Shown here: positions 1 through 64,000 of the stretch, in pieces
Position numbering within the stretch: position 1 is the stretch's first letter
Layout: each line of letters begins with the position of its first letter
From: Sulfurimicrobium lacus
GTDB lineage: Bacteria > Pseudomonadota > Gammaproteobacteria > Burkholderiales > Sulfuricellaceae
DNA: 64,000 nt
Direction of reading: 5' to 3'
Assembly (NCBI RefSeq): GCF_011764585.1
Contig: NZ_AP022853.1
Coordinates: forward strand, 1,347,501-1,411,500
The notes under the pieces: model-generated
What the model was told of the DNA's origin: nothing
Seen by the model: only the letters and a program-made list of their open reading frames with translations
The model's database searches: none
Made by a program: the position numbers and the translations under genes

Positions 1-1
1 G

Positions 2-3000
2 GCTTTCAGGCCGGCGCGGATGAGTCATGCAGGAACGGCCGGGCAATGTGCTTCCTGCCACAGCGGCAGTTTCGTTTACGCCAATGCGCTGTCCAAGCCA
101 GTCAACCATATCCCGACCATTTCCCAGTGCGATACCTGCCACACCGGGGGCTTCGTATCCTGGTTCCCTTCGGTGATGAATCACACCGGCCTGCAGGGTT
201 CGTGCTCCAACTGCCATAGCGGTGCCTTCGTTGCCCAGAATGCACAGGCCAAGACCCCGACCCATATTTCAACCACGGCACAATGCGATACCTGCCACAA
301 TTCGACAGTCAGCTGGGCGACCGGCACATTCAATCATGCCGCTGCCTCGCCCGCAGTAACGGGTCGTTGCTCGACCTGCCACAACGGCTCGTCTGCCCTG
401 GGTAAGCCGACCAATCACATTCCGACCACGGCCCAATGCGACACATGCCACACCAACACCACCGCTTTCGCGCCGGCGGTCATGAGCCACGGCAGCACCA
501 CCGGGCCGGCCGCAAGCGGCAACTGTGCGAGTTGCCATAGCGGAGCCTACATCGCGGCAAACGCCCTGGCCAAAACCCCGACCCACCTGACGACCACGGC
601 GCAATGCGACACCTGCCACCATTCGACGTCCACCTGGGCTGGCGCTACTTACACCCATGCCGCTTCTGCCACCGGCAGCTGCTCGACCTGCCACAACGGC
701 GTAACGGTGATCGGCAAGCCGGCAACGCATATTCCCACCAGCGCGCAGTGCGATTCCTGTCACACCAACTTCTCCGCTTTCAGGCCGGCGCGGATGAACC
801 ACGCCGGGCTGACGGGCCAGTGTTCGACCTGCCACAGCGGGAGCTACGTGGCCGTCAATGCGCTGAGCAAGCCCGCCACGCACATCCCGACAGGCGCGCA
901 GTGCGATACCTGTCACGTGAACGGTTTCGTCGCTTTCGCGCCCGGCGTCATGAGCCATGCCGGCACCAATTCCCCGGTCGCGGCGGGCAACTGCTCCACC
1001 TGCCACAGCGGCGCCTACCTGGCACAAAACGCCCAGATGAAGACGCCGACCCACGTATCGACCACCGCCCAGTGCGACACCTGCCACAGCTCGACGGTCT
1101 CCTGGGCGACAGCTACCTTCAACCATGCCGCCGCGACTCCGCCGGTCTCCGGGCGCTGCTCCAGTTGTCACAACGGCACCAGTGCTCTCGGCAAGCCGAC
1201 CAACCACCTTCCTACAGCTGCCCAGTGCGACACCTGCCACAACGGTTTCGTCGCTTTTGCGCCGGGGCTGATGAACCATGGCGGCACCAGCGGCCCAGTC
1301 GCTGCCGGCAACTGTGCCACCTGCCACGGTGGTGCCTATGTCGCCATCAACGCGCAAATCAAGCCGGCAACGCATATCCCGACCACGCAATCGTGCGATG
1401 CCTGCCATGCGACCGTGGCCTGGCTACCCACCAGCTATTCGCACCAAGGCGTCGTAGCCGGAAGTTGCGCGACATGCCACAACGGCACGACAGCCCTCGG
1501 CAAGACGGCGGCCCATCTGCCGACCACCGCCTCGTGCGATGTTTGTCACACCAACTACAACGCCTTCGCTCCGGCCAGCATGAACCATGCTGGAACGCGG
1601 GGCCCGCTGGCGGCCGGCAGCTGCTCGACCTGCCACACGGGGGCTTACCTGGCGCTGAATGCCCAGGTCAAGCCGGCCACCCACGTCACCACCACTGCGC
1701 AGTGCGATACCTGCCACCGCTCGACGACGAGCTGGGCCACCGCCACCTACACTCATGATGCGGCTGCGATCGGCCAGTGTTCGACTTGTCACAACGGAAC
1801 CACCGCGCTGGGCAAGCCGACCACCCATGTTCCGACCACCGCGCAATGTTCCACCTGCCACACCAACTACAACGCCTTCCGGCCTGCCATGATGAGCCAT
1901 GCCGGGACAACCGGGCCGGTCGCCGTCGCGAACTGCTCGACTTGCCACAACGGCAGCTATACCGCGGTCAACGCCCTGGCCAAGCCGGCAACGCATATCC
2001 CGACGACCTCGCAGTGCGACACCTGCCATACGCGCGGCTACACCGCCTGGTCGCCGTCGGTGATGAGCCATGCCGGGCTGGCCGGCCAGTGTTCCACCTG
2101 CCACAGCGGCGCCTACATCGCACAGAATGCGCAGGCCAAAACACCCACCCATATCCCGACCACCGCGCAGTGCGATACCTGCCATAACTCGACCATTACC
2201 TGGACGACCGGCACCTACAATCACAACACGGCGAGCCCACCAGCCACCGGCCGTTGCTCGACCTGTCATAACGGCACCAACGCCTTGGGCAAGCCTTCCT
2301 CCCATATTCCCACTTCGGCGCAATGCGATACTTGCCACCGGAACTACACGGCTTTTGCCCCGGCGATCATGAGCCACAGCGGCACAATGGGCCCGGTCGC
2401 AACGGGCAACTGCGCAAGCTGCCATAACGGCGCCTACGTTGCCGTCAATGCCCAGGCCAAGACCGTAACGCATATCCCGACGACCCAGTCCTGCGATACT
2501 TGCCATACGACAACCGCCTGGACGCCCACCAGCTTTTCCCATGCAGGGGTAGTGGCCGGCTCTTGCGCCACTTGTCACAACAACATCAATGCCAGCGGCA
2601 AGTCGACCCCGCATATCCCGACCGCCCAGTCCTGCGATTCCTGCCATCGCACCGGGCTTTCCTGGCTGCCGCTGATCACACCGTATTCGCATGCGGGCGT
2701 CGCTGCCACCGGTTGCAGCAACTGCCATATCAGTTCTTATCCGAACATCGACGTGAAGCCCGCCAACCACTTGCCGACTACCGCTGGGTGCGAATCCTGC
2801 CATCACAGTTTTTCCTCCTGGCTGCCGGCGACTTTCAACCATAGCGGAGTCGTGGCTGGAACCTGCCAGACCTGTCATGGCGGCGCGTACACCAACGTCA
2901 CGATCAAGCCGGCGAACCACATTCCGACGCTCACCCCGGCCGGGATGCCCGGTAACGAATGTTCCCTGTGTCACAGCAGCACGACGTCCTTTGCCGTGGA

Positions 3001-3196
3001 GCGCATGAACCACGGCAGCATGCAGACCTCTTGTGCGATCTGCCATGACAGATCAGCAACCTATCTGGGGAGCATGACGAAAATCACCCGCAGCAGCAGC
3101 CATGCCAGTGGAGCCAGCAGTACGACAGATTGCTCATCGAGCGGTTGCCACAAGCCGCTTGGCCGCAAGGGAACTCCTTACACCAGATGGGATTGA
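2..3196 (+). CDS. giant multihaem c-type cytochrome (5' partial, at least 40 haem sites)
   Basis: Likely periplasmic or surface electron-transfer protein. The frame is open from base 2 and already inside a repeat (AFRPARM), so the start and signal peptide lie upstream. The visible 1,064 residues hold 39 CxxCH sites plus a last CxxxxCH (C-SSSG-C-H). They are arranged in units of roughly 40-45 residues with two haems each. The pattern is CxxCH-[SN]G..., then KPxxHIPT, then CDxCH, then W/F-x-P-x-x-M-[NS]-H-x-G. The extra His in HIPT and in M[NS]H are natural distal ligands, so bis-His coordination is inferred. The protein ends in a short basic tail without a membrane anchor. Unusually many haems in one chain; the repeats could also collapse or expand in assembly. 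An outer-membrane barrel gene follows 100 bp downstream. Confidence 0.95.
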   Translation, partial: AFRPARMSHAGTAGQCASCHSGSFVYANALSKPVNHIPTISQCDTCHTGGFVSWFPSVMNHTGLQGSCSNCHSGAFVAQNAQAKTPTHISTTAQCDTCHNSTVSWATGTFNHAAASPAVTGRCSTCHNGSSALGKPTNHIPTTAQCDTCHTNTTAFAPAVMSHGSTTGPAASGNCASCHSGAYIAANALAKTPTHLTTTAQCDTCHHSTSTWAGATYTHAASATGSCSTCHNGVTVIGKPATHIPTSAQCDSCHTNFSAFRPARMNHAGLTGQCSTCHSGSYVAVNALSKPATHIPTGAQCDTCHVNGFVAFAPGVMSHAGTNSPVAAGNCSTCHSGAYLAQNAQMKTPTHVSTTAQCDTCHSSTVSWATATFNHAAATPPVSGRCSSCHNGTSALGKPTNHLPTAAQCDTCHNGFVAFAPGLMNHGGTSGPVAAGNCATCHGGAYVAINAQIKPATHIPTTQSCDACHATVAWLPTSYSHQGVVAGSCATCHNGTTALGKTAAHLPTTASCDVCHTNYNAFAPASMNHAGTRGPLAAGSCSTCHTGAYLALNAQVKPATHVTTTAQCDTCHRSTTSWATATYTHDAAAIGQCSTCHNGTTALGKPTTHVPTTAQCSTCHTNYNAFRPAMMSHAGTTGPVAVANCSTCHNGSYTAVNALAKPATHIPTTSQCDTCHTRGYTAWSPSVMSHAGLAGQCSTCHSGAYIAQNAQAKTPTHIPTTAQCDTCHNSTITWTTGTYNHNTASPPATGRCSTCHNGTNALGKPSSHIPTSAQCDTCHRNYTAFAPAIMSHSGTMGPVATGNCASCHNGAYVAVNAQAKTVTHIPTTQSCDTCHTTTAWTPTSFSHAGVVAGSCATCHNNINASGKSTPHIPTAQSCDSCHRTGLSWLPLITPYSHAGVAATGCSNCHISSYPNIDVKPANHLPTTAGCESCHHSFSSWLPATFNHSGVVAGTCQTCHGGAYTNVTIKPANHIPTLTPAGMPGNECSLCHSSTTSFAVERMNHGSMQTSCAICHDRSATYLGSMTKITRSSSHASGASSTTDCSSSGCHKPLGRKGTPYTRWD

Positions 3197-3218
3197 TTCC
3201 GTCAGAAATACAATTCGG

Positions 3219-3286
3219 CGGGGGCCAGCCTGCCCCCGAAATTACCTGGATCGATCTCGGAGAGAAGCGGGGCGACTTAGCCCCGC
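3219..3286. other. two GC-rich hairpins between cytochrome and porin genes
   Basis: The first stem is 3219-3225 paired with 3232-3238 (CGGGGGC / GCCCCCG, 6-nt loop). The second is 3267-3273 paired with 3280-3286 (GCGGGGC / GCCCCGC, 6-nt loop). Neither has a T-run, so a strong intrinsic terminator is unlikely. The second ends 10 nt before the porin start and would cover its ribosome-binding region. An attenuator or mRNA-processing structure setting the cytochrome:porin ratio is possible. Confidence 0.55.
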
Positions 3287-3296
3287 ATTGCTGGAT

Positions 3297-5636
3297 ATGC
3301 CTTTATTGAAAACCCCTGTTTCCCTTGCCCGCCACGTGCTGGCCATCGTTCTGTTGACGGTGTGTTCTCTGGCTCAAGCCCAGATTGTCGACCACATCAG
3401 CGTCACTCCACATGAACACGATGCCGAGATCGTCATCCAGTTCGCCCCGAAAATCCTCTACCTGAGGCACACGCCGCTGCACGAAGGGAAGGACCTGCGT
3501 GTCTTCATCCGCCTGCTCGATGCCGACCTGCTGGAAAACGACCTGGCGCAGGAGACCGTGTCCGCCCCCAAAACAGACCGCGTGCCGGATATCAAGGTGA
3601 CCTATCCGGAACTGGTTAATGGCATGCTCGTGGCGTTCTCCAGGTCGACCAGTTTTACAGTGCGCCCTGGGACGGACGGGCGCAGCATCGTCATCACGGT
3701 TCCGCTGCTCCCGCCCGCCAAGACGGCGCCGATCGCGCCACCTCCGGAGAAGAAGCCAGCCGAGGTCGTCAGCAAGGTCGTGCCGCCTGCGCCGCCGGCT
3801 GCAATCGCAGCGCCGCTGGCGAGCAAACCGGCAGAGGCCGTTGTCTCTCCGGCCAAGGAAAGCGTGCCTGCCGAGGTTGCACCCGCACCCGCATCAGCAC
3901 CTGTGCTTTCGACCAACGAGGTTGAAACGCGCGCCAAGGCATACATGGAAGACGCGCGCCGCGCCATGGCGGCCAAAGATTCCGCCACCGCCGTCAACCG
4001 CTTGAATCGCGTGCTCGGGTTGCCTTCCAGCAGCCAGACGGAATCTGCTCAGGCCATGATCGGCGAGGCGCGGGAAATGAATGGGGAGATGCTCAAAGCG
4101 CGTGCAGAATACGAGTTGTACCTTAAATTATTTCCTGCCGGACCCCATGCCAAGCGCGTCCGGGAGCGTCTGGCCGCACTGCCTTCTGGCGCGGCACTGG
4201 CGCGCAGCAAGCAGCGACCGCTGCCGCTGGAGGCCGGACCGGCGGAGTGGACCTTCAACGGAAGTATTTCCTCCTACTACTACACCGGGAAATCGCAGAT
4301 CGAGACACTGGTGCCGCCGCCTCCCGGGCAGCTGACATTCAACCGCGACACCTTGTCGATGGTGGACCAGAATTCGCTGATCACTTCGATCAACCTCAAT
4401 GCCCGGCGCCGCGATGCCTTCAGGGATACGCGCATCGTCGTGCGCGACACCGACAACCACAATTACCTCACGCCATCGCGCAGCTACAACCGGCTGTATT
4501 CGGCCTACATCGATCATAACGACCGTAAAGCCGGCTACTACGTGCGAGCGGGCAGGCAAAACCCGAACGGCATGGGCGTGATGGACCGCTTCGACGGATT
4601 GCAGGCGGGCTACAACCTGAACCCGGAATGGCGGGTAAACGGCGTTTACGGCGACGCGGTGGAATTCAATTCGCCGTTCAAGAAGACATTTTACGGTGCC
4701 AGCGTAGATCTGCTGCCCCAGGTCGGTCTTCCCGGAGTCAGCGTCTACGCCATCGAACAGACCCTGGACGGCATGGCCAACCGCCGCGCTTTCGGTACCG
4801 AGCTACGCTACTTCGACGGCCGTGTCACCGCCTACGGCATGCTGGACTACGATGTCCTGTACAAGGGGGTCAATATCGCCATGCTGCAGGCCAACTACCT
4901 GAGCGAAGGAGGAGATAACTACTTCATGGTAATCGACCACCGCAGAGCACCCTCATACAGTTTGACCAACGCCTTGCCCGCAGCGCCAGGCCTGACACTG
5001 CAGGAGATGGTCGCGCTGCAGGGGCTCGATCAGGTTCGTGCACAGGCAGTCGCTTTGACCGCCATGTCCGACATGTTCGCCATCGGCGTCACCCATCCGC
5101 TGACGGAGAACTGGCAGATCGGCGCGGATTACCGCCTGTCCTCCATCTCCAGCACGCTGCCGGTGATGGCGGTATTGCCGCTGGCACAGATCGGCACCTG
5201 TCTCGGCACGATCGATCCGGTAAACAATACCTGTGTGATCGATACGGCTTCGCAGCAGGCGTCGGGAAAAAATCACGTGTTGAGTTTTCAGACGGTCGGC
5301 ACCAACCTGTTCTATGCCAACGCGGTGGGTGTGGCGAATCTCAGCCTGATCCAGGGGCCGACCTATGTCGGCCAGGCGCTGAGCCTCGGCTACGCTATTC
5401 CCTTCTGGGAGCGTTGGCGTCTCGACGCGAACCTTCGCTACTACACACAGAAGGATGACAGCGACAACAAGCAGGACCGGATATCGCCGAGCCTGAAACT
5501 TGCCTATCAGTGGCGCAGCCGGCTCTTCCTGGAAGGGGAAATTGGCCGTGAAGTATCCAATTCAACAGGGCCTGCCCGCGACGACCACACCACGCGCGAC
5601 TATATGTACGTGGGTGTGCGCTGGGATATCAATTGA
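3297..5636 (+). CDS. outer-membrane beta-barrel protein with AMIN-like and TPR regions (porin partner of the cytochrome)
   Basis: 779 residues from ATG 3297. This start is chosen because it opens a clean signal peptide (MPLLKTPVSLARH..., cleavage after AQA about residue 28); the frame is open further upstream but there it encodes no plausible protein. Residues ~30-130 look like an AMIN-type beta domain. Next come a Pro/Ala-rich linker (~140-205), a TPR-like helical part (~210-300, KAYMEDARRAM, RAEYELYLKLFP) and, from ~330 on, alternating amphipathic strands typical of a barrel, ending YVGVRWDIN. Sitting just after a giant multihaem cytochrome, it is a candidate for the sheath or porin of an outer-membrane electron conduit (MtrAB/PioAB-like logic, or the large-haem porin-cytochrome modules of iron oxidisers). 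The role is inference. Confidence 0.8.
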   Translation: MPLLKTPVSLARHVLAIVLLTVCSLAQAQIVDHISVTPHEHDAEIVIQFAPKILYLRHTPLHEGKDLRVFIRLLDADLLENDLAQETVSAPKTDRVPDIKVTYPELVNGMLVAFSRSTSFTVRPGTDGRSIVITVPLLPPAKTAPIAPPPEKKPAEVVSKVVPPAPPAAIAAPLASKPAEAVVSPAKESVPAEVAPAPASAPVLSTNEVETRAKAYMEDARRAMAAKDSATAVNRLNRVLGLPSSSQTESAQAMIGEAREMNGEMLKARAEYELYLKLFPAGPHAKRVRERLAALPSGAALARSKQRPLPLEAGPAEWTFNGSISSYYYTGKSQIETLVPPPPGQLTFNRDTLSMVDQNSLITSINLNARRRDAFRDTRIVVRDTDNHNYLTPSRSYNRLYSAYIDHNDRKAGYYVRAGRQNPNGMGVMDRFDGLQAGYNLNPEWRVNGVYGDAVEFNSPFKKTFYGASVDLLPQVGLPGVSVYAIEQTLDGMANRRAFGTELRYFDGRVTAYGMLDYDVLYKGVNIAMLQANYLSEGGDNYFMVIDHRRAPSYSLTNALPAAPGLTLQEMVALQGLDQVRAQAVALTAMSDMFAIGVTHPLTENWQIGADYRLSSISSTLPVMAVLPLAQIGTCLGTIDPVNNTCVIDTASQQASGKNHVLSFQTVGTNLFYANAVGVANLSLIQGPTYVGQALSLGYAIPFWERWRLDANLRYYTQKDDSDNKQDRISPSLKLAYQWRSRLFLEGEIGREVSNSTGPARDDHTTRDYMYVGVRWDIN

Positions 5637-5725
5637 GGTACGCCGCCTGCTGAAACGCTGCTGCGGCTGATCGTTGCCGGGTATAACAAGCATCACAATT
5701 CATAATTTTTCAGGAAGACTTAAAA

Positions 5726-6589
5726 GTGGATTCAAGCGTAATCATTTTTACCATTGCTGTCGTTGTTGTCCTCGTTCTCGTGGTGCTGAGTGTCAGCGGC
5801 GCACTGCCTTTCGGGCGCCGGGGCCAGGGAGACGAAATCAGCGCTGCGCTGCGGCAGTTGCTGCTTGATCGCGCCGCAGGCATGGTTACCGGAGAGGAAT
5901 TCGAACGCCGTCAGGCCGCGCTGCACGCGTCGCTTATGGGCGCGCCGCAGGCGAGCGCCCCTGCGCTGCGCCGCCACCTGCGCTGGGCCGTGCCGGCTGT
6001 CATCGCCATCGTCGCCGTGCCACCCGTTGTGATCTACACCTTCTTCGTCAAGCCCAAAGAGGTGCAAAACGCCCCGGCTCCGGTTGCTGCCATGGGGATG
6101 AGCGCACCGGGACAGAAAGCGCAGCCTCAGCCTCAGGCCAACAAAGGGGGCGACCTCAATACGGCAGCCAAACACCTGGCAGACAAGATGGCCAAGGACC
6201 CCAGTAACGGCGAGGGCTGGCTTCTGCTGGCGCGCACTTACGGCGAACTGCGCCAGCACAAGGAGGCCGCGAACGCCTATGCCAAGGCGGCCGCGTTGCT
6301 GCCCCCGGATGCATCCCTGCTGGCGGACTGGGCCGATGCCTACGTCATGACTCATGATCGCAAATGGAATGACGAAGCGCGCGATATCGTGAAAAGAGCT
6401 CTCGCAGCCGATCCCAAACACCTGAAAGCGCTCTCGCTCGCGGGTGGGGAAGCCTTCGACCGGGGCGATTACAAAACCGCCATCGACTACTGGAAACGTG
6501 TCAAAGCAGTCGCTCCAGCCGATTCGATGGACATCAAGCTGGCTGATTCCAATATCGCGGAAGCCACTGCGCGGACGGGCGGAAAGTAG
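5726..6589 (+). CDS. CcmI/CycH-like membrane-anchored TPR protein
   Basis: 287 residues. GTG start at 5726 is supported by AGGAAG at 5713-5718. Transmembrane helix 1 is at residues ~4-27 and helix 2 at ~87-110. The cytoplasmic loop between them carries the leucine-rich LLLDRAAGMVTGEEFERR stretch seen in CcmI/CycH N-termini. The periplasmic part has TPR units (GEGWLLLARTYGELRQHKEA, LKALSLAGGEAFDRGDYKTA). CcmI-type proteins hold apocytochrome c for haem ligation, which suits the haem-rich neighbour. It is separated from the rest of any ccm operon, so it may be a dedicated chaperone for the multihaem protein. NrfG-like is the alternative. Confidence 0.7.
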   Translation: MDSSVIIFTIAVVVVLVLVVLSVSGALPFGRRGQGDEISAALRQLLLDRAAGMVTGEEFERRQAALHASLMGAPQASAPALRRHLRWAVPAVIAIVAVPPVVIYTFFVKPKEVQNAPAPVAAMGMSAPGQKAQPQPQANKGGDLNTAAKHLADKMAKDPSNGEGWLLLARTYGELRQHKEAANAYAKAAALLPPDASLLADWADAYVMTHDRKWNDEARDIVKRALAADPKHLKALSLAGGEAFDRGDYKTAIDYWKRVKAVAPADSMDIKLADSNIAEATARTGGK

Positions 6590-6633
6590 CCTGATTCACC
6601 TGCCGGAGCGCCGGGAGGGCCACTGACCAAACG

Positions 6634-8009
6634 TCATTCCTTCGCCGGCTGATGTGATTCGGCTGGCAGGTCCGCGTGCTTGGACAGCAACCTGTTGCGA
6701 ACGAAATTGATGTGTCCGCGCAGCGCGTAGAAAAGGTCGCCGAAAGAAGCCGGCACCGTGATCTTGTTTACAGTGTCCTCGATATGATCCAGGTGCCGCA
6801 GCAGTTCCTCGCTCCTCTTGGGGTCGAAAGAAGGCTCGAATGCGTCGCGCTCCAGCTCCAGCAATACCCGGTACCAGCGGTAAATGCGCGATTCGATGCG
6901 CCAGCGGTAGACCGTCGGCGCGATCTTGAGTGCCGGAATCAGCAACAGCGCAATCGGCACGATTGCCGCGAGTGCGCGCGCGACCAGGCCCGCGGCCCAG
7001 AAGGGGAAGGTGCGGTAGAGAAAACTCTTGCCTGACGTGTAATAGCGACGGGCATCCGGACTGATGGGAAACTCGTGCTCGACCGGGGTCGGGAACTCGC
7101 CGCGCTTCTTGAAAATTCCGGCCTTCCCGTGCACTTCCCGCGCGGCTTCGAGGAGCAGGTCGGAGAGCGCCGGGTGCAGGTCGTTCCGCGCGATAAGCTC
7201 CACCGTGGGGCCGATCAGGTACACGTCCTCGGCGGGGATGTCCTTGCCGAAATCGAGCGAACCCTTGGGCAGTTCCAGCTTGTTCAGATAGCTGATGCGG
7301 CGCGTGTAGCCGTCGGCCTGGGTGAAGCTGAACAGGTGGGCGTCTGGTGTGTGGAGCAGCTGGCGCATCAGGACCGTGGAGGTCGAGTCGCCCATGAGGA
7401 AAATGGCGTCGATGCGATTCTCGGTCAATGCACGCACCTCGTCGCCGGTGGTCGTGTCGACGTAAGCGGTGCCGTCATCCGGCGCAAAACCGTTGGTCTT
7501 GAGCAGCGTCAACGCCAGCGCGCGCGTGCCGCTGCCTTCCTGGCCGATGTCCAGCCTTTTGCCCTTGAAGTCGGAAAGCAGGGTTTTGGGTTTGCCGCGT
7601 TAAAGATCATCAGCGGCTGGTAGGACACGCTTCCCAGCGAAACCAGGTTGGCGGGGGCGGTACCCTTGACTTCGCCTCCCTGCACAAACCCGACGTCGAC
7701 CTTGACCTTAGGGTCAGACAATTTCCTCAAGTTATCCACGGAGCCTTCCGAGGGCAGGATTTTCAGCGTGACGCCTTCCCTGGCCAGGATTTTCTTGTAT
7801 TTCTCGGCATTCTTCTGGAAAACGCTGCCGCTGGGGCCGCCCGCGATGGTGATGGTGTTCGGCGCGGCGGAATTCATGAACACCAGGAAAGCCAGGCTTG
7901 CCGCCAGTCCGGCGAGCAGAATGACGCCCACCGACACCACCTGCCCCCGCCCGAACAGCGCATTGAGTTTCGCCAGCGTCCTGACAAGGTAAACTTTCGC
8001 GGCGACCAT
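6634..8009 (-). pseudogene. TAXI-family TRAP transporter solute receptor, frameshifted
   Basis: Start ATG at 8009 (reading leftward), preceded by GGAGG. The N-terminal frame gives a transmembrane helix (~17-38) and the TAXI signature GGPSGSVFQKNAEKYKKIL. It then runs out of frame after SYQPLMIF. The adjoining frame restores RGKPKTLLSDFKGKRLDIG, GSGTRALALTLLK and the rest of the domain. A second hydrophobic segment (FPFWAAGLVARALAAIVPIALLL) and a charged C-terminal tail follow. One missing base around 7598-7602 explains the break. The family binds small organic anions for TRAP-type uptake; this longer membrane-anchored form lies without TRAP permease genes. Either a real pseudogene or a sequencing error. 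Confidence 0.85.
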
Positions 8010-8226
8010 GGCATGCCTCCAGCTGGGCTTGATACTTGGACCAACAATTCTAAACCTGAAACTCCATGCCCAAGAAATATCGGCGGTTTCGCGCTTATAT
8101 TTTCGGATTTGCGCCTTCGCCGGATGTCGCAAATCCGTACTATCATCTTCATTGCCGGATACATGGGCTGTCCGGCATTTCGCTGGGCCGTCCCGCGGAA
8201 AACCGAATAACCGGAGCTTGTGATCG

Positions 8227-8625
8227 ATGAATGCAGCATGGGAGGCCGCCAGCAAAGGCGGCGACGTCCAGACGATCCGCGACTTTCTGGCACGGGGGGC
8301 GGACATCGACGCCCGCGACTGCTATGGACAGACGGCACTCATGCTGGCCGCGCATGCCGGCCACTCCCCGGTGGTCGAAACGCTCATCGCCCAGCGGGCA
8401 GACCTCGATGTGACCGCCAAATTCGGTTTGAGCGCCCTGATGCTCGCCATCATTGCCGGACATGTGGAGATAGCACATCTGCTGGCGAAAGCCGGCGCCG
8501 ACCTTTCTCTCACGGGAAGCGGTGCACCGGGTTTCGCCGGCATGACTGCCTACGACCTCGCCCTCGCGCGGGGCATGCGCGGGTTGTCGGCAGAACTGGA
8601 AGGCAAGCCACTGGTGGGAATGTGA
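8227..8625 (+). CDS. ankyrin-repeat protein
   Basis: 132 residues, with ankyrin consensus pieces: GADIDARDCYGQTALMLAAHAGH, RADLDVTAKFGLSALMLAIIAGH and KAGADLSL. There are about three to four 33-residue repeats and no signal peptide, so it is probably a cytoplasmic protein-binding scaffold. The TGA stop overlaps the GTG start of the next ankyrin gene (GTGA at 8622-8625), so the two are translationally coupled. Partner unknown. Confidence 0.85.
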   Translation: MNAAWEAASKGGDVQTIRDFLARGADIDARDCYGQTALMLAAHAGHSPVVETLIAQRADLDVTAKFGLSALMLAIIAGHVEIAHLLAKAGADLSLTGSGAPGFAGMTAYDLALARGMRGLSAELEGKPLVGM

Positions 8626-8896
8626 AATCGAACGCCGAGCGCTGCGCGGAATACGAGAGATTCAAAAAGATCGATGCCGCCTTCAAGGCGGGCGATCTTG
8701 CAGCGTTACGCAATGCAGTGGAGGACCCGGCCAGCATACCCAACGGACCGATGCCGCTGACCATAGGCGCGTGTCTGGAATATGCGATCTACCACAGCCC
8801 CTTGCCATTTATCACCGAACTGCTGGAGATCGGCGCCGACCCCCATCTCCGCACACGAATCGATGACTGCGAAACGCCTCGCGAGATGGCGGAGAA
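8622..8896 (+). pseudogene. ankyrin-family gene interrupted by the prophage (5' part)
   Basis: GTG start at 8622, overlapping the upstream stop. The visible protein (MKSNAERCAEYERFKKIDAAF...) carries an ankyrin segment (FITELLEIGADPHLRTRIDDCETPREMAEN). The frame runs on to 8939, but from 8897 it is phage end sequence (..VGRCLIWHWEEVG), which is not ankyrin-like. Joining 8622-8896 to 41923-41956 restores a 102-residue protein ending ENATGGSGLRRL. The gene was therefore the insertion target. Whether the phage-encoded tail gives a functional protein is unknown. Confidence 0.8.
8892..8896. repeat. 5-bp target-site duplication (left copy)
   Basis: GAGAA directly before the phage left end TGT. The same five bases follow the right end at 41918-41922. 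Five bp is the duplication length made by Mu-type transposition. Confidence 0.8.
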
Positions 8897-9058
8897 TGTG
8901 GGGAGGTGTTTGATTTGGCACTGGGAAGAAGTGGGATAAAACGGGAACAAGTCAAACAGGCTCAAAGAGTTAACGAAAAATGAGCCGAAAAACCAATTTA
9001 ACGCGATCCGCAAAAAAATAAGCAAAACTCAGTAGCATTTGCGCATCATTTGGCACTG
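8897..9058. promoter_or_regulatory. phage left end with transposase-binding motifs
   Basis: Terminus TGT at 8897, 16 nt spacer, then ATTTGGCACTG at 8913-8923. A second site at 9037-9058 consists of two 11-bp units, ATTTGCGCATC and ATTTGGCACTG. These units recur inverted at the right end. By analogy with Mu they are MuA-type binding sites. The rest of the region up to the repressor stop at 9090 is AT-rich and non-coding. Confidence 0.7.
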
Positions 9059-9089
9059 CATACACATTATTTAATTACTTTTGCTCGCG

Positions 9090-9830
9090 TCACATTCGGC
9101 GGCCAGCCCAAACGACCCGCCCGATGATGTTGACCGTATCAGTGATCGAAGGCGCGATTTCTTCTGGCTGGTAGCCGGGATTATCGCTCCGAATGATCAG
9201 CCGACCATCAAACAAGCGCTGCACGCGCTTAATCCTCAACTCCCCATCCAGCGCGATCGCATAGATGGCGTCCTGTTTAACCCCATTCTCGCTACGATCC
9301 ACCAAGAGTAAGTCACCAGGCCGCAACGTCGGCTCCATCGAATCGCCAACGGCGCTGATCAAGACCAGGTTCTTGGGGTTCGCGCCCAGTTCCAGGCGCA
9401 CCCAATCCGCCTTGAAGGCCAGATGATCGACGATCTGCTCGCTATGTATTAACGCGCCATTCCCCATGCTACCGGCGACGTCATACCTAGGCACCAGGAC
9501 GAACTCTCCTGGAAGCGCAGAGTGTATGTCTTGCGCTTTGACCCCAGCGAAATCACCCGATCCGGTGACAATCGGTCCGTTTGACTTGTGTGCGGTATAG
9601 GGCGCCGAGGATCGGCGCATTTCTCCCTCTCCAGTAAGCAGCCAGTTCGCATCTATACCAAGGTTCGCCATACCAGCAACGGCAGCCCCTCCGGGGATGC
9701 TTTTCCCATCCTCATAGTCGCGTATCGTCTGCGCGGCCGAGCCAATAGTCCGGGCGAGTTCAGGTGGCGAAAGACTTAGTGATTCTCTGGCCAGCTTGAA
9801 ACGAACAGAAATTTCGTGCTTCAGATCCAT
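9090..9830 (-). CDS. phage repressor, XRE helix-turn-helix plus S24 (LexA-like) peptidase
   Basis: 246 residues, read leftward. The N-terminal HTH is at ~5-60 (LARESLSLSPPELARTIGSAAQTIRDYEDG). The C-terminal S24 domain has catalytic Ser in GDSMEPTLRPGD and Lys in DGELRIKRVQ. The family binds operators as a dimer and is inactivated by RecA-stimulated self-cleavage; a possible cleavage site is the VAGS segment about residue 117. It lies alone at the left end and is divergent from Ner, with five operator-like half sites in the gap. Expected role: maintenance of lysogeny by silencing the early promoter. This LexA-type repressor differs from Mu c, which is not an S24 protease, so SOS induction is plausible here. 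Confidence 0.93.
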   Translation of the reverse strand: MDLKHEISVRFKLARESLSLSPPELARTIGSAAQTIRDYEDGKSIPGGAAVAGMANLGIDANWLLTGEGEMRRSSAPYTAHKSNGPIVTGSGDFAGVKAQDIHSALPGEFVLVPRYDVAGSMGNGALIHSEQIVDHLAFKADWVRLELGANPKNLVLISAVGDSMEPTLRPGDLLLVDRSENGVKQDAIYAIALDGELRIKRVQRLFDGRLIIRSDNPGYQPEEIAPSITDTVNIIGRVVWAGRRM

Positions 9831-9831
9831 G

Positions 9832-9963
9832 TTTACAGTTCAGCGCCCAAACCGTAAAGCCGAACCGTAAAATCGAATAGTGCTTTACGGTTTGTGTAAG
9901 CGACTGATTTTAATAACATACAAGTTATTTCGTGCATATCGAAGCGCTCCCTTGAACTGTAAA
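9832..9963. promoter_or_regulatory. repressor operator array
   Basis: Five copies of the half-site TTTAC[G/A]GTT or its complement: 9832-9840 (inverted), 9850-9858, 9863-9871, 9884-9892 (inverted) and 9955-9963. They lie between the divergent repressor and ner genes, about 1 kb from the phage left end. That is the same relative place as the Mu operator/internal activating sequence. Confidence 0.7.
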
Positions 9964-9998
9964 CAAGAAATACCGTTTGCAATGCACGGTATTTCTTG
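9964..9998. promoter_or_regulatory. 13-bp perfect inverted repeat at the early promoter
   Basis: CAAGAAATACCGT at 9964-9976 is repeated inverted at 9986-9998 around a 9-nt centre. It ends 14 bp before the ner ATG at 10013. It is distinct from the repressor half sites, so it is probably the Ner (or other early regulator) operator. A TATAAC hexamer at 10005-10010 is the nearest -10-like element, and no Shine-Dalgarno is visible before the ATG. Confidence 0.6.
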
Positions 9999-10012
9999 CT
10001 AATGTATAACTC

Positions 10013-10390
10013 ATGGACACAACTAAACACCGCAAAAAAACCAGCCGAGTGGTCGACTGGAACAACGCTTATATCGTGGCTGCCCTACATGCCGAAGGAA
10101 ACAGCCTGCGCAAGCTCTCCCTGTCCCACGGCTACACCGCCGGCGCACTCAAAAACGCGCTGCACACGGCCTGGCCGAAGGGCGAAGCGCTCATCGCCGA
10201 AGCCATCGGAGAAAAGCCCTACGACATCTGGCCATCCCGCTACGGCGCGGACAAAAAACCGCTCTCCGGTCACGGGCAGCGCAAGGCTCGCGGTCAGGGC
10301 AGGCATATAGATACAAAAGCTATAAAGCGCAAGGCGAATGTTAACACCGTTAAAAGCCGATGCGATGTAGAAAGCACCGGGTCTGATTGA
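10013..10390 (+). CDS. ner: Ner-like early regulator
   Basis: 125 residues. Residues ~14-80 match the Ner/Nlp DNA-binding fold: DWNNAYIVAALHAEGNSLRK, the HTH around LSLSHGYTAGALKNAL, and the hallmark WPKGE and IWPSRY motifs. The C-terminal ~45 residues are basic and family-unspecific. Ner turns down early and repressor transcription after the transposition genes start. It is the first gene of the rightward early operon. Confidence 0.9.
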   Translation: MDTTKHRKKTSRVVDWNNAYIVAALHAEGNSLRKLSLSHGYTAGALKNALHTAWPKGEALIAEAIGEKPYDIWPSRYGADKKPLSGHGQRKARGQGRHIDTKAIKRKANVNTVKSRCDVESTGSD

Positions 10391-10391
10391 C

Positions 10392-10832
10392 ATGAAACGC
10401 GTCGACCCTTTTACACAAGACCTCTTCACCCAGCCACGCGCCGGAAGCCTGGCTTGCGGCATCGAAATCGCCGCCACAATGGTCGAAGCCATCGACCGCG
10501 CCCGTGAGCGCGGCATCACCCGCGAAATGATCGCTGCCAGCATGGGTTACCACCTGGGCGAAACCATGTCCGAGAACATGCTCAACGCCTACACCGCGCA
10601 GTCCCGCGACAAGCACGAAATCAACCTGCGCCGCGCCATGGCCTTCGACGCCGCACTGCAGGAAGACGTGCTGTTGAACCTGTACGCCCAAAAACGCGGT
10701 GGGCGGCGGGTGATCACCGATGAAGAAGCAGCCTATATCGAACTGGGTCGCATCCACCAGGAAGAAAAAGACTTAGCGGAGCGCAAACGCGCATTGCAGC
10801 TGATGTTAAAAGTAAAAGGGCAGCGAACATGA
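10392..10832 (+). CDS. conserved early phage protein of unknown function
   Basis: 146 residues, cytoplasmic and charged. It contains an Ala-rich helix (AIDRARERGITREMIAASMG) that looks like a small HTH-type segment and a C-terminal basic helix (DLAERKRALQLMLKVK). Its TGA overlaps the transposase ATG (ATGA at 10829-10832), so it is co-translated with the transposase. Found in this place in BcepMu-type phages as far as I recall. I cannot assign a function. Confidence 0.75.
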   Translation: MKRVDPFTQDLFTQPRAGSLACGIEIAATMVEAIDRARERGITREMIAASMGYHLGETMSENMLNAYTAQSRDKHEINLRRAMAFDAALQEDVLLNLYAQKRGGRRVITDEEAAYIELGRIHQEEKDLAERKRALQLMLKVKGQRT

Positions 10833-12889
10833 GTAAGCAGCCGGAAACAGCCTGGTACGCAGCATCCCAACTCGCCGGACTGGCTGGGATGCCAACTACA
10901 AAGCCGGGGGTGATTAACATGGCCACACGCGAATCATGGGAAAAACGCCCCCGCGCTGGCCGTGGCGGCGGTTGGGAATACCCGCTCACCTGCCTACCGA
11001 AAGAAACCCAAGCCGCACTCTTTACGCAGCTGATCGCAGCGCCCAGCGCGGCGGCCGCACCTGCATTGTCCGCCCCCGTCTCCCACGAACTCAAGGATTG
11101 GCAGCGCAAAAGCGCCGAAGCGCGCGCCGCCATCATCGCCGAGGTCAAGCGCCTCGCCGGCATGGCAGGCACCGAAAAGGCCGTCCAGGCCGTGATCGCC
11201 CTCGCCGAGAATAACGAGCTGCCCGAGCAGCTGCAGCGCCTGGTGCCGGTGGCCAACGCCAAGGCCGGATCGGACGGCAAGCGGACGCTCTCCCGTCGCT
11301 CGATCTACCGCTGGATGGCGGAAAGCGAGCAAGGGTTTGCCGCCCTGGCCCCGCGCATCAGCGAAGGCATGAAAGTGCCGGCCTGGGCGCCCGCGCTACT
11401 TGGCCTCTATCAGCAGCCGCAAAAACCATCCCTGAAAAAGTGCCTGGACGATCTGCCCAGCGTGCTGCAGCCAGGCATACCAGCTCCGTCCTACTGGGCC
11501 GCCCAGCGTTTCGTCGACAAGATGAGCAAGCTCGATCTGGAACGCGGCCGCATGGGGCCCCGTGAACTCAAATCCGTCCGCGCCTACGTCAAGCGCGACA
11601 CCAGCCAGATGTGGCCGGGCGATGCCTACACGGCAGACGGCCATACCTTCGACGCCGAAGTCGCCCACCCGGCGCACGGTCGCCCGTTCCGCCCTGAAAT
11701 CACCAGCGTGATCGACATCGGTACGCGTAAATCCGTGGGCTGGAGCATCGACCTGGCCGAATCGACCTGGGCGGTGTTGGATGCCCTGCGCAACGCGGTT
11801 GAAACGGGCGGAATCCCGGCGATCTTCTACGTCGACAACGGCTCAGGCTACAAAAACGCCCTGATGGGCGACGAGGCCACCGGCTTCATGGCGCGTCTCG
11901 GCATTACCATCAGCCACAGCCTGCCCTACAACTCCCAGGCGCGCGGCCTGATCGAGCGCTCCCACCAGAGCCTCTGGGTACGCGGCGCCAAGGATCTGCC
12001 CACCTACATGGGCGCGCCGATGGACCGCGAAGCCAAGCAGAGTTCATTCAAGATCACCCGCTCCGACATCAAGAAAGTGGGCACCTCCAGCCTGTTGATG
12101 CCCTGGGCTGAGTTCACCGCCTGGTGTCAGGACCAGGTAGACAGCTACAACAATCGCCCTCATCGCGGCCTACCTAAAATCACCGACGCCGAAGGCAAGC
12201 GCCGCCACCAGACCCCCAACGAAGCCTGGGACGCCGCCATCTCGGAAGGATGGAACCCGGTGGAAGTCGAGGCGAACGAATCCGCCGACCTATTCCGCCC
12301 CTACAAGGAGGTCACCACCCGCCGCGCCCTAGTGCAGCTCTTCAGCAACAGCTATTTCCACCGCGACCTGGAGCACTACCACGGCGAAAAAGTACGGGTC
12401 GGCTACGACATCCACGATGCACAGCACGTCTGGGTGCGCGATCGCGAAGGCCGCCTGATTTGCGTGGCCGAATTCGAAGGCAACAAGCGCAGCTACTTCC
12501 CCATGTCTGCCATCGAGCAGGCTGCCGAGAAGCGCGCCAAGGGACGCATCAAGCGCGCCGAAGCCAAGATCGAGGAAGCCGAGGCCGAACTTGCCCCGCC
12601 GGCACTCATCGAGCACCAAGTCGCCGAGCAGCTTCCGACGATGGACCTGCGCACGTTGCACGCCGATCTGCGCAAACTGGACGCAGAGGAGCTTACCGCC
12701 GCCAACGTGATCGAAATGCCCAAGTCCAAGCCGGCGCGCCCGATGTGGGATACCGACGCCGCCAAATACCGCTGGCTGATGAATAACCGCGAACACATGA
12801 CACAGGACGACCAAGGCTGGTTGACCTGGTACCGGAATACCTCTGAATGGGAAGACCTGTTCGGGGATATAGAGATGGCCGCCTGGTAG
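10829..12889 (+). CDS. Mu-type DDE transposase (MuA/TnpA)
   Basis: 686 residues. The N-terminal part (~1-230) is the DNA-binding region (WEKRPRAGRGGGWEYPLTCLP, RRSIYRWMAESEQG). The rve-type catalytic core has Asp in DAYTADGHTFD (~270), Asp in FYVDNGSGYKN (~337) and Glu in RGLIERSHQSLW (~375), giving the DDE triad. A beta-barrel region with YHGEKVRVGYD follows. The C-terminal acidic/helical tail (~560-686) is where MuA contacts MuB. It catalyses replicative transposition and integration at the phage ends. The next gene is the AAA+ partner. Full length, no defect seen. Confidence 0.95.
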   Translation: MSKQPETAWYAASQLAGLAGMPTTKPGVINMATRESWEKRPRAGRGGGWEYPLTCLPKETQAALFTQLIAAPSAAAAPALSAPVSHELKDWQRKSAEARAAIIAEVKRLAGMAGTEKAVQAVIALAENNELPEQLQRLVPVANAKAGSDGKRTLSRRSIYRWMAESEQGFAALAPRISEGMKVPAWAPALLGLYQQPQKPSLKKCLDDLPSVLQPGIPAPSYWAAQRFVDKMSKLDLERGRMGPRELKSVRAYVKRDTSQMWPGDAYTADGHTFDAEVAHPAHGRPFRPEITSVIDIGTRKSVGWSIDLAESTWAVLDALRNAVETGGIPAIFYVDNGSGYKNALMGDEATGFMARLGITISHSLPYNSQARGLIERSHQSLWVRGAKDLPTYMGAPMDREAKQSSFKITRSDIKKVGTSSLLMPWAEFTAWCQDQVDSYNNRPHRGLPKITDAEGKRRHQTPNEAWDAAISEGWNPVEVEANESADLFRPYKEVTTRRALVQLFSNSYFHRDLEHYHGEKVRVGYDIHDAQHVWVRDREGRLICVAEFEGNKRSYFPMSAIEQAAEKRAKGRIKRAEAKIEEAEAELAPPALIEHQVAEQLPTMDLRTLHADLRKLDAEELTAANVIEMPKSKPARPMWDTDAAKYRWLMNNREHMTQDDQGWLTWYRNTSEWEDLFGDIEMAAW

Positions 12890-12944
12890 CGCTAACTACC
12901 AGAACGGCCTTTTTGAAGCACGACAAGAATCAGGGAGTTTAGAA

Positions 12945-13691
12945 GTGAAGAAAATATTTGTCAAAAACATCGGTAATTACGAACGCTTCCGCACCGGTAT
13001 CTCGGCAGTGGAAGGGCGGGGCGCGATCGAGGCCAGCATGATGCTGCTCACCAGCCCGGCCGGCTACGGCAAGAGCCAGACCGTCGACTATTGGGCGGTG
13101 CGGAACAGCGCCGCCTACCTGCGCGCCAAGGTCGAGTGGACGCCGCACTACTTCATGACAGAGCTGGCCGAAACGCTCAAGATCGACTCGCGCGGCCGCG
13201 CCAAGGACGTCTTCGCCCGGATCGCCGGGGTGCTCGGCAGCCAGCAGATCCCGCTGGTGATCGACGAGGTCGAGCACTGCATGCGCGACAACGCCCAGGT
13301 GCTCGAAGCCGTGCGCGACCTCTCCGACCTGACCGAGGTGATGGTGATCCTGGTCGGCATGGAGCAAGTGCAGAACAAGATCTCGCGCCACGCGCAGATC
13401 AGCAGCCGCATCGCCAAGGTGGTCGAGTTCGGCCCGGCCAGCTACGACGACGTGGGCGAATTCTGCCGGTCTCTCGCCGAGGTCGAGATCGCTCCCGATC
13501 TGGTCAGCGAGATCCACCGCCAGAGCGCCGGCCGCGTGCGCGAAATCCTCAACGCCATCGCCACCGTCGAGCGCGCCGCCAAGCGCAACGGCGCCGCCAA
13601 GGCCGCGCTGGCCGATATGGCCGGGCAGACCCTGATCCACGACTGGCAGACCCGCCGGCCGCGCGTGATCAAGTCGGCTGGAGCCCGTTAA
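12945..13691 (+). CDS. AAA+ transposition ATPase (MuB/TnpB-like)
   Basis: 248 residues. GTG start at 12945 with CAGGGAG upstream. Walker A is in SPAGYGKSQT (~36-45) and Walker B in IPLVIDEVEHC (~105-115). A sensor-type ILVGMEQ and the ISRHAQISSRI box, typical of TnsC/IstB/MuB target-selection ATPases, follow. Expected role: non-specific DNA binding, target capture and stimulation of the transposase. It is 55 bp downstream of the transposase gene and ends directly at the next start. Confidence 0.92.
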   Translation: MKKIFVKNIGNYERFRTGISAVEGRGAIEASMMLLTSPAGYGKSQTVDYWAVRNSAAYLRAKVEWTPHYFMTELAETLKIDSRGRAKDVFARIAGVLGSQQIPLVIDEVEHCMRDNAQVLEAVRDLSDLTEVMVILVGMEQVQNKISRHAQISSRIAKVVEFGPASYDDVGEFCRSLAEVEIAPDLVSEIHRQSAGRVREILNAIATVERAAKRNGAAKAALADMAGQTLIHDWQTRRPRVIKSAGAR

Positions 13692-14282
13692 ATGTCCTGG
13701 CCAGCCCAAACCATTCTAACGGCCATCGTCGGCCTGGCACACCTCGATTGCGTGGACATCGACCTCCTCGTCCACCACACCAAGATGGAGCGCAAACAGA
13801 TCGCCAACTCCTGCGCCATCCTGGTCAACCGCGAGCTGATCGAGCGCATCAAGCCCGGCTGCTACAAGCTGCTCCCCGCCGGCCATGTGCTGATCGCTCG
13901 CGGGTTTGAGGTCAAGAGCGGTCCGCGCGGCGAAACGGCCGTCAAGCAGCACACCGACACGCTGCGCATGAAAGCCTGGCGCGCCATGCGCCAGCGCAAG
14001 AAGTTCAGCCTGGGAGACTTGCTCGTCCTGGTGGCGAACGGCGGCGAGAAGGCCATCGAGAACAACGTCGGACAATACCTGCGCGCCCTTGAACGTGCCG
14101 GCTATCTGACGCGCATGGCGCGGCGAGAACCCGGAACCGCAATGACCAGCAACGGCTTCATCAGATACCTGCTGGTCAAGGACAGCGGCCCGCTCGCCCC
14201 GATCTGGCGGCCCAGCAAGGAAACCGTCTACGACCCCAACACCCAGGAGGAGCACAGCTATGCAATGGCTCAATCTGCTTAA
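13692..14282 (+). CDS. early phage protein with winged-helix-like repeats, function unknown
   Basis: 196 residues starting immediately after the ATPase stop. The N-terminal ~70 residues (HLDCVDIDLLVHHTKMERKQ, LVNRELIERIKPGCYKL) read like a winged helix. A second similar unit (KKFSLGDLLVLVANGG, YLRALERAGYLTRM) follows at ~100-150. It is probably DNA-binding. It overlaps the next gene by 23 bp. No known family can be named with confidence. Confidence 0.7.
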   Translation: MSWPAQTILTAIVGLAHLDCVDIDLLVHHTKMERKQIANSCAILVNRELIERIKPGCYKLLPAGHVLIARGFEVKSGPRGETAVKQHTDTLRMKAWRAMRQRKKFSLGDLLVLVANGGEKAIENNVGQYLRALERAGYLTRMARREPGTAMTSNGFIRYLLVKDSGPLAPIWRPSKETVYDPNTQEEHSYAMAQSA

Positions 14283-14592
14283 ACAGGCCGTGGATGGCGC
14301 CAACATCACCCAGGTGGCCGAAAGGATGGACGTGTCGCGCACCACGATCTCCCTGGTGATGTCGGGCAAATACCCCGCCAAAACCGACAATATCGCCGCC
14401 CGCGTGATGGACATTTACGGCCGCGTCGACTGCCCGTTCCTGGGCGTGCAAATCGTCCAGGCCGAATGCCGCGAACACTGCAGCAGCGCCGTCCCCACCA
14501 GCAGCCCACGCGCCATGAAGCACTGGCGCGCCTGCCAGTCCTGCCAAATCGGAAAGAACCTCAACCAGGAGGAAACATGCAAACCGCAATGA
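14260..14592 (+). CDS. small helix-turn-helix regulator
   Basis: 110 residues. The first 55 form a LacI/Cro-like HTH (GANITQVAERMDVSRTTISL, MSGKYPAK), followed by a Cys-rich tail with CREHC and CQSC, which could bind a metal. It overlaps both neighbours, so it is tightly coupled in the early operon. Related short regulators in transposable phages influence the early-to-late switch; the exact target is unknown. Confidence 0.75.
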   Translation: MQWLNLLKQAVDGANITQVAERMDVSRTTISLVMSGKYPAKTDNIAARVMDIYGRVDCPFLGVQIVQAECREHCSSAVPTSSPRAMKHWRACQSCQIGKNLNQEETCKPQ

Positions 14593-14970
14593 ACACCTAC
14601 CAACGCCCTGCGCTGGCGCAGAAAAAAGACCAGAACAGCCACATCCTCACCGGCCTGATCGCCGCCCAGCGCTGCTTCGACTGGCTGGAAGCGGAAGGCT
14701 TCGCCGTGATGGGCATGGACGTCGGCGCCCACGCCCATCGGCCTCGATGCCGCCCGCACGCTGGCATCCGAATACGGCGGCGAGGGGCACATGGACATCC
14801 CCCGCGCCGTGGCCGCCACCCGCGCCGCGCGCGATGCCTGCATTCACGCCGACCGCGCGGCAAGCATGACCCACCGCGAGCTGGCGCTGAAATACAAACT
14901 CACCGAGCGCCAGATCCGCAACATCCTCGGCGTCGAGGAAGAAGATGACAGGCAGGTGGGGCTGTTTTAG
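14577..14970 (+). pseudogene. out-of-frame fusion of a small early gene with the 3' half of a Mor-type activator gene
   Basis: ATG at 14577 has a strong Shine-Dalgarno (AGGAGG). About 50 normal residues follow (MNTYQRPALAQKKD..., AAQRCFDWLEAEGF). The frame then turns to low-complexity Arg/Pro/His and stops at 14948. From about 14725 the +1 frame encodes IGLDAARTLASEYGGEGH, DIPRA, then the HTH MTHRELALKYKLTERQIRNI, stopping at 14970. That is the C-terminal DNA-binding half of the Mor/C activator family, without a start codon of its own (in-frame TGA at 14707). A deletion that joined two genes out of frame is the simplest explanation; a single-base error is less likely because both genes lack their inner halves. 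Confidence 0.7.
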
Positions 14971-14994
14971 GATGCTGTTTTAGGGAGTTATTCG

Positions 14995-15300
14995 ATGGAT
15001 GTGACCAGAACACAAATCTACAAGGATTACCGCAAGGGACTGAACAGTACCGAGCTGCGCAGGTTGCGCCGTGAAATTCGACGGCAGGTCAAGGAAGACA
15101 AGGCCAGGGTAACCGAGATCCTCAAGCCATTCAAAGGCAGAAAACTGGATGAGGAAACAAAGCGCGATATCTATCAGGCGCTGATGAAGTCCGCCTGCAC
15201 TTATGAGCAGAGCATTTCCGTCGAACGAGATCCGCAAAACACAGACCGCATCAACGTGAATATTCCGAGCGATATGGCTAACGTGTTTTTGAAAGGGTAA
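14995..15300 (+). CDS. hypothetical phage protein
   Basis: 101 residues, highly charged and helical (NSTELRRLRREIRRQVKED), with GGGAGTT before the ATG. The end (INVNIPSDMANVFLKG) is hydrophobic. No recognisable domain. It is the first gene after the Mor remnant, in a block of accessory genes. Confidence 0.6.
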   Translation: MDVTRTQIYKDYRKGLNSTELRRLRREIRRQVKEDKARVTEILKPFKGRKLDEETKRDIYQALMKSACTYEQSISVERDPQNTDRINVNIPSDMANVFLKG

Positions 15301-15305
15301 GGGCT

Positions 15306-15767
15306 ATGAAAACATGCAAGTGCTGCAAGCACTGGGGCCACGGCAGGAAAGACGCCGAGAGTCGCCTGAAGTCGTGCAGCGCGCCGTTGATTGAGTACGG
15401 GTATGGCGTCGAAGAATCTAAGGTCGCCGACAGCGGCGCGATGGTGGAAGACGACGAAGGCTTGGGGATGGTGACTGGACCCGAATTCGGGTGTGTGCTT
15501 CATGAGGAGATTGCGGTGCGAGAACTATCGGGAAACGAAGTCGATTTGTTCGTGGATCAGCTTGAAGAAACTGCGGCGGCTCTAGGCGTCATTCTTGGCG
15601 ACATCGACCAATATGCAAGCGATGAAACGAAGAAGATTATTACAGATCAGTTGAAGGAAATATTCGGTTTGTTACGGGCAGCTGAGCAGGGAGATTTAAC
15701 GACCAGCTTCCATTACAAGCAGAAGCTTGAAAAATTCTGGGAGAGGAAAAAATCCCATGAAGACTAA
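15306..15767 (+). CDS. hypothetical phage protein with N-terminal Cys cluster
   Basis: 153 residues. The N-terminus has CKCCKHWGHG and a later SCS and FGCVLHEE, so a small metal-binding knuckle is possible. The C-terminal half is acidic/helical (DQLEETAAALGVILGDIDQY, LLRAAEQGDLTTSFHYKQKL). It is 5 bp after the previous gene, so probably one transcript. Family not recognised. Confidence 0.6.
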   Translation: MKTCKCCKHWGHGRKDAESRLKSCSAPLIEYGYGVEESKVADSGAMVEDDEGLGMVTGPEFGCVLHEEIAVRELSGNEVDLFVDQLEETAAALGVILGDIDQYASDETKKIITDQLKEIFGLLRAAEQGDLTTSFHYKQKLEKFWERKKSHED

Positions 15768-15807
15768 CGCCGAATTGCATATTTATTAACTTAAAGGGGT
15801 ACGTGTC

Positions 15808-16347
15808 ATGAAAAAGCTTCATCTGTTCGTCGTGTTGTTTAGTTTGGCCATGGCCGGATGCGGTAATGGCCAGCAGGCCGCAACGCCGGAGCAGCCGGCT
15901 CAAGTGGTCCCGCCTGCACCAATCAAGGATCACGAGTATTCGATGAAGGACGGGATGGAATACGGTTACGAGCGCGCTGTCAGCGCCGATGAGGCCAACC
16001 AGGGGACGGCGGTTTCGAGCCTGATCATGGTCAAATATGCAGGAAAGAAAGGCGATGATTACCAGGCTTACATAAAGGATGGATCGGTGTTCGCGGTGTT
16101 CCAGTGCAGCAACCCTTGCGAATTCATCAAGGTCATGACTTACCTGAGCGGCGAGCATGTCAAAACCGAGCGCATGCGCGCGACCGAAGGTACGGTGGGG
16201 TGGTCGATCATGGCCGATGCGATCAATGGCAAGCTTCATCCCTTTGTGGGCGAGAAGAACGGGCGGAAATTCAATGTCTGGTTTGATGAAAAGAACGGTC
16301 CCCAGCAACTCTGGATCGATGCCAAGGCGGGCAAAACCGGGACGTGA
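15808..16347 (+). CDS. predicted lipoprotein (prophage accessory gene)
   Basis: 179 residues. The N-terminal lipoprotein signal ends in a lipobox LAMAG-C at Cys19, so it should be lipid-anchored and periplasmic-facing. A Pro/Ala linker and a compact domain (EYSMKDGMEYGYERAVSADE, FQCSNPCEFIKVMTYL, with a CSNPC pair) follow. It is preceded by AAAGGGG and stands between the early and late regions with a terminator downstream. Such cargo can be expressed in the lysogen and alter the envelope or exclude other phages. That role is inference; the mature domain is not recognised. Confidence 0.75.
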   Translation: MKKLHLFVVLFSLAMAGCGNGQQAATPEQPAQVVPPAPIKDHEYSMKDGMEYGYERAVSADEANQGTAVSSLIMVKYAGKKGDDYQAYIKDGSVFAVFQCSNPCEFIKVMTYLSGEHVKTERMRATEGTVGWSIMADAINGKLHPFVGEKNGRKFNVWFDEKNGPQQLWIDAKAGKTGT

Positions 16348-16397
16348 TTCAAACGGCGCCGGTTGACGCCTTAACAGCGCCCGCGTAATCTAATTTA

Positions 16398-16425
16398 GCC
16401 CGGCCTCGCGCCGGGTTTGTCTTTT
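16398..16425 (+). terminator. rho-independent terminator before the lysis promoter
   Basis: Stem CCCGGC (16399-16404) pairs with GCCGGG (16410-16415) around a 5-nt loop, followed by TTTGTCTTTT. It abuts the late-promoter palindrome, isolating the late unit from upstream transcription. Confidence 0.8.
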
Positions 16426-16480
16426 GCGGAAGCCTTTCCGCCTTAATCTCGCCTGACCCGCCCGCCACAATGGCGGCATG
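16426..16480 (+). promoter_or_regulatory. late promoter 1 (lysis/head-packaging unit, Plys position)
   Basis: A 16-bp palindrome GCGGAA-GCCT-TTCCGC at 16426-16441 is followed by CTTA. A -10-like CACAAT lies at 16466-16471, six bases before the ATG at 16478. The same layout with identical spacing occurs at 24019 and 34258. The palindrome centre is 44.5 bp upstream of the presumed +1, suiting an activator. If +1 is the A of ATG, the mRNA is leaderless. Confidence 0.65.
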
Positions 16481-16963
16481 ATTACTTCCCGCAAACTCGA
16501 CGACCTGCTGCTGCCGGTCAAAATCAAGGCCCTCGATCTCATCAACGAGTGCAAGGCGCACGGCATCGACCTGCTTGTCACTAGCACCTATCGCGATTTA
16601 GAGGCACAGGCCGCCCTTTACGCCCAGGGCAGGACCGCCCCCGGGCGCATCGTCACCAATGCCCGCTCCGGGCAGTCATTCCACAATTACCGCGTAGCCT
16701 TCGACGTGGTTCCATTGCGCGGCGGCAAGCCGGTATGGGGCACCACCGGCAACGGCATCGACAACGACCCGACAGACGATGACAAAGACGATCTGGAGCT
16801 GTGGCAGCGCATCGGCGCCATTGGAGAAGAGCTTGGCCTGGAATGGGCCGGGCGCTGGACACGCTTCCGCGAATACCCGCATTTTCAATACACCGGCGGG
16901 CTGACGCTGGCCGATTTCGCCGCAGGCAAAACGCTGCCCATCACCCAAAGAGCGACGTCATGA
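16478..16963 (+). CDS. endolysin, M15 family L-alanyl-D-glutamate peptidase
   Basis: 161 residues. Zinc-peptidase motifs are SFHNYRVAFDV (SxHxxxxAxD, ~67-77) and EYPHFQY (~135-141). The protein matches the length and order of phage T5-type M15 endolysins: LLPVKIKALDLINECKAHG, then the TSTYRDLEAQAALYAQGR fold motif. It cuts peptidoglycan stem peptides for lysis. No signal peptide, so it needs the holin. First gene of late unit 1; no Shine-Dalgarno in front of the ATG. Confidence 0.93.
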   Translation: MITSRKLDDLLLPVKIKALDLINECKAHGIDLLVTSTYRDLEAQAALYAQGRTAPGRIVTNARSGQSFHNYRVAFDVVPLRGGKPVWGTTGNGIDNDPTDDDKDDLELWQRIGAIGEELGLEWAGRWTRFREYPHFQYTGGLTLADFAAGKTLPITQRATS

Positions 16964-17064
16964 AGATCCGTGTCTGGCATGTAGCCGTAGGCGTGCTGGC
17001 CATCTCGGGGATTTTGTGGGCTGCGGTTATCTGGCTTGTCAGGGCGCTCGCGTCGTTACTTTAA
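16960..17064 (+). CDS. tiny single-helix membrane protein in the lysis cassette
   Basis: 34 residues (MKIRVWHVAVGVLAISG..., WAAVIWLV...), one transmembrane helix with a basic N-terminus. Its ATG overlaps the endolysin stop (ATGA). The place between endolysin and holin suggests an auxiliary lysis or antiholin-like function; sequence alone cannot prove it. Confidence 0.6.
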   Translation: MKIRVWHVAVGVLAISGILWAAVIWLVRALASLL

Positions 17065-17078
17065 CCAAGGATATAACC

Positions 17079-17588
17079 ATGGACTGGAAAGACCTGCTCG
17101 CTAAAATCGCACCCACCGTGGCCACCGTTCTGGGTGGCCCGTTCGCCGGGGTGGCTGCCGAGGCGCTTGCCTCCGCCCTCGGAACCGACCCCGCCAACGT
17201 GCAGAAGATGGTCGAGTCCGGCCAGATGACAGGCGAGCAGCTCGCCGCGATCCGCAAGGCAGAGATCGATCTGCAAGCACAGCTTCAGGCCCAGGGCGTG
17301 CAGCTCGAACAGATCGCCGCCTCCGACCGAGACAGCGCCCGCAAGCGCGAGTCCGAGGTCAAGGACTGGACACCGCGCATGCTGGCCTACGGCGTGACGC
17401 TGGGCTTCTTCGGCCTGCTGGCCTTCCTCGCCACCAACAGCGTCCCGCCCGCCTCGGAAAAGATCCTCGACATCATGGTCGGCACCCTCGGCACCAGCTG
17501 GGTGGGGATCGTCACCTACTACTTCGGCTCCAGCGCCGGCAGCGACCGCAAGACCACGCTGTTGTCCCAGGCGCAGCCCGTCAAATGA
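17079..17588 (+). CDS. holin, 3-TM phage family
   Basis: 169 residues from ATG 17079 (AAGG upstream). The N-terminal hydrophobic/Ala-Gly segment is APTVATVLGGPFAGVAAEAL (~10-30). A charged middle helix and two C-terminal transmembrane helices follow (MLAYGVTLGFFGLLAFLAT; IMVGTLGTSWVGIVTYYFG), with the basic tail typical of the holin-of-3TMs group. It forms the membrane lesion that releases the endolysin. Confidence 0.85.
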   Translation: MDWKDLLAKIAPTVATVLGGPFAGVAAEALASALGTDPANVQKMVESGQMTGEQLAAIRKAEIDLQAQLQAQGVQLEQIAASDRDSARKRESEVKDWTPRMLAYGVTLGFFGLLAFLATNSVPPASEKILDIMVGTLGTSWVGIVTYYFGSSAGSDRKTTLLSQAQPVK

Positions 17589-17806
17589 GACCGGAAGACT
17601 TCGCCCAGCAGATTGAGCTGGCCGAATGGGAGCATAACCAGGAAAAGGCCATCAGGGCCGCGCCAAGCCGCCCTTCGGCGGAAACCTGCGCCGAATGCGG
17701 CGACGCCATACCGGAAGACCGCCGCCTGGCGGAAATCGGCTGCACGCGCTGCGTGGAATGCCAGGCGCAGCACGAATATGAACAAAACAACCGAGGGAGA
17801 CGGTAG
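17585..17806 (+). CDS. TraR/DksA-type C4 zinc-finger protein
   Basis: 73 residues. The C4 finger is CAECGDAIPEDRR...CTRCVEC. Phage TraR/DksA mini-proteins bind RNA polymerase through the secondary channel. Overlaps the holin stop and the next gene, so translationally coupled. Confidence 0.88.
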   Translation: MRPEDFAQQIELAEWEHNQEKAIRAAPSRPSAETCAECGDAIPEDRRLAEIGCTRCVECQAQHEYEQNNRGRR

Positions 17807-18150
17807 TGGACTACACGGCAATGGATTTTTGGTGGAAGGTTTTCATCACCGTCATCAACATGGGCATCGGCGCGTACCTGTTCTGGGAGCGCCACAACGA
17901 CGGCACCCGGCGCCGCATCGATTCCATGGAAACCGACCTAGACGAGCGCCTGGACGACCACTCGTCGCGCCTGGCCAAGGTCGAGGCGCGCATGGATCTG
18001 TTGCCCAGCCATGAGGATCTCGGCGATCTGCACGAGCGCATCAACGATGTCTCCAAAAATCTGCACACGCTGACAGGCGAGATGACCGGCATCAAAACCA
18101 CGCTGGGCCTGATCCACCAGCATCTCTTGAACGGGGGCGGAAGACAATGA
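17806..18150 (+). CDS. DUF2730-type phage membrane protein
   Basis: 114 residues with GTG start (17806) after GAGGGAGA. One N-terminal transmembrane helix (WWKVFITVINMGIGAYLFW), then a long coiled coil (DSMETDLDERLDDHSSRLAK, HERINDVSKNLHTLTGEMTG). It matches the small coiled-coil DUF2730 proteins found between lysis and terminase genes in Mu-like phages. It may be a spanin-like or lysis accessory protein; unproven. Confidence 0.75.
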   Translation: MDYTAMDFWWKVFITVINMGIGAYLFWERHNDGTRRRIDSMETDLDERLDDHSSRLAKVEARMDLLPSHEDLGDLHERINDVSKNLHTLTGEMTGIKTTLGLIHQHLLNGGGRQ

Positions 18151-18440
18151 GCATTGCCCGCAGAATCGCCGAGGCCGACCGCCGCCGCGCAATCCTGGCG
18201 GCGCTTTCCATCTCCGCCGCCTACACGCTGCCGGAACGCGCATTGCGCGCCCAGGTGGAGGGCATCGGATATGCCTTATCACTGGATGTCCTGCGCGCCG
18301 ATATCGCTTGGCTAGCGGAAATCGGCCTGGTCGAGCGCGCAGAGATGGATGACGTCTCGCTCACCGATCGCGGGCTGGACATCGTACTGGGACGCGCCCA
18401 GGTGCCCGGCGTGCGCCGGCCCGAACCAGGCGAACTCTGA
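18147..18440 (+). CDS. VpaChn25_0724-type phage protein (winged helix)
   Basis: 97 residues with the family pattern RRRAILAALSISAAYTLPER, LSLDVLRADIAWLAEIGLVE, LTDRGLDIVLGRAQVPGVRR. It is a winged-helix-like protein fixed between DUF2730 and DUF1804 in Mu-like phages. Function unknown; overlaps both neighbours by a few bases. Confidence 0.8.
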   Translation: MSIARRIAEADRRRAILAALSISAAYTLPERALRAQVEGIGYALSLDVLRADIAWLAEIGLVERAEMDDVSLTDRGLDIVLGRAQVPGVRRPEPGEL

Positions 18441-18940
18441 TGGCACACGGAGAAGATACCCGCCGCGCCGTCAAGGCGGCCTTTGTGTTTGAGCAGCTCT
18501 CCCTGGAGATGGCCGCGCTCAAAATCGGCGTGCCGATCGCCACGGCCCGCAACTGGAAGCGCAGCGCCAAGGCGGCCGGGGACGATTGGGACAAGGCCCG
18601 CTCCGCCCAGCTGATCGCCGGCGGCGGGATCGAGGACGTGGTGCGCCAGACCCTGGCCGTGGTGGTGCAGCAGGTGCAAGCCACCATCGAGGCTATCCAG
18701 GCAGATCCCAATTTACAGCCCGGCGACAAGGTGAAGATGCTCGCCAGCCTGGCCGATGCGTACAACAAGATCATGGCGGCCTCGAGGCGGCTAATGCCGG
18801 AAACCGACAAGCTGGCGGTGGCCACCGACGTGGCCCGCCGCATGCTGGAATTCATCCGCGCCAACTACCCGCAGCACGCCGCCGCCTTCGCCGAGGTTCT
18901 CGGGCCGTTCGGCGAGGAACTGGCGAGGGCATATGGCTAA
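18440..18940 (+). CDS. DUF1804 protein, putative small terminase subunit (Mu gp27-like)
   Basis: 166 residues. An N-terminal HTH (FVFEQLSLEMAALKIGVPIATARNWKRSAK) is followed by an oligomerisation helix region. It lies directly upstream of the large terminase, as in Mu, and is presumed to recognise the pac end during headful packaging of transposed copies. Confidence 0.88.
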   Translation: MAHGEDTRRAVKAAFVFEQLSLEMAALKIGVPIATARNWKRSAKAAGDDWDKARSAQLIAGGGIEDVVRQTLAVVVQQVQATIEAIQADPNLQPGDKVKMLASLADAYNKIMAASRRLMPETDKLAVATDVARRMLEFIRANYPQHAAAFAEVLGPFGEELARAYG

Positions 18941-19163
18941 GCTATCAGCAGGCGCAGAAAGCGCGCTATCGGTAATCGCTCATATGGCCATGGCGAACCA
19001 GTTGGGTAAAAACGTACCTGGAATGGCCGACTTCCCAGAATTCTACAAAAAGCAAATGTCACGGCAGGACAGAGATGTCATCGATCAATTCGACCGGTTG
19101 TGCAAACAGGCCTATCGAGACTTAGCCAAGATGCTAAAGCAGGATCTAGCGAAAGATGGCTAG
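18933..19163 (+). CDS. small hypothetical packaging-region protein
   Basis: 76 residues, helical and charged (MADFPEFYKKQMSRQDRDVI, CKQAYRDLAKMLKQDL). It overlaps the start of the terminase by 8 bp and DUF1804 by 8 bp, so it is expressed with them. No known domain. Confidence 0.65.
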   Translation: MAKLSAGAESALSVIAHMAMANQLGKNVPGMADFPEFYKKQMSRQDRDVIDQFDRLCKQAYRDLAKMLKQDLAKDG

Positions 19164-20931
19164 CTCTAAACCCACCACCGAAAAAGACTTCCTCAAAGAG
19201 ATTGCCAACATCTCCCAGGAAGTCCGGGCGGAGATCGAAGCTCACCAGATCGGACTCGATCCGTCCCCGGCTGCCCGCGCCGAGCGGCGGCGCCGTGTCC
19301 TGAAGGACGGCGATTTCGAGTTCTTCTGCTACACCTATTTCCCGCACCACATCCGCCCGCCGGCGTCGCAGTTCCACCGGCACTTCTTCAAGCGCTTCCC
19401 GCAGATCCTGGACAAGCCTTCCGGCGCCAAGGAATGGTGGGTGGCGCCGCGCGGCGAGGCCAAGTCCTCGCTGACCACCAAGGTCGGCCCGTGCTGGGTG
19501 GCGGTGCGCGCGCTGCTGCAGAAGCCCGCGATCCGCGCCGAGGTCGGCTGGGAAGGCGAGACGCCGTACTTCATCGACTACATCACCATGCTGGGCGCGG
19601 AAACCAAGCTGCCCACCAAGCTGCTCGAAGTCGTTAAAGTCGAGCTGACGGTTAACGCCGCACTGGCGCTGGATTTCCCGGAGGCATGCGGGCCCACCAA
19701 GAACTGGAAGATCGGCGACTTCACCACCAAGTCCGGCGTCAAGGTCGAATCCTTCGGCGCCGAGCAGGCGATTCGCGGCACCTTCCACGGAGCCAGCCGA
19801 CCCAAGCTGCTCCTGGGCGACGATCTCATCACCGACAAGGAAGCCAAAAGCCCAACCGAGTGCAACAACCGCTGGGACTGGCTGGAGAAGGCCGTTGACT
19901 TCCTCGGCCCGCCAGAGGGCAACGTCAAGTTCGTCGGCGTCGGCACCGTGCTCAACAAGAACGACCCGATCAGCCGCGCCAAGGGTGCCATCGGCCACCT
20001 GGTGCATCATTTCCGCGCCCTCATCACCTTGCCGGCACGCATGGACATGTGGGAAGAATGCCAGGCCGTCATGCTCAACCAGGACAAGCCGGCGGAAGAA
20101 GAAGCATCCGAACGCGGCGAGGTGCTGGAAGAGTCCGGCTTGCCGTCCTACATTTTCTACCAGGCACACCGCGCCGAGATGGAAGAAGGCGCGGAAATCT
20201 CCTGGCCAGGCGTGCGCAGCCTGTTCTGGCTGATGCGCCAGCGCGCCAAGAACGCCCGGGCGTTCGCCACCGAAATGCAGGGCGACCCGAGGAGCGACGA
20301 AGACAAGATCTTCGCGCCGGTACGCTTCTTCGTCTCGCGCCTGCCGCACTGGATCATGCTGGGCGGCTGCGACCCGTCCATGGGCAAGGGTGAAAAATCC
20401 CACCCCAGCGCTCTGGTCGCCGGCGCCTACGACCACGAACGCGGCCGACTGCATGTCATCGAGGCGCGCATCAAGCGGCGCGTGCCGTCCAAGCTGGAAG
20501 CGGACCTGATCCAGTTCCAGCGGGACTTCCACTGCCTCGCCATCGGCTTCGAGAACAACAACGCCTATGAGCACTCCCGCCAGACCTTCATCACGGCCGG
20601 CCTCGCCAAGGGCGTGGCGCTGCCCCTGGTCGGCCTGACCGAGACGGTGGACCGGGAAGTCCGCATCGACGGCATGGAGCCGTACATTACCGACGCCTAC
20701 GACCCGCGCATTCTGTTCAGCCCGGAGTTAACGCAGTTGCTTTCCGAGCTGGATAGCTGGCCCGAAAAGCAAACCAGCCACGACTACGACGGCCTGTGCG
20801 CGCTGTACATCCTGTGGAAGCTGTGCGTGGTGCGAGGCATCACCGGCTCCGGCTTCCAATCCCTTCCCCGCCACCCGTCCGGATCCCGCGATGACGACGA
20901 CTACGGCAACCCATCCAGGAGAATGTTCTGA
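19156..20931 (+). CDS. terminase large subunit (Mu gp28-like)
   Basis: 591 residues. Packaging ATPase: Walker A-like PRGEAKSSLTTK (~98-109) and Walker B PKLLLGDDLI (~216-225). The RNase-H-like nuclease part includes MLGGCDPSMGKGEKSHPSALVAG and later acidic residues (FENNNAY). It translocates DNA into the prohead and cuts host-flanked phage DNA. Full length and in the usual place before the portal. Confidence 0.93.
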   Translation: MASSKPTTEKDFLKEIANISQEVRAEIEAHQIGLDPSPAARAERRRRVLKDGDFEFFCYTYFPHHIRPPASQFHRHFFKRFPQILDKPSGAKEWWVAPRGEAKSSLTTKVGPCWVAVRALLQKPAIRAEVGWEGETPYFIDYITMLGAETKLPTKLLEVVKVELTVNAALALDFPEACGPTKNWKIGDFTTKSGVKVESFGAEQAIRGTFHGASRPKLLLGDDLITDKEAKSPTECNNRWDWLEKAVDFLGPPEGNVKFVGVGTVLNKNDPISRAKGAIGHLVHHFRALITLPARMDMWEECQAVMLNQDKPAEEEASERGEVLEESGLPSYIFYQAHRAEMEEGAEISWPGVRSLFWLMRQRAKNARAFATEMQGDPRSDEDKIFAPVRFFVSRLPHWIMLGGCDPSMGKGEKSHPSALVAGAYDHERGRLHVIEARIKRRVPSKLEADLIQFQRDFHCLAIGFENNNAYEHSRQTFITAGLAKGVALPLVGLTETVDREVRIDGMEPYITDAYDPRILFSPELTQLLSELDSWPEKQTSHDYDGLCALYILWKLCVVRGITGSGFQSLPRHPSGSRDDDDYGNPSRRMF

Positions 20932-22496
20932 TGGCCATGAAAATACTGGATCAATTCGGCCAGCCGTTTACCCACCAGGAAGCACTTGCCGCGCCGCAGA
21001 CCAGTACGGTCACAACGCTGGCCAACACCTACATCCAGTCCGCCATCGATGGCCTCACACCCGCCCGGGCGGCACGCATCCTGCGCGACGCGGACAACGG
21101 CGACATCACCGCCCAGCAGCAGCTGTTCGACGATATGGAAGACCGCGACTCACACCTCCAGGGCGAGATGGCCAAACGCGCGGGCTCGCTGGTCGACCTG
21201 GAATGGTCGATCGAGCCGCCCCGCAACGCCAGCGCTGCGGAAAAGAGCGCGGCCGCCTGGGTGACGGAAGTGCTGCAGGACTACGTCGACGACTGGGAGG
21301 ATCTGCTCCTCGCCATGATGGCCGGCGTCGGGCGCGGCTTCGCGCCCGTCGAGCTGTCCTGGTCGCTCCTGGGCAAGGAACAGCTGCCGTCCTTCCAGCC
21401 CCAGCCGCAGACCTGGTTCCGCCTCTCCCAGGACCGGCGCGAGCTACGCCTCAAGGACAACAGCGCCAACGGTGCCGCCCTGTGGCAATTCGGCTGGATC
21501 ATGCATACCCACGGCAAGGCGCGCACCGGCTACCTCGGGCGCCTCGGCATCCTGCGCTCGCTGGTCTGGCCATTCCTCTATCGCGCCTACTCGGTGGGCG
21601 ACTTCGCCGAGTTCCTCGAAACCTACGGCCTGCCCATCATCGTCGGCAAGTATTTCTCCGGCGCGACGGATGCCGAAAAAGCCAGCCTGATGCGCGCCGT
21701 GACCTCTCTTGGCCACGACGCCCGCGCCATCATGCCCGTGGACATGGAGCTGGAGATCAACACCGTGACCGGCGGCGCCGGCAGATCGCATCACCTGGCG
21801 ATGGTGGAGTGGGCGGAGAAAGCCATCTCCAAGGCCATCCTGGGCGCCACGCTCACCAGCGGCGCCGACGGCAAGTCCAGCACCAACGCCCTGGGCAAGA
21901 TCCACAACGAAGTGCGCAGGGATATCCTGCGCTCGGATGCCCGCCAGATCGCCGGCACCCTGACCCGCGACCTGATCTACCCCATGATCGCCCTCAACAA
22001 GGGCGGCATCGACGGCCTGCGCCGCTGCCCGCGCCTGGTGTTCGACACCGGCGAAGCGGAGGACATCAAGCTGTTCAGCGAGGCCCTGCCGCCCCTGGTC
22101 GACCTCAACATGGAAATCCCCGTGGACTGGGCGCACGGCAAGCTGCGCATCCCAAGGCCAAAGGACGGGGAAGCGGTATTGCGCAAGGCGCCCGCAGCGC
22201 CTGCCCCCGACCAGGGGGCCGGGACGGCGGCCGCTACCGCAGCGCTGACTGCCAGCGTCCAGGGTCGGGATGAATTCGACGTGCTGGGCGACGAGCTGGC
22301 CGGCGACTGGGAGCGCGTGACGGATCCGCTGGTCGCGCCGATCGCGGCGCTGGCCGGCGAGGTGGATAGCTACGAGGCATTCCAGGCCCGGCTGCCGGCG
22401 CTGATCCAGGGCATGGATGAAACCGAGCTGGCAGACGCGCTGGCCCAGGGGCAGTTTGCCGCCCGGCTGTGGGGCAAGCTGAATGGCGGCCATTAA
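20931..22496 (+). CDS. portal protein (DUF935, Mu gp29-like)
   Basis: 521 residues. The DUF935 portal core is recognisable from GLTPARAARILRDADNGDI, LFDDMEDRDSHLQGEMAKR and LEWSIEPP through KTRTGYLG-like and GVGRGFAPVELSW segments. An Ala-rich linker at ~420-440 precedes the C-terminal helical region. It forms the dodecameric portal at the capsid vertex. ATG overlaps the terminase stop. Confidence 0.93.
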   Translation: MAMKILDQFGQPFTHQEALAAPQTSTVTTLANTYIQSAIDGLTPARAARILRDADNGDITAQQQLFDDMEDRDSHLQGEMAKRAGSLVDLEWSIEPPRNASAAEKSAAAWVTEVLQDYVDDWEDLLLAMMAGVGRGFAPVELSWSLLGKEQLPSFQPQPQTWFRLSQDRRELRLKDNSANGAALWQFGWIMHTHGKARTGYLGRLGILRSLVWPFLYRAYSVGDFAEFLETYGLPIIVGKYFSGATDAEKASLMRAVTSLGHDARAIMPVDMELEINTVTGGAGRSHHLAMVEWAEKAISKAILGATLTSGADGKSSTNALGKIHNEVRRDILRSDARQIAGTLTRDLIYPMIALNKGGIDGLRRCPRLVFDTGEAEDIKLFSEALPPLVDLNMEIPVDWAHGKLRIPRPKDGEAVLRKAPAAPAPDQGAGTAAATAALTASVQGRDEFDVLGDELAGDWERVTDPLVAPIAALAGEVDSYEAFQARLPALIQGMDETELADALAQGQFAARLWGKLNGGH

Positions 22497-23670
22497 GCTC
22501 GAATCCCTGCCGCCGGAGGAGGCGATCGCCTTCTTCCGCCAGAAGGGCTACAAGATCGGCTTCGACTGGCGGGACGTCTGGCAGCAGGAACACCAAGCCG
22601 CCTTCACCGTGGCCAAGGCTATGCAGCTCGATCTGCTGCGCGATATCCGCGCCGGCGTCGATGCCGCACTGGCCGACGGCACCCCCTTCGCCGACTTCCG
22701 CAAGAACCTGAAACCGCTCCTGGTGCAAAAGGGCTGGTGGGGCCGGGCCGACATGGCGGATCCGCTCACCGGCGAGGTGAAGAACGTGCAGCTGGGCAGC
22801 ACGCGCCGCCTCAAGACGATCTACGACATCAACCTGCGCACGGCGCACAGCGAAGGCCAGTGGGAGCGCATCCAGGCGAGCAAGCAGAGCTTCCCTTACC
22901 TGCAATACGACGGCAACAACAGCGAGCACCCACGCCTGCAGCATGCGGCGTGGGATGGCCTGATCTTTCGCGTCGACGATCCCATGGTGCAGACGATCGG
23001 CCCGGTCAAGGCATGGGGCTGCAAGTGTCGCTGGATACAGATGAGCCAGGGCATGATGGATCGGCGCGGGCTGCAGGTCAGCGAGCCGCCCAAGCTCACC
23101 ACCTACACCTACGTCAACAAGCGCACCGGCGAGACGCAGCAGATCCCGCAGGGCGTCGACCCGGCATTCAACTATCCCCCGGGCGGACGGCGGGCCAACC
23201 TGTCGAAGTTCATTACCGAGAAGCTCGATGCCGCCGACGTGCCGCTAGCGTCCGGCGCGCTCAAGAGCCTGGTGTCCGGCGAGGCGTTCGCGCGCTTCTT
23301 CGCCAAGCCGGAGGGGGTTTTCCCGATCGGCGTGCTGCCGGACGAGCACGTGTCCGCCATCGGGGCGAAGACGCACACGGTTCGGCTGTCGGCCGAGACC
23401 ATGCAGAAGCAGATCAACGTGCACCCGGAGCTGGCGCCGGAAGAATACGGGTTTGTGCAGCAGGCCATCGAGCGCGGCATGCGTATCCAGGACGGCGCCA
23501 ACTCGGCGATCTATTTGCTCGAGCTGGATGGGTATGTGACGGTGGTCAAGGCGACAGGAACGGGAAAGGCGGTATTCATGACCAGCTTCCGCCGGCTATC
23601 GAGCGACCAGGTGAAGCGGGACGAAGAGGTGCGCAGGCTGCTGCGCAAGGGAGATAAACACCAGAAATAG
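22483..23670 (+). CDS. MuF head-morphogenesis protein with C-terminal PBECR2-like nuclease-fold domain
   Basis: 395 residues. The N-terminal MuF (gp30-like) part includes ARTAHSEGQWERIQ-type and HPRLQHAAWDGLIFRVDDP segments ending in GCKCRWIQ. MuF proteins enter the prohead with the portal. The C-terminal ~110 residues (FPIGVLPDEHVSAIGAKTHT, LAPEEYGFVQQAIERG, VTVVKATGTGKAVFMTSFRR) match the phage Barnase-EndoU-ColicinE5/D-RelE-like nuclease (PBECR2) pattern. This may be an effector injected with the DNA. No immunity gene is evident beside it. It overlaps the portal gene by 14 bp. Confidence 0.85.
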   Translation: MAAIKLESLPPEEAIAFFRQKGYKIGFDWRDVWQQEHQAAFTVAKAMQLDLLRDIRAGVDAALADGTPFADFRKNLKPLLVQKGWWGRADMADPLTGEVKNVQLGSTRRLKTIYDINLRTAHSEGQWERIQASKQSFPYLQYDGNNSEHPRLQHAAWDGLIFRVDDPMVQTIGPVKAWGCKCRWIQMSQGMMDRRGLQVSEPPKLTTYTYVNKRTGETQQIPQGVDPAFNYPPGGRRANLSKFITEKLDAADVPLASGALKSLVSGEAFARFFAKPEGVFPIGVLPDEHVSAIGAKTHTVRLSAETMQKQINVHPELAPEEYGFVQQAIERGMRIQDGANSAIYLLELDGYVTVVKATGTGKAVFMTSFRRLSSDQVKRDEEVRRLLRKGDKHQK

Positions 23671-24018
23671 TCGCGGGCGGTGGGGCCCCCCGATCCGGTT
23701 TCCCGGCAACCCCACATGGCGCTCCGGCATTTCTGCCGTGCTACGGCCGGGGGAATATCACCGTGTCGCGCCCGCTTGCAGCCAGTATATTCCCCCGCCG
23801 AAAAATCCGCAAAACGAATTAAGCCGCTACGGCGTTCAGGACACCTTCCGGCTACCGCGTATCGCAAAAATTCTGCGCCGCGATTTTAACGGGGGGTTAA
23901 CGGCCTCTATGGTGGTATTTTTCTGTATCGCTCGATGCGGGTTTCTACTTATCCGCAAAATTTACATCCGCCGCCCGATCTGATAGGGTAAAAAAATCCT
24001 GCCGTAATCCATCCGACT
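23671..24018. other. non-coding central region with a long inverted repeat
   Basis: About 350 bp between MuF and protease genes without a convincing gene. It holds a perfect 11-bp inverted repeat (CGGGGGAATAT at 23748-23758, complement at 23787-23797), a GGGGCCCC palindrome near 23692, and an AT-rich stretch (about 23860-24000) before the late promoter. Roughly mid-prophage (15 kb of 33 kb). In Mu the strong gyrase site lies mid-genome next to gene I, so a comparable site is possible here. Confidence 0.45.
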
Positions 24019-24073
24019 GCGGAAGCGCTTCCGCCTTAACCACCCCTCTTCGCGCCGCCACAATGGCGGCATG
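24019..24073 (+). promoter_or_regulatory. late promoter 2 (head unit, PI position)
   Basis: Palindrome GCGGAA-GCGC-TTCCGC at 24019-24034, then CTTA, -10-like CACAAT at 24059-24064, and ATG at 24071. Spacing is identical to late promoter 1, and the downstream bases GGCGGCATGA are also shared. Confidence 0.65.
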
Positions 24074-25099
24074 ACTACACGCCTCGCCTCCCTCGTCGCT
24101 CAGCTCACTCCCGGAGAAAAGACCTTCCGTCTCATTCCGGCGGGTGCATTTCGTTCCTCCGATGGATCCGGTCGGCCGAAGGATGTGCCGGCCTGGTACA
24201 TCGATGCCGATGACGCCGTTCAGGTGATCGCCCGTAATGCGGCTCGGAAAAGCAGCGTGGTGATCGACTACGAACACCAGACCCTGCTCTCCGCGCAAAA
24301 CGGCCAGCCCGCCCCGGCATCCGGCTGGGTGGCGTCCATGGAATGGCGCGATGACGGACTTTATGCCACGGCAGACTGGACAGAGCGGGCCGGCGCGATG
24401 ATCGACAAAAACGAATACCGCTACATCAGCCCGGTGTTCAGCTACGACAAGACCGGCCGCGTGCTCGACGTCAAGCTCGTCGGCCTCACCAACAACCCCG
24501 GACTGGACGGCTTGACCGACCTGGCCGCGTTGTCCGCCCATTTTTCAACCCAGGAGGAATCACCCATGAATGAACTCATGGAGCGCTTGCGTTATTTGCT
24601 TAACCTGCCGCTCACCACCACGCCGGAAGAAATGGCCGGCGAGCTGGACAAGATCAAAGTCATGATCACCGGCGCCGGCGCCGCCAGCCTCACGGCGTAC
24701 CTGGATACGCAAACCACCCAGATTGCCGCTCTGAAAGCAGCGTCTCCGGATCCCGCTCAGTTCGTTCCCGTGGGGACCATGCGGGATCTGCAGGAACGCG
24801 TCGCCGCCCTGAGTGCGCAAATCAACGCCGGCGAAGTGGACACACTGGTGGATGCGGCGCTGACCGCCAACCGCCTGTTTCCGGCCCAGGAGGAGTGGGC
24901 GCGCAACCTGGGCAAAACCAACATCGCCGCGCTCCGTGGCTACCTGGAGACTGCCCCCGAAATCGCCGCCCTGACCGCCACCCAGACCGGGGGAAAGAAT
25001 TTGGACGGCAAATCAACCAACCAGTCCGACGTCCAACTCGCGGTGTGCAAGGCCCTGGGCCTGAGCACCGAGCAGTTCGCCGCCGGCAAAGTGGAGTAA
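24071..25099 (+). CDS. prohead protease/scaffold fusion (Mu gene I-like)
   Basis: 342 residues. The N-terminal protease part (~1-165) carries SSVVIDYEHQTLLSAQNG (catalytic His-containing segment) and YISPVFSYDKTGRVLDVKLV followed by GLTNNPG, the Mu-type capsid protease pattern. The C-terminal ~177 residues are helical scaffold. First gene of late unit 2, with no Shine-Dalgarno at the first ATG but a strong one internally (see nested scaffold). It processes the scaffold during head maturation. Confidence 0.9.
   Translation: MTTRLASLVAQLTPGEKTFRLIPAGAFRSSDGSGRPKDVPAWYIDADDAVQVIARNAARKSSVVIDYEHQTLLSAQNGQPAPASGWVASMEWRDDGLYATADWTERAGAMIDKNEYRYISPVFSYDKTGRVLDVKLVGLTNNPGLDGLTDLAALSAHFSTQEESPMNELMERLRYLLNLPLTTTPEEMAGELDKIKVMITGAGAASLTAYLDTQTTQIAALKAASPDPAQFVPVGTMRDLQERVAALSAQINAGEVDTLVDAALTANRLFPAQEEWARNLGKTNIAALRGYLETAPEIAALTATQTGGKNLDGKSTNQSDVQLAVCKALGLSTEQFAAGKVE
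24566..25099 (+). CDS. nested scaffold protein (Mu gpZ-like), internal in-frame start
   Basis: ATG 24566 is preceded by CAGGAGGAATCACCC, one of the best Shine-Dalgarno sites in the phage. It starts MNELMERLRYLLNLPL, giving a 177-residue protein identical to the scaffold part of the protease gene. In Mu, Z is likewise made from an internal start in I. Expected to be the free scaffold. Confidence 0.75.
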   Translation: MNELMERLRYLLNLPLTTTPEEMAGELDKIKVMITGAGAASLTAYLDTQTTQIAALKAASPDPAQFVPVGTMRDLQERVAALSAQINAGEVDTLVDAALTANRLFPAQEEWARNLGKTNIAALRGYLETAPEIAALTATQTGGKNLDGKSTNQSDVQLAVCKALGLSTEQFAAGKVE

Positions 25100-25105
25100 T
25101 CACGC

Positions 25106-25516
25106 ATGAGCGCACTGACCCAACCCCGCAACACCCAGCAGCGTACCGGCGACGTTCATGACTTCCCGGTTGCCGCCGCCACCACCGTCCACCAGGGCGG
25201 ATTGACCGTGCTGAACGGCGGCTATGCCGCGCCCGGCACCACCGCCGTCGGATTGATCGCGGTAGGCCGCGCCGAGGAAACGGCGACTGCCGTGTCCGCC
25301 GGCGACGCCAGTGTCCGCGTCAAGCGCGGCACCTTCAAGTTCGCCAATTCCGTCGCGGCTGATTTGATCGCCCAGGCCGACGTCGGCGCCGACTGCTACA
25401 TCGTCGACGACCAGACCGTGGCGAAAACCAGCAGCGCCAACACCCGCAGCGTGGCCGGCAAGATCGTCGCCGTCGACAGCGACGGCGTGTGGGTGAGTGT
25501 CGGCCTCGGCCTGTAA
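25106..25516 (+). CDS. DUF2190-type head decoration protein
   Basis: 136 residues of beta-rich sequence (GTTAVGLIAVGRAEETATAV, VRVKRGTFKFANS, CYIVDDQTV, VAGKIVAVDSDGVWV). This is the pattern of small capsid-decorating proteins located directly before the major head gene. It starts 6 bp after the protease stop. Confidence 0.8.
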   Translation: MSALTQPRNTQQRTGDVHDFPVAAATTVHQGGLTVLNGGYAAPGTTAVGLIAVGRAEETATAVSAGDASVRVKRGTFKFANSVAADLIAQADVGADCYIVDDQTVAKTSSANTRSVAGKIVAVDSDGVWVSVGLGL

Positions 25517-25546
25517 ACCGCCAACCCGAATCCATAGGAGATATAC

Positions 25547-26584
25547 GTGAAAAAACTGTCCATTCTGATCGCTCTGGCCACGGCAACACTGGCCGTTCTC
25601 TTTTCCATTCCGGCCATGGCCGACGTCGGGGCACTGGCGTGGTCGCCCGGCGGCATGGGCGGCATGCCCCTGATCGCCCTCGGCGGCATGATCATCAACG
25701 CCGATACCCTGCGCGCCTTGCAGCAGGGCTTCAACGCCGCCTTCATGCAAGGCTTCGGTTCGGTCAAATCCACCCTCGACCTGATCGCCATGCGCGTGCC
25801 GTCCTCCACCCTGACCGAGAACTACGGCTGGATGAAGGAATTGCCCGGCATGCGCGAGTGGATTGGCCAACGCGTCATCAATAACCTCGAATCGGCCGGC
25901 GCCCAGCTCACCAACAAGCACTACGAGCACACCATCGGCGTAGACCGCGACAACATTTCGGATGACCGACTGGGCATCTTTACACCCATGTTCTCCATCC
26001 AGGGCGAGACCGTGGCGCGGCACCCGGACGAGCTGGTGTGGGGGATGCTGCCCAAAGGCTTCACCACCAAGGGCTTCGATGGCCAGTACTTCTTCGATAC
26101 CGACCACGTCGGCTACACGGCGGAAGGCGTGGAGACCTCCTGGAGCAACACCGGCGGCGGCGCCGGCGCGCCATGGTTCCTGATGGACCTGTCGCGCTCG
26201 TTCATGAAGCCGATGATATTGCAGGATCGCCAGAAAGCCGAGTTCGTCAGCCTGAACCGTCCCGACGATACCAACGTGTTCATGGACCGGACGTTCCTGT
26301 TCGGCGTCGACGCCCGCTATGTGGCCGGATTCGGCTTCCATCAGCTGGCCTACGGCTCCAAGGCCGCGCTGGACGCCGCCAGCTTTGCCGCCGCTCGCCT
26401 GGATCTGGAGACCCAGCGCCGGCCCGACGGCACGCCGCTGCCGGTGATGGCCTCTCACCTGGTAACCGGTCCGAGCAACCGCGCCGCAGCCGAGGCGGTC
26501 CTGATGAAGGAATATCTCGCCGCCGGCGAGACCAACACCAACTACAAGGCGGTTAACCTGGTCATCGACCCGCGCCTGGGCTGA
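25547..26584 (+). CDS. major head protein (Mu gpT-like) with an unusual signal-peptide-like N-terminus
   Basis: 345 residues. GTG start with AGGAGATATAC directly upstream. The gpT-type body begins near residue 48 (MIINADTLRALQQGF) and continues with LDLIAMRVPSST, YGWMKELPGMREWIGQR, HYEHTIGVDRDNI and the C-terminal VTGPSNRAAAEAVL. Residues 1-47 (MKKLSILIALATATLAVLFS, then AMA-DVGA and a Gly/Met-rich stretch) look like a Sec signal peptide, not expected in a capsid protein. They may be a fused small gene, or a segment removed by the head protease. No good ribosome site precedes Met48. Confidence 0.85.
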   Translation: MKKLSILIALATATLAVLFSIPAMADVGALAWSPGGMGGMPLIALGGMIINADTLRALQQGFNAAFMQGFGSVKSTLDLIAMRVPSSTLTENYGWMKELPGMREWIGQRVINNLESAGAQLTNKHYEHTIGVDRDNISDDRLGIFTPMFSIQGETVARHPDELVWGMLPKGFTTKGFDGQYFFDTDHVGYTAEGVETSWSNTGGGAGAPWFLMDLSRSFMKPMILQDRQKAEFVSLNRPDDTNVFMDRTFLFGVDARYVAGFGFHQLAYGSKAALDAASFAAARLDLETQRRPDGTPLPVMASHLVTGPSNRAAAEAVLMKEYLAAGETNTNYKAVNLVIDPRLG

Positions 26585-26598
26585 TAGTCGGCTGATCC

Positions 26599-26624
26599 AT
26601 GGCGGCCGGTTCGCTGGCCGCCAT
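26599..26624 (+). other. hairpin downstream of the capsid gene
   Basis: Perfect 9-bp stem ATGGCGGCC (26599-26607) with GGCCGCCAT (26616-26624), 8-nt loop, no T-run. The position right after a gpT gene recalls the conserved RNA element described downstream of Mu gpT genes. It could stabilise the abundant capsid mRNA. Whether it matches that element is not verifiable here. Confidence 0.5.
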
Positions 26625-26659
26625 CCGTGAGCCCCCTAATACGAACTGAGGAGATACCT

Positions 26660-27025
26660 ATGGCCAAGACTACCCCGCGCGCCGCTGCAAAAACCGGATC
26701 CGCAAAACCGGCCGGAAACGCCGGCGCGACCGAACAAGAGAACGCCGGCGCCGGCGCCGACAACCAGGAGCAAGGGAACGGCGCGGGCGCTACGACAGGG
26801 AGCGCTTCAGCCGGCACGTCCGAACCGGGCGAGGATTCGCACAGCGGTCAAGCTGCCGAACCCGTTGCCATGCTGCGCGTGGCCGCACGCGTCAACGGCT
26901 TCCGCCGCTGCGGTCGCGCCTGGCCGTCCGCCGCCGTGACGGTTCCGGCGTCCGATTTCAGCGGCGAGCAAATCGACATCCTGAAGCGGGACCCGGAGCT
27001 GGTTGTCACCGAGGTGGCCGAGTAA
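26660..27025 (+). CDS. Mu gp35-like (HI1506-related) protein
   Basis: 121 residues from ATG 26660 (GAGGAG upstream). The N-terminal ~70 residues are low-complexity Ala/Gly/Glu. The C-terminal 45 (VNGFRRCGRAWPSAAVTVPA, DILKRDPELVVTEV) carry the conserved domain seen between capsid and gp36 genes in Mu-like phages. Probable virion or head-completion component. Confidence 0.8.
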   Translation: MAKTTPRAAAKTGSAKPAGNAGATEQENAGAGADNQEQGNGAGATTGSASAGTSEPGEDSHSGQAAEPVAMLRVAARVNGFRRCGRAWPSAAVTVPASDFSGEQIDILKRDPELVVTEVAE

Positions 27026-27028
27026 TCC

Positions 27029-27526
27029 ATGCCATACGCCACCGCCACCAATCTGCTGGAGCAGTTCGGCGCCGAGGAGATCGCGCAGCGCGCCGATCGC
27101 GGCACGCCGCGCCTGGTGACGGCCGCGATGCTGAAGGCGGCCGCCGCTGCCGGCAGCCTCGCGGGCTACACCGCCGACGAGCAGGCGGCGACGGCTGAAG
27201 CGCTGGCGTTGGTCAATGCCAAGCTGCTCGATGCCGATAGCGCCATCAACGGTTACCTGGCCACGCGCTACCCGGTGCCCCTGGCCACCGTGCCGCGCCT
27301 GGTGCTGGTCGCGGCGTGCGACCTGGCGCGCTATGCGCTTTACGACGACATGGCCACCGAGACCATCACCACCCGCTACAAAGATGCGGTGAAGCTGCTC
27401 GAAGCCATCAGCAAGGGCTTGGTGAACCTGGGCGTAGACGCCAGCGGCGCCAAGCCGGAAACCAACAATGCCGCGCAGATGGTGTCTGCCGGCAAGGTGT
27501 TCGGGCGCGACGGGAGACGTTTATGA
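27029..27526 (+). CDS. DUF1320 head-tail joining protein (Mu gp36/J-like)
   Basis: 165 residues, starting MPYATATNLLEQFGAEEIAQ. The family pattern includes DADSAINGYLATRYPVPL and LVLVAACDLARYALYDD. It belongs to the neck/connector adaptor group. Stop overlaps the next ATG (ATGA). Confidence 0.9.
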   Translation: MPYATATNLLEQFGAEEIAQRADRGTPRLVTAAMLKAAAAAGSLAGYTADEQAATAEALALVNAKLLDADSAINGYLATRYPVPLATVPRLVLVAACDLARYALYDDMATETITTRYKDAVKLLEAISKGLVNLGVDASGAKPETNNAAQMVSAGKVFGRDGRRL

Positions 27527-28047
27527 GCGGCATCGTCCTGCGCGCCGACGTCGAAGACAGCGGCATCCGCGACGAGCTGAACCGGCTGATCGCCCTGGGC
27601 AGGAACCCGAGCGATGCGATGCGCGACATTGCGACCTACGGCGAGAACTCCACCCGCGAGCGCTTCAAGCTGCAGATCGACCCGGACGGCAACCGCTGGA
27701 AGCCAAGCCTGCGCGTGCAGCTGCGCGGCGGCCGGACGCTGACCAAGGACGGCCACCTGGGTAACTCGATCACCAGCCGCTCGAGCAAGGACGTAGCCGA
27801 GTGGGGCAGCAACCGAGAATACGCGGCTATCCATCAAATAGGGTTCGACGGGCAGATCAAAATCCCGGCACACCAGCGGGAAATCAGCACCGTATTCGGT
27901 AAAAAATTGAAGTCAAAGATGACGGTCAATGTGAGCGGCTATACCTTGCGTCAAAGAATCGTGGCGCGTGCCTATCTGGGCACCAACGCTGAAAACGCCG
28001 CCGACATCCTGGACCTGATTCAATACCGTATCGAGGGCGCGCACTGA
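27523..28047 (+). CDS. phage virion morphogenesis protein (gpG-like)
   Basis: 174 residues from ATG 27523, overlapping the gp36 stop. Motifs: RDIATYGENSTRERFKLQID, PDGNRWKPS and TKDGHLGNSITSRSS, as in the tail-completion/virion morphogenesis family. In Mu gene G lies before I; here it sits after gp36, as in many Mu-like prophages. Confidence 0.9.
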   Translation: MSGIVLRADVEDSGIRDELNRLIALGRNPSDAMRDIATYGENSTRERFKLQIDPDGNRWKPSLRVQLRGGRTLTKDGHLGNSITSRSSKDVAEWGSNREYAAIHQIGFDGQIKIPAHQREISTVFGKKLKSKMTVNVSGYTLRQRIVARAYLGTNAENAADILDLIQYRIEGAH

Positions 28048-28643
28048 TGTTTGCGGAACTGGAAGCCGGCCTGGTCCGGCTGGTGAAAAGCAGCGCGATC
28101 GGTCCGTTCCTGAAAGCGGTCGGCACCTTGCCGGACGATGATGAGGACAACCTGGTCAACCGCATGGCGGCCGATGCGCCCGCCGTTTACGTGGTGGCCG
28201 GGCGCAACTTCAAGGTCGAGGGCGGTCGCCTGGTGGTGCCGTTCGGATTGACCTGCATGGCTCGGAATTCGCGCGGACATGAAGACGCCCGGCGCGGCGA
28301 CGGCAAGGCGCTCGGCATGTACCAGATCCTGGAAGCCGTGCTCGGCCTGGCGGAAAACGGCTGGGCCGGCGGGTGCTACTGGCGCGTGAGCGATGTCGGA
28401 TTCCTGAATTCGGACAAGATCTGGAAAGCCGGGCTGACGGTCGGCGTGGTGACGGTGGAAACCACGGTCGCGATGCCCTCCGGGATCGACCTGGCAGCCT
28501 TGTCCGACTTCAAGACCTTCCATGCCGACTACGACATCCCGCCGATCGAAACCGCAGCGGAACACAACAAGTGGAAGCAGGAGCCGGCGGATTATTCCGC
28601 CAGCAAGCCCGAGCTGCAAGACACCATCATCATTCAGCCATAG
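28047..28643 (+). CDS. DUF1834 tail terminator-like protein (Mu gp37-like)
   Basis: 198 residues. The family pattern runs from FAELEAGLVRLVKSSAIGPF through LTCMARNSRGHEDARRGDG to YQILEAVLGLA, with the conserved WKAGLTVGVVTVETTV end region. Presumed tail-terminator/neck protein. ATG overlaps the previous stop. Confidence 0.88.
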   Translation: MFAELEAGLVRLVKSSAIGPFLKAVGTLPDDDEDNLVNRMAADAPAVYVVAGRNFKVEGGRLVVPFGLTCMARNSRGHEDARRGDGKALGMYQILEAVLGLAENGWAGGCYWRVSDVGFLNSDKIWKAGLTVGVVTVETTVAMPSGIDLAALSDFKTFHADYDIPPIETAAEHNKWKQEPADYSASKPELQDTIIIQP

Positions 28644-28651
28644 GAGGCACC

Positions 28652-28831
28652 ATGCAATTCGGTCAACCCATTATCGCCAAGCCCGTCAAGGGCCTGCGCA
28701 TCCGCAAAGAGGACGGCACGCAGCTGCCGGAGGAAGGCGACACCGTGATTCACAGCAGCTACTGGCAGCGCCGCAAGGACGATGGCGACGTGACCTTGAG
28801 CGAACTGCCCAAGGCCAGGAAGCAGGACTAA
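28652..28831 (+). CDS. DUF2635 protein (Mu gp38-like)
   Basis: 59 residues: AKPVKGLRIRKEDGTQLPEE, then SSYWQRRKDDGDVTL. A short beta-rich protein always directly before the sheath gene in Mu-like phages. AGGAGG Shine-Dalgarno just upstream. Confidence 0.85.
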   Translation: MQFGQPIIAKPVKGLRIRKEDGTQLPEEGDTVIHSSYWQRRKDDGDVTLSELPKARKQD

Positions 28832-28870
28832 CCGTTAAACCGCACCCTCGGGGGTTAAAAGGAGCAAACC

Positions 28871-30349
28871 ATGCCGGACAATATTACATTCATGACGATT
28901 CCCGTGGACTGGCGCGTGCCGGGCGCGTACATCGAGGTCGACCACCCCAAGGCCGTGCGCGGCCTGCCCCAGATGGCGCACCGGATGCTGATCCTCGGAC
29001 AGCGCCTGGCCGCCGGCACGGTGGCAGCCGGCGTATTGACCAAAGTGACGCGCTGGCAAGACGGCGTGAACTACTTCGGTCGCGGCTCCATGCTGGCGCA
29101 GCAGATCGCGGCCGCGCTCAAGGTCAACCCGTATACCGAATGCTACGCCCTGGCGCTCGACGACAACGGGGCCGGCAACGCGGCAGCGGGCACGATTGAA
29201 TTTACCGGCAGCCCGACCGAGAGCGGGACGCTGTACCTGTACATCGGCGGGCGCCGGCTGATGGTAGGCGTCACCGCCGCCCAGACCGTCGCGCAGATCG
29301 CCACCAACACGGCCGCCGCGATCAATGCGGATGCCGACGGCGCGGTGACCGCCGCCGCCGCGCTCGGCGTGGTGACCGTTACCAGCCGCCACAAGGGTAT
29401 CGAAGGCAACGATATCGACATCCGCCTCAACTACTACCAGGGCGAGGCCACGCCCAAGGGTTTGGTCGCCGCCATTACCGCCATGACGGGCGGCACCGCC
29501 AACCCAGACGTGTCGGCCGCGATCACGGCGATGAGCACGCTGGCCGCCTACAGCATCCTGATGGGCTGGACCGATGCGGCCAACGTGACGCTGATGGAAA
29601 ACGAGCTGCAGGCGCGCTGGGGCGGCATGGACATGCGCGCCGGCCACGTCTTCGGCCACAAGAACGGCAGCTACTCGGCGCTCTCGACTTACGGCAGCGC
29701 ACGCAACAGCGCGCACAGCACCTTCCCCGGACTCAAGAGCAGCCCGACCCTGCCGTGGGTGATCTCGGCGCAGTTCGGCGCGATCGTGGAATTCTCCGGC
29801 GCCAACGATCCGGCCGTTCCGTTCCGTTCTCTGCGCCTGCCGGACGTGATGGCGCCCCGGGAAGCGGACCGCTTCACCGATACCGAGCGCAACCTGCTGC
29901 TGCATGACGGCATCAGCACCGTCGTGTTCGATCAATCCGGCGCGGCCAGCATCGAGCAGGTGGTCACCACGTACCAGCAGAACAGCTTCGGCATCGAAGA
30001 CGTCAGCCTGCTCAAGCTCAACACCAAGTGGACGGTGGACTATCTGCGCTACATGTTCCGCGTGGCCGTGCTGCGCGATTACCCGCGCCACAAGCTGGCG
30101 AGCGACGACGTGCTGGGTATGATCCAGCCCGGCCAGGCCATCGCCACGCCCAAGCTGATCCGCAATACCTTGATCGCGGCCGCCACCCAGGCGGTCCGCG
30201 CCGGCCTGATGGAAAACCTGGAGGGATTCATCCGCGACCTGGTCGTGGTGCGTTCCGATGCGGACACCTGCCGCGTGAACTCGATCATGACGCCGGATAC
30301 GGTCAACCAGTTCGACGTGTTCGCCGGCGCAGTGCAGTACGTCCTTTAA
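28871..30349 (+). CDS. contractile tail sheath protein (Mu gpL-like)
   Basis: 492 residues. Starts with ITFMTIPVDWRVPGAYIEVD and contains the sheath core (AYSILMGWTDAANVTLMENE, RAGHVFGHKNGSYSALSTYG) and the C-terminal strand-exchange part (RVNSIMTPDTVNQFDVFAG). Polymerises around the tube and contracts on infection. AAAAGGAGC upstream gives a strong ribosome site. Confidence 0.95.
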   Translation: MPDNITFMTIPVDWRVPGAYIEVDHPKAVRGLPQMAHRMLILGQRLAAGTVAAGVLTKVTRWQDGVNYFGRGSMLAQQIAAALKVNPYTECYALALDDNGAGNAAAGTIEFTGSPTESGTLYLYIGGRRLMVGVTAAQTVAQIATNTAAAINADADGAVTAAAALGVVTVTSRHKGIEGNDIDIRLNYYQGEATPKGLVAAITAMTGGTANPDVSAAITAMSTLAAYSILMGWTDAANVTLMENELQARWGGMDMRAGHVFGHKNGSYSALSTYGSARNSAHSTFPGLKSSPTLPWVISAQFGAIVEFSGANDPAVPFRSLRLPDVMAPREADRFTDTERNLLLHDGISTVVFDQSGAASIEQVVTTYQQNSFGIEDVSLLKLNTKWTVDYLRYMFRVAVLRDYPRHKLASDDVLGMIQPGQAIATPKLIRNTLIAAATQAVRAGLMENLEGFIRDLVVVRSDADTCRVNSIMTPDTVNQFDVFAGAVQYVL

Positions 30350-30367
30350 CCAAGCGAGGAGCAAGAC

Positions 30368-30718
30368 ATGACACAAGTATTTGGCCGGGCGTTTATCACC
30401 GTCGCCGGCAAGCGCTACAACACTAAGGCGGGCGCGAGCCTTAAATTCGGCGGCATCGATCGTAAGCCGGTGATCGGCGATGGCGGGGTTGCCGGTTTCC
30501 AGGAAACGATCGAAGCGCCGGAAGTGGATTGCACCATCATCGCCACCGGAGAGGTGAGCCTGGCGGAAATCCAGAAGCTGACCGACTTCACCCTGAGCTT
30601 TGATACCGATACCGGGCGCAGCTACGTGATCGCCAATGCCTTCAACGGGCCGGTTCCGGAATTATCCAACGATGGCATCAAGGCCAAGTTCTACGGCATC
30701 GAAGGGAAGGAAGTTTAA
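30368..30718 (+). CDS. tail tube protein (Mu gpM-like)
   Basis: 116 residues of beta-rich sequence (GRAFITVAGKRYNTKAGASL, FQETIEAPEVDCTIIATGEV, GIKAKFYGIEGKEV), the family's usual length and position after the sheath. Forms the inner tail tube. Confidence 0.93.
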   Translation: MTQVFGRAFITVAGKRYNTKAGASLKFGGIDRKPVIGDGGVAGFQETIEAPEVDCTIIATGEVSLAEIQKLTDFTLSFDTDTGRSYVIANAFNGPVPELSNDGIKAKFYGIEGKEV

Positions 30719-31035
30719 TGCAAACCATCACAGGGAAATTCAAGCACGGCCTGAAAATCGGCGAGGTGATTCATACCGCTTTCGAGATGCGCGAGGCGGA
30801 CGTCGAAGACATGATGGAAGCGGAAATGGAAGCCGCCCAGGTCGGCGGGGGTGCGCATACGCCGATCCTCTTCAACGCCCAGATGATGCTGCGCCAGCTG
30901 GTCAAGGTGACAGCGGCGGACGGATCGGAGTTTGCCGGCCCCTTCACCACCAACATGTTGAAAAGGCTGAAGCCTGCGGACTATCGCGCGCTGCGCGAGA
31001 AACAAGGAGAGCTAGACGAGTTGGGGGAAGCCTAG
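30718..31035 (+). CDS. tail assembly chaperone, short form (Mu gp41-like)
   Basis: 105 residues; ATG shares its A with the last base of the tube stop (TAATG). Helical, KHGLKIGEVIHTAFEMREAD and TAADGSEFAGPFTTNMLKRL. Its end overlaps a longer -1 frameshift product. The short form coats the tape measure during tail assembly. Confidence 0.88.
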   Translation: MQTITGKFKHGLKIGEVIHTAFEMREADVEDMMEAEMEAAQVGGGAHTPILFNAQMMLRQLVKVTAADGSEFAGPFTTNMLKRLKPADYRALREKQGELDELGEA

Positions 31036-31181
31036 TCGCGCGACGGCGCGGGATGTTCGACAGCATCCTGCTGATCGCGCTGAAGACCGGCTGGCGGCGC
31101 CGAGACATTCTCGATCTGCCGGCCGCCGAATTCAATCACTACCTGGAACGACTGACAAAAAACGCCAATGGGAACCCGTGA
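30718..31181 (+). CDS. tail assembly chaperone, -1 frameshift fusion (Mu gp41-42-like)
   Basis: A GGGGG run at 31023-31027 near the end of gp41 (codons TTG GGG GAA) allows a -1 slip that leads into GSLVARRRGMFDSILLIALK... and a stop at 31179-31181. The join is 30718-31026 with 31026-31181, giving 154 residues. Programmed -1 frameshifting at this gene pair is the rule in tailed phages including Mu. The extension is out of frame without the slip and overlaps the tape-measure start. Confidence 0.75.
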
Positions 31182-33000
31182 CTTAACGCTATCGATGAAG
31201 CTCTACGCTGACACAGCCCGGTTTGTATCCGGGCTGGTGTCTGCCGAGGGCGGCGTGCGCAAATTCACCGGCGGCGTGAAGCGCGAGTTCGAAGCGCTCA
31301 AGGGCGCCATGAACTCGGTGGAGGGAAAGCTGGCATCGATCGGGGTATCGGTCGGCGCCGTGGCCACCATCATGCAATCGGCCAGGATGGACAAGAGCCT
31401 GACGCAGATCGGCCAGACCGCCGGCGCCAGCGAGCGCGACGTGGCCGGCTTGCGCAGCGAGTTGTTCCGCATGAGTGCAGAGACCGGACAGAACGTCGAC
31501 GACCTGCAGCAGGGCTTCAACAACGCCGTGCAGGCCGGACTGCAGTTCAAGGAAGCGCTGCCGGTGATCGATGCCACCAACCGGGCGATGGCGGTGACCG
31601 GCGCGAGCGCCGACAAGCTGACCGGGTCGCTGACCGTCGCCGGTACCGCGTTCGATTTCGACCTGGCCAAGCCGAGGATGGCAGCCACGCTGCTGGACAA
31701 GATGACCGTGGCCGGCCGCCTGGGCAATGCCGAGCTGGAAAATCTTTCCGATATTTTCGCCCGGGTAGGCCCGAATGCCGCCGCTGCAGGCTTGGGCTTC
31801 GACAAGACGCTGGCTTTCATCGAGGGCCTGTCGCAGATCGAGCGCCAGCCCGAGCGCCTGGCCACCCTGGCAGACAGCACGCTGCGCCTGTTCACCAACC
31901 TGCGCTACATGAAGGATGCGCAGAAGGCGACCGGCATCAAGTTTTTCGACAAGGACGGTTCGCGCCGCGATGCCCTGGCGGTGCTGGCCGACATCAAGAA
32001 ACAATACGACAAGCTCGGCACCGAAAAAAGCCGGGCGGTTTTCATTCAGAAGGCGTTCGGCCAGGCCGACCTGGACACGATCAAAGGCCTGCGGGTGCTG
32101 CTGTCCGGAGACATGCTGGGCAAGATCAATTCGTTCTCCACGCAAATCGCCGGCGCGAGCGGTGCGATCGCACGCGACTTGCCCAAGGCGATCAGCAATT
32201 CGGTCGACCAGGTCGGGCGGCTCAAATCCGCGCTCCGATCGGCGGCGGATAATTTCTCGAAGCCGATCAATGAATCCCTCTCCGGCCTCATCAAATGGGG
32301 CATGGACAAGAAGGCAAACGGCGGACTCGGCATGGACGGCAAGGATATGCTCCTGGGCGCCGGCGCCGGCAGCCTGGCATTGTTCGGCGCGACACGTTAC
32401 GGCGGCAAGGCAGTCGGCGCGCTGGCCAAGCGCTTCGGGGGCACAGCTGCCGGCGTGGCGGAAGGAAAGGCACTGGAAACCGCCGCCGGCGTGACGCCGG
32501 TGTTTGTAGTCAACCTGCCTGGTAGCGGAATCTCCGGGCTGAGCCCGGCGGCGCAAGCCGGCTCGGCCGCCGCGCTGGGCGGCGCCGGCGCGTTCGCGGC
32601 AAAGAACCTCAAGACCACCGCCGCGTTGCTGGGCGGCTCCAACCTGGCCGCGTTGCGCATGATGGGCACCGGCGCGATCGGATCGGCCGGCGCGGCAACG
32701 GCGGCGGCTGGCGCAGTGGGATACGGGGTCGGCACACTGGGTTACAAGTATGGCCTGGAAGGCAATGCCAGCGGCGATGCGATCGGATCTGTCATCGCCA
32801 AGACGCTGGCGCTGTTCGGCAACGAAGAGGCCCGGCGCTCCGTCGAGATGACCGAGAAATTCAAGGCCGCCCAAATCGGAGGCGATATTCGGATCTTTAT
32901 CGACCAGGAAGGCCGTGCCGCTATTTCCGGCGTTAAAAGCAGCCAGCCGGGTGTGCGTTTTAACGTCCATTCCGGTCCCTACATGATGGGTCAGAACTGA
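31168..33000 (+). CDS. tail tape measure protein
   Basis: 610 residues. The N-terminal TP901-type core has ALKGAMNSVEGKLASIGVSV, QIGQTAGASERDVAGLRSEL and GFDKTLAFIEGLSQI. A central Ala/Gly-rich hydrophobic zone (~390-540) could form the membrane-spanning segment released at infection. Sets tail length. Starts inside the end of the chaperone fusion. Confidence 0.92.
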   Translation: MGTRDLTLSMKLYADTARFVSGLVSAEGGVRKFTGGVKREFEALKGAMNSVEGKLASIGVSVGAVATIMQSARMDKSLTQIGQTAGASERDVAGLRSELFRMSAETGQNVDDLQQGFNNAVQAGLQFKEALPVIDATNRAMAVTGASADKLTGSLTVAGTAFDFDLAKPRMAATLLDKMTVAGRLGNAELENLSDIFARVGPNAAAAGLGFDKTLAFIEGLSQIERQPERLATLADSTLRLFTNLRYMKDAQKATGIKFFDKDGSRRDALAVLADIKKQYDKLGTEKSRAVFIQKAFGQADLDTIKGLRVLLSGDMLGKINSFSTQIAGASGAIARDLPKAISNSVDQVGRLKSALRSAADNFSKPINESLSGLIKWGMDKKANGGLGMDGKDMLLGAGAGSLALFGATRYGGKAVGALAKRFGGTAAGVAEGKALETAAGVTPVFVVNLPGSGISGLSPAAQAGSAAALGGAGAFAAKNLKTTAALLGGSNLAALRMMGTGAIGSAGAATAAAGAVGYGVGTLGYKYGLEGNASGDAIGSVIAKTLALFGNEEARRSVEMTEKFKAAQIGGDIRIFIDQEGRAAISGVKSSQPGVRFNVHSGPYMMGQN

Positions 33001-34211
33001 TGGCCTGGCGCGATCAATGGCAAGAGGCCAGCTTTCGCGGGGTCAAGTTCCGCTTTCGCTCTGCCGCCGGCGCGCTCGGCCGCCGCAACGTGGTGCACGA
33101 ATATCCCGGGCGCGATGAAGCCTATGTGGAAGACATGGGCCGCAAGGCGCGCGAATTCACTTTCGAAGCCTTCGTCATCGGCGCCGATTACATGCGCTGG
33201 CGCGATCAGCTGGAGGAAGCTTGCGAGAAGGAAGGTTCTGGCGAGCTGGTGCATCCGACGCGCGGTCGCATGCAGGTGGCTGTCCAGGATTGCCGCCCGA
33301 CGGAAAATATCGACGCCGGTGGCATGGCGAGCTACGCGCTCACCTTCATCCAGGATGGCGGCAACCTTAACCCGTCGGTGCGCGTGGACACGTCAGCCGC
33401 GGTTGACATCGCCGGCGACAATGCGACCGACGCGGCATCCAAGGATTTCAGCAAGTCGTTCAAGGTCGACGGCATGCCGGATTTCGTCAACAACGATGCG
33501 CTGGCCACGATCAATGACGCCATGGACGGCATCCGCGCTGCGGCGAACGGCATGATGCCGGACATGAGCATTCTGCCGGCATTCAACGCGGCGGCCGGCG
33601 GCATCCTGGGCAAACTCACCGCGCTCATGCGCTTGCCGACAGACCTGGCATCCGGCATCGCCGGGCAGATCGCCGGCCTGCGCGCTTTGGGGACGTCGCC
33701 GCTGTCCGCCTTCAATGCGCTCGCCACGCTGTTCCAGTTCGGCAAGCATGCGCAGACGAGCGGTTACGTTCCGGCGGTTCCCGTCACGCCGGCGCGTATT
33801 CAGCAGGCCAGTAACCGCGCCGCCGTGCAGACGCTGGTGCGCCGGATCGCACTGATCGAGGCGGCCAAGGCATCTTCGAGCGTCAAGTATGCATCGCGCG
33901 AAGAGGCGATCGCCTTACGCGATAACCTGGTGGCCAAGCTGGAAGCCGAGGCCGAGGATGGGGCGGCGCCGGATCCGGTCTATTTCGCCCTTACGGATCT
34001 GCGCGTGGCGGTCGTCAACGATATTCAAACCCGGGCGGCGGACCTGGAGAGCCTGATGCAGTACACGCCGCGCGCGACCGTGCCGGCAATCGTGCTGGCG
34101 TATCAGATCTACGAAGATCCGGAGCGTGACGAGGATATCGTCGCGCGCAATCGGGTTAAGCATCCGGGCTTTGTGCCTGGCGGTCGTGCGCTTGAGTTGT
34201 TGACAGGCTGA
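33000..34211 (+). CDS. DNA circularisation/tail protein N (Mu gp43-like)
   Basis: 403 residues. N-terminal family signature: WQEASFRGVKFRFRSAAGAL, GRRNVVHEYPGRDEAYVEDM, WRDQLEEACEKEGSGELVHP. The ATG overlaps the tape-measure stop (TGATG). Baseplate hub-proximal tail protein; Mu N also protects ends of injected DNA. Last gene of late unit 2. Confidence 0.92.
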   Translation: MAWRDQWQEASFRGVKFRFRSAAGALGRRNVVHEYPGRDEAYVEDMGRKAREFTFEAFVIGADYMRWRDQLEEACEKEGSGELVHPTRGRMQVAVQDCRPTENIDAGGMASYALTFIQDGGNLNPSVRVDTSAAVDIAGDNATDAASKDFSKSFKVDGMPDFVNNDALATINDAMDGIRAAANGMMPDMSILPAFNAAAGGILGKLTALMRLPTDLASGIAGQIAGLRALGTSPLSAFNALATLFQFGKHAQTSGYVPAVPVTPARIQQASNRAAVQTLVRRIALIEAAKASSSVKYASREEAIALRDNLVAKLEAEAEDGAAPDPVYFALTDLRVAVVNDIQTRAADLESLMQYTPRATVPAIVLAYQIYEDPERDEDIVARNRVKHPGFVPGGRALELLTG

Positions 34212-34257
34212 CTGAAAACTTTTAACTTGCAGTTTCCTTCCTGATTCCGCCCTCTTA

Positions 34258-34312
34258 GCGGAATTGTTTCCGCCTTATCCCGTATGCCTTGAGACCTTAT
34301 TCTCAAGGCATG
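34258..34312 (+). promoter_or_regulatory. late promoter 3 (tail P unit)
   Basis: Palindrome GCGGAA-TTGT-TTCCGC at 34258-34273, CTTA, -10-like TATTCT at 34298-34303, ATG at 34310. The 32-nt spacing between CTTA and ATG is the same as in the other two late promoters although the intervening sequence is unrelated. An extra inverted repeat (GCCTTGAGA at 34286-34294, complement 34301-34309) overlaps the hexamer. Confidence 0.65.
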
Positions 34313-34334
34313 AATAACTCCCCTTTTTTCGCTC

Positions 34335-35441
34335 ATGTCGGCCGTCGAGATTAAAGTCGGCAGCATGATCTACGGCGGCTGGAAGTCGTCGCAGATAGAT
34401 ATCGGCATCGAGCAGATCGCCGGCACCTTCGATTTGTCCGTTTCAGAGCGCTGGCCAGGTCAGGATACGCCGCGCCAGATCCATCGCGGTGAGCGCTGCG
34501 AGGTGCTGGCCGATGGAGAAACAGTCATCACCGGTTGGGTGGACGACGCCTTTCCGGAATTCGACGCGACGACGCACGAATTCCGCGTGACCGGACGCGA
34601 CGCCACCGGCGACCTGGTCGATTGCTCGGCTATCCACAAGTCCGGCCAGTGGGCCAAGGCCACGCTCGATAAGATCGTGCGCGACATTTGCGCGCCGTTC
34701 GGCATTCCCGTGATCGTCGAAACCGATATCGGGAACGCCTTTGACAGTCATTCCATCCAGGAGGGCGAGACCGCGTTCGAGTGCATCGAGCGCGCCTGCC
34801 GCATGCGTGCCGTGCTGCCGGTATCCGACGGCAAGGGCGGTCTGGTTTTGACGCGCGCCAAGGACGGCCCGGCGGTTGATGACCTGGTCGAAGGCGTTAA
34901 TATCAAGCGTGCGCGTGGGGAATTCAGCTCCAAGGAGAGGTATTCCCTATATATCATCAAGGGCCAGGATCGCGGCAGCGACGACAATCTGGACGCGCCG
35001 GAAACCCACGCCCAGGTGAAGGCCGAGGCGACGGATAGTTTTGTACAGCGCTACCGTCCCCTGATCGTCATCGCCGAAGAGCATGGACCGCATGCGACCT
35101 ACAAGCAGCGCGCCGAATGGGAGCGCAACGTGCGGCGCGGCCGCAGCAACCGCGCGACCATTACCGTGCAAGGCTGGCGCAATGCGCGCGGCAAGCTGTG
35201 GTGGCCGAACACGATGGTGCATCTCGACTCGGCATCGCTCGGCGTGAATGCCAACCTGCTCATAACCAATGTGTCCCTGATCGATAACCCCCAGAGTGGC
35301 CGCATCGCCCAATTACGACTCGCCGACCGCCGAGCATTCGACCTGCTGGTTGGAAAAAAAGCGGCCGGGCTGCAGGGCAAGATTCGAGAAAAGCAGGCGT
35401 CGGAAAAGAAGCAATCCGGCGAAGACTGGAGCAGCTTCTGA
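34335..35441 (+). CDS. tail/baseplate hub protein P (Mu gp44-like)
   Basis: 368 residues. GpD-type hub fold: VGSMIYGGWKSSQIDIGIEQ, GQDTPRQIHRGERCEVLADG, VTGRDATGDLVDCSAI, then AFECIERACRMRAVLPVSDG. Starts ATG 34335, preceded by TCCCCTTTTTTCGCTC without a Shine-Dalgarno. It overlaps a 14-codon leader ORF that begins at the late-promoter ATG. First structural gene of late unit 3. Confidence 0.9.
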   Translation: MSAVEIKVGSMIYGGWKSSQIDIGIEQIAGTFDLSVSERWPGQDTPRQIHRGERCEVLADGETVITGWVDDAFPEFDATTHEFRVTGRDATGDLVDCSAIHKSGQWAKATLDKIVRDICAPFGIPVIVETDIGNAFDSHSIQEGETAFECIERACRMRAVLPVSDGKGGLVLTRAKDGPAVDDLVEGVNIKRARGEFSSKERYSLYIIKGQDRGSDDNLDAPETHAQVKAEATDSFVQRYRPLIVIAEEHGPHATYKQRAEWERNVRRGRSNRATITVQGWRNARGKLWWPNTMVHLDSASLGVNANLLITNVSLIDNPQSGRIAQLRLADRRAFDLLVGKKAAGLQGKIREKQASEKKQSGEDWSSF

Positions 35442-36019
35442 TGGATATCGTCGACCTCATCGACAAGCTGACCGCGCCGCTGCGCCGACGTGTGCGCCTG
35501 ATGGTTTCGCGCGCGGTTCTGGCCGCCGTGAACGACGCCGGCGGCATCCAGGTGGTACAGGTCAAGCTGCTCGAGGGCGAGGTACGCGACGGCGTCGAGC
35601 GCATGCAGAATTATGGCTTTGATTCGGTTCCGCTGCCCGGCGCAGAGGGCGTGATGGTTTGCGTCGGCGGCGACCGAGATCACGGTATCGTCATTGCGAT
35701 GGATGACCGCCGCTACCGCATCAAGGGGCTGCAGGCCGGCGAAGTCGCTGTCTACACCGATGAGGACAAGGAGCCGCACCAGCACCGTATCATCTTCAAG
35801 CGCGGCGGCGCCATCGAGGTGCTGGGCAAGAACATCACCATCACGGCCAGCGAGACCGCCCGCATCGCCGGCGACGTGGTGCAGATCCACGCCAAGAGCC
35901 TGTATCAGTTCGACTGCAACGGCCACGGCCAGAAGTGGTTCCCCGACCACATCGACACCTGGCAGATCGGCGAGACCGCCGGCACTGCCCACGCCATCGC
36001 CGCGCCGGAAATTCCATAA
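35441..36019 (+). CDS. baseplate spike protein (Mu gp45-like)
   Basis: 192 residues. OB-fold part (VQVKLLEGEVRDGVERMQNY, PLPGAEGVMVCVGGDRDHGI) then a beta-helical needle (RGGAIEVLGKNITITASETA) ending FDCNGHGQKWFPDHIDTW, whose His residues can bind the tip metal seen in Mu gp45. Pierces the outer membrane. Confidence 0.92.
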   Translation: MDIVDLIDKLTAPLRRRVRLMVSRAVLAAVNDAGGIQVVQVKLLEGEVRDGVERMQNYGFDSVPLPGAEGVMVCVGGDRDHGIVIAMDDRRYRIKGLQAGEVAVYTDEDKEPHQHRIIFKRGGAIEVLGKNITITASETARIAGDVVQIHAKSLYQFDCNGHGQKWFPDHIDTWQIGETAGTAHAIAAPEIP

Positions 36020-36481
36020 ATGGCGGACATTCGCACCGTCATGATCGACATGGAGCGCGGCGCCGATTACGCCATCGCTTCCATGCTGCTGGCTGAAGAC
36101 GACGGTCTCTATACCGCCGTGATCCTGAGCCTTTTTAGCGATCGCCGTGCGGGGCCGGATGATGTGATTCCCGGCGACTCGGATGACCGTCGCGGCACCT
36201 GGATCGACGCTTTTGCCGACGAACCAGGAGACAAGCATGGCAGCCGCCTCTGGCTCCTCGAGCGCGCCAAGCTGCTGCCGGAAACGCCGCTCCGCGTGCG
36301 CGAGTACGTCGAGGAAGCGCTGGCCTGGATGACGCGCGACGGCGTGGCCAAGGCAATCAACGTCGAGACATGGATCGCGCGCAACCATCCGGTGGGCGTC
36401 ATCGGTGCGCTGATCGAGATCGTCAAGCCTGATGGACAGGTGACCCGCTACAAATTCGACAAGCTCTGGAGTGCCGTGTAA
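36020..36481 (+). CDS. baseplate protein gp46 (gpW/gp25-like)
   Basis: 153 residues: ASMLLAEDDGLYTAVILSLF, SDRRAGPDDVIPG, RGTWIDAFADEPGDKHGSRL and the end ARNHPVGVIGALIEIVKPDG, the Mu gp46 pattern. Wedge component. Its TAA shares its final A with the next ATG (TAATG). Confidence 0.9.
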   Translation: MADIRTVMIDMERGADYAIASMLLAEDDGLYTAVILSLFSDRRAGPDDVIPGDSDDRRGTWIDAFADEPGDKHGSRLWLLERAKLLPETPLRVREYVEEALAWMTRDGVAKAINVETWIARNHPVGVIGALIEIVKPDGQVTRYKFDKLWSAV

Positions 36482-37539
36482 TGCCTTTCAACCGACCCAC
36501 CCTGCAAACCCTGGTCGTCCGCAACCAGGGCGATATCGAGAGCAACCTGCCGGGCACGGATGCCAAGGTACGGCGCAGCAATCTCAATATTTTGGGCAAG
36601 CTGATTGCCGGCGTGGCGCATGGAATTTATGGCTATATCGCCCGGGCCGCCAAGCAGATCCTGCCATTCGAGGCGGAGGCTGAAGAACTGGACCGGCACG
36701 CCAACTTCTGGCTCGCCCAGCCGCGCAAACCTGCCACGCCAGCGCAAGGTTCCGTGCCGATCCTGGGCACCAATGGGCGGGGCATTCCGGCGGGCACCGT
36801 GCTGATCCGCGCGGATGGCGTCGAATACGCTACCGATGCCGAAGTGACCATCGCAGCCGGTACCGCCACGGCGGCGATCACTGCCGTTGTGGACGGCGCC
36901 GCTGGCAATGCAATCGCCGGGACAACGTTGACATTGGCTTCTCCGATCGCGGGAGTCAACGGTAACGTCACGGTGCCGGTCGGAGGTTTGACGCAGGGCG
37001 CAGACGTCGAAACCGACGACGCACTGCGCGTGCGCGTGCTGGCCAGGCCGAAGCAACCACCCCATGGCGGCGCTCAATTCGACTATGTGAATTGGGCGCT
37101 TGAAGTACCGGGCGTGACCCGCGCCTGGTGCTATCCCCTGGAGCAGGGCGACGGCACGGTGACCGTGCGCTTCGTGCGCGACAACGATGCCAGCGTTATT
37201 CCGGACGCCGCCGAAGTGGCGGCCGTGCAAGCTTACATCGAGGCGCGTTATCCAGTGACCGGGCATGTGTTCGCGGTGGCGCCGATCGCGGCGCCGATCG
37301 ATTTTGTTTTCACCACCATCACGCCCGCTACGCAAGCCGTTAAGGATGCCGTCGCCGCCGAGCTGGCCGACCTCATCAACCGCGAATCCGAGCCGGGCGG
37401 AACCATCCTGATCACGCACATCCGCGCCGCCATTTCGATCGCTGCCGGCGAAGAGAATTATGTGCTGACCTCACCCATCGCCGACGTCAACCACGCCGCC
37501 GGATACATGGCCACGATGGGAAATATCACATGGCCATGA
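36481..37539 (+). CDS. baseplate J protein (Mu gp47-like)
   Basis: 352 residues. Baseplate_J signature: FEAEAEELDRHANFWLAQPR, GIPAGTVLIRADGVEYATDA and DALRVRVLARPKQPPHGGAQ. Wedge protein linking baseplate to fibres. Full length. Confidence 0.93.
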   Translation: MPFNRPTLQTLVVRNQGDIESNLPGTDAKVRRSNLNILGKLIAGVAHGIYGYIARAAKQILPFEAEAEELDRHANFWLAQPRKPATPAQGSVPILGTNGRGIPAGTVLIRADGVEYATDAEVTIAAGTATAAITAVVDGAAGNAIAGTTLTLASPIAGVNGNVTVPVGGLTQGADVETDDALRVRVLARPKQPPHGGAQFDYVNWALEVPGVTRAWCYPLEQGDGTVTVRFVRDNDASVIPDAAEVAAVQAYIEARYPVTGHVFAVAPIAAPIDFVFTTITPATQAVKDAVAAELADLINRESEPGGTILITHIRAAISIAAGEENYVLTSPIADVNHAAGYMATMGNITWP

Positions 37540-38132
37540 ACGTCGACGACTACCTGAGCCAGTTCAAGGCCGTGCTGCTCCGTGGGAAGGCGTGGACATG
37601 CCCGCCCGGTGGCACGATGGACAATCTGCTGCGTGCGTTCTCCGCAGAGTTCGCCCGCGTCGACGCCCGGGTCGATGACCTCCGCAACGAAGCGGATCCA
37701 CGTACTGCCTTCGAAATGCTGGGTGAGTGGGAAACCTTGGCCGGCCTGCCGGATAGCTGCAGCGCAGCCAGCGGCGGCACGATCGAAGAACGGCGCGCCG
37801 CGCTCAAGGCCAAGCTGCTTTCTACCGGCGGCGCCAGCGAGGCGTATTTCCGCTCGATCTGCGAGGATCTCGGCTACCAGGTACAAATCGATCGCTTCCG
37901 CCCCTTCGTGTGTGGATTATCGCGCTGCGGAGACGTGCTCAATGGACCGGCATCCGTCCGCCACATCTGGCGCGTCCGCGTGCCCACTGCGCGCGCAACG
38001 TACTTCCGTACTGGGCAAAGCCAGTGCGGAGACGCGCTGGGTAAATTCAGCCGGGCCGCAGATCTGGAGTGCAAGCTCAACAAGATCAAGCAAGCCCACA
38101 CCCGTTTAATTGTCGCTTATCAAGGAGCTTAA
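37530..38132 (+). CDS. tail protein gp48 (DUF2313)
   Basis: 200 residues: YLSQFKAVLLRGKAWTCPPG, ARVDARVDDLRNEADPRTAF and MLGEWETLAGLPDSC, the Mu gp48/YmfQ family. The C-terminal half has paired Cys (LSRCGD, SQCGD). Connects baseplate and fibre. Overlaps gp47 by 10 bp. Confidence 0.9.
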   Translation: MAMNVDDYLSQFKAVLLRGKAWTCPPGGTMDNLLRAFSAEFARVDARVDDLRNEADPRTAFEMLGEWETLAGLPDSCSAASGGTIEERRAALKAKLLSTGGASEAYFRSICEDLGYQVQIDRFRPFVCGLSRCGDVLNGPASVRHIWRVRVPTARATYFRTGQSQCGDALGKFSRAADLECKLNKIKQAHTRLIVAYQGA

Positions 38133-38135
38133 AAG

Positions 38136-38951
38136 ATGGATTACGTACAACCACTAGGCGGCGCTGCGGGCGCTCCCTACGTCGACGCCAACCCGGCGCT
38201 CGCCATCGAAGGGTCGGCGGTTCCGGCAGCTGCCATCGAGCACCCGATGCGCGAAATCATGGCAGTCATCACCGGTGCCGGAATGGCGGGAAGCGGTGCC
38301 GATCTGACCCAGCTCAAGCAGGCGATTGAGCGCATGATCGACGCCCAATCCGGCAACTACGCGCTCGATACCGGCGTGGCCAACGCCTACGTGGTCGCGC
38401 TCAATCCGGCTATCGCGGCCTACGGCGACGGCATGACGGTGCGTGTCAAGATCGTCAACGCCAACACCGGCGCTTCGACGCTGAATGCGGGCGGCGGTGC
38501 GGTGCCGCTGGTCAATGACGTGGGCGGTGCGCTGGCGGCAGGAGACCTGCCGGCTGGCGGGATTGTCACGGCGACTTACATCGCGAGCGCCGCCAGTTTT
38601 TATATCACCGCAATGGTGCAATCCCAGGGCGATGCGCGCTATGCCACGCTTGCACAGTTTACTGGAGCGAATCAATCTCTCAGCTCCAATGGGTATCAGA
38701 AGCTTCCTGGCGGACTGATCATTCAGTGGGGATCATATCCCGCAGGCGCCGCAACCGGCACCATCACTTTTCCGATTACGTTCCCTAATGCATGTTTAAC
38801 TTGCCAGGCAACTGACAACAACAACGTGGCTACTCAAGTCGCATCAATAGCAACACTTACAACCGCGTCAAATTTTGCATTTGCTGCCGCCCAAGGCGCA
38901 AGTGCATATGCCTCTGTCGGCACGTTTAACTGGCTTGCTGTCGGTTATTAA
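38136..38951 (+). CDS. tail fibre protein
   Basis: 271 residues. A conserved N-terminal attachment region (NPALAIEGSAVPAAAIEHPM REIMAVITG) and repetitive shaft are followed by the tip domain beginning GYQKLPGGLIIQWG and ending FNWLAVGY. From about 38650 the base composition turns markedly AT-richer than the shaft. A tip exchanged by recombination is therefore likely, typical of host-range modules. Binds the cell-surface receptor. Confidence 0.9.
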   Translation: MDYVQPLGGAAGAPYVDANPALAIEGSAVPAAAIEHPMREIMAVITGAGMAGSGADLTQLKQAIERMIDAQSGNYALDTGVANAYVVALNPAIAAYGDGMTVRVKIVNANTGASTLNAGGGAVPLVNDVGGALAAGDLPAGGIVTATYIASAASFYITAMVQSQGDARYATLAQFTGANQSLSSNGYQKLPGGLIIQWGSYPAGAATGTITFPITFPNACLTCQATDNNNVATQVASIATLTTASNFAFAAAQGASAYASVGTFNWLAVGY

Positions 38952-38960
38952 GGAGAAAAA

Positions 38961-39356
38961 ATGTTTTATTCGAAAACAACTGGCGGATTTTATGATTCCG
39001 CAATCCATGGCAAGAATATTCCGGGCGATGCTGTAGAAATTAGCATTTCCCAACATGAGACGCTGATGCTTGGTCAATTGAGGGGGAAAATCATCATCCC
39101 TGATTCCGATGGAAGCCCGATATTAGCCGAAGCGCCTCCGCCAACCGATGTTCAGCTGTTGGCAGAATACCAATCCCAGGCCAAGGGCGAACTCGTCAAG
39201 TCGGATGCGACTATCCTGCGCTGCGCAGAAAATGGCGTAGCCGTACCGGTCGAATGGGCAACATATCGCGCGGCGCTCCGTTTAATCATCGGATCGGCAA
39301 TAGGCGATCATACGCAGCCGTTGCCGATCCGGCCGAGTTATCCGGCCGGAACGTGA
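38961..39356 (+). CDS. tail fibre assembly protein
   Basis: 131 residues, AGGAG upstream. FYDSAIHGKNIPGDAVEIS, a middle PPPTDVQLLAEYQSQAKGEL, and a C-terminus with VPVEWATYRAALR and PIRPSYPAGT, as in fibre-assembly (gp38/U-like) chaperones. Low-GC first half matches the fibre tip, so both probably arrived together. Confidence 0.82.
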   Translation: MFYSKTTGGFYDSAIHGKNIPGDAVEISISQHETLMLGQLRGKIIIPDSDGSPILAEAPPPTDVQLLAEYQSQAKGELVKSDATILRCAENGVAVPVEWATYRAALRLIIGSAIGDHTQPLPIRPSYPAGT

Positions 39357-39371
39357 TCGGGGAGTGCAGCG

Positions 39372-40586
39372 ATGGAGCAAATAATCGACAGAAACATTGG
39401 CGTGCATTTCGGGGATATGGACGCGCCATTTCCGTTTGCCGGCGTGGCCTCGATGTTCGATGGAAACCTGGTTGCCAATAATCCGAATTTCGGCGCTTAC
39501 AAGGCCGGCACAAATGCCTATATCGGGACAGAGTTTGCAGCTGGGAAAATTTTCAGCCGAGCGATTTATTACGGCTGGAATGACCGTGGAATTCTTGACG
39601 ACGGCTCTGCAGGAACGGTCTATATCTATGGAAAAAACGGGGTGCCGGAAAACGGGACCGACGGGGTGCTGATAGGGCAGGCTTCGTTTACTGAACCATC
39701 GCCTCTGGCATACGGTTCGCCGCTGACGATCAACTCGATGGACACGGTGAATGCATACACCCACATTTGGGCATATGTGACGACCGCTGCGGCGACAGGG
39801 ATCTGCGGTGCTGAACTGGAAATGTACGAATTTACCATCGCGGTTGAGCAGCACGTGAGTCCTGCCGCGATATTCATCGGAGCCGGGCAAAGCAACATGG
39901 TTGGCGCTGCGCCGGTCCCGGATCAGTCTATTTACGCTAGTCGCGCCCGCGTCGCTATGTTCGCCCTGGACGGAACCGTTAAACCAGCTGCCGACCCGAT
40001 CATGGATGCAACGGGATCTCTTTGGCCGCAGTTCAATAATGCCGCCATCGGATGCGGAACCATGCTGCCATTTGCAAACAGCATCGTAGGCCAATTCAAG
40101 AATTTCGATGCGCTGATTGTCAACTCGTCGAAAGGATCAACGAGCATCGATCTGTGGGCGAAGGGCAGCGAGCTATACGACGGGATGATCGCCAGAACAA
40201 AAGCCGCGCTTTATAGCGCTCCATATGGAAGTTTTATCGCCGGGATGGTTTGGCAGCAGGGCGAAAGCGACACATTCACGGAAGTGTCGTCCGGAGCATG
40301 GGTAGATAAATTCCACGCGCTTGTTGCCAATGTGAGAGGGGATTTGAACATTCCGGAACTCCCGGTCGTCTTTGTGGGGCTGGGGCCCTATGACGCATTT
40401 TCACCTGGTTGGCCGCAATTGCGATTCTCTCAGCAATTCATGCGGCTCCCTGCAAATTGTCTGTACGTGAAATCGTTCGATCTGGCAAACGATGCAAGCC
40501 CGGACTGGCTCGTCACGAATTCCGTATTGACTATCGGCGAGCGTGTTTCGAAAGCGATGCTGCAGTTACTTCCTGAGATTGTGTAG
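39372..40586 (+). CDS. virion-associated SGNH-like esterase/lectin protein, catalytic His motif not seen
   Basis: 404 residues. The N-terminal ~170 residues resemble a carbohydrate-binding/attachment domain (YIGTEFAAGKIFSRAIYYGW). The C-terminal SGNH domain has block I GAGQSNMVGAAP and WQQGESD, typical of sialate/acetylxylan esterases acting on surface polysaccharide. The expected Asp-x-x-His block near the C-terminus is replaced by ASPDWLVTNSVLTIGERVSK, without His. It may therefore be a binding protein or use another residue. Located with the fibre genes and AT-rich, so likely part of the host-range cassette. Confidence 0.75.
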   Translation: MEQIIDRNIGVHFGDMDAPFPFAGVASMFDGNLVANNPNFGAYKAGTNAYIGTEFAAGKIFSRAIYYGWNDRGILDDGSAGTVYIYGKNGVPENGTDGVLIGQASFTEPSPLAYGSPLTINSMDTVNAYTHIWAYVTTAAATGICGAELEMYEFTIAVEQHVSPAAIFIGAGQSNMVGAAPVPDQSIYASRARVAMFALDGTVKPAADPIMDATGSLWPQFNNAAIGCGTMLPFANSIVGQFKNFDALIVNSSKGSTSIDLWAKGSELYDGMIARTKAALYSAPYGSFIAGMVWQQGESDTFTEVSSGAWVDKFHALVANVRGDLNIPELPVVFVGLGPYDAFSPGWPQLRFSQQFMRLPANCLYVKSFDLANDASPDWLVTNSVLTIGERVSKAMLQLLPEIV

Positions 40587-40656
40587 CCGAAACCGGGGGC
40601 ACTGCGAGAAGAGTATCTGAACGTAATAACTGAATAGAGAGGAGGCGACCGACACC

Positions 40657-40770
40657 ATGCGTCAACATGACGTCGGCCACCTTAACCCACAGAACAGACC
40701 TGTGAGCCAAAGCCAAGGCCCCCTTGCCACTAGCGGCGGGCGAAGCCTAGCACGATTTTCTAACAACTAG
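40657..40770 (+). CDS. possible 37-residue leader protein before the methylase
   Basis: ATG 40657 has GAGAGGAGG upstream. It encodes MRQHDVGHLNPQNRPVSQSQ and ends ARFSNN, stopping 13 bp before the methylase start. No Cys, so it is not a Com zinc-finger protein. It may regulate methylase translation, or the sequence may be only a leader RNA. The rest of 40587-40783 shows nothing else. Confidence 0.35.
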   Translation: MRQHDVGHLNPQNRPVSQSQGPLATSGGRSLARFSNN

Positions 40771-40783
40771 AAAGGGCTTACAG

Positions 40784-41581
40784 ATGCAAAACGCATTACC
40801 AATCATTCCCTGGCTGGGCGGCAAGCGCCGCTTGGCCGACAAACTACTCCCGCTGTTCCCGCCGCATGAGTGTTATGTCGAGGTGTTCTGCGGCGGCGCG
40901 GCGCTCTACTTCCTGCGGCCGATGCCGGCACCGGTCGAGGTGATCAACGACATCAACGGCGAACTGGTGAACCTCTACCGGGTGGTGCAGAACCACCTGG
41001 AGGAATTCGTCCGGCAGTTCAAGTGGGCGATCAGCAGCCGCCAGGTGTTCAAGTGGCAGCAGGAAACCAAGCCCGAAACGCTCACTGACATCCAGCGCGC
41101 AGCGCGCTTTTACTACCTCCAGCACCACGCCTTTGGCGGCAAGGTCAGCGGCCAAAACTTCGGCACCGCCACGACCGCACCAACGATCAACCTCTGCCGC
41201 ATCGAGGAAAGCCTATCCGCTGCGCACCTGCGCCTGGCCGGCACCACGGTCGAGAACCTGCCCTGGCAGGAAATCATGCGCCGCTACGATCGTGCGCACA
41301 GCTTCTTCTACCTCGATCCGCCCTACTGGCAGACCGAAGGATACGGTGTCCCGTTCGAGTGGGAGCAGTACGAGCAGATGGCCGAGATCATGCGTCTGGC
41401 CAAGGGGAAGGTAATGGTGAGTATCAACGACCACCCCGATATCCGGCGCGCTTTTGACGGCCTGACCATGCACGAACTCGGGATCAAATACAGCGTGGCC
41501 AACGCTCATGGCCAGCCAGCAGAAAGCCGTGAACTGGTGATAACGAACTGGGAGCCTGGTGTGATGGGAGGGTTGTTTTAA
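40784..41581 (+). CDS. D12-class (Dam-like) adenine-N6 DNA methyltransferase
   Basis: 265 residues. SAM-binding motif WLGGKRRLADKLL (~9-21) and FCGGAAL (~36-42); catalytic DPPY in FFYLDPPYWQTEGYGVPF. Family Dam/DpnM/T4 Dam. It lies at the right end where Mu carries com-mom, so it probably modifies phage DNA against restriction. A slightly different end (GVMGGLF) but full length. AAAGGG upstream. Confidence 0.92.
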   Translation: MQNALPIIPWLGGKRRLADKLLPLFPPHECYVEVFCGGAALYFLRPMPAPVEVINDINGELVNLYRVVQNHLEEFVRQFKWAISSRQVFKWQQETKPETLTDIQRAARFYYLQHHAFGGKVSGQNFGTATTAPTINLCRIEESLSAAHLRLAGTTVENLPWQEIMRRYDRAHSFFYLDPPYWQTEGYGVPFEWEQYEQMAEIMRLAKGKVMVSINDHPDIRRAFDGLTMHELGIKYSVANAHGQPAESRELVITNWEPGVMGGLF

Positions 41582-41634
41582 CGGTCTCTGTCGCTTCTGG
41601 TACGATGGCAATATCAGATTAGGAGCGGCTCGCT

Positions 41635-41865
41635 ATGAAACTCACAACTATGTTTGGTTTTGGCCTCGGTTTAATTTACGTCGTCAGCTACGTTATCCCT
41701 TCAATGATGCTCGGGGCTAGATTGGAGACTGATGCTAATCAATGCCAAACAGACATAGTACGGGCCGTTAATTCTCACTCGTTTACCGGGCATGTCAGCA
41801 AGGTCAGCGAAGCCTGCGCAAAAACTGAATCGGCTGCTTCCATTGCCAGGGGATTGGCCAGATAG
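41635..41865 (+). CDS. small membrane or exported protein at the phage right end
   Basis: 76 residues with AGGAG upstream. Hydrophobic N-terminus (TTMFGFGLGLIYVVSYVIPS), then a polar tail with two Cys. No known family. Last gene before the right terminus; GC content lower than the phage average. Confidence 0.6.
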   Translation: MKLTTMFGFGLGLIYVVSYVIPSMMLGARLETDANQCQTDIVRAVNSHSFTGHVSKVSEACAKTESAASIARGLAR

Positions 41866-41868
41866 TTG

Positions 41869-41917
41869 TTGTGCCAAATAAAGCGCAAATCAGTGCCAAA
41901 TGGCGCGCGCGGTTACA
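41869..41917. promoter_or_regulatory. phage right end with tandem transposase-binding units
   Basis: Reading inward from 41917: TGT terminus, 16-nt spacer, then three contiguous 11-bp units on the minus strand, ATTTGGCACTG (41891-41901), ATTTGCGCTTT (41880-41890) and ATTTGGCACAA (41869-41879). They are inverted copies of the left-end motifs at the same distance from the terminus. Confidence 0.7.
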
Positions 41918-41922
41918 GAGAA
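41918..41922. repeat. 5-bp target-site duplication (right copy)
   Basis: GAGAA, identical to 8892-8896. Confidence 0.8.
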
Positions 41923-41956
41923 TGCCACGGGAGGCTCTGGCCTTCGTCGTTTGTGA
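41923..41956 (+). pseudogene. displaced 3' end of the interrupted ankyrin gene
   Basis: Continuing the reading frame of 8622-8896 across the excised phage gives ATGGSGLRRL and a TGA at 41954-41956. The join is exactly in frame (275 + 34 nt = 103 codons). It ends 12 bp from the convergent toxin stop. Confidence 0.7.
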
Positions 41957-41968
41957 CGCGCGGTCTGC

Positions 41969-42235
41969 CTAGTTGTCGTAGTGATACCGGCAGGCGATGA
42001 TCACCAGATCATCCCCATCCACGCAATAGACGAGGCGATTGGAATCGTCGATACGGCGTGACCAGAAGCCGGACAGGTTTTCTTTCAGGGGTTCGGGCTT
42101 GCCGATTCCATCAAACGGTTCGCGCAGACAATCACGGATCACACCGTTGATCCGTTTCAGTGTTTTACGGTCCTGCCCTTGCCAGTACTGGTAGTCCTCC
42201 CAGGCGGCGAGCGTCCAGGTGATGCGGCTAGGCAC
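41969..42235 (-). CDS. yoeB: YoeB-type mRNA endonuclease toxin
   Basis: 88 residues. GTG start at 42235, chosen because it overlaps the antitoxin stop and opens the standard YoeB N-terminus (ITWTLAAWEDYQYW). Conserved core KRINGVIRDCLREPFDGIGK, PEPLKENLSGFWSRRID, with Arg and terminal CRYHY that form the RelE/YoeB active site. Cleaves mRNA on the ribosome when free of YefM. Directly outside the phage right flank, so host-encoded. Confidence 0.93.
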   Translation of the reverse strand: MPSRITWTLAAWEDYQYWQGQDRKTLKRINGVIRDCLREPFDGIGKPEPLKENLSGFWSRRIDDSNRLVYCVDGDDLVIIACRYHYDN

Positions 42236-42482
42236 CCACCAAGTCCCGTGCCTTGACCTTGCCCTTGCGGTATTGCTCGATCGAGCGCGCCAAGTGAGCC
42301 GCATTAGCGGGCGACTTCAACAGATGGACTGTCTCCATGAGGCTGTTGAAGGTGTCGAGCGACATCACGACAGCATCGGAAGCGTTACGCCGGGTGATCA
42401 CCGTGTAGTCGGCATCGTCGCTGACCTGGTCGATGATGGACTTGAGGCTGTTTCGGGCATCGGAGAAATTAACAACGCGCAT
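42228..42482 (-). CDS. yefM: YefM-type antitoxin
   Basis: 84 residues: MRVVNFSDARNSLKSIIDQV, DYTVITRRNASDAVVMSLDT, the Phd/YefM DNA-binding fold. Acidic/helical C-terminus wraps the toxin. Stop overlaps the toxin start. Autoregulates through TGTACA-type operators just upstream. Confidence 0.95.
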   Translation of the reverse strand: MRVVNFSDARNSLKSIIDQVSDDADYTVITRRNASDAVVMSLDTFNSLMETVHLLKSPANAAHLARSIEQYRKGKVKARDLVGA

Positions 42483-42493
42483 GATGTTCTACC

Positions 42494-42511
42494 TGTTCAA
42501 TATGCTGTACA
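42494..42511 (-). promoter_or_regulatory. YefM operator pair
   Basis: TGTTCA (42494-42499) and TGTACA (42506-42511), 12 bp centre to centre, 12-29 bp upstream of the yefM start. TGTACA with this spacing is the known YefM recognition element in E. coli. Confidence 0.65.
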
Positions 42512-42582
42512 AGTCTAGCCGAACCGACTCGCCAATGCAAGCAATCGAATCTGCACCCATTGGGGCACTACCCCAGAAAAGA

Positions 42583-42610
42583 CAATGCCAACCGAGAATG
42601 GTTGGCATTG
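42583..42610 (-). terminator. terminator downstream of tRNA-Lys(CUU)
   Basis: Eleven-bp perfect stem CAATGCCAACC (42583-42593) with 42600-42610, 6-nt loop. On the minus strand it is followed by TCTTTTCT. Confidence 0.8.
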
Positions 42611-42616
42611 AGAAAA

Positions 42617-42692
42617 TGGTGGGCTGTGACAGATTCGAACTGTCGACCTACGGATTAAGAGTCCGCTGCTCTACCAGCTGAGCTAACAACCC
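42617..42692 (-). tRNA. tRNA-Lys (anticodon CUU)
   Basis: 76 nt including encoded CCA (TGG on the plus strand at 42617). Acceptor start GGGTTGTT, D-loop AGCTCAGCTGGTAGAGC, anticodon loop CTCTTAA, T-loop GTTCGAATC. Complete cloverleaf; follows tRNA-Lys(UUU) on the same strand. Confidence 0.95.
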
Positions 42693-42706
42693 TGGGGAAC
42701 AAGTTT

Positions 42707-42740
42707 AAAAGGGGATTAGACATTTGTCTAATCCCCTTTT
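42707..42740. terminator. strong bidirectional hairpin between the two tRNA-Lys genes
   Basis: Perfect 15-bp stem AAAAGGGGATTAGAC (42707-42721) with its complement (42726-42740), 4-nt loop, T-run on either strand. It could terminate part of the tRNA-Lys(UUU) transcripts before the second tRNA. Confidence 0.75.
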
Positions 42741-42747
42741 GTTTTGC

Positions 42748-42823
42748 TGGTAGGACGTGGCAGATTCGAACCGCCGACCAACGGATTAAAAGTCCGCTGC
42801 TCTACCGACTGAGCTAACGTCCC
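42748..42823 (-). tRNA. tRNA-Lys (anticodon UUU)
   Basis: 76 nt including CCA. Acceptor GGGACGTT, D-arm AGCTCAGTCGGTAGAGC, anticodon loop CTTTTAA, T-loop GTTCGAATC. Proximal gene of the pair. Confidence 0.95.
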
Positions 42824-42908
42824 AAGCGAAGCCGGCATTTTACTTTATTTGGTCCCCTTGTCAACGAGCATGTAGAATATTGCCCTCATTTAAGCAGCGG
42901 AATTTGCC

Positions 42909-43787
42909 TTGGAAAACCGGGATAGTTTGCAGCGTTTCATGTTTGAACACGCCGCCGTGCGCGGCGGTATCGTCCATCTGGACAAGACCTGGCAGGCGGT
43001 GCTGGAGCGTCGCGAGTACCCGCCGCTGCTGCGCAACCTGCTGGGCGAAATGATGGCGGCGGCGGCTTTGCTGGCGGCGTCGCTCAAGTTTACCGGCTCG
43101 ATCATTCTGCAGATGCAGGGAGAGGGGCCGGTCAAGCTGGTGGTGGTGGAGTGCCAGAGCGATTTGACCATGCGCGCGATGGCGCACTGGGAAGGGGAGG
43201 TCGTCGGCGAGTTACTGGCGGAACTGCTCGGCGCCGGGCGTTTTGCCATCACGGTCGACCCGCGCGACGGCGGCAAGACTTACCAGGGCGTGGTTGCCAT
43301 CAGCGGTCATTCGGTCGCCGACGCGCTGGAGGATTACATGAGCCGCTCCGAGCAGCTGGAGACGCGGCTGTGGCTTGCCGCCGACGGCAATCGTGCTGCC
43401 GGCATGCTGCTGCAGAAAATGCCGGGGCACGATGTCGATACCGACCCCGACGCATGGACGCGCGCGGTGCACTTCGCCTCCACCCTGACGCGCAAGGAAT
43501 TGCTGGGTCTGCCGGCAACGCAGACTCTCCACCGCCTTTACCACGAGGAAGACGTGCGCGTGTTCGACCCGCAGGACGTGAATTTCCATTGCCCCTGTTC
43601 GCGCGAGCGCGTGGCCGGGATGCTGCGCCTGCTGGGGCACGACGAGGTGCAGGCGCTGCTGAGCGAGCAGGATTCGATCGAGGTGGACTGCGAGTTCTGC
43701 AACCGGCATTACGTGTTCGACAAGGTCGACGCGGAGCAGGCGTTCGCCTCGGACGTGCCCACGCCTGCGCCGAAAAGCCTGCATTGA
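42909..43787 (+). CDS. hslO: Hsp33 redox-regulated chaperone
   Basis: 292 residues. TTG start at 42909 (GCGGAA upstream is a weak site). The N-terminal chaperone domain runs MFEHAAVRGGIVHLDKTWQA to the substrate-binding linker. The C-terminal zinc site is HCPCSRERV (CxC) and DCEFCNRHY (CxxC). Oxidation releases zinc and activates holdase function. It is followed within 2 bp by the hslR homologue, as in many proteobacteria. Confidence 0.96.
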   Translation: MENRDSLQRFMFEHAAVRGGIVHLDKTWQAVLERREYPPLLRNLLGEMMAAAALLAASLKFTGSIILQMQGEGPVKLVVVECQSDLTMRAMAHWEGEVVGELLAELLGAGRFAITVDPRDGGKTYQGVVAISGHSVADALEDYMSRSEQLETRLWLAADGNRAAGMLLQKMPGHDVDTDPDAWTRAVHFASTLTRKELLGLPATQTLHRLYHEEDVRVFDPQDVNFHCPCSRERVAGMLRLLGHDEVQALLSEQDSIEVDCEFCNRHYVFDKVDAEQAFASDVPTPAPKSLH

Positions 43788-43789
43788 GC

Positions 43790-44179
<390 letters not shown>

Positions 44180-44180
44180 A

Positions 44181-44735
44181 ATGTCCCACTTACCGGAAAA
44201 ATCCCAGCAGATCCTGCAAATCCATGCCGCCCTGATTCATCGCGTGGTGGCTGCGTGTCACCAGCGCGAACTGGCGGCGGCGCTGGAGCCGCTGATCAAG
44301 GTTTCCGAGCAGAACGGCTGGGTGGCCCTGATGGGCGCGGTGCGCCAGATCCTCAAGGGCAAGCGCGACGCCAGCCTGATGAACGGACTGGACGAGGAAG
44401 ACCGGATCATCGTCGAGGCCATCCTGAACGGCATCCGCAATCCGGCCTCGCTGCCCGATCCCCAGGCCAAGGCCGAGGCCGGTGCCGCCGCGCCGGGGCT
44501 GGCGGCCATGATCCGGGCGTCCGCGAGCGGCGATGCGCAGGCATTGCAGCTGTTGGCCAACATGGCTGAGCAGATGAGCGGTGCGGGCGGCGACATGGCG
44601 CGGCTGGCGGCGATCATGCGCCGTCTGGTCAACGGCGAGCGCGATGCCGAGCAACTGACGCTGGGCATGGGCGCCCAAGGGCAGGGGCTGGTGCTGTCGA
44701 TTCTCAAGGAGCTGGAAAAGTCCGGCCTGAACTGA
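44181..44735 (+). CDS. conserved protein of unknown function downstream of hslR
   Basis: 184 residues, almost entirely helical (ILQIHAALIHRVVAACHQRE, IIVEAILNGIRNPASLPDPQ, MARLAAIMRRLVNGERDAEQ). One base separates it from hslR, so it is the third gene of that operon. No signal peptide, no motif I recognise; the repeated RRLVNGERDAE-like and ILKGKRDASLM segments suggest an internal duplication. Confidence 0.75.
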   Translation: MSHLPEKSQQILQIHAALIHRVVAACHQRELAAALEPLIKVSEQNGWVALMGAVRQILKGKRDASLMNGLDEEDRIIVEAILNGIRNPASLPDPQAKAEAGAAAPGLAAMIRASASGDAQALQLLANMAEQMSGAGGDMARLAAIMRRLVNGERDAEQLTLGMGAQGQGLVLSILKELEKSGLN

Positions 44736-44748
44736 TCCTGATTTTTTA

Positions 44749-44865
44749 TTAGCCACAGAGAACACAGAGTTCACAGAGAGATTTCGGCTTGATTTCAGTT
44801 TTCGACCTTGCCTGCCAAGTGAGAACCGACCGACTCTCTGTGAACTCTGTGTTCTCTGTGGCTAA
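44749..44865. repeat. long inverted repeat (32-bp arms), bidirectional terminator-like
   Basis: Arms 44749-44780 and 44834-44865 are perfect complements, built from the motif CACAGAG (GCCACAGAGAACACAGAG...). The 53-nt centre is unrelated. It sits between convergent genes. Copies of this CCACAGAGA motif are, as I recall, scattered in many bacterial genomes as intergenic repeats. Confidence 0.75.
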
Positions 44866-44882
44866 AGGATCTCCAAGTTTGA

Positions 44883-47800
44883 CTAGGCCTTGCGGCCGCC
44901 GCTGACCCAGACGTAGAACATCGGCAGGTAGAACAGGCTCAGCACCGTGCCCAGCAGCAGCCCGCCGATGGCGGCGTCGGCCAGCGGCGACAGGCGTTCC
45001 AGGCCGACCGCGCGCTGCATGGCGATGGGGATCATGCCGGCGATGGTGCCGAACGCGGTCATCAGGATCGGGCGGTAGCGCAGCTTGATCGAACCCAGTG
45101 CGGCGTCGAACGGGCTGTGTCCCTCGCGGCGGCGTTCCTGGATGAAGTCCACCATCAGGATGGAATTCTTGATGATGATGGAAAACAGCAGCACGATCCC
45201 CAAAATGGCCGGCAGCGCCAGCGCCTTGTTGAAGGCCAGCAGCCCCCACACCGCGCCGATGGCCGAGAGCGGCAGGATCAGGATGGACAGCAGGGCCAGC
45301 GTCACGCTGCCGTAAGCCGGAACCAGCACGCCGAACAGCAGCAGTATGCCCAGTCCCAGTCCCATCACCATGCGCTTGCTGGAGTCCGCGGCGGCGGCGT
45401 TGTCGCCCATGTCCGCCGCCTCCACGCCGGGCGGCAGTACTTTCTGCGCGGCGGCCAGCGAGCTCTCGCTCAGCTTGCTGATCGGCGCGGTGTTGCGGTA
45501 GGCCAGCACGTCCAGGCTATAGCGCAGGCCGTTGCCGGTGAGCAGCGCCAGGCCCGGCTGCTGCCTGAAACTGCTGATTTCCCCGAGCGCCACGGTGGAG
45601 CCGTCGGGCAACAGGATGGGCAGCAAGGCCAGTGTGCCCGGGTCGGAACGGTAGGGTTCGGCGAAATAGCTGCGCACCGGGATGGCGCTCACCGAGGGCA
45701 GCTTGCTCAGGGAGGCGACCGGGAGGCCCTTCAGGGGAAGCTGCGCCAGCACCGCGTCCGGCGCGATGCCGAGTGCACGAAGCCGCTCCTCGTTCAGTAC
45801 CAGGTGGGTTTCCGCGGTGTTGGCGTCCCAGCTCACCGACACCGACGACAGGCCCTGCACGCCTTGCAGCGCGGCTTTCACTTTTTCTCCCGCCGCCGGC
45901 AGCAGGCGCCAGTCCTCGGCATAGAGGCGGATGTCCACCGGGGCCTTGATGGTGGACAGCGCGGTGGCGCCGGAATCGAAGGCGTCGGCGATGGTCACGC
46001 CGGGCAGGGCGGCGAGCTGGCGGCGCAGGTCGGCTTCGATCTGCCAGCTGCTTTGCTCGCGCTCCAGGCGGTTGACGTAGGTGATGTTGATGGTGGCTTC
46101 CGCCGGGAGCTGCCCGGAACCGAGCGAGATGACGCCGGCTTCGGAGCCGAAGGTCGCGCTGACCCGCTTCACGCGCTTGTCCTGCATCAGGCGCGCCTCG
46201 AATGCGGCGAGCCGCGCCTCGGCGCTGGCGACCGGCTCGTTGGCGCCGAATTTGACGTGCACCCGCACGATGCCGGTATCCATGGGCGGCAACGCGTCCT
46301 TGCCGATGAGCGGGATGATGGTCTTGAAGCTGAACGCCAGCAGCATGAAAGCCGGGATGACCAGGATCAGGCGGCGCGGAAATCCGCCGTGGAAGGCGAA
46401 GCGCAGCCCGCCTGCATAGAGCCCCGCGCCGGGCGCCACCAGCTTCTGATACAGGCCTTCCATCCAGCGCTCCAGGCGATTCTTGGGCTGCAGGCCGTTG
46501 CGGTACCAGAACGCCGAGAGGCGCGGGATGAAGGTCACGGCCACGAAGTAGGAGGTGAACACGGCGATCACCACTGCCAGAACCAGGTGCTTGAAAATCT
46601 GCTGGGAAAAGTCGCCGACGAACATCAGCGGCGAGATCACCGCCGCCGTTGCCAGCGTGCCGATGAACACCGGGAACAGGACTTCCTCGGTGCCGCGCCG
46701 AATGGCGGTCTGCACGTCCTCGTGCAGCTCGCCCAGGTGGCGCTCGATGTTCTCCAGCACCACTACCGCGTCGTCCACCAGCATCCCCAGCGCCAGGATG
46801 ATCCCGGTCATGACCAGGATGTTCATTTCCTTGCCGAACAGCCACAGGATGGCGACGGTGGAGAGGAATACCAGCGGGATGGAAATCAGCGCGGTGGCTA
46901 CAGCGCGCCAGTTGCCGAGGAAGAACAGGATCACGATGCTGGTGAAGATGATGGCGTCGCGCAGGGCTTCCTGCATGTTGTTGTTGGAGTCCGCGATCAG
47001 TTCGCCCTGGGTGTCGGCGACGGAGAATTCCAGATTGGGGTAGCGCGCCTTGAGCGCGGGGAGCTGTGCCTCGATGTCGTCGATGGTCGCCTGCACCGCG
47101 CCGCCGGGGGCGCGCAGCACGGCCACGGCGATCGCCGCCTTGCCGTTGCCGTGGTAGGCGGAAAAGCGCTCGGCGCTGGAGAGGCGCAACTCGGCCACGT
47201 CGCCCAGCGTGAGCCCGCCGGCCAGCGGCATGAGACGCAGCGCTTCGGGGCTGGCGCGTTCGCCGTAGACGGTGACGGTCATGCTGCCGTCCTTGCCCTG
47301 CAGGGTGCCCACCGGCCAGTCGCGGTCGAGCTTGCCGAGCAGCTCCTGCAGCTGTGCCTGGGTAATGCGGTAGCGCGCCAGCTTGAGTGGGTCGAACTCG
47401 ACCCGCAGCGCAGGCTCGTAGCCGCCGAACACTTCCACGTTGGCGATGTTGGGCCGCGTAACGAGCGCGGAGCGGATGTCGTTTTCCGCCAGCAGGCGCA
47501 CCTGTGTCAGGGATAAGCTGGAGCCTGCCTTGGGCGTAACAGCCAGCACCATGACCGGCTGGGTGAAGCCGCCGACCGCATAGACGCTGGAGACGGGCGC
47601 GTCGGGCGGCAGCTTGCCGCGCACGCGCGAGAGGGCGTTGTTGACGTCGAGCAGCGCCGCATCGAGCCCTTTTTCGTAGTTGAACTCGGCGCGTACGATG
47701 GACGCCTCGTTCTTGTTGGTGCTCTGCACGTCGCGGATGTGGCTGAGGGAATACAGCTCCTGCTCGATCGGGCGCGACAGCTTCTGCGCCACGCTGAGCG

Positions 47801-47963
47801 CAGACGCGCCCGGCAGCTGGGTGATCACCGTGACCTGCGGGCGTTCCACATCGGGGTACATGTTGCGGGGCATCTTGACGTAGCCGATCACGCCCAGCAG
47901 CGAGGTGATCAGCAGCACCATGCCGAGCAGCAGGGGACGGCCATGGAAGAATTTAAAGATCAT
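44883..47963 (-). CDS. RND-family efflux permease
   Basis: 1,026 residues, read leftward. Typical RND architecture: helix 1 (PLLLGMVLLITSLLGVIGYV), a large periplasmic loop, helices 2-6 with the proton-relay pair in MLVDDAVVVLENIERHL, a second loop, and helices 8-12 (GLGLGILLLFGVLVPAYGSV...). It is closest in pattern to the HAE/MdtC-like group for organic substrates rather than metal CusA. It pairs with the adaptor and TolC-like genes upstream; a palindromic element now lies between it and the adaptor. Confidence 0.93.
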   Translation of the reverse strand: MIFKFFHGRPLLLGMVLLITSLLGVIGYVKMPRNMYPDVERPQVTVITQLPGASALSVAQKLSRPIEQELYSLSHIRDVQSTNKNEASIVRAEFNYEKGLDAALLDVNNALSRVRGKLPPDAPVSSVYAVGGFTQPVMVLAVTPKAGSSLSLTQVRLLAENDIRSALVTRPNIANVEVFGGYEPALRVEFDPLKLARYRITQAQLQELLGKLDRDWPVGTLQGKDGSMTVTVYGERASPEALRLMPLAGGLTLGDVAELRLSSAERFSAYHGNGKAAIAVAVLRAPGGAVQATIDDIEAQLPALKARYPNLEFSVADTQGELIADSNNNMQEALRDAIIFTSIVILFFLGNWRAVATALISIPLVFLSTVAILWLFGKEMNILVMTGIILALGMLVDDAVVVLENIERHLGELHEDVQTAIRRGTEEVLFPVFIGTLATAAVISPLMFVGDFSQQIFKHLVLAVVIAVFTSYFVAVTFIPRLSAFWYRNGLQPKNRLERWMEGLYQKLVAPGAGLYAGGLRFAFHGGFPRRLILVIPAFMLLAFSFKTIIPLIGKDALPPMDTGIVRVHVKFGANEPVASAEARLAAFEARLMQDKRVKRVSATFGSEAGVISLGSGQLPAEATINITYVNRLEREQSSWQIEADLRRQLAALPGVTIADAFDSGATALSTIKAPVDIRLYAEDWRLLPAAGEKVKAALQGVQGLSSVSVSWDANTAETHLVLNEERLRALGIAPDAVLAQLPLKGLPVASLSKLPSVSAIPVRSYFAEPYRSDPGTLALLPILLPDGSTVALGEISSFRQQPGLALLTGNGLRYSLDVLAYRNTAPISKLSESSLAAAQKVLPPGVEAADMGDNAAAADSSKRMVMGLGLGILLLFGVLVPAYGSVTLALLSILILPLSAIGAVWGLLAFNKALALPAILGIVLLFSIIIKNSILMVDFIQERRREGHSPFDAALGSIKLRYRPILMTAFGTIAGMIPIAMQRAVGLERLSPLADAAIGGLLLGTVLSLFYLPMFYVWVSGGRKA

Positions 47964-47970
47964 GGCTTCA

Positions 47971-48238
47971 AGGGCTCGTTAATGGGTAACTTGGACATAC
48001 GCTGGGGCTGCTTTGGGCGCAGGCCAAGGCGCGAGACGTGCGGTTGTGTCATTCACAACAAGCGGCTCGCAACGCCGGGATGCGCCCAAAGCAGCCCCAG
48101 CCCGGAGGGTTGCTGCGTATTCGGGCGTCTGCGGCGTTGCAAAGCTTGCGAATGGAATAACCATTCGCTGCGCTTCGCGCCTTGCATCCATCCCGAATAC
48201 GCAGCAACGTATGTTCAAGTTACCCATTAACGAGCCCT
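47971..48238. repeat. composite palindromic repeat element inside the efflux operon
   Basis: Outer inverted repeat: 47971-48001 and 48208-48238 (31 bp, one mismatch). Inside it are two adjacent hairpins: 48002-48021 with 48081-48100 (20 bp perfect), and 48109-48125 with 48192-48208 (17 bp perfect). The right outer arm holds the last codons and TAA stop of the adaptor gene; the left arm ends 8 bp from the permease ATG. No ORF of its own. It looks like a small non-autonomous or REP/MITE-type insertion. Confidence 0.75.
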
Positions 48239-49270
48239 CACCTGGAACGGCGTCCCGGCGGCGAGGCGGGTGAGGATGTCGGCGCTGGCGCAGACTACAT
48301 CCCGCTTTTCGAGGCGCGTGTCGAGGGTGGCGGCGCCTTCCTCGCCCTCCGCGCTGAGCGCGATGGCCAGGGATTCCACCTTCTTGTTCTGCTCGTCCAG
48401 ACGCAGCACCGTGGCGTTGCGGCCATCGCTGTTGAAGAGACAGCTGCGCGGCAACAATGTGGCTTGGGGCGATTGAAAAACGACCACCCGCGCGTCCACC
48501 CGCGTGCCGGGAACGAAGCCGCTGGCGGCGCGCGCCTCGTAGCGGCGCAGCCCTTGCGGCGTGGCCTCCGGCCACGGCTGCAGCGCCAGTTCCTGATTGG
48601 CGGCGCGCAGCGTCAATGCCGGCAAGCCTTCCGGCAGGGTCACCAGCAGGCGGTTGCCCGAACTGGTGTCGATGATTTTCAGCAGCGGCTTGCCCGGCGT
48701 GGCCAGGTCGCCCGCTTGCGCGAAGCGCTGGCTCACAACGCCGTCGAAGGGGGCGGTGACCGTGGCGCCGCGCAGGTTTTCACGCGCCAGCGCCAGCCGT
48801 GCGCGTACCGCGGCAAGGCTGGCCTCGGCCGACTGCAGCTGCTCCAGCGACACGCCCTGGATCTGGTACAGCTTGCGGGTGCGCTCCAGGCGCTCATGTT
48901 CGGCCCTGAAGCTGCTTTCGGCGGCCGCCAGGTCGGTGGCGAGGGAGCTGGTCTGTCCGTCGTCCGACTGGCTCATGTCCAGTTTCGCCAGCACGTTGCC
49001 GCGCTTGAACTTGCTGCCCTCGCTCAGCGGCAGGGCGATGACGTAGGCGCTGAGGCGGCTGGCGATGACGGTTTCGTGCAGCGCCGCCACGTCGGCGGTG
49101 GTGCGGCGTGTCAGCGTCACCGGGCCGGGCTGCAGGCGCGCGGCCTCCACCACCACGGCGAGGGCTTGCGGCGGCGGCTCCTTGGCCAGTTGGTCGCGCT
49201 TTTTCTTTACCAGCATCGCACCCGCGGCAACCAGGGCGATGACGATCAGGATGGTGACGATTTTTTTCAT
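48227..49270 (-). CDS. RND efflux periplasmic adaptor (membrane fusion protein)
   Basis: 347 residues. N-terminal anchor MKKIVTILIVIALVAAGAML; lipoyl-hairpin region with VIALPLSEGSKFKRGNVLAK and a coiled coil; beta-barrel domain GATVTAPFDGVVSQRFAQAG. Links permease and TolC-like channel. The C-terminus (PFQVRAR) and stop lie within the repeat element, so the native end may have been changed by it. Confidence 0.92.
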   Translation of the reverse strand: MKKIVTILIVIALVAAGAMLVKKKRDQLAKEPPPQALAVVVEAARLQPGPVTLTRRTTADVAALHETVIASRLSAYVIALPLSEGSKFKRGNVLAKLDMSQSDDGQTSSLATDLAAAESSFRAEHERLERTRKLYQIQGVSLEQLQSAEASLAAVRARLALARENLRGATVTAPFDGVVSQRFAQAGDLATPGKPLLKIIDTSSGNRLLVTLPEGLPALTLRAANQELALQPWPEATPQGLRRYEARAASGFVPGTRVDARVVVFQSPQATLLPRSCLFNSDGRNATVLRLDEQNKKVESLAIALSAEGEEGAATLDTRLEKRDVVCASADILTRLAAGTPFQVRAR

Positions 49271-50542
49271 TTATTTGGGTTCCCAGCGGGCGATATAGTT
49301 TTCCGGCGCCATGCCTGCCAGCACCTGGGCCGAGGACCACGCGGCGGCGGCGCGGGCGCGAGACAGCGCCAGGCGGTAGCGCGCATCGAGCAGGTCGCGC
49401 TCGTGGCGGAACAGGTTTTCCAGGGTCTGGTTGCCGAGGCGCTGCATTTCGCGCTGCACCGCGACGATCTGCTCGCGGTAGGCGATTTCCTTTTCCATCG
49501 CCGCCATGTCGGCGCGTGCCGACTGGTAGGCGCTTTTCAGGCTGGCAAGCTGGCACGCGCTGTCGCGCAGGGCCGCCTGTTTCTGCTCGGCTGCCGCCTG
49601 GGCGTTGAGGTTTTGCGCCTGCGACTGTTTGTAGGCGCTGATTCCCAGCGGCAGGCTCACCACGCCGCCCACGGCCCAGGTGTCGCGATTGTCGCCGTTG
49701 CCCTGGTTGCGGAAATAGTTGGCATCCAGGCTGACGGACGGATACAGGGCGCGGCGGTTTTCGTTCGCCTGCGCGCGCGCGGCATCCGCGCGCGTCTGGG
49801 CGAGCTGTGCCGGCAGAGTCTGTTCGGGCGCAGTTTCGTCCCAATCGGGCAGCGCCAGCGCGGTCGACTTGGGCAGGAAATTTTCCACCCCGCTGGCTTC
49901 CTGCAAATCCGCCTGGGTCTGGGAGATGGCGCCTTGCAGCGCAGTTTCGTCCGCGGCCAGGCGCATGACTTCGCTTGCCGCATAGCTCGCGTCCACGCCG
50001 GCCGCCTTGCCGAGCTCGACTTCCTTGCTGATGCGGGCGTACGTCGCTTCCACGCGGCGGCGGTAGAGCGCGAGCGCTTCCTTCTGGCTGAGCAGTGCTT
50101 GCAGGCCGAAGTAGTCGCTGCCGGCCTGGTGCAGCTTGAGCAGGGTTTGCTGGCGCGCCAGCAGTTCGGCGCTGGCGAGGTCCTGCTTGGCCCTTTCCCG
50201 GTTGGCGGCGATGACGCCGAACACGTCCACCGGCAGGCTGTAGTTGACGCCGGCCTGGCCGATGGCGTCCGAGGTGAGCGGCAGGCCCGGCTGTCCCGGC
50301 GTGTAAACGCCGACCACGCGCTGACCCTCGTAGCGGTGCCACCCGGCGGAGACGGTGGCGTTGCCGAAATAGCGCCCGCTGGCGGCTTCCAGCTGGGCCT
50401 GGGCCGCGCCGGTCTGGTCGCTTGCCGCGCGCAGCTGCGGGTGCTGCAGCGTGTCGCGCAGCAGGTCGGCCAGTTCGCCGGCTTGCGTCGGCAGGCTGCT
50501 CAGGATTCCCAGCAGCGCGGCGGAGAGTATCAGGCGTTTCAG
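49271..50542 (-). CDS. TolC-family outer-membrane efflux channel, probable CTG start
   Basis: 423 residues if started at CTG 50542. An AAGGAA ribosome site lies 6 bases upstream and the start opens a proper signal peptide (KRLILSAALLGILSSLPTQA). In this frame no ATG, GTG or TTG occurs between the upstream stop and codon 76, and starting there would lose the first helices. OEP repeats: LADLLRDTLQHPQLRAASDQ, and LASAELLARQQTLLKLHQAG. First gene of the leftward efflux operon; stop is adjacent to the adaptor start. Confidence 0.85.
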   Translation of the reverse strand: MKRLILSAALLGILSSLPTQAGELADLLRDTLQHPQLRAASDQTGAAQAQLEAASGRYFGNATVSAGWHRYEGQRVVGVYTPGQPGLPLTSDAIGQAGVNYSLPVDVFGVIAANRERAKQDLASAELLARQQTLLKLHQAGSDYFGLQALLSQKEALALYRRRVEATYARISKEVELGKAAGVDASYAASEVMRLAADETALQGAISQTQADLQEASGVENFLPKSTALALPDWDETAPEQTLPAQLAQTRADAARAQANENRRALYPSVSLDANYFRNQGNGDNRDTWAVGGVVSLPLGISAYKQSQAQNLNAQAAAEQKQAALRDSACQLASLKSAYQSARADMAAMEKEIAYREQIVAVQREMQRLGNQTLENLFRHERDLLDARYRLALSRARAAAAWSSAQVLAGMAPENYIARWEPK

Positions 50543-50624
50543 ATGAAGTTCCTTGAAGAGGGTAGGACTGCGTAGATGATAACCGAGTTGTTATATGCGC
50601 CGCTTGATATATAACAAGCATTCG

Positions 50625-50650
50625 AAAAAAAGGCTTCCCGCAGGAAGCCC
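50625..50650 (-). terminator. rho-independent terminator of the YceI operon
   Basis: Stem GGCTTCC (50632-50638) with GGAAGCC (50643-50649), CGCA loop. On the minus strand it is followed by seven T (50625-50631). 19 bp after the yceI stop. Confidence 0.88.
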
Positions 50651-50668
50651 TAATGCACCTAGTTCGTG

Positions 50669-51235
50669 TCAGTCCTTGTCGGCCTCGACCTGGATGACGA
50701 TTTTCACGTCGTCGCCGACTAGGGGGACGTATTTGGCCATGCCGAATTCGGAGCGCTTGAGCGTGGCCGTGGCGTTGGCGCCACAGCGGGGCTTCTTGGT
50801 CATCGGATGGGCGCCGCATTTGAAGTGGTCGAGCTGCAGGGTAAGGGGTTTGGTCACGCCGTGCAGGGTGAACTCGCCATCGGCGCCGACCAGCTTGTCG
50901 CCTTCGAACTTGAGCTTGCTGGAAGTGAAGGTGATGGTCGGGTATTTGTCCGTATCGAAGAACTCTTCGCCGCGCAGGTGCTTTTCCAGGTCGGCCAGGC
51001 CGGTGTCGACCGATGCGGCGTCGATGGCTACGTCAATGCTGCCGGTCTTGGCGACGGGGTCGAGGGTGATCTTGCCGACGGTCTTGTCGAAACGGCCGCG
51101 CTGGATGGAGAAACCGAGGTGGCTGATTTCGAAACTGGGGAAAGTGTGGGTCGAATCGATGGTGTAGCTGTCCGCGGCAAAAGCGGAGACGCTCATGGCG
51201 CTGGAGAGGGCGAGGGCGATCAGGGTTTTTTTCAT
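50669..51235 (-). CDS. YceI-family periplasmic protein 1
   Basis: 188 residues from ATG 51235, chosen for the signal peptide MKKTLIALALSSAMSVSAFA; the frame is open further upstream without a ribosome site. The YceI lipocalin-like fold shows in YTIDSTHTFPSFEISHLGFS, GRFDKTVGKITLD and FTLHGVTKPLTLQL. Family members bind isoprenoid-like lipids. Forms an operon with a second YceI, cytochrome b561 and MarR. Confidence 0.93.
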   Translation of the reverse strand: MKKTLIALALSSAMSVSAFAADSYTIDSTHTFPSFEISHLGFSIQRGRFDKTVGKITLDPVAKTGSIDVAIDAASVDTGLADLEKHLRGEEFFDTDKYPTITFTSSKLKFEGDKLVGADGEFTLHGVTKPLTLQLDHFKCGAHPMTKKPRCGANATATLKRSEFGMAKYVPLVGDDVKIVIQVEADKD

Positions 51236-51261
51236 GTGGGTGCTCCGGTTGGGGGTTGGGT

Positions 51262-51807
51262 TTACTTCAATACGAAATGGAACTTGACCTGGACTTCGTC
51301 GGCGACCACCGAGGTGTCGCTCCATACGCCGGCGCCGATGCCGTAGTCGAGGCGTTTGAGCGGGAAGGCACCGTCCAGGATCAGCGCGCCATTTAATTGT
51401 TTAAGGGTGAAGGGTGCGCGAGCATCCAGCGTTTTGCCCTTGATGGTCATCTTGCCGCTGGCCTCGTAGCGGCCGCCGCCTAACGCCTTGACTGATCCGG
51501 AGACGAAGCTGGCTTTGGGGAATTCGCGCACGCTGAACCAGTTCTTGCCTTTGACCTCGTCATTCGCTTCCTCGCTGCCGGCATCGATGCTGGCCAGCTC
51601 GATGTCGATGCGGGCGCGCCCGGCTTCGGGCCTGACCGGGTCCATGGTGATTTGCGCGCTGAATTTTCTGAACGTACCTTCTACCGGGACGTTCATCTGT
51701 TTCGAGACGAAGGCGATGGTGCTTTTGTCGAGTTGTACGTTGTGGAGTTCCGCGCCATGAACGGTAGCGCTAACGAGCAGGGCAAGAGCGGCGAGCAGGC
51801 GGATCAT
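51262..51807 (-). CDS. YceI-family periplasmic protein 2
   Basis: 181 residues with signal peptide MIRLLAALALLVSATVHG-AE. YceI features: KSTIAFVSKQMNVPVEGTFR, GKNWFSVREFPKASFVSGSV and GKMTIKGKTLDARAPFTL. Divergent from copy 1, so not a recent duplication. Overlaps the b561 gene by 4 bp. Confidence 0.92.
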   Translation of the reverse strand: MIRLLAALALLVSATVHGAELHNVQLDKSTIAFVSKQMNVPVEGTFRKFSAQITMDPVRPEAGRARIDIELASIDAGSEEANDEVKGKNWFSVREFPKASFVSGSVKALGGGRYEASGKMTIKGKTLDARAPFTLKQLNGALILDGAFPLKRLDYGIGAGVWSDTSVVADEVQVKFHFVLK

Positions 51808-52358
51808 TCCTGTTTCTCCTTGTTGAGGAAGGGCAACATGCGGGCGAGGATGTCGTCGCGATCGATGAAGTGGTGCTTAAGCGCGGCACCGATGTGTAAT
51901 ACCACCAGTGCCAGCATGATGTAATTTAGTGTCTCATGCACGTCAGAGAGTACATCGCCCAGCAGTTTGTTTTTGCCGATCAAGTCCGGCAGCGGCAGCA
52001 CGCCGAAGTATACGGTCTGGAAACCCTCGGCCGAACTCATCAGCCAGCCGCTGAGCGGAATGGCGAACAGCAGCAGGTAAAGCATATGGTGCAGGCCGTT
52101 TGCGGCACGCCGTTGCCAGGGCGGCATGGTGTCGGGCAGGGGCGGCGGCGTGTGGCCCGCGCGCCACGCGAGGCGCCCTACGGCCAGCAGGAAAATGGTG
52201 ACGCCGATCCATTTATGGTAGCTGAAGAGCTTGAGCTTGAGCGGTGAAGTCTCCATGTCGCCCATCACTAGCCCGAGCGGGAAAGTGGCGAAGATGATCA
52301 AGGCGATCAGCCAGTGCAGGCCGATGGCCGTGTTGGTATAGCGGGCAGGCTGGTTCAT
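51804..52358 (-). CDS. cytochrome b561-family membrane protein
   Basis: 184 residues, four transmembrane helices with haem-ligand His in IGLHWLIALI, FSYHKWIGVTIF, NGLHHMLYLLLF and LVVLHIGAALKHH. b561 proteins pass electrons from quinol to periplasmic acceptors; the pairing with YceI recurs in proteobacteria. Overlaps MarR by 4 bp. Confidence 0.94.
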   Translation of the reverse strand: MNQPARYTNTAIGLHWLIALIIFATFPLGLVMGDMETSPLKLKLFSYHKWIGVTIFLLAVGRLAWRAGHTPPPLPDTMPPWQRRAANGLHHMLYLLLFAIPLSGWLMSSAEGFQTVYFGVLPLPDLIGKNKLLGDVLSDVHETLNYIMLALVVLHIGAALKHHFIDRDDILARMLPFLNKEKQE

Positions 52359-52810
52359 GGCGCTTTATCCGATCGGGTTAGTGCGGCGGTGAAGGCATCG
52401 CGCAGGCGGCGCATACTTGTTTCCATAACGACCAGTTCTTCGGCCGAGAGTTCCGCGAATGCCTGCTGCATGTGTGCAAGATGGGCCGGAAAGATGCGTT
52501 CGAACAGCGTCTCTCCTTGCGGTGTGAGCTGGACGATCTGGCTGCGACCGTCGCTGGGAGAAGCGCTGCGCTCCACCAGTTGCTTGCCGCTCAGACGGTC
52601 GACCACGCCCGTCAGCGTTCCCTTGGTGATCAGGGTCTTGGCGCCCAGTTCGTTGAGCGGCATGCCAGGGGTGTTGCCCAGCGTGGCGATGATGTCGAAC
52701 TGCGCCGGGGTCAGGTCCAGCGTGCGGATGTGTGCCGATGAATAGCCCTCGAAGGCCTGGTAGGCTGTGGCCAGTTCGCGCAATACGGGCAGGAATGCAG
52801 CTGGGGTCAT
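52355..52810 (-). CDS. MarR-family regulator of the YceI-b561 operon
   Basis: 151 residues. Winged helix: LDLTPAQFDIIATLGNTPGM, LNELGAKTLITKGTLTGVVD, then LVERSASPSDGRSQIVQLTP with the DxR wing motif. First gene of the operon, with two palindromic operators directly upstream, hence autoregulated. Confidence 0.93.
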   Translation of the reverse strand: MTPAAFLPVLRELATAYQAFEGYSSAHIRTLDLTPAQFDIIATLGNTPGMPLNELGAKTLITKGTLTGVVDRLSGKQLVERSASPSDGRSQIVQLTPQGETLFERIFPAHLAHMQQAFAELSAEELVVMETSMRRLRDAFTAALTRSDKAP

Positions 52811-52824
52811 GTCCGGCTCAATTA

Positions 52825-52860
52825 AGTTCTAGTTAGAACAATATAGTTCTGATTAGAACA
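52825..52860 (-). promoter_or_regulatory. tandem MarR operators
   Basis: AGTTCTAGTTAGAACA (52825-52840) and AGTTCTGATTAGAACA (52845-52860), two 16-bp palindromes on a 20-bp period, 15 bp upstream of the marR start. Confidence 0.8.
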
Positions 52861-52902
52861 AAATGTCAAGCGTCAGAACTGACTCTCAAGGTCGTACTGT
52901 TA

Positions 52903-53358
52903 TCAGTCCGGCTTTGCCGCTGGCGCTTGCTCGCTGGCGTCGTCCTTCGCCAGATCCAGCACGCCGGGGACCTGGAATATGCCTTGCAGGTTAAGCAGTT
53001 CGTCGCGGTGCAGGCGCGCCAGTTCTTCCACGACGTTCTCGCCCGCAGGGGTGAGGTGAACTTCTACCTCGCGCCGGTCGACCTTGCCTTTTTCCCGATA
53101 TACCAGGCCCAGTTTCTCGCAGCGGGAAACCAGAGAAACTACCCCGTGGTGATGGGATTGCAAGCGTTCCGCCAGTTCGCCGACGGTTGCCCACTCCCTG
53201 CCCTGGTAGCCCTTGATGTGCAGCAGCAGCAGGTACTGCAGGTGGGTGACGCCGTGCTCTAGCGTGATTTCCTCGCTGAAGCGCAGGAAGCGGCGCAGCT
53301 GGTAGCGGAAATGCGAGAGGGTTTCGAAATCCCTTTTGCCGAGCGTGGTTTTTTTCAT
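52903..53358 (-). CDS. MarR-family regulator divergent from the DsrC-like gene
   Basis: 151 residues: ITLEHGVTHLQYLLLLHIKG, WATVGELAERLQSHHHGVVS, VYREKGKVDRREVEVHLTPA. Winged-helix fold with the DRR wing. Operators between it and the divergent gene suggest it controls both. Confidence 0.92.
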   Translation of the reverse strand: MKKTTLGKRDFETLSHFRYQLRRFLRFSEEITLEHGVTHLQYLLLLHIKGYQGREWATVGELAERLQSHHHGVVSLVSRCEKLGLVYREKGKVDRREVEVHLTPAGENVVEELARLHRDELLNLQGIFQVPGVLDLAKDDASEQAPAAKPD

Positions 53359-53392
53359 GAACCGATACTAAATTTATTTTCGCGCGGCTGCA

Positions 53393-53425
53393 ATATCATA
53401 TTGTGATAATATCAAAACGTGATAT
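53393..53425. promoter_or_regulatory. paired operators in the marR/dsrC-like divergent region
   Basis: ATATCA-N5-TGATA at 53393-53408 and ATATCA-N5-TGATAT at 53409-53425, two adjacent palindromes 16 bp apart in an AT-rich stretch between the divergent genes. Confidence 0.7.
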
Positions 53426-53478
53426 ATATTATTGCCGTGAACATCTCGTTCATTGCGCTTAATAAGTGGAGGTGGATG

Positions 53479-53805
53479 ATGGATGCTTTTACCAAACTGC
53501 CGGAAATCGATGCCGAGGGTTACCTGGTTGAGCCGCAGGACTGGAGCGAAGAGTTGGCCGAGGAATTCGCCCGCCAGGAAAAAATCGATCTCAACGAGGA
53601 CCACTGGGATGTGATCCGTTTCATGCGGGCTTATTACGAAGAGCACCAGGTCGCGCCCGATGCCCGCTTCGTGATCAAGCACCTGGCCGGGCGCCTGGGC
53701 GCGGATTCACGCAACAAGCTTTTCGAGCTGTTCCCCTACGGCTACGTCAAGCAGTCGTGCCGGATCGCCGGGATGAAGCGCCCGCGCGCCTGGAGCACGG
53801 GCTGA
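53479..53805 (+). CDS. TusE/DsrC/DsvC-family sulfur-relay protein
   Basis: 108 residues. ATG 53479 is preferred over 53476 because of its spacing from GGAGG (53468-53472). Family features: LPEIDAEGYLVEPQDWSEEL, DHWDVIRFMRAYYEEHQVAP and the arm LFPYGYVKQSCRIAGMKRPR. Only the distal arm Cys is present; the penultimate Cys of dissimilatory DsrC is replaced (AWSTG end). So it is a single-Cys variant, not a canonical DsrC trisulfide carrier. Regulated with the divergent MarR. Confidence 0.9.
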   Translation: MDAFTKLPEIDAEGYLVEPQDWSEELAEEFARQEKIDLNEDHWDVIRFMRAYYEEHQVAPDARFVIKHLAGRLGADSRNKLFELFPYGYVKQSCRIAGMKRPRAWSTG

Positions 53806-53861
53806 CGGAGTGAATACCGCCGAGGGGCCGGCTTCCGGTCCCTGGGCGGTGTTACCGAAAG

Positions 53862-54239
53862 TCAGTCATAACATCCGTAATAAACGGAGCAGCCGACCTT
53901 GCCGTTCCAGCTCTCGGGATGGTGCAGGTCGATGATGCTCTTGGCCTGGGCGATATCCTCGGGCGAACCGTGTACGACGGCGAGCACCCGGCCCGCACTC
54001 AGTTCAGCTTCGTAGTTGACCAGGTTATCCGGCGGGATGCAGCCGGCCTGTTTGTCTTCCAGTTCGTCCAGCCTGCCGACGACGATTGCACCTTCCACGT
54101 CCTGCGCGAAGCGTTCTCGGTCCTTGCTGACGATGGAAAGCTGGGCATTGTCCAGCCCCGATTTGCGTAGTTTCCTGACGGTGTCCTCGGCGACGTTGCG
54201 GTTCGCGAACGTGGCCACCAGCGAAATATGATCGGACAT
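53862..54239 (-). CDS. small stress-type protein of unknown function
   Basis: 125 residues from ATG 54239 (AAAGGAGG upstream). ISLVATFANRNVAEDTVRKL and LSIVSKDRERFAQDVEGAIV resemble general-stress/permease-like ferredoxin-fold proteins. A Cys-containing end (VGCSVYYGCYD) could be redox-sensitive. The larger upstream open frame has no ribosome site. Confidence 0.7.
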   Translation of the reverse strand: MSDHISLVATFANRNVAEDTVRKLRKSGLDNAQLSIVSKDRERFAQDVEGAIVVGRLDELEDKQAGCIPPDNLVNYEAELSAGRVLAVVHGSPEDIAQAKSIIDLHHPESWNGKVGCSVYYGCYD

Positions 54240-54347
54240 GATGCGGTCCTCCTTTGGGTGGAATACCGCATAGGTATAACACAATAGTCGACAAAAACAA
54301 TCGGGTAATATGCGTAGGTCGCGGCTACAGCAGGCTGCTTTGCACGG

Positions 54348-54367
54348 CATGTGGTTAACATGTGAAC
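54348..54367 (+). promoter_or_regulatory. probable operator upstream of the marR-emr operon
   Basis: Direct repeat CATGTG at 54348-54353 and 54359-54364 (11-bp period), the second within an imperfect palindrome GTTAACATGTGAAC (54354-54367). 53 bp upstream of the marR start. Confidence 0.5.
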
Positions 54368-54419
54368 TATTCCTTGTGGTAGTATTTTTTCGACCAAAAC
54401 ACATGGATCGCGCTTCAGC

Positions 54420-54938
54420 ATGGATAACCAGTTCACCCCGTTCGAGGAAAGGATTCGCCGCGTGGCGGAGCGGAATCCGGGCATGCCGGTCGAAAACGTC
54501 ACGCTGACGCGGATGTTCTTCTACGTTTACAAGGCGCTGGAAGACAGCGCCAATCACTTCCTCGCCGCCTATGGCCTCAACAACACCCATTACATCGCCC
54601 TGATCATGATTTATTCCAGCGAGGGCAACATGCTCAACCCGTGCAAGCTGAGCGAGGCGCTGCTCTCCTCGCGCGCCAACATTACCCGCCTGACTGACGA
54701 ACTGGTCGAGAATGGCTGGGTCGAACGTCAGGGCAGCAGCGCAGACCGGCGCCGCGTCGAACTCTCCCTGACGCCCGCCGGCACGGCGCTGATCGAAAAA
54801 ATTCTGCCGCGCAACTGGGAACGGATCGACCGCCTGTGGGCCGGGTTTTCCCCCGAGGAGATCGCGCTGACCGGAAACTTGCTGCGCAAGCTGCTGTCAC
54901 GAATCGGACAGGTGGATGGCGATGAACATGCCTGCTAA
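54420..54938 (+). CDS. MarR-family regulator of efflux operon (EmrR-like)
   Basis: 172 residues. Winged helix with LNNTHYIALIMIYSSEGNML, LSEALLSSRANITRLTDELV, WVERQGSSADRRRVELSLTP. Its end overlaps the next gene by 23 bp. By analogy with EmrR it represses the operon and is released by pump substrates. Confidence 0.92.
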   Translation: MDNQFTPFEERIRRVAERNPGMPVENVTLTRMFFYVYKALEDSANHFLAAYGLNNTHYIALIMIYSSEGNMLNPCKLSEALLSSRANITRLTDELVENGWVERQGSSADRRRVELSLTPAGTALIEKILPRNWERIDRLWAGFSPEEIALTGNLLRKLLSRIGQVDGDEHAC

Positions 54939-56358
54939 ATCCAGTATTTCGCTGTTGAGCGCGGTCGTTCTGGTCGGCTGCGCGCCGCTCCCTGCCGTTT
55001 CGCCGCCCCGGCCCGAGATCGCAAAGACGGCGCTGCAGCAGATATTGGCCGCGACTGCCGGCGACCCAGCCTTCACGCGCGCGGCCTGGCCGGAGCGCGC
55101 GTGGTGGCGTGCCTTCGACGACAAAGCGCTCGATGCGCTGGTGGAAATGGCGCTGCGCGACAGCCCGACCCTGGCGACGGCGCAGGCGCGCATCGACCGG
55201 GCGCGGCAAGCTGCGCACCTGGTGGAACTCGAATCCGGAATCCGCTACAACAGCGATGCCACGGTGGTGCGCCAGCACTTGAGCGAGAACGGCTTGTTCC
55301 CGCCGCCCATGGGCGGCAGCACTTTGAACGAAGGCGACATTTCCGTCGGCGCCGCCTATGCGTTCGACTGGTGGGGCAAGAACCGCGCCCTGCTGCGGTC
55401 CGCCGTGGGCGAAAGCCGGGCGGCCGAGGCGGAACGCAGCGCGGCCGAGCTGGCGCTGGGCGGCGAAGTGGCCGACGCTTATTTCGACTGGCAGGATGTC
55501 GTTGCCAGATCCAAGCTGGCTCGACAGACCGTGGACAAGCGCCGCATGGTGTTGCGCCTGGCGGGGTCGCGGCTGAAGCGCGGCATCGATTCGGCGCTGC
55601 CTTCCAGCCAGATGGAAGTGCTGCTGGCCGAGGAACAGGACAAGCTCAAGGATCTCGAAACGCAGTCCCGCATCCTGCGCGACCGTCTCGCCGCGCTGAC
55701 CGGCAACGGCCCCGACTGGGCGGCAGGACTGGACGAACCGGTGCTGACTCCCGCCGCACCTTTCCCGCTGCCGCAAAAATTGCCGCTCGACTGGCTGGCG
55801 CAGCGGCCCGACCTGGTCGCGCTGAAATGGCGCGCCGAAGCGGCGGCGCAGCGCATCGAAGGGGCCAGGGCGGATTTCTACCCGAACGTCGATTTGCGCC
55901 TGCTGCTCGGCCTGCAAAGCATCGATCTCGGCAACTGGCTCACGGCGAAGAGCTGGTACGGCTCGTTCGGGCCCGCCGTGCATATCCCCCTGTTCAACGT
56001 GCGCACGCTGCGCACCAACCTGGGCATGCGCGAAGCCGAATATGCCGCCGCTGCGGCGCAGTACAACCTGGCGCTGATCGTCGCGGCAAGCCAGGTGGCG
56101 GACGCGCTGGCGCGGGTAAGCGCGCTCGACGCGCGGGAGCGTTTGCAGCTCAGCGCCACTGTCAGCGCGGAACGCGCGCAGCATCTGCAGGCGCAGCGTT
56201 TCGCCAGCGGACTGAGCGACCGTCTGCCGCTGCTGGACGGCGAGATCGCCGCACTTGCGCAACACGCGCGTGAATCGAAGCTGCAAGCCGACCGCAAGCG
56301 CGCCATGGCGGCGCTGTTCGTCGCGCTGGGCGGCGGGCACGAATCGAACCGGGAGTAA
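54916..56358 (+). CDS. outer-membrane efflux lipoprotein (NodT/OprM family)
   Basis: 480 residues. Lipobox VVLVG-C at ~Cys22. OEP signature: AWWRAFDDKALDALVEMALR, SPTLATAQARIDRARQAAHL, AYAFDWWGKNRALLRSAVGE, and LDWLAQRPDLVALKWRAEAA. Tail channel for the EmrAB-type pump encoded downstream. Confidence 0.94.
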   Translation: MAMNMPAKSSISLLSAVVLVGCAPLPAVSPPRPEIAKTALQQILAATAGDPAFTRAAWPERAWWRAFDDKALDALVEMALRDSPTLATAQARIDRARQAAHLVELESGIRYNSDATVVRQHLSENGLFPPPMGGSTLNEGDISVGAAYAFDWWGKNRALLRSAVGESRAAEAERSAAELALGGEVADAYFDWQDVVARSKLARQTVDKRRMVLRLAGSRLKRGIDSALPSSQMEVLLAEEQDKLKDLETQSRILRDRLAALTGNGPDWAAGLDEPVLTPAAPFPLPQKLPLDWLAQRPDLVALKWRAEAAAQRIEGARADFYPNVDLRLLLGLQSIDLGNWLTAKSWYGSFGPAVHIPLFNVRTLRTNLGMREAEYAAAAAQYNLALIVAASQVADALARVSALDARERLQLSATVSAERAQHLQAQRFASGLSDRLPLLDGEIAALAQHARESKLQADRKRAMAALFVALGGGHESNRE

Positions 56359-56363
56359 AAACA

Positions 56364-57521
56364 ATGTCTGAAGCACCCAACAATAATTCAGCCAAGCGCA
56401 GCCGCGCGCTGCTGGTCCTGACCCTGGGCTTTTTCCTGCTCGGGCTGGGCTACGGCGTGTACTGGTGGATTCACGGCCGCCACCACGAAACCACCGACGA
56501 CGCCTACGTCGCCGGCAACCTGATCCGCGTCACGCCGCGCATCGCCGGCACGGTGGTGGCGGTTTACGCCGACGACACCGACCTGGTGCAGCGCGGCCAG
56601 CTGCTGGTGCGGCTGGACGATGCCGACGCCCGCGTTGCCCTGTCCGCCGCCGAATCCCGCCTGGCGGAAACGGTACGCCAGGTGCGGCAGATGTTCAGCG
56701 CCGTGGAGCAGGACCGCGCCAACGTCGCGATCAAACAGGAAAGCCTGCGCCAGGCCGAGGCCGATGCGGCGCGGCGCGGCGGCGCGGCGGCGGACGAGGC
56801 CGTGTCGCGCGAGGAGCGCGAGCACAGCGGGTCGGCGCTGAAACGCGCCCAGTCCGAACTGCGGCTTGCCAACAGCCAGCTCGAAGGCGCGCTGGCGCAG
56901 GTGGCGCATACCGACGTCGCGCACCATCCCGCCGTGATGCAGGCGGAAGCGCAGGTGCGCGAGGCCTTTCTCAACCTCGGCCGCTGCGAGATCCGCGCGG
57001 CGGAAAGCGGCTACGTGGCCAAGCGTGCGGTGCAGGTCGGTCAGCAGGCGGCGCCCGGCACCGCCCTGATGGTGGTGGTGCCGCTGCGACAGGTGTGGGT
57101 CGAGGCCAACTTCAAGGAAGACCAGCTGCAGCGCATGCGCATCGGCCAGGCGGTCGAACTGCAGTCCGACCTGTACGGCAGCGGGGTGACGCTGCACGGC
57201 AAGGTGGCGGGGCTGGGGGCCGGCACCGGCAGCGTGTTTTCCCTCCTGCCGCCGCAGAACGCCAGCGGCAACTGGATCAAGATCGTGCAGCGCTTGCCGG
57301 TACGCATCGTGCTGGACCCCGCCGAAGTGGCCAAGCACCCGCTGCGCATCGGCCTGTCGATGAAGGCGCAGGTGGAAACCAAAGATGCCTCCGGCGAGTC
57401 GCTCGCCAGCGTTTCACCCAGCGGCCCGCGCTATGAGACGGCGGTGTATGGCGACGACGAGAAGGCAGCCGGGCAGCGTATCCGCGAGATCGTCGCGGCC
57501 AACCTGCAGCAGGCGAAATAA
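56364..57521 (+). CDS. emrA: EmrA-type membrane fusion protein
   Basis: 385 residues. N-terminal helix ALLVLTLGFFLLGLGYGVYW, then ETTDDAYVAGNLIRVTPRIA, GTVVAVYADDTDLVQRGQLL (lipoyl half), a coiled coil, and RCEIRAAESGYVAKRAVQVG. The ETTDDAYV motif marks the EmrA/HlyD group. Five bp after the OMF gene. Confidence 0.95.
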   Translation: MSEAPNNNSAKRSRALLVLTLGFFLLGLGYGVYWWIHGRHHETTDDAYVAGNLIRVTPRIAGTVVAVYADDTDLVQRGQLLVRLDDADARVALSAAESRLAETVRQVRQMFSAVEQDRANVAIKQESLRQAEADAARRGGAAADEAVSREEREHSGSALKRAQSELRLANSQLEGALAQVAHTDVAHHPAVMQAEAQVREAFLNLGRCEIRAAESGYVAKRAVQVGQQAAPGTALMVVVPLRQVWVEANFKEDQLQRMRIGQAVELQSDLYGSGVTLHGKVAGLGAGTGSVFSLLPPQNASGNWIKIVQRLPVRIVLDPAEVAKHPLRIGLSMKAQVETKDASGESLASVSPSGPRYETAVYGDDEKAAGQRIREIVAANLQQAK

Positions 57522-57526
57522 ACGCC

Positions 57527-59071
57527 GTGAAGCCGGACACGCTGCCGCCGCTGCACGGCTTTGCCCTTGTCCTGCTGACCCTGGCGCTTGGGCTGGGCAC
57601 CTTCATGCAGGTGCTCGATACCTCCATCGCCAACGTCTCGCTGCCCGCCATCTCCGGCGACCTGGCGGTGAGCCCCAACCAGGGCACCTGGGTCATCACC
57701 TCGTTCGCCGTCAGCAACGCCATCGCGCTCGCGCTCACCGGCTGGCTGTCGCGCCGCTTCGGCCAGGTGCGCCTGTTCGCCCTGTCCACGCTGCTGTTCA
57801 CGCTGGCTTCCTGGCTGTGCGGGCTGGCGCCCAACCTGCCGCTGCTGATCGCCGCGCGGGTGCTGCAGGGGGCCGTGGCGGGACCGATGATCCCGCTCTC
57901 GCAGGCTTTGCTGCTGTCGAACTATCCCAGCGAGAAGAAGGGCCTGGCCCTGGCGCTGTGGTCCATCACCGTGATGGTGGCGCCGATCATGGGGCCGATC
58001 ATGGGCGGCTGGATCACCGACAACATCAGCTGGCCGTGGATTTTCTACATCAACATCCCGGTCGGAATCTTCTCTTCCTTCCTTACCTGGCGCCTGTTGC
58101 GCGGGCGCGAGTCGGAGCGGGCGAACGTCCCGGTGGACAAGGTCGGCTTGTTCCTGCTGGTGCTCGGCATCGGCGCCCTGCAAATCCTGCTCGACAAGGG
58201 TAACGAGCTGGACTGGTTCGAGTCGAAGCAAATCCTGGTGCTGGCGGTGGTCAGCGTGGTGGCGCTGGCTTTCCTCATTGCCTGGGAACTGACCGAAGAC
58301 CATCCCGTCGTCGATCTCCACCTGTTCGGCAACCGCAATTTCCTCATCGGGGTCGCCACCCTGAGCATCGGCTACCTGGTGTTCTTCGGCAACGTGGTGA
58401 TCCTGCCGCTGTGGCTGCAGACCCAGATGGGCTACACCGCGACCTGGGCCGGCATGGCGGCGGCGCCGGTGGGCATCCTGTCGATCTTCTTCTCGCCGCT
58501 GGTGGGCAAGTACATGCACAGGCTCGACCTGAGAATCTGGGCCAGCTTCAGCTTCGCCGTGTTTGCCGCGGTGTCGTACTGGAACAGCCATTTCAATACC
58601 GACGTCACCTTCTGGCAACTGGTGATCCCGCGCCTGCTCATGGGCATCGGCGTATCGGCCTTCTTCGTGCCGCTGATGTCGCTCACCCTGTCCGACATCC
58701 CGCCGCGCCTGCTCGCCAGCGCCACCGGCATGTCCAACTTCATCCGCATCCTCGCCGGCAGCTTCGGCACCTCGCTCAGCATCACCCTGTGGGACCGCCG
58801 TGCCGCCTACCACCACGAACTGATGGCCGAACGCGTGACGGATTTCTCGCCCGTCACCCACGATGCGCTGGCCACCCTGGGCGGGCTGGAGCAGCAGCTT
58901 TCGGCCAGCTACGCCATGCTGGAGCGCAGCATGCAGCAGCAGGCGGTGATGCTCGCCACCAACGAGATTTTCTGGCTCTCGTCGCTGATGTTCGTCGGCC
59001 TCATGCTGCTGGTTTGGGTCGCACGGCCGGCACAGCCGGCGGCGAAGGAAGCGGGGGCTGGGGCGCACTAG
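57527..59071 (+). CDS. emrB: EmrB-type DHA2 family multidrug transporter
   Basis: 514 residues, GTG start at 57527, 14 predicted helices. Motifs LDTSIANVSLPAISGDLAVS (TM1) and ARVLQGAVAGPMIPLSQALL (motif C region). Proton-driven drug export through the EmrA-OMF partners. Last gene of the operon. 59072-59176 downstream holds nothing I recognise. Confidence 0.95.
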   Translation: MKPDTLPPLHGFALVLLTLALGLGTFMQVLDTSIANVSLPAISGDLAVSPNQGTWVITSFAVSNAIALALTGWLSRRFGQVRLFALSTLLFTLASWLCGLAPNLPLLIAARVLQGAVAGPMIPLSQALLLSNYPSEKKGLALALWSITVMVAPIMGPIMGGWITDNISWPWIFYINIPVGIFSSFLTWRLLRGRESERANVPVDKVGLFLLVLGIGALQILLDKGNELDWFESKQILVLAVVSVVALAFLIAWELTEDHPVVDLHLFGNRNFLIGVATLSIGYLVFFGNVVILPLWLQTQMGYTATWAGMAAAPVGILSIFFSPLVGKYMHRLDLRIWASFSFAVFAAVSYWNSHFNTDVTFWQLVIPRLLMGIGVSAFFVPLMSLTLSDIPPRLLASATGMSNFIRILAGSFGTSLSITLWDRRAAYHHELMAERVTDFSPVTHDALATLGGLEQQLSASYAMLERSMQQQAVMLATNEIFWLSSLMFVGLMLLVWVARPAQPAAKEAGAGAH

Positions 59072-59176
59072 TTTCTTTCTGGAACTTGTTCCCTCGTGTC
59101 ATCGGGGATTGTGGGTTTCATTGCGGCTCATCTCAGGTATGGAAACTGATATGTCAAGACACCCCCCGAGTTCCCC

Positions 59177-59638
59177 TTACTTCTCATCGAATTCATTTGC
59201 GTTCTCAGGAGACCAACGAATTGCATTAAGTATATTCAGTACCCAATGATCAGGGAGTTGGGTATTTGCTCCGACCACAAGTGTCTCTATTATCGCATTT
59301 CCTTTGACTTTACTTTCGCTTAGTCCGGCATTATCGAGGGCTGCCTCATGTATCCACGAACACCGGTAATCCTTGTACAGAATGTCTTCGAATGATCTCT
59401 CGCCAAATTTAAACAGCACATGTCCAGTTTGAAGGTTTGGTGGTTTAGGGTTGCCAGTAAAGATCGTCCAACCAATATCTCTAATGTAACGTTTGAACGA
59501 CTCGCTGTCAGAAATTGGCTTCGGATAGCGTTTCCTGGCGGACGCTGCTGTGGCAATCATGGCCTGAATCCAAGCACCTTCTCTCTGATTCGAATTCCAA
59601 AGAAGCTCCGCATCTAATACACGTTGTCTGATACCCAT
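59177..59638 (-). CDS. hypothetical protein, AT-rich
   Basis: 153 residues from ATG 59638 (AGGAGAATC upstream). GIRQRVLDAELLWNSNQREG, WIQAMIATAASARKRYPKPI, SWIHEAALDNAGLSESKVKG. Soluble, mixed alpha/beta. Base composition is clearly lower in GC than the efflux genes, suggesting transfer. No family named. Confidence 0.65.
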   Translation of the reverse strand: MGIRQRVLDAELLWNSNQREGAWIQAMIATAASARKRYPKPISDSESFKRYIRDIGWTIFTGNPKPPNLQTGHVLFKFGERSFEDILYKDYRCSWIHEAALDNAGLSESKVKGNAIIETLVVGANTQLPDHWVLNILNAIRWSPENANEFDEK

Positions 59639-59722
59639 GATTCTCCTCGAATCTATCGATAACAATATGCTTAAAAAGCAGCTATTGAACAGCAAAATGA
59701 CGCGCTGCTCATACTTAATATG

Positions 59723-59929
59723 CTAAACCTCAGGGTCTTCCGACTGTTCTTCTTTACAGAAAGCGATGGCATCGAATGGGAACACGCTGTTTTCCGGTTT
59801 GCTCTCAACAAACCAAGTCGTGTGAATTTTGGATTCTCCAGAGTGTGCTTTTTCTACGCGTGTCACCGTCATTCTTGGACCACCGGACTTCAATTGAACG
59901 ATGTCACCAATTTTGAATTTGTCTGACAT
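59723..59929 (-). CDS. YodC-family (DUF2158) protein
   Basis: 68 residues: MSDKFKIGDIVQLKSGGPRM, TVTRV, TTWF and FPFDAIAFCKEE. Matches the small beta-barrel DUF2158 proteins. Function unknown. AGGAGG upstream. Confidence 0.85.
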   Translation of the reverse strand: MSDKFKIGDIVQLKSGGPRMTVTRVEKAHSGESKIHTTWFVESKPENSVFPFDAIAFCKEEQSEDPEV

Positions 59930-59949
59930 TGCAGCCTCCTTAGGAAGGG

Positions 59950-60111
59950 GATGACGGAAAGAAACCGTTTGCGGTATATGGAACCAGCGCGAATCGCTTT
60001 CCGCAGCGTCTCAAAATGCTGGGTCAGCAGATCGCTTCCCTGCTGTTGCAACAGATTGACGGTAAAGAAATAAGTTCCGCCCAAATGTCAGGCGCAACTG
60101 TAATCTGGCAT
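59950..60111 (-). pseudogene. remnant of a REP-associated tyrosine transposase (RAYT)
   Basis: From ATG 60111 leftward: MPDYSCA, a TGA, then HLGGTYFFTVNLLQQQGSDL and LTQHFETLRKAI. This is the N-terminal PGGTYFFTVNLL signature of RAYT (TnpA_REP) transposases. It breaks off after about 50 residues with a stop near the start; the catalytic HUH/Tyr part is missing. A dead remnant. Confidence 0.75.
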
Positions 60112-60143
60112 GGCGCCCTTGCTTTCTTTGTGGGCAACCTTCC

Positions 60144-60740
60144 CTACGCGCTCATGATCGGCCGGAAGTAACCCTTGATGCAATCGGTGTTGATAATCGC
60201 GAGTTGGATGTGGTTGCGAATCCGGAAACCGGCGCCTTCATAGAGAGGGTCAGCTTCCTGGAACGGTGCGCGCACGGAGTCATAGGGCGGCAGCCCGTTT
60301 TCCTGGCGATACAGGTGCAGCGTCTGAATCACCTGGCAATCCAGCTCGCGTTTGAACTGGTCCGTGCCGCCTGTGTTGAGTGGCAATGGCAGTCCTGCCT
60401 TGGCATAAGAATCGTGCAGCGTGGCGTAGGCTTCCGCGACTTCATCCAGCCCCATGCGGGTGGTCAGGTCCAGACACCGGCCCAGGTCGATGACGGCGCC
60501 AACCACAGCCGGATTTTCGATTTTTTTCTTCGCGTTGCCGCTGTTCGCCCATTCCAGCCCGCGTTGCGGGTCGTTTTCCCAGAAATAGACGCCGTGGCCA
60601 AGCCATTCGTACTTGCCGTCAGATTTCTTGAGATGGGTTGTTTTGCCCGCGATGACCTCATCGACGAGCGACTTTTCCGTGCCGTGAAAACCGAGCACGA
60701 AAGAAGGGGAGCGCTGATACAGCGCCCAGGGGTTAGCCAC
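60144..60740 (-). CDS. putative ADP-ribosyltransferase-fold toxin of a two-gene module
   Basis: 198 residues. The N-terminal segment VLGFHGTEKSLVDEVIAGK and GKYEWLGHGVYFWENDPQRG resembles the H-G-T and G-x-G-x-Y/F core of PARP/ART-like enzymes (His, then Tyr in GVYFW). The later QEADPLYEGAGFRIRNHIQL could supply the acidic residue. It overlaps the upstream 75-residue gene by 8 bp, the layout of a toxin-antitoxin pair. Known relatives are mostly unnamed; the activity is inference. Confidence 0.6.
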   Translation of the reverse strand: MANPWALYQRSPSFVLGFHGTEKSLVDEVIAGKTTHLKKSDGKYEWLGHGVYFWENDPQRGLEWANSGNAKKKIENPAVVGAVIDLGRCLDLTTRMGLDEVAEAYATLHDSYAKAGLPLPLNTGGTDQFKRELDCQVIQTLHLYRQENGLPPYDSVRAPFQEADPLYEGAGFRIRNHIQLAIINTDCIKGYFRPIMSA

Positions 60741-60960
60741 GTATCAGTTTCTTGACCTTGCCGCTGGGAGTCATGACGCCCAGGCGGGTCAGAAAACTAC
60801 GCGCCGAATCTGGCGTGGCCGCAACTTTCTTGCGATACGCTTCCATGTCATCCAGGAGCGCTTGGCCGGTGAGAAGCTGGCTACCCGCGGATGCGACGGC
60901 GCGAGCGCGTGCGAGTTTCGCTGACTTTTTTTGGGGAGTGGCGGCGGTTGCGGAGGGCAT
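60733..60960 (-). CDS. small basic protein, putative antitoxin of the ART-like module
   Basis: 75 residues, Ala/Lys-rich N-terminus (QKKSAKLARARAVASAGSQL), then LLDDMEAYRKKVAATPDSAR and FLTRLGVMTPSGKVKKLI. Overlaps the following gene. Probably the antitoxin or a DNA-binding partner. Family not recognised. Confidence 0.6.
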   Translation of the reverse strand: MPSATAATPQKKSAKLARARAVASAGSQLLTGQALLDDMEAYRKKVAATPDSARSFLTRLGVMTPSGKVKKLIRG

Positions 60961-61120
60961 GGTTATTTCCTCTATCGAGAGAGTGTAATTCTACACAACC
61001 TGACAATATTCTGCATGTTCGTCCGACCGGGACTGGGGCATATGCGGGTGAATCGCATTTGGCATTTCACGGCGGAATACCCTTCGGAGGTGCGCCCTCC
61101 GCGGGCATTTGGTAGCTTCT

Positions 61121-61408
61121 TTATGCCGCCTTGCGCAGCGGCGCCACATGCTGGCGTGGTGCTTGTTCCGCTTGCCAGAGATCATAGGTGGCCTGCATCC
61201 TAATCCACAAACCAGGGAGTTGGCCAAGTGCTTCGGAAATTTTGAGATCCATTTCAGCCGTGATGCCTGCGCGCTGATTCAGCAGATTGGAAAGGTGAGG
61301 GCGAGACACGCCCAGGTGAGCCGCGAACTCTCCCACCGTGAGGCCTAGTTCCGGCAGCACGTCTTTCTTCAGTATTTCGCCTGGATGGGGCGGTTTATGC
61401 ATCCGCAT
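61121..61408 (-). CDS. higA: HigA-type antitoxin regulator without HigB
   Basis: 95 residues: PHPGEILKKDVLPELGLTVG, EFAAHLGVSRPHLSNLLNQR and TAEMDLKISEALGQLPGLWI, the HigA/VapI XRE fold. HigB normally precedes it; here the upstream neighbour 9 bp away is a DUF488 protein. The region 60961-61120 downstream contains only a GGAGG-TGCGC-CCTCC hairpin. Confidence 0.9.
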   Translation of the reverse strand: MRMHKPPHPGEILKKDVLPELGLTVGEFAAHLGVSRPHLSNLLNQRAGITAEMDLKISEALGQLPGLWIRMQATYDLWQAEQAPRQHVAPLRKAA

Positions 61409-61417
61409 GATCCTCTC

Positions 61418-61819
61418 CTAGTGGTAATTCAGATCTTCGACCTTGGCGCCTTTCTCGATCAGCAGCGCTCGGAGTATCGAACGATGGCAGTGTGCTTCGT
61501 TTTCGCAGTAGCAACCAACCGAGAAGTTGGTCTGATGAGAGAGCACGGCGAGCAGTTCGATCGCGTGACTATGCTCCGGCGTTTCCATCTCCGCACGGTA
61601 CTTCTTGGCGAACGCGGCCCACTGGGCGGGTGTTTTCGCCGCTTGTGCCAGTTTCATGGTTTCGATACTTGGCGCCAGATTGGGAAACCACACGTCGTAC
61701 CAGTTGTGTGAAGCGAAATTGGCTTTCGGTACCCCGCGCGGTGGTCGGCGCACGGTCCCGATGCGAATGCCTTCATTCTCGCTCCTTGCGGATCCCAGTC
61801 TTACAACTCGAATGGCCAT
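61418..61819 (-). CDS. DUF488-family protein
   Basis: 133 residues: MAIRVVRLGSARSENEGIRI, GTVRRPPRGVPKANFASHNW, and FSVGCYCENEAHCHRSILRA with the Cys-x-Cys-x-Cys/His cluster typical of DUF488. Uncharacterised, often in accessory islands. Operonic with higA. Confidence 0.85.
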   Translation of the reverse strand: MAIRVVRLGSARSENEGIRIGTVRRPPRGVPKANFASHNWYDVWFPNLAPSIETMKLAQAAKTPAQWAAFAKKYRAEMETPEHSHAIELLAVLSHQTNFSVGCYCENEAHCHRSILRALLIEKGAKVEDLNYH

Positions 61820-61849
61820 TGTATGCTCCCCCCGACGTGAGGCTGTGGC

Positions 61850-64000
61850 TTAAACGCGCTCGGCCGCAGGTTCCGTCGCCTTCTTCGCGCGCCACGAACC
61901 AAGGCGTTTCTGCAGTTTCTCGAAATACAGATAAATCACCGGCGTGATGTACAGCGTCAGCACCTGCGAAACCAGCAGTCCGCCCACCACCGCCAGGCCC
62001 AGCGGGCGGCGGGCTTCGGAACCGGCGCCCAGGCCCAGGGCGATCGGCAGGCTGCCCATGAGCGCCGCCATGGTGGTCATCATGATGGGGCGGAAGCGGA
62101 TCAGGCAGGCCTGGAAAATGGCGTCGTAGGCGGATTTGCCGTCCCTGCGCTCGGCTTCGATGGCGAAGTCGATCATCATGATGGCGTTTTTCTTGACGAT
62201 GCCGACCAGCATGATGATGCCGACGAAGGCGTACATGTTGAGGTCGTGGCCGAACAGCAGCAGCGTCAGCAGGGCACCCAGGCCGGCGGTGGGGATGCCG
62301 GAGAGGATGGTGACGGGGTGGATGAAGCTCTCGTAGAGCACGCCCAGCACCAGGTAGATCACCAGGACCGCCAGCAGCAGCAAGATGCCCATGCCCTGCA
62401 ACGAGGACTGGAACACCTGGGCGGCGCCCTGGAAGCTGGTGGCGATGGTGGCGGGGATGCGCATTTCGGTGGTGGCGGCGTTGACCTTGGCGATGCCTTC
62501 GCCCAGCGCGACGCCCGGCTTGAGGTTGAAGGAAATGGTCACCGAGGGTAGTTGGCCGAGGTGGTTGATGGTCAGCGGCCCGATGGACGGGGTCACCCGG
62601 GCCACGGCGTTGAGCGGCACCAGGCCGCCGTTGCTGGAGCGCACGTAGAGCAGGGAGAGAGCGTCCGGGTCGAGTTGGTATTGCGGCATCAGTTCCATCA
62701 TCACCCAGTACTGGTTGGTGGGGGTGTAGATGGTGGAAACCTGGCCCGAACCATAGGCGTTGTAGAGTGTGGTTTCGATGGCCTCCGGCGTGACGCCGAG
62801 CGCCGAGGCCTGGTCGCGCAGGATGGAAACCGAAACCTGCGGGTTCTTGATCTGCAGGTCGCTGGTGACGTCCTGCAGGTCCGGCAGGGTGTGCAGCTTG
62901 GCTTCGATCTGCGGTACCCACCGGTACAGCTCTTTCAGGTCGGCGTCCTGCAGGGTGAACTGGTACTGGCTCTTGGTGAGCTGGCCGCCGATGCGGATGG
63001 TGGGCAGGTTCTGCAGGAACACGCGAATGCCCGGCACGGTGGCGAGCTTGGGTTTGAGCTCCTCGATCACTTCGTCCGCCGAGACCCGCTCCGAGCGCGG
63101 TTTGAGGCGGATGAACATGCGGCCGGTGTTGCCCGAGAGGCTGGACCCGCCGGCGCCGATGGCGGACATGAAACCGTCGATGTTGGGGTCCTGCTGCACG
63201 ATCGCGGCGACGGCCCGCTGGTGGCGCGCCATGGATTCGAAGGAGATGTCTTCCGCGGCCTCGGTGAAGGCGAAAATCTGGCCGGTGTCCTCGCTCGGCA
63301 GGAAGCCCTTGGGCATGGTGTAGAACAGGTAGCCGGTGAGCGCCAGGATGACGAGGTAGAGGGCGAGCACGGTGCGGCGGTGGCGCAGCGAGAACGCCAG
63401 CGTGGCCTGGTAGAAGTTGCGCATGCCGTCGAAAAAGGCTTCCGACCAGGCGTACATGCGGCCGTGGTGCGCCTGGGAGGGCGGGGTGAGGAAGCGGCTG
63501 CACAGCATCGGCGTCAGGGTGAGGGAGACGAAGCCGGACACCAGCACCGCGGTGATGATGGTGACCGCGAATTCGTGCAGCAGCCGGCCCAGCACGCCGC
63601 CCATGAACATCACCGGGATGAAAACGGCCGCCAGCGACAGGGTCATGGACAGGATGGTGAAGCCGATTTCGCGCGAGCCCTTGAGGGCGGCCTCCATGAT
63701 GCTTTCGCCGTTCTCGACGTGGCGGGTGATGTTCTCCAGCATCACGATGGCGTCGTCCACCACGAAGCCCACCGACAGCGTGAGCGCCATCAGCGACAGG
63801 TTGTCGAGGCTATAGTTGAGCAGGTACATCACGGCGAAGGTGCCGACGATGGAAATCGGCAGCGCCAGGCTGGGAATGATGGTGGACGGCAGGTTGCGCA
63901 GGAACAGGAAAATCACCAGCACCACCAGGCACAGCGCCAGCACCAGCGAAAACTGCACGTCATTGACCGAGTCGCGGATCGACTCGGAGCGGTCGTACAG
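61850..64000 (-). CDS. RND multidrug efflux permease (N-terminal part beyond window)
   Basis: 716 residues visible; the frame remains open at base 64000 (LYDRSESIRDSVNDVQFSLV), so the first ~300 residues are missing. Proton-relay motif in FVVDDAIVMLENITRHVENG. Second-half signature DDLNMYAFVGIIMLVGIVKK-type segment and GRALIVGGLLVSQ-like end. Pattern closest to MdtB/MdtC. Ends KKATEPAAERV. Not part of the first RND operon. Confidence 0.93.
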   Translation of the reverse strand: MYDRSESIRDSVNDVQFSLVLALCLVVLVIFLFLRNLPSTIIPSLALPISIVGTFAVMYLLNYSLDNLSLMALTLSVGFVVDDAIVMLENITRHVENGESIMEAALKGSREIGFTILSMTLSLAAVFIPVMFMGGVLGRLLHEFAVTIITAVLVSGFVSLTLTPMLCSRFLTPPSQAHHGRMYAWSEAFFDGMRNFYQATLAFSLRHRRTVLALYLVILALTGYLFYTMPKGFLPSEDTGQIFAFTEAAEDISFESMARHQRAVAAIVQQDPNIDGFMSAIGAGGSSLSGNTGRMFIRLKPRSERVSADEVIEELKPKLATVPGIRVFLQNLPTIRIGGQLTKSQYQFTLQDADLKELYRWVPQIEAKLHTLPDLQDVTSDLQIKNPQVSVSILRDQASALGVTPEAIETTLYNAYGSGQVSTIYTPTNQYWVMMELMPQYQLDPDALSLLYVRSSNGGLVPLNAVARVTPSIGPLTINHLGQLPSVTISFNLKPGVALGEGIAKVNAATTEMRIPATIATSFQGAAQVFQSSLQGMGILLLLAVLVIYLVLGVLYESFIHPVTILSGIPTAGLGALLTLLLFGHDLNMYAFVGIIMLVGIVKKNAIMMIDFAIEAERRDGKSAYDAIFQACLIRFRPIMMTTMAALMGSLPIALGLGAGSEARRPLGLAVVGGLLVSQVLTLYITPVIYLYFEKLQKRLGSWRAKKATEPAAERV

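Follow-up and report, generated by a model that had tools for sequence, protein, structure and literature searches.

The closest described counterparts of the locus reported here are the middle and late promoters of bacteriophage Mu, which are activator-dependent and served by host sigma70 RNA polymerase (PMC4461284). The Mu Pm promoter carries inverted repeats within a 16-bp element whose centre lies at -43.5 (PMC4390567). In phage T4, a structure in I-TevI RNA forms only on transcripts from upstream promoters, and starting at the late promoter prevents it (PMC2988022). In Bacillus subtilis, a hairpin at sigG is predicted to block translation of RNA reading through from the upstream operon, whereas transcripts begun at the sigG promoter are unable to form it (PMC5942855).

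We analyzed a 64,000-nucleotide stretch of the Sulfurimicrobium lacus genome (the window; NZ_AP022853.1, positions 1,347,501 to 1,411,500), which carries a Mu-like prophage that is probably defective. Three of its elements resemble Mu Pm, which responds to Mor, and Plys, PI, and PP, which respond to C, as those promoters are outlined in the sources cited: they lie at the same operon starts, with a dyad of about 16 bp near -43.5 (centred at -44.5 here), a sigma70 -10 box with a poor -35 region, and a phage-encoded Mor/C-family activator, which is present in related contigs and only a remnant in the window. However, neither the half-site nor the recognition helix is that of Mu: the Mu Mor and C proteins differ in residues at the aligned helix, and the Mu genome lacks both GCGGAA-N4-TTCCGC and any perfect 6-4-6 repeat arranged in this way; this bars calling it the same operator, but not the same kind of promoter. 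Each of 16 phage contigs with the motif has one Mor-family gene region, whereas Mu has two, and the predicted leaderless mRNA and the inverted repeat before the start codon also set these phages apart from Mu.

As for the T4 late genes (I-TevI, soc, e, and others), we propose hairpins specific to read-through RNA. T4, however, hides a Shine-Dalgarno sequence and uses its own late promoter type, whereas the starts here are predicted to be mostly leaderless and under a putative Mor-family activator, in a design repeated at several operons of one phage. The sigG case, as summarized in its source, differs in that it concerns one chromosomal gene, which has a ribosome-binding site, a much longer hairpin of at least 20 pairs, and no phage activator. 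With bacterial leaderless genes, the starts described here have in common a +1 predicted on the A of ATG and the lack of a Shine-Dalgarno sequence; what distinguishes these predicted starts is their association with an activator palindrome and with an inverted repeat just before the start codon. No report of such a design was found among the open-access papers surveyed by title and abstract opening. The explanation we favor, and regard as probable, is that these are Mor-activated sigma70 late promoters combined with an inverted-repeat lock on read-through RNA.

Three Predicted Late Promoter Elements in the Window

GCGGAA-N4-TTCCGC followed by CTTA, 32 nt, and ATG occurs three times in the 3,826,324-base genome, before lys, before the protease gene I, and nearly before P. 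The initial annotation had placed these palindromes at 16426, 24019, and 34258, and the sequence bears this out: CTTA directly follows each palindrome, and ATG stands exactly 32 nt past CTTA (16478, 24071, and 34310). The -10-like hexamers it listed (CACAAT, CACAAT, and TATTCT, each ending 6 nt before the ATG) are likewise present, and the palindrome centre it put at about -45 computes to -44.5 when the ATG's first base is taken as +1. The 20-mer GCGGAAN4TTCCGCCTTA has three matches genome-wide, all within the window, and none when the pattern is read backwards (3,826,324 bases searched); the bare palindrome occurs at four places, three of them in the window, versus two for the backwards control. 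With up to two mismatches there are 13 matches in the window versus 6.86 expected, a number reached in 3 of 100 shuffles; this enrichment is mild, so the evidential weight rests on the exact match and the fixed spacing. A promoter scan detected none of the three sites as a consensus sigma70 promoter.

Site 1, on the forward strand like the other two, consists of a putative activator palindrome, GCGGAA-GCCT-TTCCGC (16426..16441, centre -44.5), a weak -35-like TTAATC (16443..16448) 17 nt before the -10 box, and the -10 box CACAAT itself (16466..16471), whose -11A and -7T are conserved across sites. An inverted repeat, CCGCCA-CAA-TGGCGG (16462..16476), has its 5' arm upstream of the predicted +1 and its 3' arm ending 1 nt before the ATG of lys (16478..16963), an M15/VanY-type endolysin gene predicted to be leaderless, with +1 at the A of its ATG. 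Directly upstream of the palindrome, the terminator scan found a terminator-like hairpin followed by TGTCTTTT (16397..16417, forward strand), a weak signal taken singly because 15 such sites fall in 16300-34400 versus 15.5 expected.

Site 2 comprises the putative palindrome GCGGAA-GCGC-TTCCGC (24019..24034), a weak -35-like TTAACC (24036-24041), the -10 box CACAAT (24059..24064), and an inverted repeat, GCCGCCA-CAA-TGGCGGC (24054..24070), abutting the ATG of gene I (24071..25099), which encodes a head maturation protease and is predicted to be leaderless; all lie on the forward strand. Site 3, also on the forward strand, has the putative palindrome GCGGAA-TTGT-TTCCGC (34258..34273), a weak -35-like TTATCC (34275-34280), the -10 box TATTCT (34298..34303), and an inverted repeat of different sequence from the other two, ATGCCTTGAGA-N6-TCTCAAGGCAT (34284..34311), that pairs into the ATG. 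From the predicted +1 of site 3 runs a 14-codon ORF (MNNSPFFAHVGRRD; 34310..34354, forward strand) that overlaps the start of gene P (baseplate hub; 34335..35441, forward strand), which lies 25 nt after that +1. A 13-codon ORF occupies the equivalent place in one relative (L005), ending on the next ATG. The proposed correspondence to Mu Plys, PI, and PP thus holds for lys and I and only nearly for P, as ATG 34310 is not the gpP start; leaderless starts are predicted from sequence for sites 1 and 2 and for many relatives, but not for site 3, where gpP begins 25 nt downstream.

The Promoter Signature in Viral Relatives

The motif search in other phages that had been suggested for this element shows that it recurs. 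Searching viral contigs (at least 100 stretches) for only the palindrome plus CTTA gave 60 non-redundant sites, or 63 with the window's three; we dropped those lying no more than 40 nt from the 5' end or 110 nt from the 3' end of a locus, together with those whose flanks were at least 60% identical to a kept site, reducing 83 distinct sites to 63, and sites of other kinds were kept in. The sigma70 -10 signature is present in most of them (-11A in 52 of 63, -7T in 53 of 63), and ATG stands at the predicted +1 in 32, at +2 in 10, and at +3 in 3, totalling 45 of the 63. In the -35-like region, A (41/63) and C (40/63) prevail directly after CTTA. CTTA was found in 34 of 48 distinct places by a scan that required -11A, -7T, and ATG instead, which is the fair count; a figure of 43 of 54 is biased because most loci had by then been fetched by CTTA. 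The same redundancy rule applied to a later, wider scan left 94 sites, 80 of them with -11A and -7T, a proportion biased because the scan itself required both.

Requiring -11A, -7T, and an ATG at one of the positions +1 to +3 defined a set of 62 sites, the window's three included. The base preceding ATG is C or T in 61 of them, and 56 of the ATGs open ORFs that span at least 60 codons or run off the locus; among the families encoded downstream are those of the head maturation protease, the baseplate hub, and amidases/endolysins. Shine-Dalgarno-like motifs precede 2 of the 62 promoter starts versus 184 of 471 mechanically called control ORFs (p 4e-10), in agreement with the lack of such sites noted initially. 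Nine of the 62 sites have a terminator-like hairpin in the 40 nt before the palindrome, versus 0.38 expected in shuffles. The -11A/-7T signature and the pyrimidine before the A place +1 on the ATG. A description as activator-dependent, mostly leaderless late promoters is well supported at the level of sequence.

An Inverted Repeat Before the Start Codon

The initial annotation overlooked the inverted repeat that extends to the ATG at all three sites in the window, as well as the candidate activator discussed below and its damage in this prophage. Across the relatives the arms of the repeat vary from site to site yet remain complementary. Windows of 30 nt that end within the start codon fold with a mean z of -2.00 at the 62 promoter starts versus -0.25 at 400 controls (p 7e-14; the 400 come from 513 control starts, and the windows stop at the second base of ATG for promoters but at the third for controls). 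Swapping 3' arms between sites within two classes reached the observed stems in 0 of 1000 trials each, and dinucleotide shuffles did not reproduce them; because the sites are akin to one another, these permutation tests and the rank tests overstate independence.

These results bear on a simpler explanation, in which the sites are plain leaderless late promoters and the repeat around the -10 box reflects GC-rich spacer composition or aids DNA opening, with no role in RNA. In each of the window's three sites the -10 box does sit within the loop or span it, and one spacer class consists of GCGCGC runs, which readily self-pair; but composition does not account for stems that neither shuffles nor within-class swaps reproduce, nor for arms that differ among sites while keeping complementarity. 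Arms of 5-11 bp are short for cruciforms, which counts against this explanation as well. At two leadered sites (L229 and L246), moreover, it is the sequence upstream of +1 and the Shine-Dalgarno that pair, not the surroundings of the -10 box. We therefore consider the plain-promoter explanation unlikely, although it is the one we take most seriously after the read-through lock.

Predicted accessibility is consistent with the lock. In the 62-site set, the unpaired probability is 0.26 for positions -6..+3 of read-through RNA versus 0.76 for the AUG of promoter RNA. Twelve leadered sites were inspected, of which seven could be scored for the Shine-Dalgarno and three are clear: once sequence upstream of +1 is omitted, its predicted unpaired probability rises from 0.20 to 0.75 in L083, from 0.25 to 0.68 in L229, and from 0.05 to 0.72 in L246. 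Opening is partial in L006 (0.00 to 0.35), accessibility changes little in L066 (0.60 to 0.89) and L238 (0.56 to 0.67), and L112 moves in the opposite direction (0.59 to 0.46). As computed, then, the pairing has the T4-type property of needing sequence upstream of +1 and touching the start codon or Shine-Dalgarno.

If the RNA instead started upstream of the repeat, the hairpin would be a 5' leader structure that stabilizes the mRNA or tunes translation. Leader hairpins are common. At sigG, one inside the gene's own mRNA reduces translation, according to its source (PMC5942855). However, -11A/-7T and the pyrimidine before the A put +1 on the ATG, and an upstream start would leave these genes with no Shine-Dalgarno and a folded start region, which makes a leader structure very improbable.

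A Mor-Family Protein as the Likely Activator

The protein that reads the palindrome is likely of the Mor/C family, judging from co-occurrence. Family members are encoded in all 16 motif-bearing phage contigs examined (15 above the curated cut-off) and in none of four others besides Mu, and all 16 proteins have R-x-[IV]-R in the recognition helix. Eighteen genomes behind genome-scan loci were examined: Mor is present in 10 of the 12 proteobacterial motif genomes, the exceptions being those of L135 and L123, and in one of the six whose motif matches are probably due to chance. Two other candidate activators were rejected for occurring in fewer of the 16 motif contigs, phrog_2119 (14260-14592) in 10 and phrog_2030 (13692-14282) in 11; both are absent from a near-identical group with Shine-Dalgarno leaders (L032, L056, and L092). 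In the window, the mor gene is a remnant (14710..14970, forward strand; Mor match 14731-14928), an open frame that retains the C-terminal half with LTERQIRNIL and lacks the N-terminal half. The three sites may therefore be idle in this strain.

The palindrome might alternatively be the operator of a repressor. In another phage group of seven loci (L007, L009, L014, L017, L025, L036, and L063), it does follow a TTGACA-like hexamer and usually has another copy further up, an arrangement expected of an operator, and no Mor match was found in either such contig tested (L014 and L063). At the late sites, by contrast, it lies upstream of the core promoter, fixed at -44.5, there is no consensus promoter, and the sites co-occur with the Mor family; of the alternatives considered, we give the operator the least credence.

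The palindrome also does not appear to be part of a P gene module, an idea rejected because it is absent before P in 12 non-self loci with gpP homology (L189, with only 63 nt before P, is too short to judge). The contigs of these loci, some of them short, contain no exact palindrome, and three have a match with one mismatch. To this extent the expectation that related phages share the palindrome at these positions failed. Four of the 12 loci have a Mor-family match, three strong and full-length and one (G037) of the window's type, and in this last case the expectation holds in altered form: upstream of lys and of I, G037 has a variant palindrome, ACCGAA-N4-TTCGGT, whose spacing is unchanged, and its Mor-family protein has R-R-I-E in the helix. 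The two G037 sites were picked for their shared half-site, their -10 box, and their position upstream of amidase and protease, from a loose scan that also gave many other short palindromes.

This case suggests that helix and palindrome change together, for which the wider evidence is partial. From 80 places with Mor matches, 40 regions were fetched from among the weaker matches, leaving out the 35 strongest; seven of the 40 gave no helix, and one (L224) coincides, by contig number and coordinates, with the Mor place noted above among the scanned genomes, that of L145. CGGAA sites that also have -11A and -7T occur in 6 of 12 regions with R at the helix position versus 0 of 21 with another residue. 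No site was found in the other six R-type regions (four are fragments below 8 kb), in four of eight Y-type regions, in either E-type region (L241 and L244), or in any of nine viral relatives of E- and Y-type proteins, whose contigs are cut and three of which (L258-L260) are alike. A relaxed CTGAA scan (up to two mismatches, -10 box, start codon) found 7 sites in four of the eight Y-type regions, 10 sites in 6 of the 32 other regions, and none on the reverse strands of all 40; the CTGAA sites thus genuinely belong to Mor regions, yet the scan fails to tell the helix types apart. Because of the regions without a site, a strict helix-to-base code was demoted to a lead. A follow-up of variant palindromes covered 13 stretches, several of them near-identical, which include G037 itself and two apparent chance matches (L204 and L208). 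No Mor match turned up in ten contigs that carry the ACCGAA palindrome, several of which are short fragments.

Model for Late Gene Control

In the model we favor, each late promoter would be driven by host sigma70 RNA polymerase with the help of a Mor/C-family activator that occupies the 16-bp palindrome (centre at about -44.5), and the RNA 5' end would fall on the A of ATG or no more than two bases away. Given such a start, most of these mRNAs would be leaderless and need no Shine-Dalgarno. RNA arriving from upstream, where it is made, would carry both arms and form a hairpin beside or over the start codon, or over the Shine-Dalgarno in some leadered relatives, while RNA born at the promoter would lack the 5' arm and have a more open start region. 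Since the lock would close read-through RNA only, the first gene of each late operon would be translated mainly from its own promoter.

A broader reading, for which the case seems to us almost evenly balanced, joins three features across many transposable phages with one Mor protein. Late operons would require two keys, an activator-dependent leaderless promoter and a start inside a covarying inverted repeat, such that only promoter-born RNA is translated; some phages would place mor under the same palindrome with its Shine-Dalgarno locked likewise; and the recognition helix and the half-site C[G/T/C]GAA would change together.

If correct, the model would supply a general and testable rule for how late genes are controlled in many uncharacterized Mu-like phages, locating their late promoters, naming the protein that reads them, and explaining why the first gene stays silent on upstream RNA. 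Mor-family helices and their palindromes may also reveal how an activator family shifts its specificity.

Three predicted late promoters of common architecture

The palindrome GCGGAA-N4-TTCCGC, followed by CTTA and, exactly 32 nt on, by ATG, occurs at 16426 (site 1), 24019 (site 2), and 34258 (site 3), with a -10-like hexamer (CACAAT, CACAAT, and TATTCT, respectively) ending 6 nt before each ATG; all of these elements, as described in the initial annotation, are present. The 20-mer comprising the palindrome and CTTA has three copies in the 3.83-Mb genome, every one in the window, and its reversed control has none. The bare palindrome has one further genome copy outside the window (reversed control, two places); with up to two mismatches it occurs 13 times in the window versus 6.86 expected, which is only mild enrichment. 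The first gene after site 1 encodes an M15-type endolysin and that after site 2 a head maturation protease, while site 3 is located between genes N and P. The proposed match to Mu lys, I, and P thus stands by gene position, but the ATG of site 3 (34310) is not the gpP start (34335). It opens a 14-codon ORF (34310–34354) that overlaps the gpP start in a different frame; in one other phage (L005), a 13-codon ORF at the equivalent place ends on the next ATG. Both short ORFs contain NNSP, and a six-T run (34324–34329), which might offer a slippage route into the gpP frame, lies within the one preceding gpP. The prediction that the three sites are activator-dependent late promoters is strong; phage promoters of this kind are ordinary, but the predicted design is unusual.

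The element recurs widely in viral contigs. A scan with the 20-mer returned at least 100 stretches, and 83 distinct sites were reduced to 63, the window's three included, by dropping those near locus ends or with flanks at least 60% identical. The -10 bases, which the scan did not require, fall at the sigma70 positions (-11 A in 52/63, -7 T in 53/63), and ATG lies at the implied +1 in 32 sites; a further 10 have it at +2 and three at +3. When -10 and ATG were required but not CTTA, CTTA was found in 34 of 48 distinct places. In a selected set of 62 sites, a pyrimidine directly precedes ATG in 61, and Shine-Dalgarno-like motifs accompany two starts, whereas among 471 ORFs called mechanically in these loci 184 have one. 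Of these 62 sites, 59 have a downstream protein (ORF of at least 50 codons); among the best 25 of 47 PHROG families for these proteins, the commonest are two head maturation protease families (14 and 12 members, possibly overlapping), followed by baseplate hub (10) and amidase/endolysin (at most six per family). Scanning genome contigs yielded 43 stretches. Many belong to Nitrosomonas, Sideroxydans, Gallionella, Methylophilaceae, Rhodocyclus, and further betaproteobacteria and some to Mariprofundus and Acinetobacter, while those in unrelated groups probably match by chance.

A different type of phage (L007, L009, L014, L017, L025, L036, and L063) has the palindrome after a TTGACA-like hexamer, in most cases with another copy upstream, an arrangement that looks like a repressor operator.

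An inverted repeat at the start codon

At all three window sites an inverted repeat, which was not part of the initial annotation, spans the -10 and extends to the ATG. It reads CCGCCA-CAA-TGGCGG at site 1 (predicted fold -9.8 kcal/mol, the best fold pairing only part of the repeat), GCCGCCA-CAA-TGGCGGC at site 2 (-15.5 kcal/mol), and ATGCCTTGAGA-N6-TCTCAAGGCAT at site 3 (-22.3 kcal/mol, computed over a longer stretch). The arms differ among sites yet remain complementary. Across 45 sites the best stem averages 5.67 bp versus 4.12 +/- 0.15 after swapping 3' arms (0/1000 swaps equal), and swaps within two classes give 5.78 versus 4.49 and 4.65 versus 3.73 (0/1000 reaching the observed value in each). 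For 30-nt windows that end in the start codon, folding relative to shuffles has a mean z of -2.00 at 62 promoter starts and -0.25 at 400 others (p 7e-14, with a one-base offset between the two sets of windows); windows taken upstream and downstream as controls give -0.59, +0.41, and -0.27. Because related sites share ancestry, the arm-swap and folding p-values overstate independence. A terminator-like hairpin lies just 5' of the palindrome in nine of the 62 sites, site 1 among them, versus 0.38 expected.

If RNA begins at the ATG, the promoter's own transcript would lack the 5' arm, which would be present only in upstream-derived RNA, where the start region would be mostly paired. The predicted mean unpaired probability is 0.26 for -6 to +3 in read-through RNA; for promoter RNA, taking only the AUG, it is 0.76. 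With moderate confidence, these models point to the repeat as a lock on translation of read-through RNA. In open-access literature, covered mainly through titles and the beginnings of abstracts, we found nothing that reports this palindrome, leaderless late promoters, or such a lock for Mu-like phages. A like read-through hairpin arrangement is described for T4 I-TevI and further T4 late genes (PMC2988022) and for Bacillus subtilis sigG (PMC5942855).

Some relatives with a leader between the predicted +1 and the start appear to follow the lock logic in a different form. Of 12 such sites inspected, seven have a scorable Shine-Dalgarno, whose unpaired probability when RNA begins at the predicted +1 rises in L083 (0.20 to 0.75), L229 (0.25 to 0.68), L246 (0.05 to 0.72), and L006 (0.00 to 0.35), less so in L066 (0.60 to 0.89) and L238 (0.56 to 0.67), and moves in the opposite direction in L112 (0.59 to 0.46).

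A candidate Mor/C-family activator

A Mor/C family (PF08765) match occurs in all 16 motif phage contigs searched, 15 above the curated cut-off; three of these contigs are near-identical and one is the window's own phage. Mu has two copies, and no match was found in two of the operator-type contigs (L014 and L063) or in two other phages. All 16 proteins, that of the window's remnant gene among them, carry R-x-[IV]-R, aligning with the end of the helix-turn-helix of Mu Mor and C, which have other residues there, and we infer that this stretch is the recognition helix. The Mor site in Mu is described as a 16-bp element centered at -43.5 (PMC4390567). There is a good case that a Mor/C-family activator reads these late promoters.

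In the S. lacus genome the sole Mor match is a C-terminal half (14731–14928), the N-terminal half of relatives being missing; the reduced gene and the piece preceding it span 14577–14970. For that piece (14577–14732, read in a different frame), none of 12 other phage contigs has a counterpart. Because of this reduction, the late promoters may be idle in this prophage. After the tail genes, the translation of an ORF at 40784–41581 resembles a Dam-type DNA adenine methylase, and those of two adjacent minus-strand ORFs (41969–42482) resemble a YoeB/YefM-type toxin-antitoxin pair.

The palindrome directly precedes mor in L229, L238, and L246 (near 1770–1830 on the mor strand), which suggests self-activation. 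The mor Shine-Dalgarno of L229 and L246 pairs with sequence upstream of +1, and mor in these two is possibly self-activated under a like lock.

Activator helix and palindrome

One relative (G037, gpP 74% identical) has no exact GCGGAA palindrome but carries the variant ACCGAA-N4-TTCGGT, centered 45.5 nt upstream of an amidase ATG and 44.5 nt upstream of the protease ATG. Its Mor reads SYRRIEQ where the window remnant has TERQIRN. The ACCGAA element also precedes the protease in other contigs (11/13 stretches, G037 counted).

Among 399 genomes of the order, 58 hold 80 Mor places; 40 of these regions were examined, and seven gave no helix. Of the 12 regions with R at one position of the putative recognition helix, six have CGGAA sites accompanied by both -10 bases; of the 21 with another residue, none does. 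Among regions with Y there, one holds two CTGAA sites and another three hold near matches, but in a control near matches also turned up in six of 32 other regions, and the reverse strands had none. Counting against the link, no site was seen in six R regions (four being short), in four Y regions, in either E region, or in nine viral relatives. Helix and palindrome are therefore likely linked but do not amount to a code.

Weaker scores at leadered sites and the CTGAA control slightly lower the likelihood of the following two readings. The window sites are probably Mor/C-activated, mostly leaderless late promoters with a read-through lock. More tentatively, in a finely balanced case that tips slightly against, this two-key design would be wide among transposable phages, with mor itself locked in some and with helix and half-site changing together.
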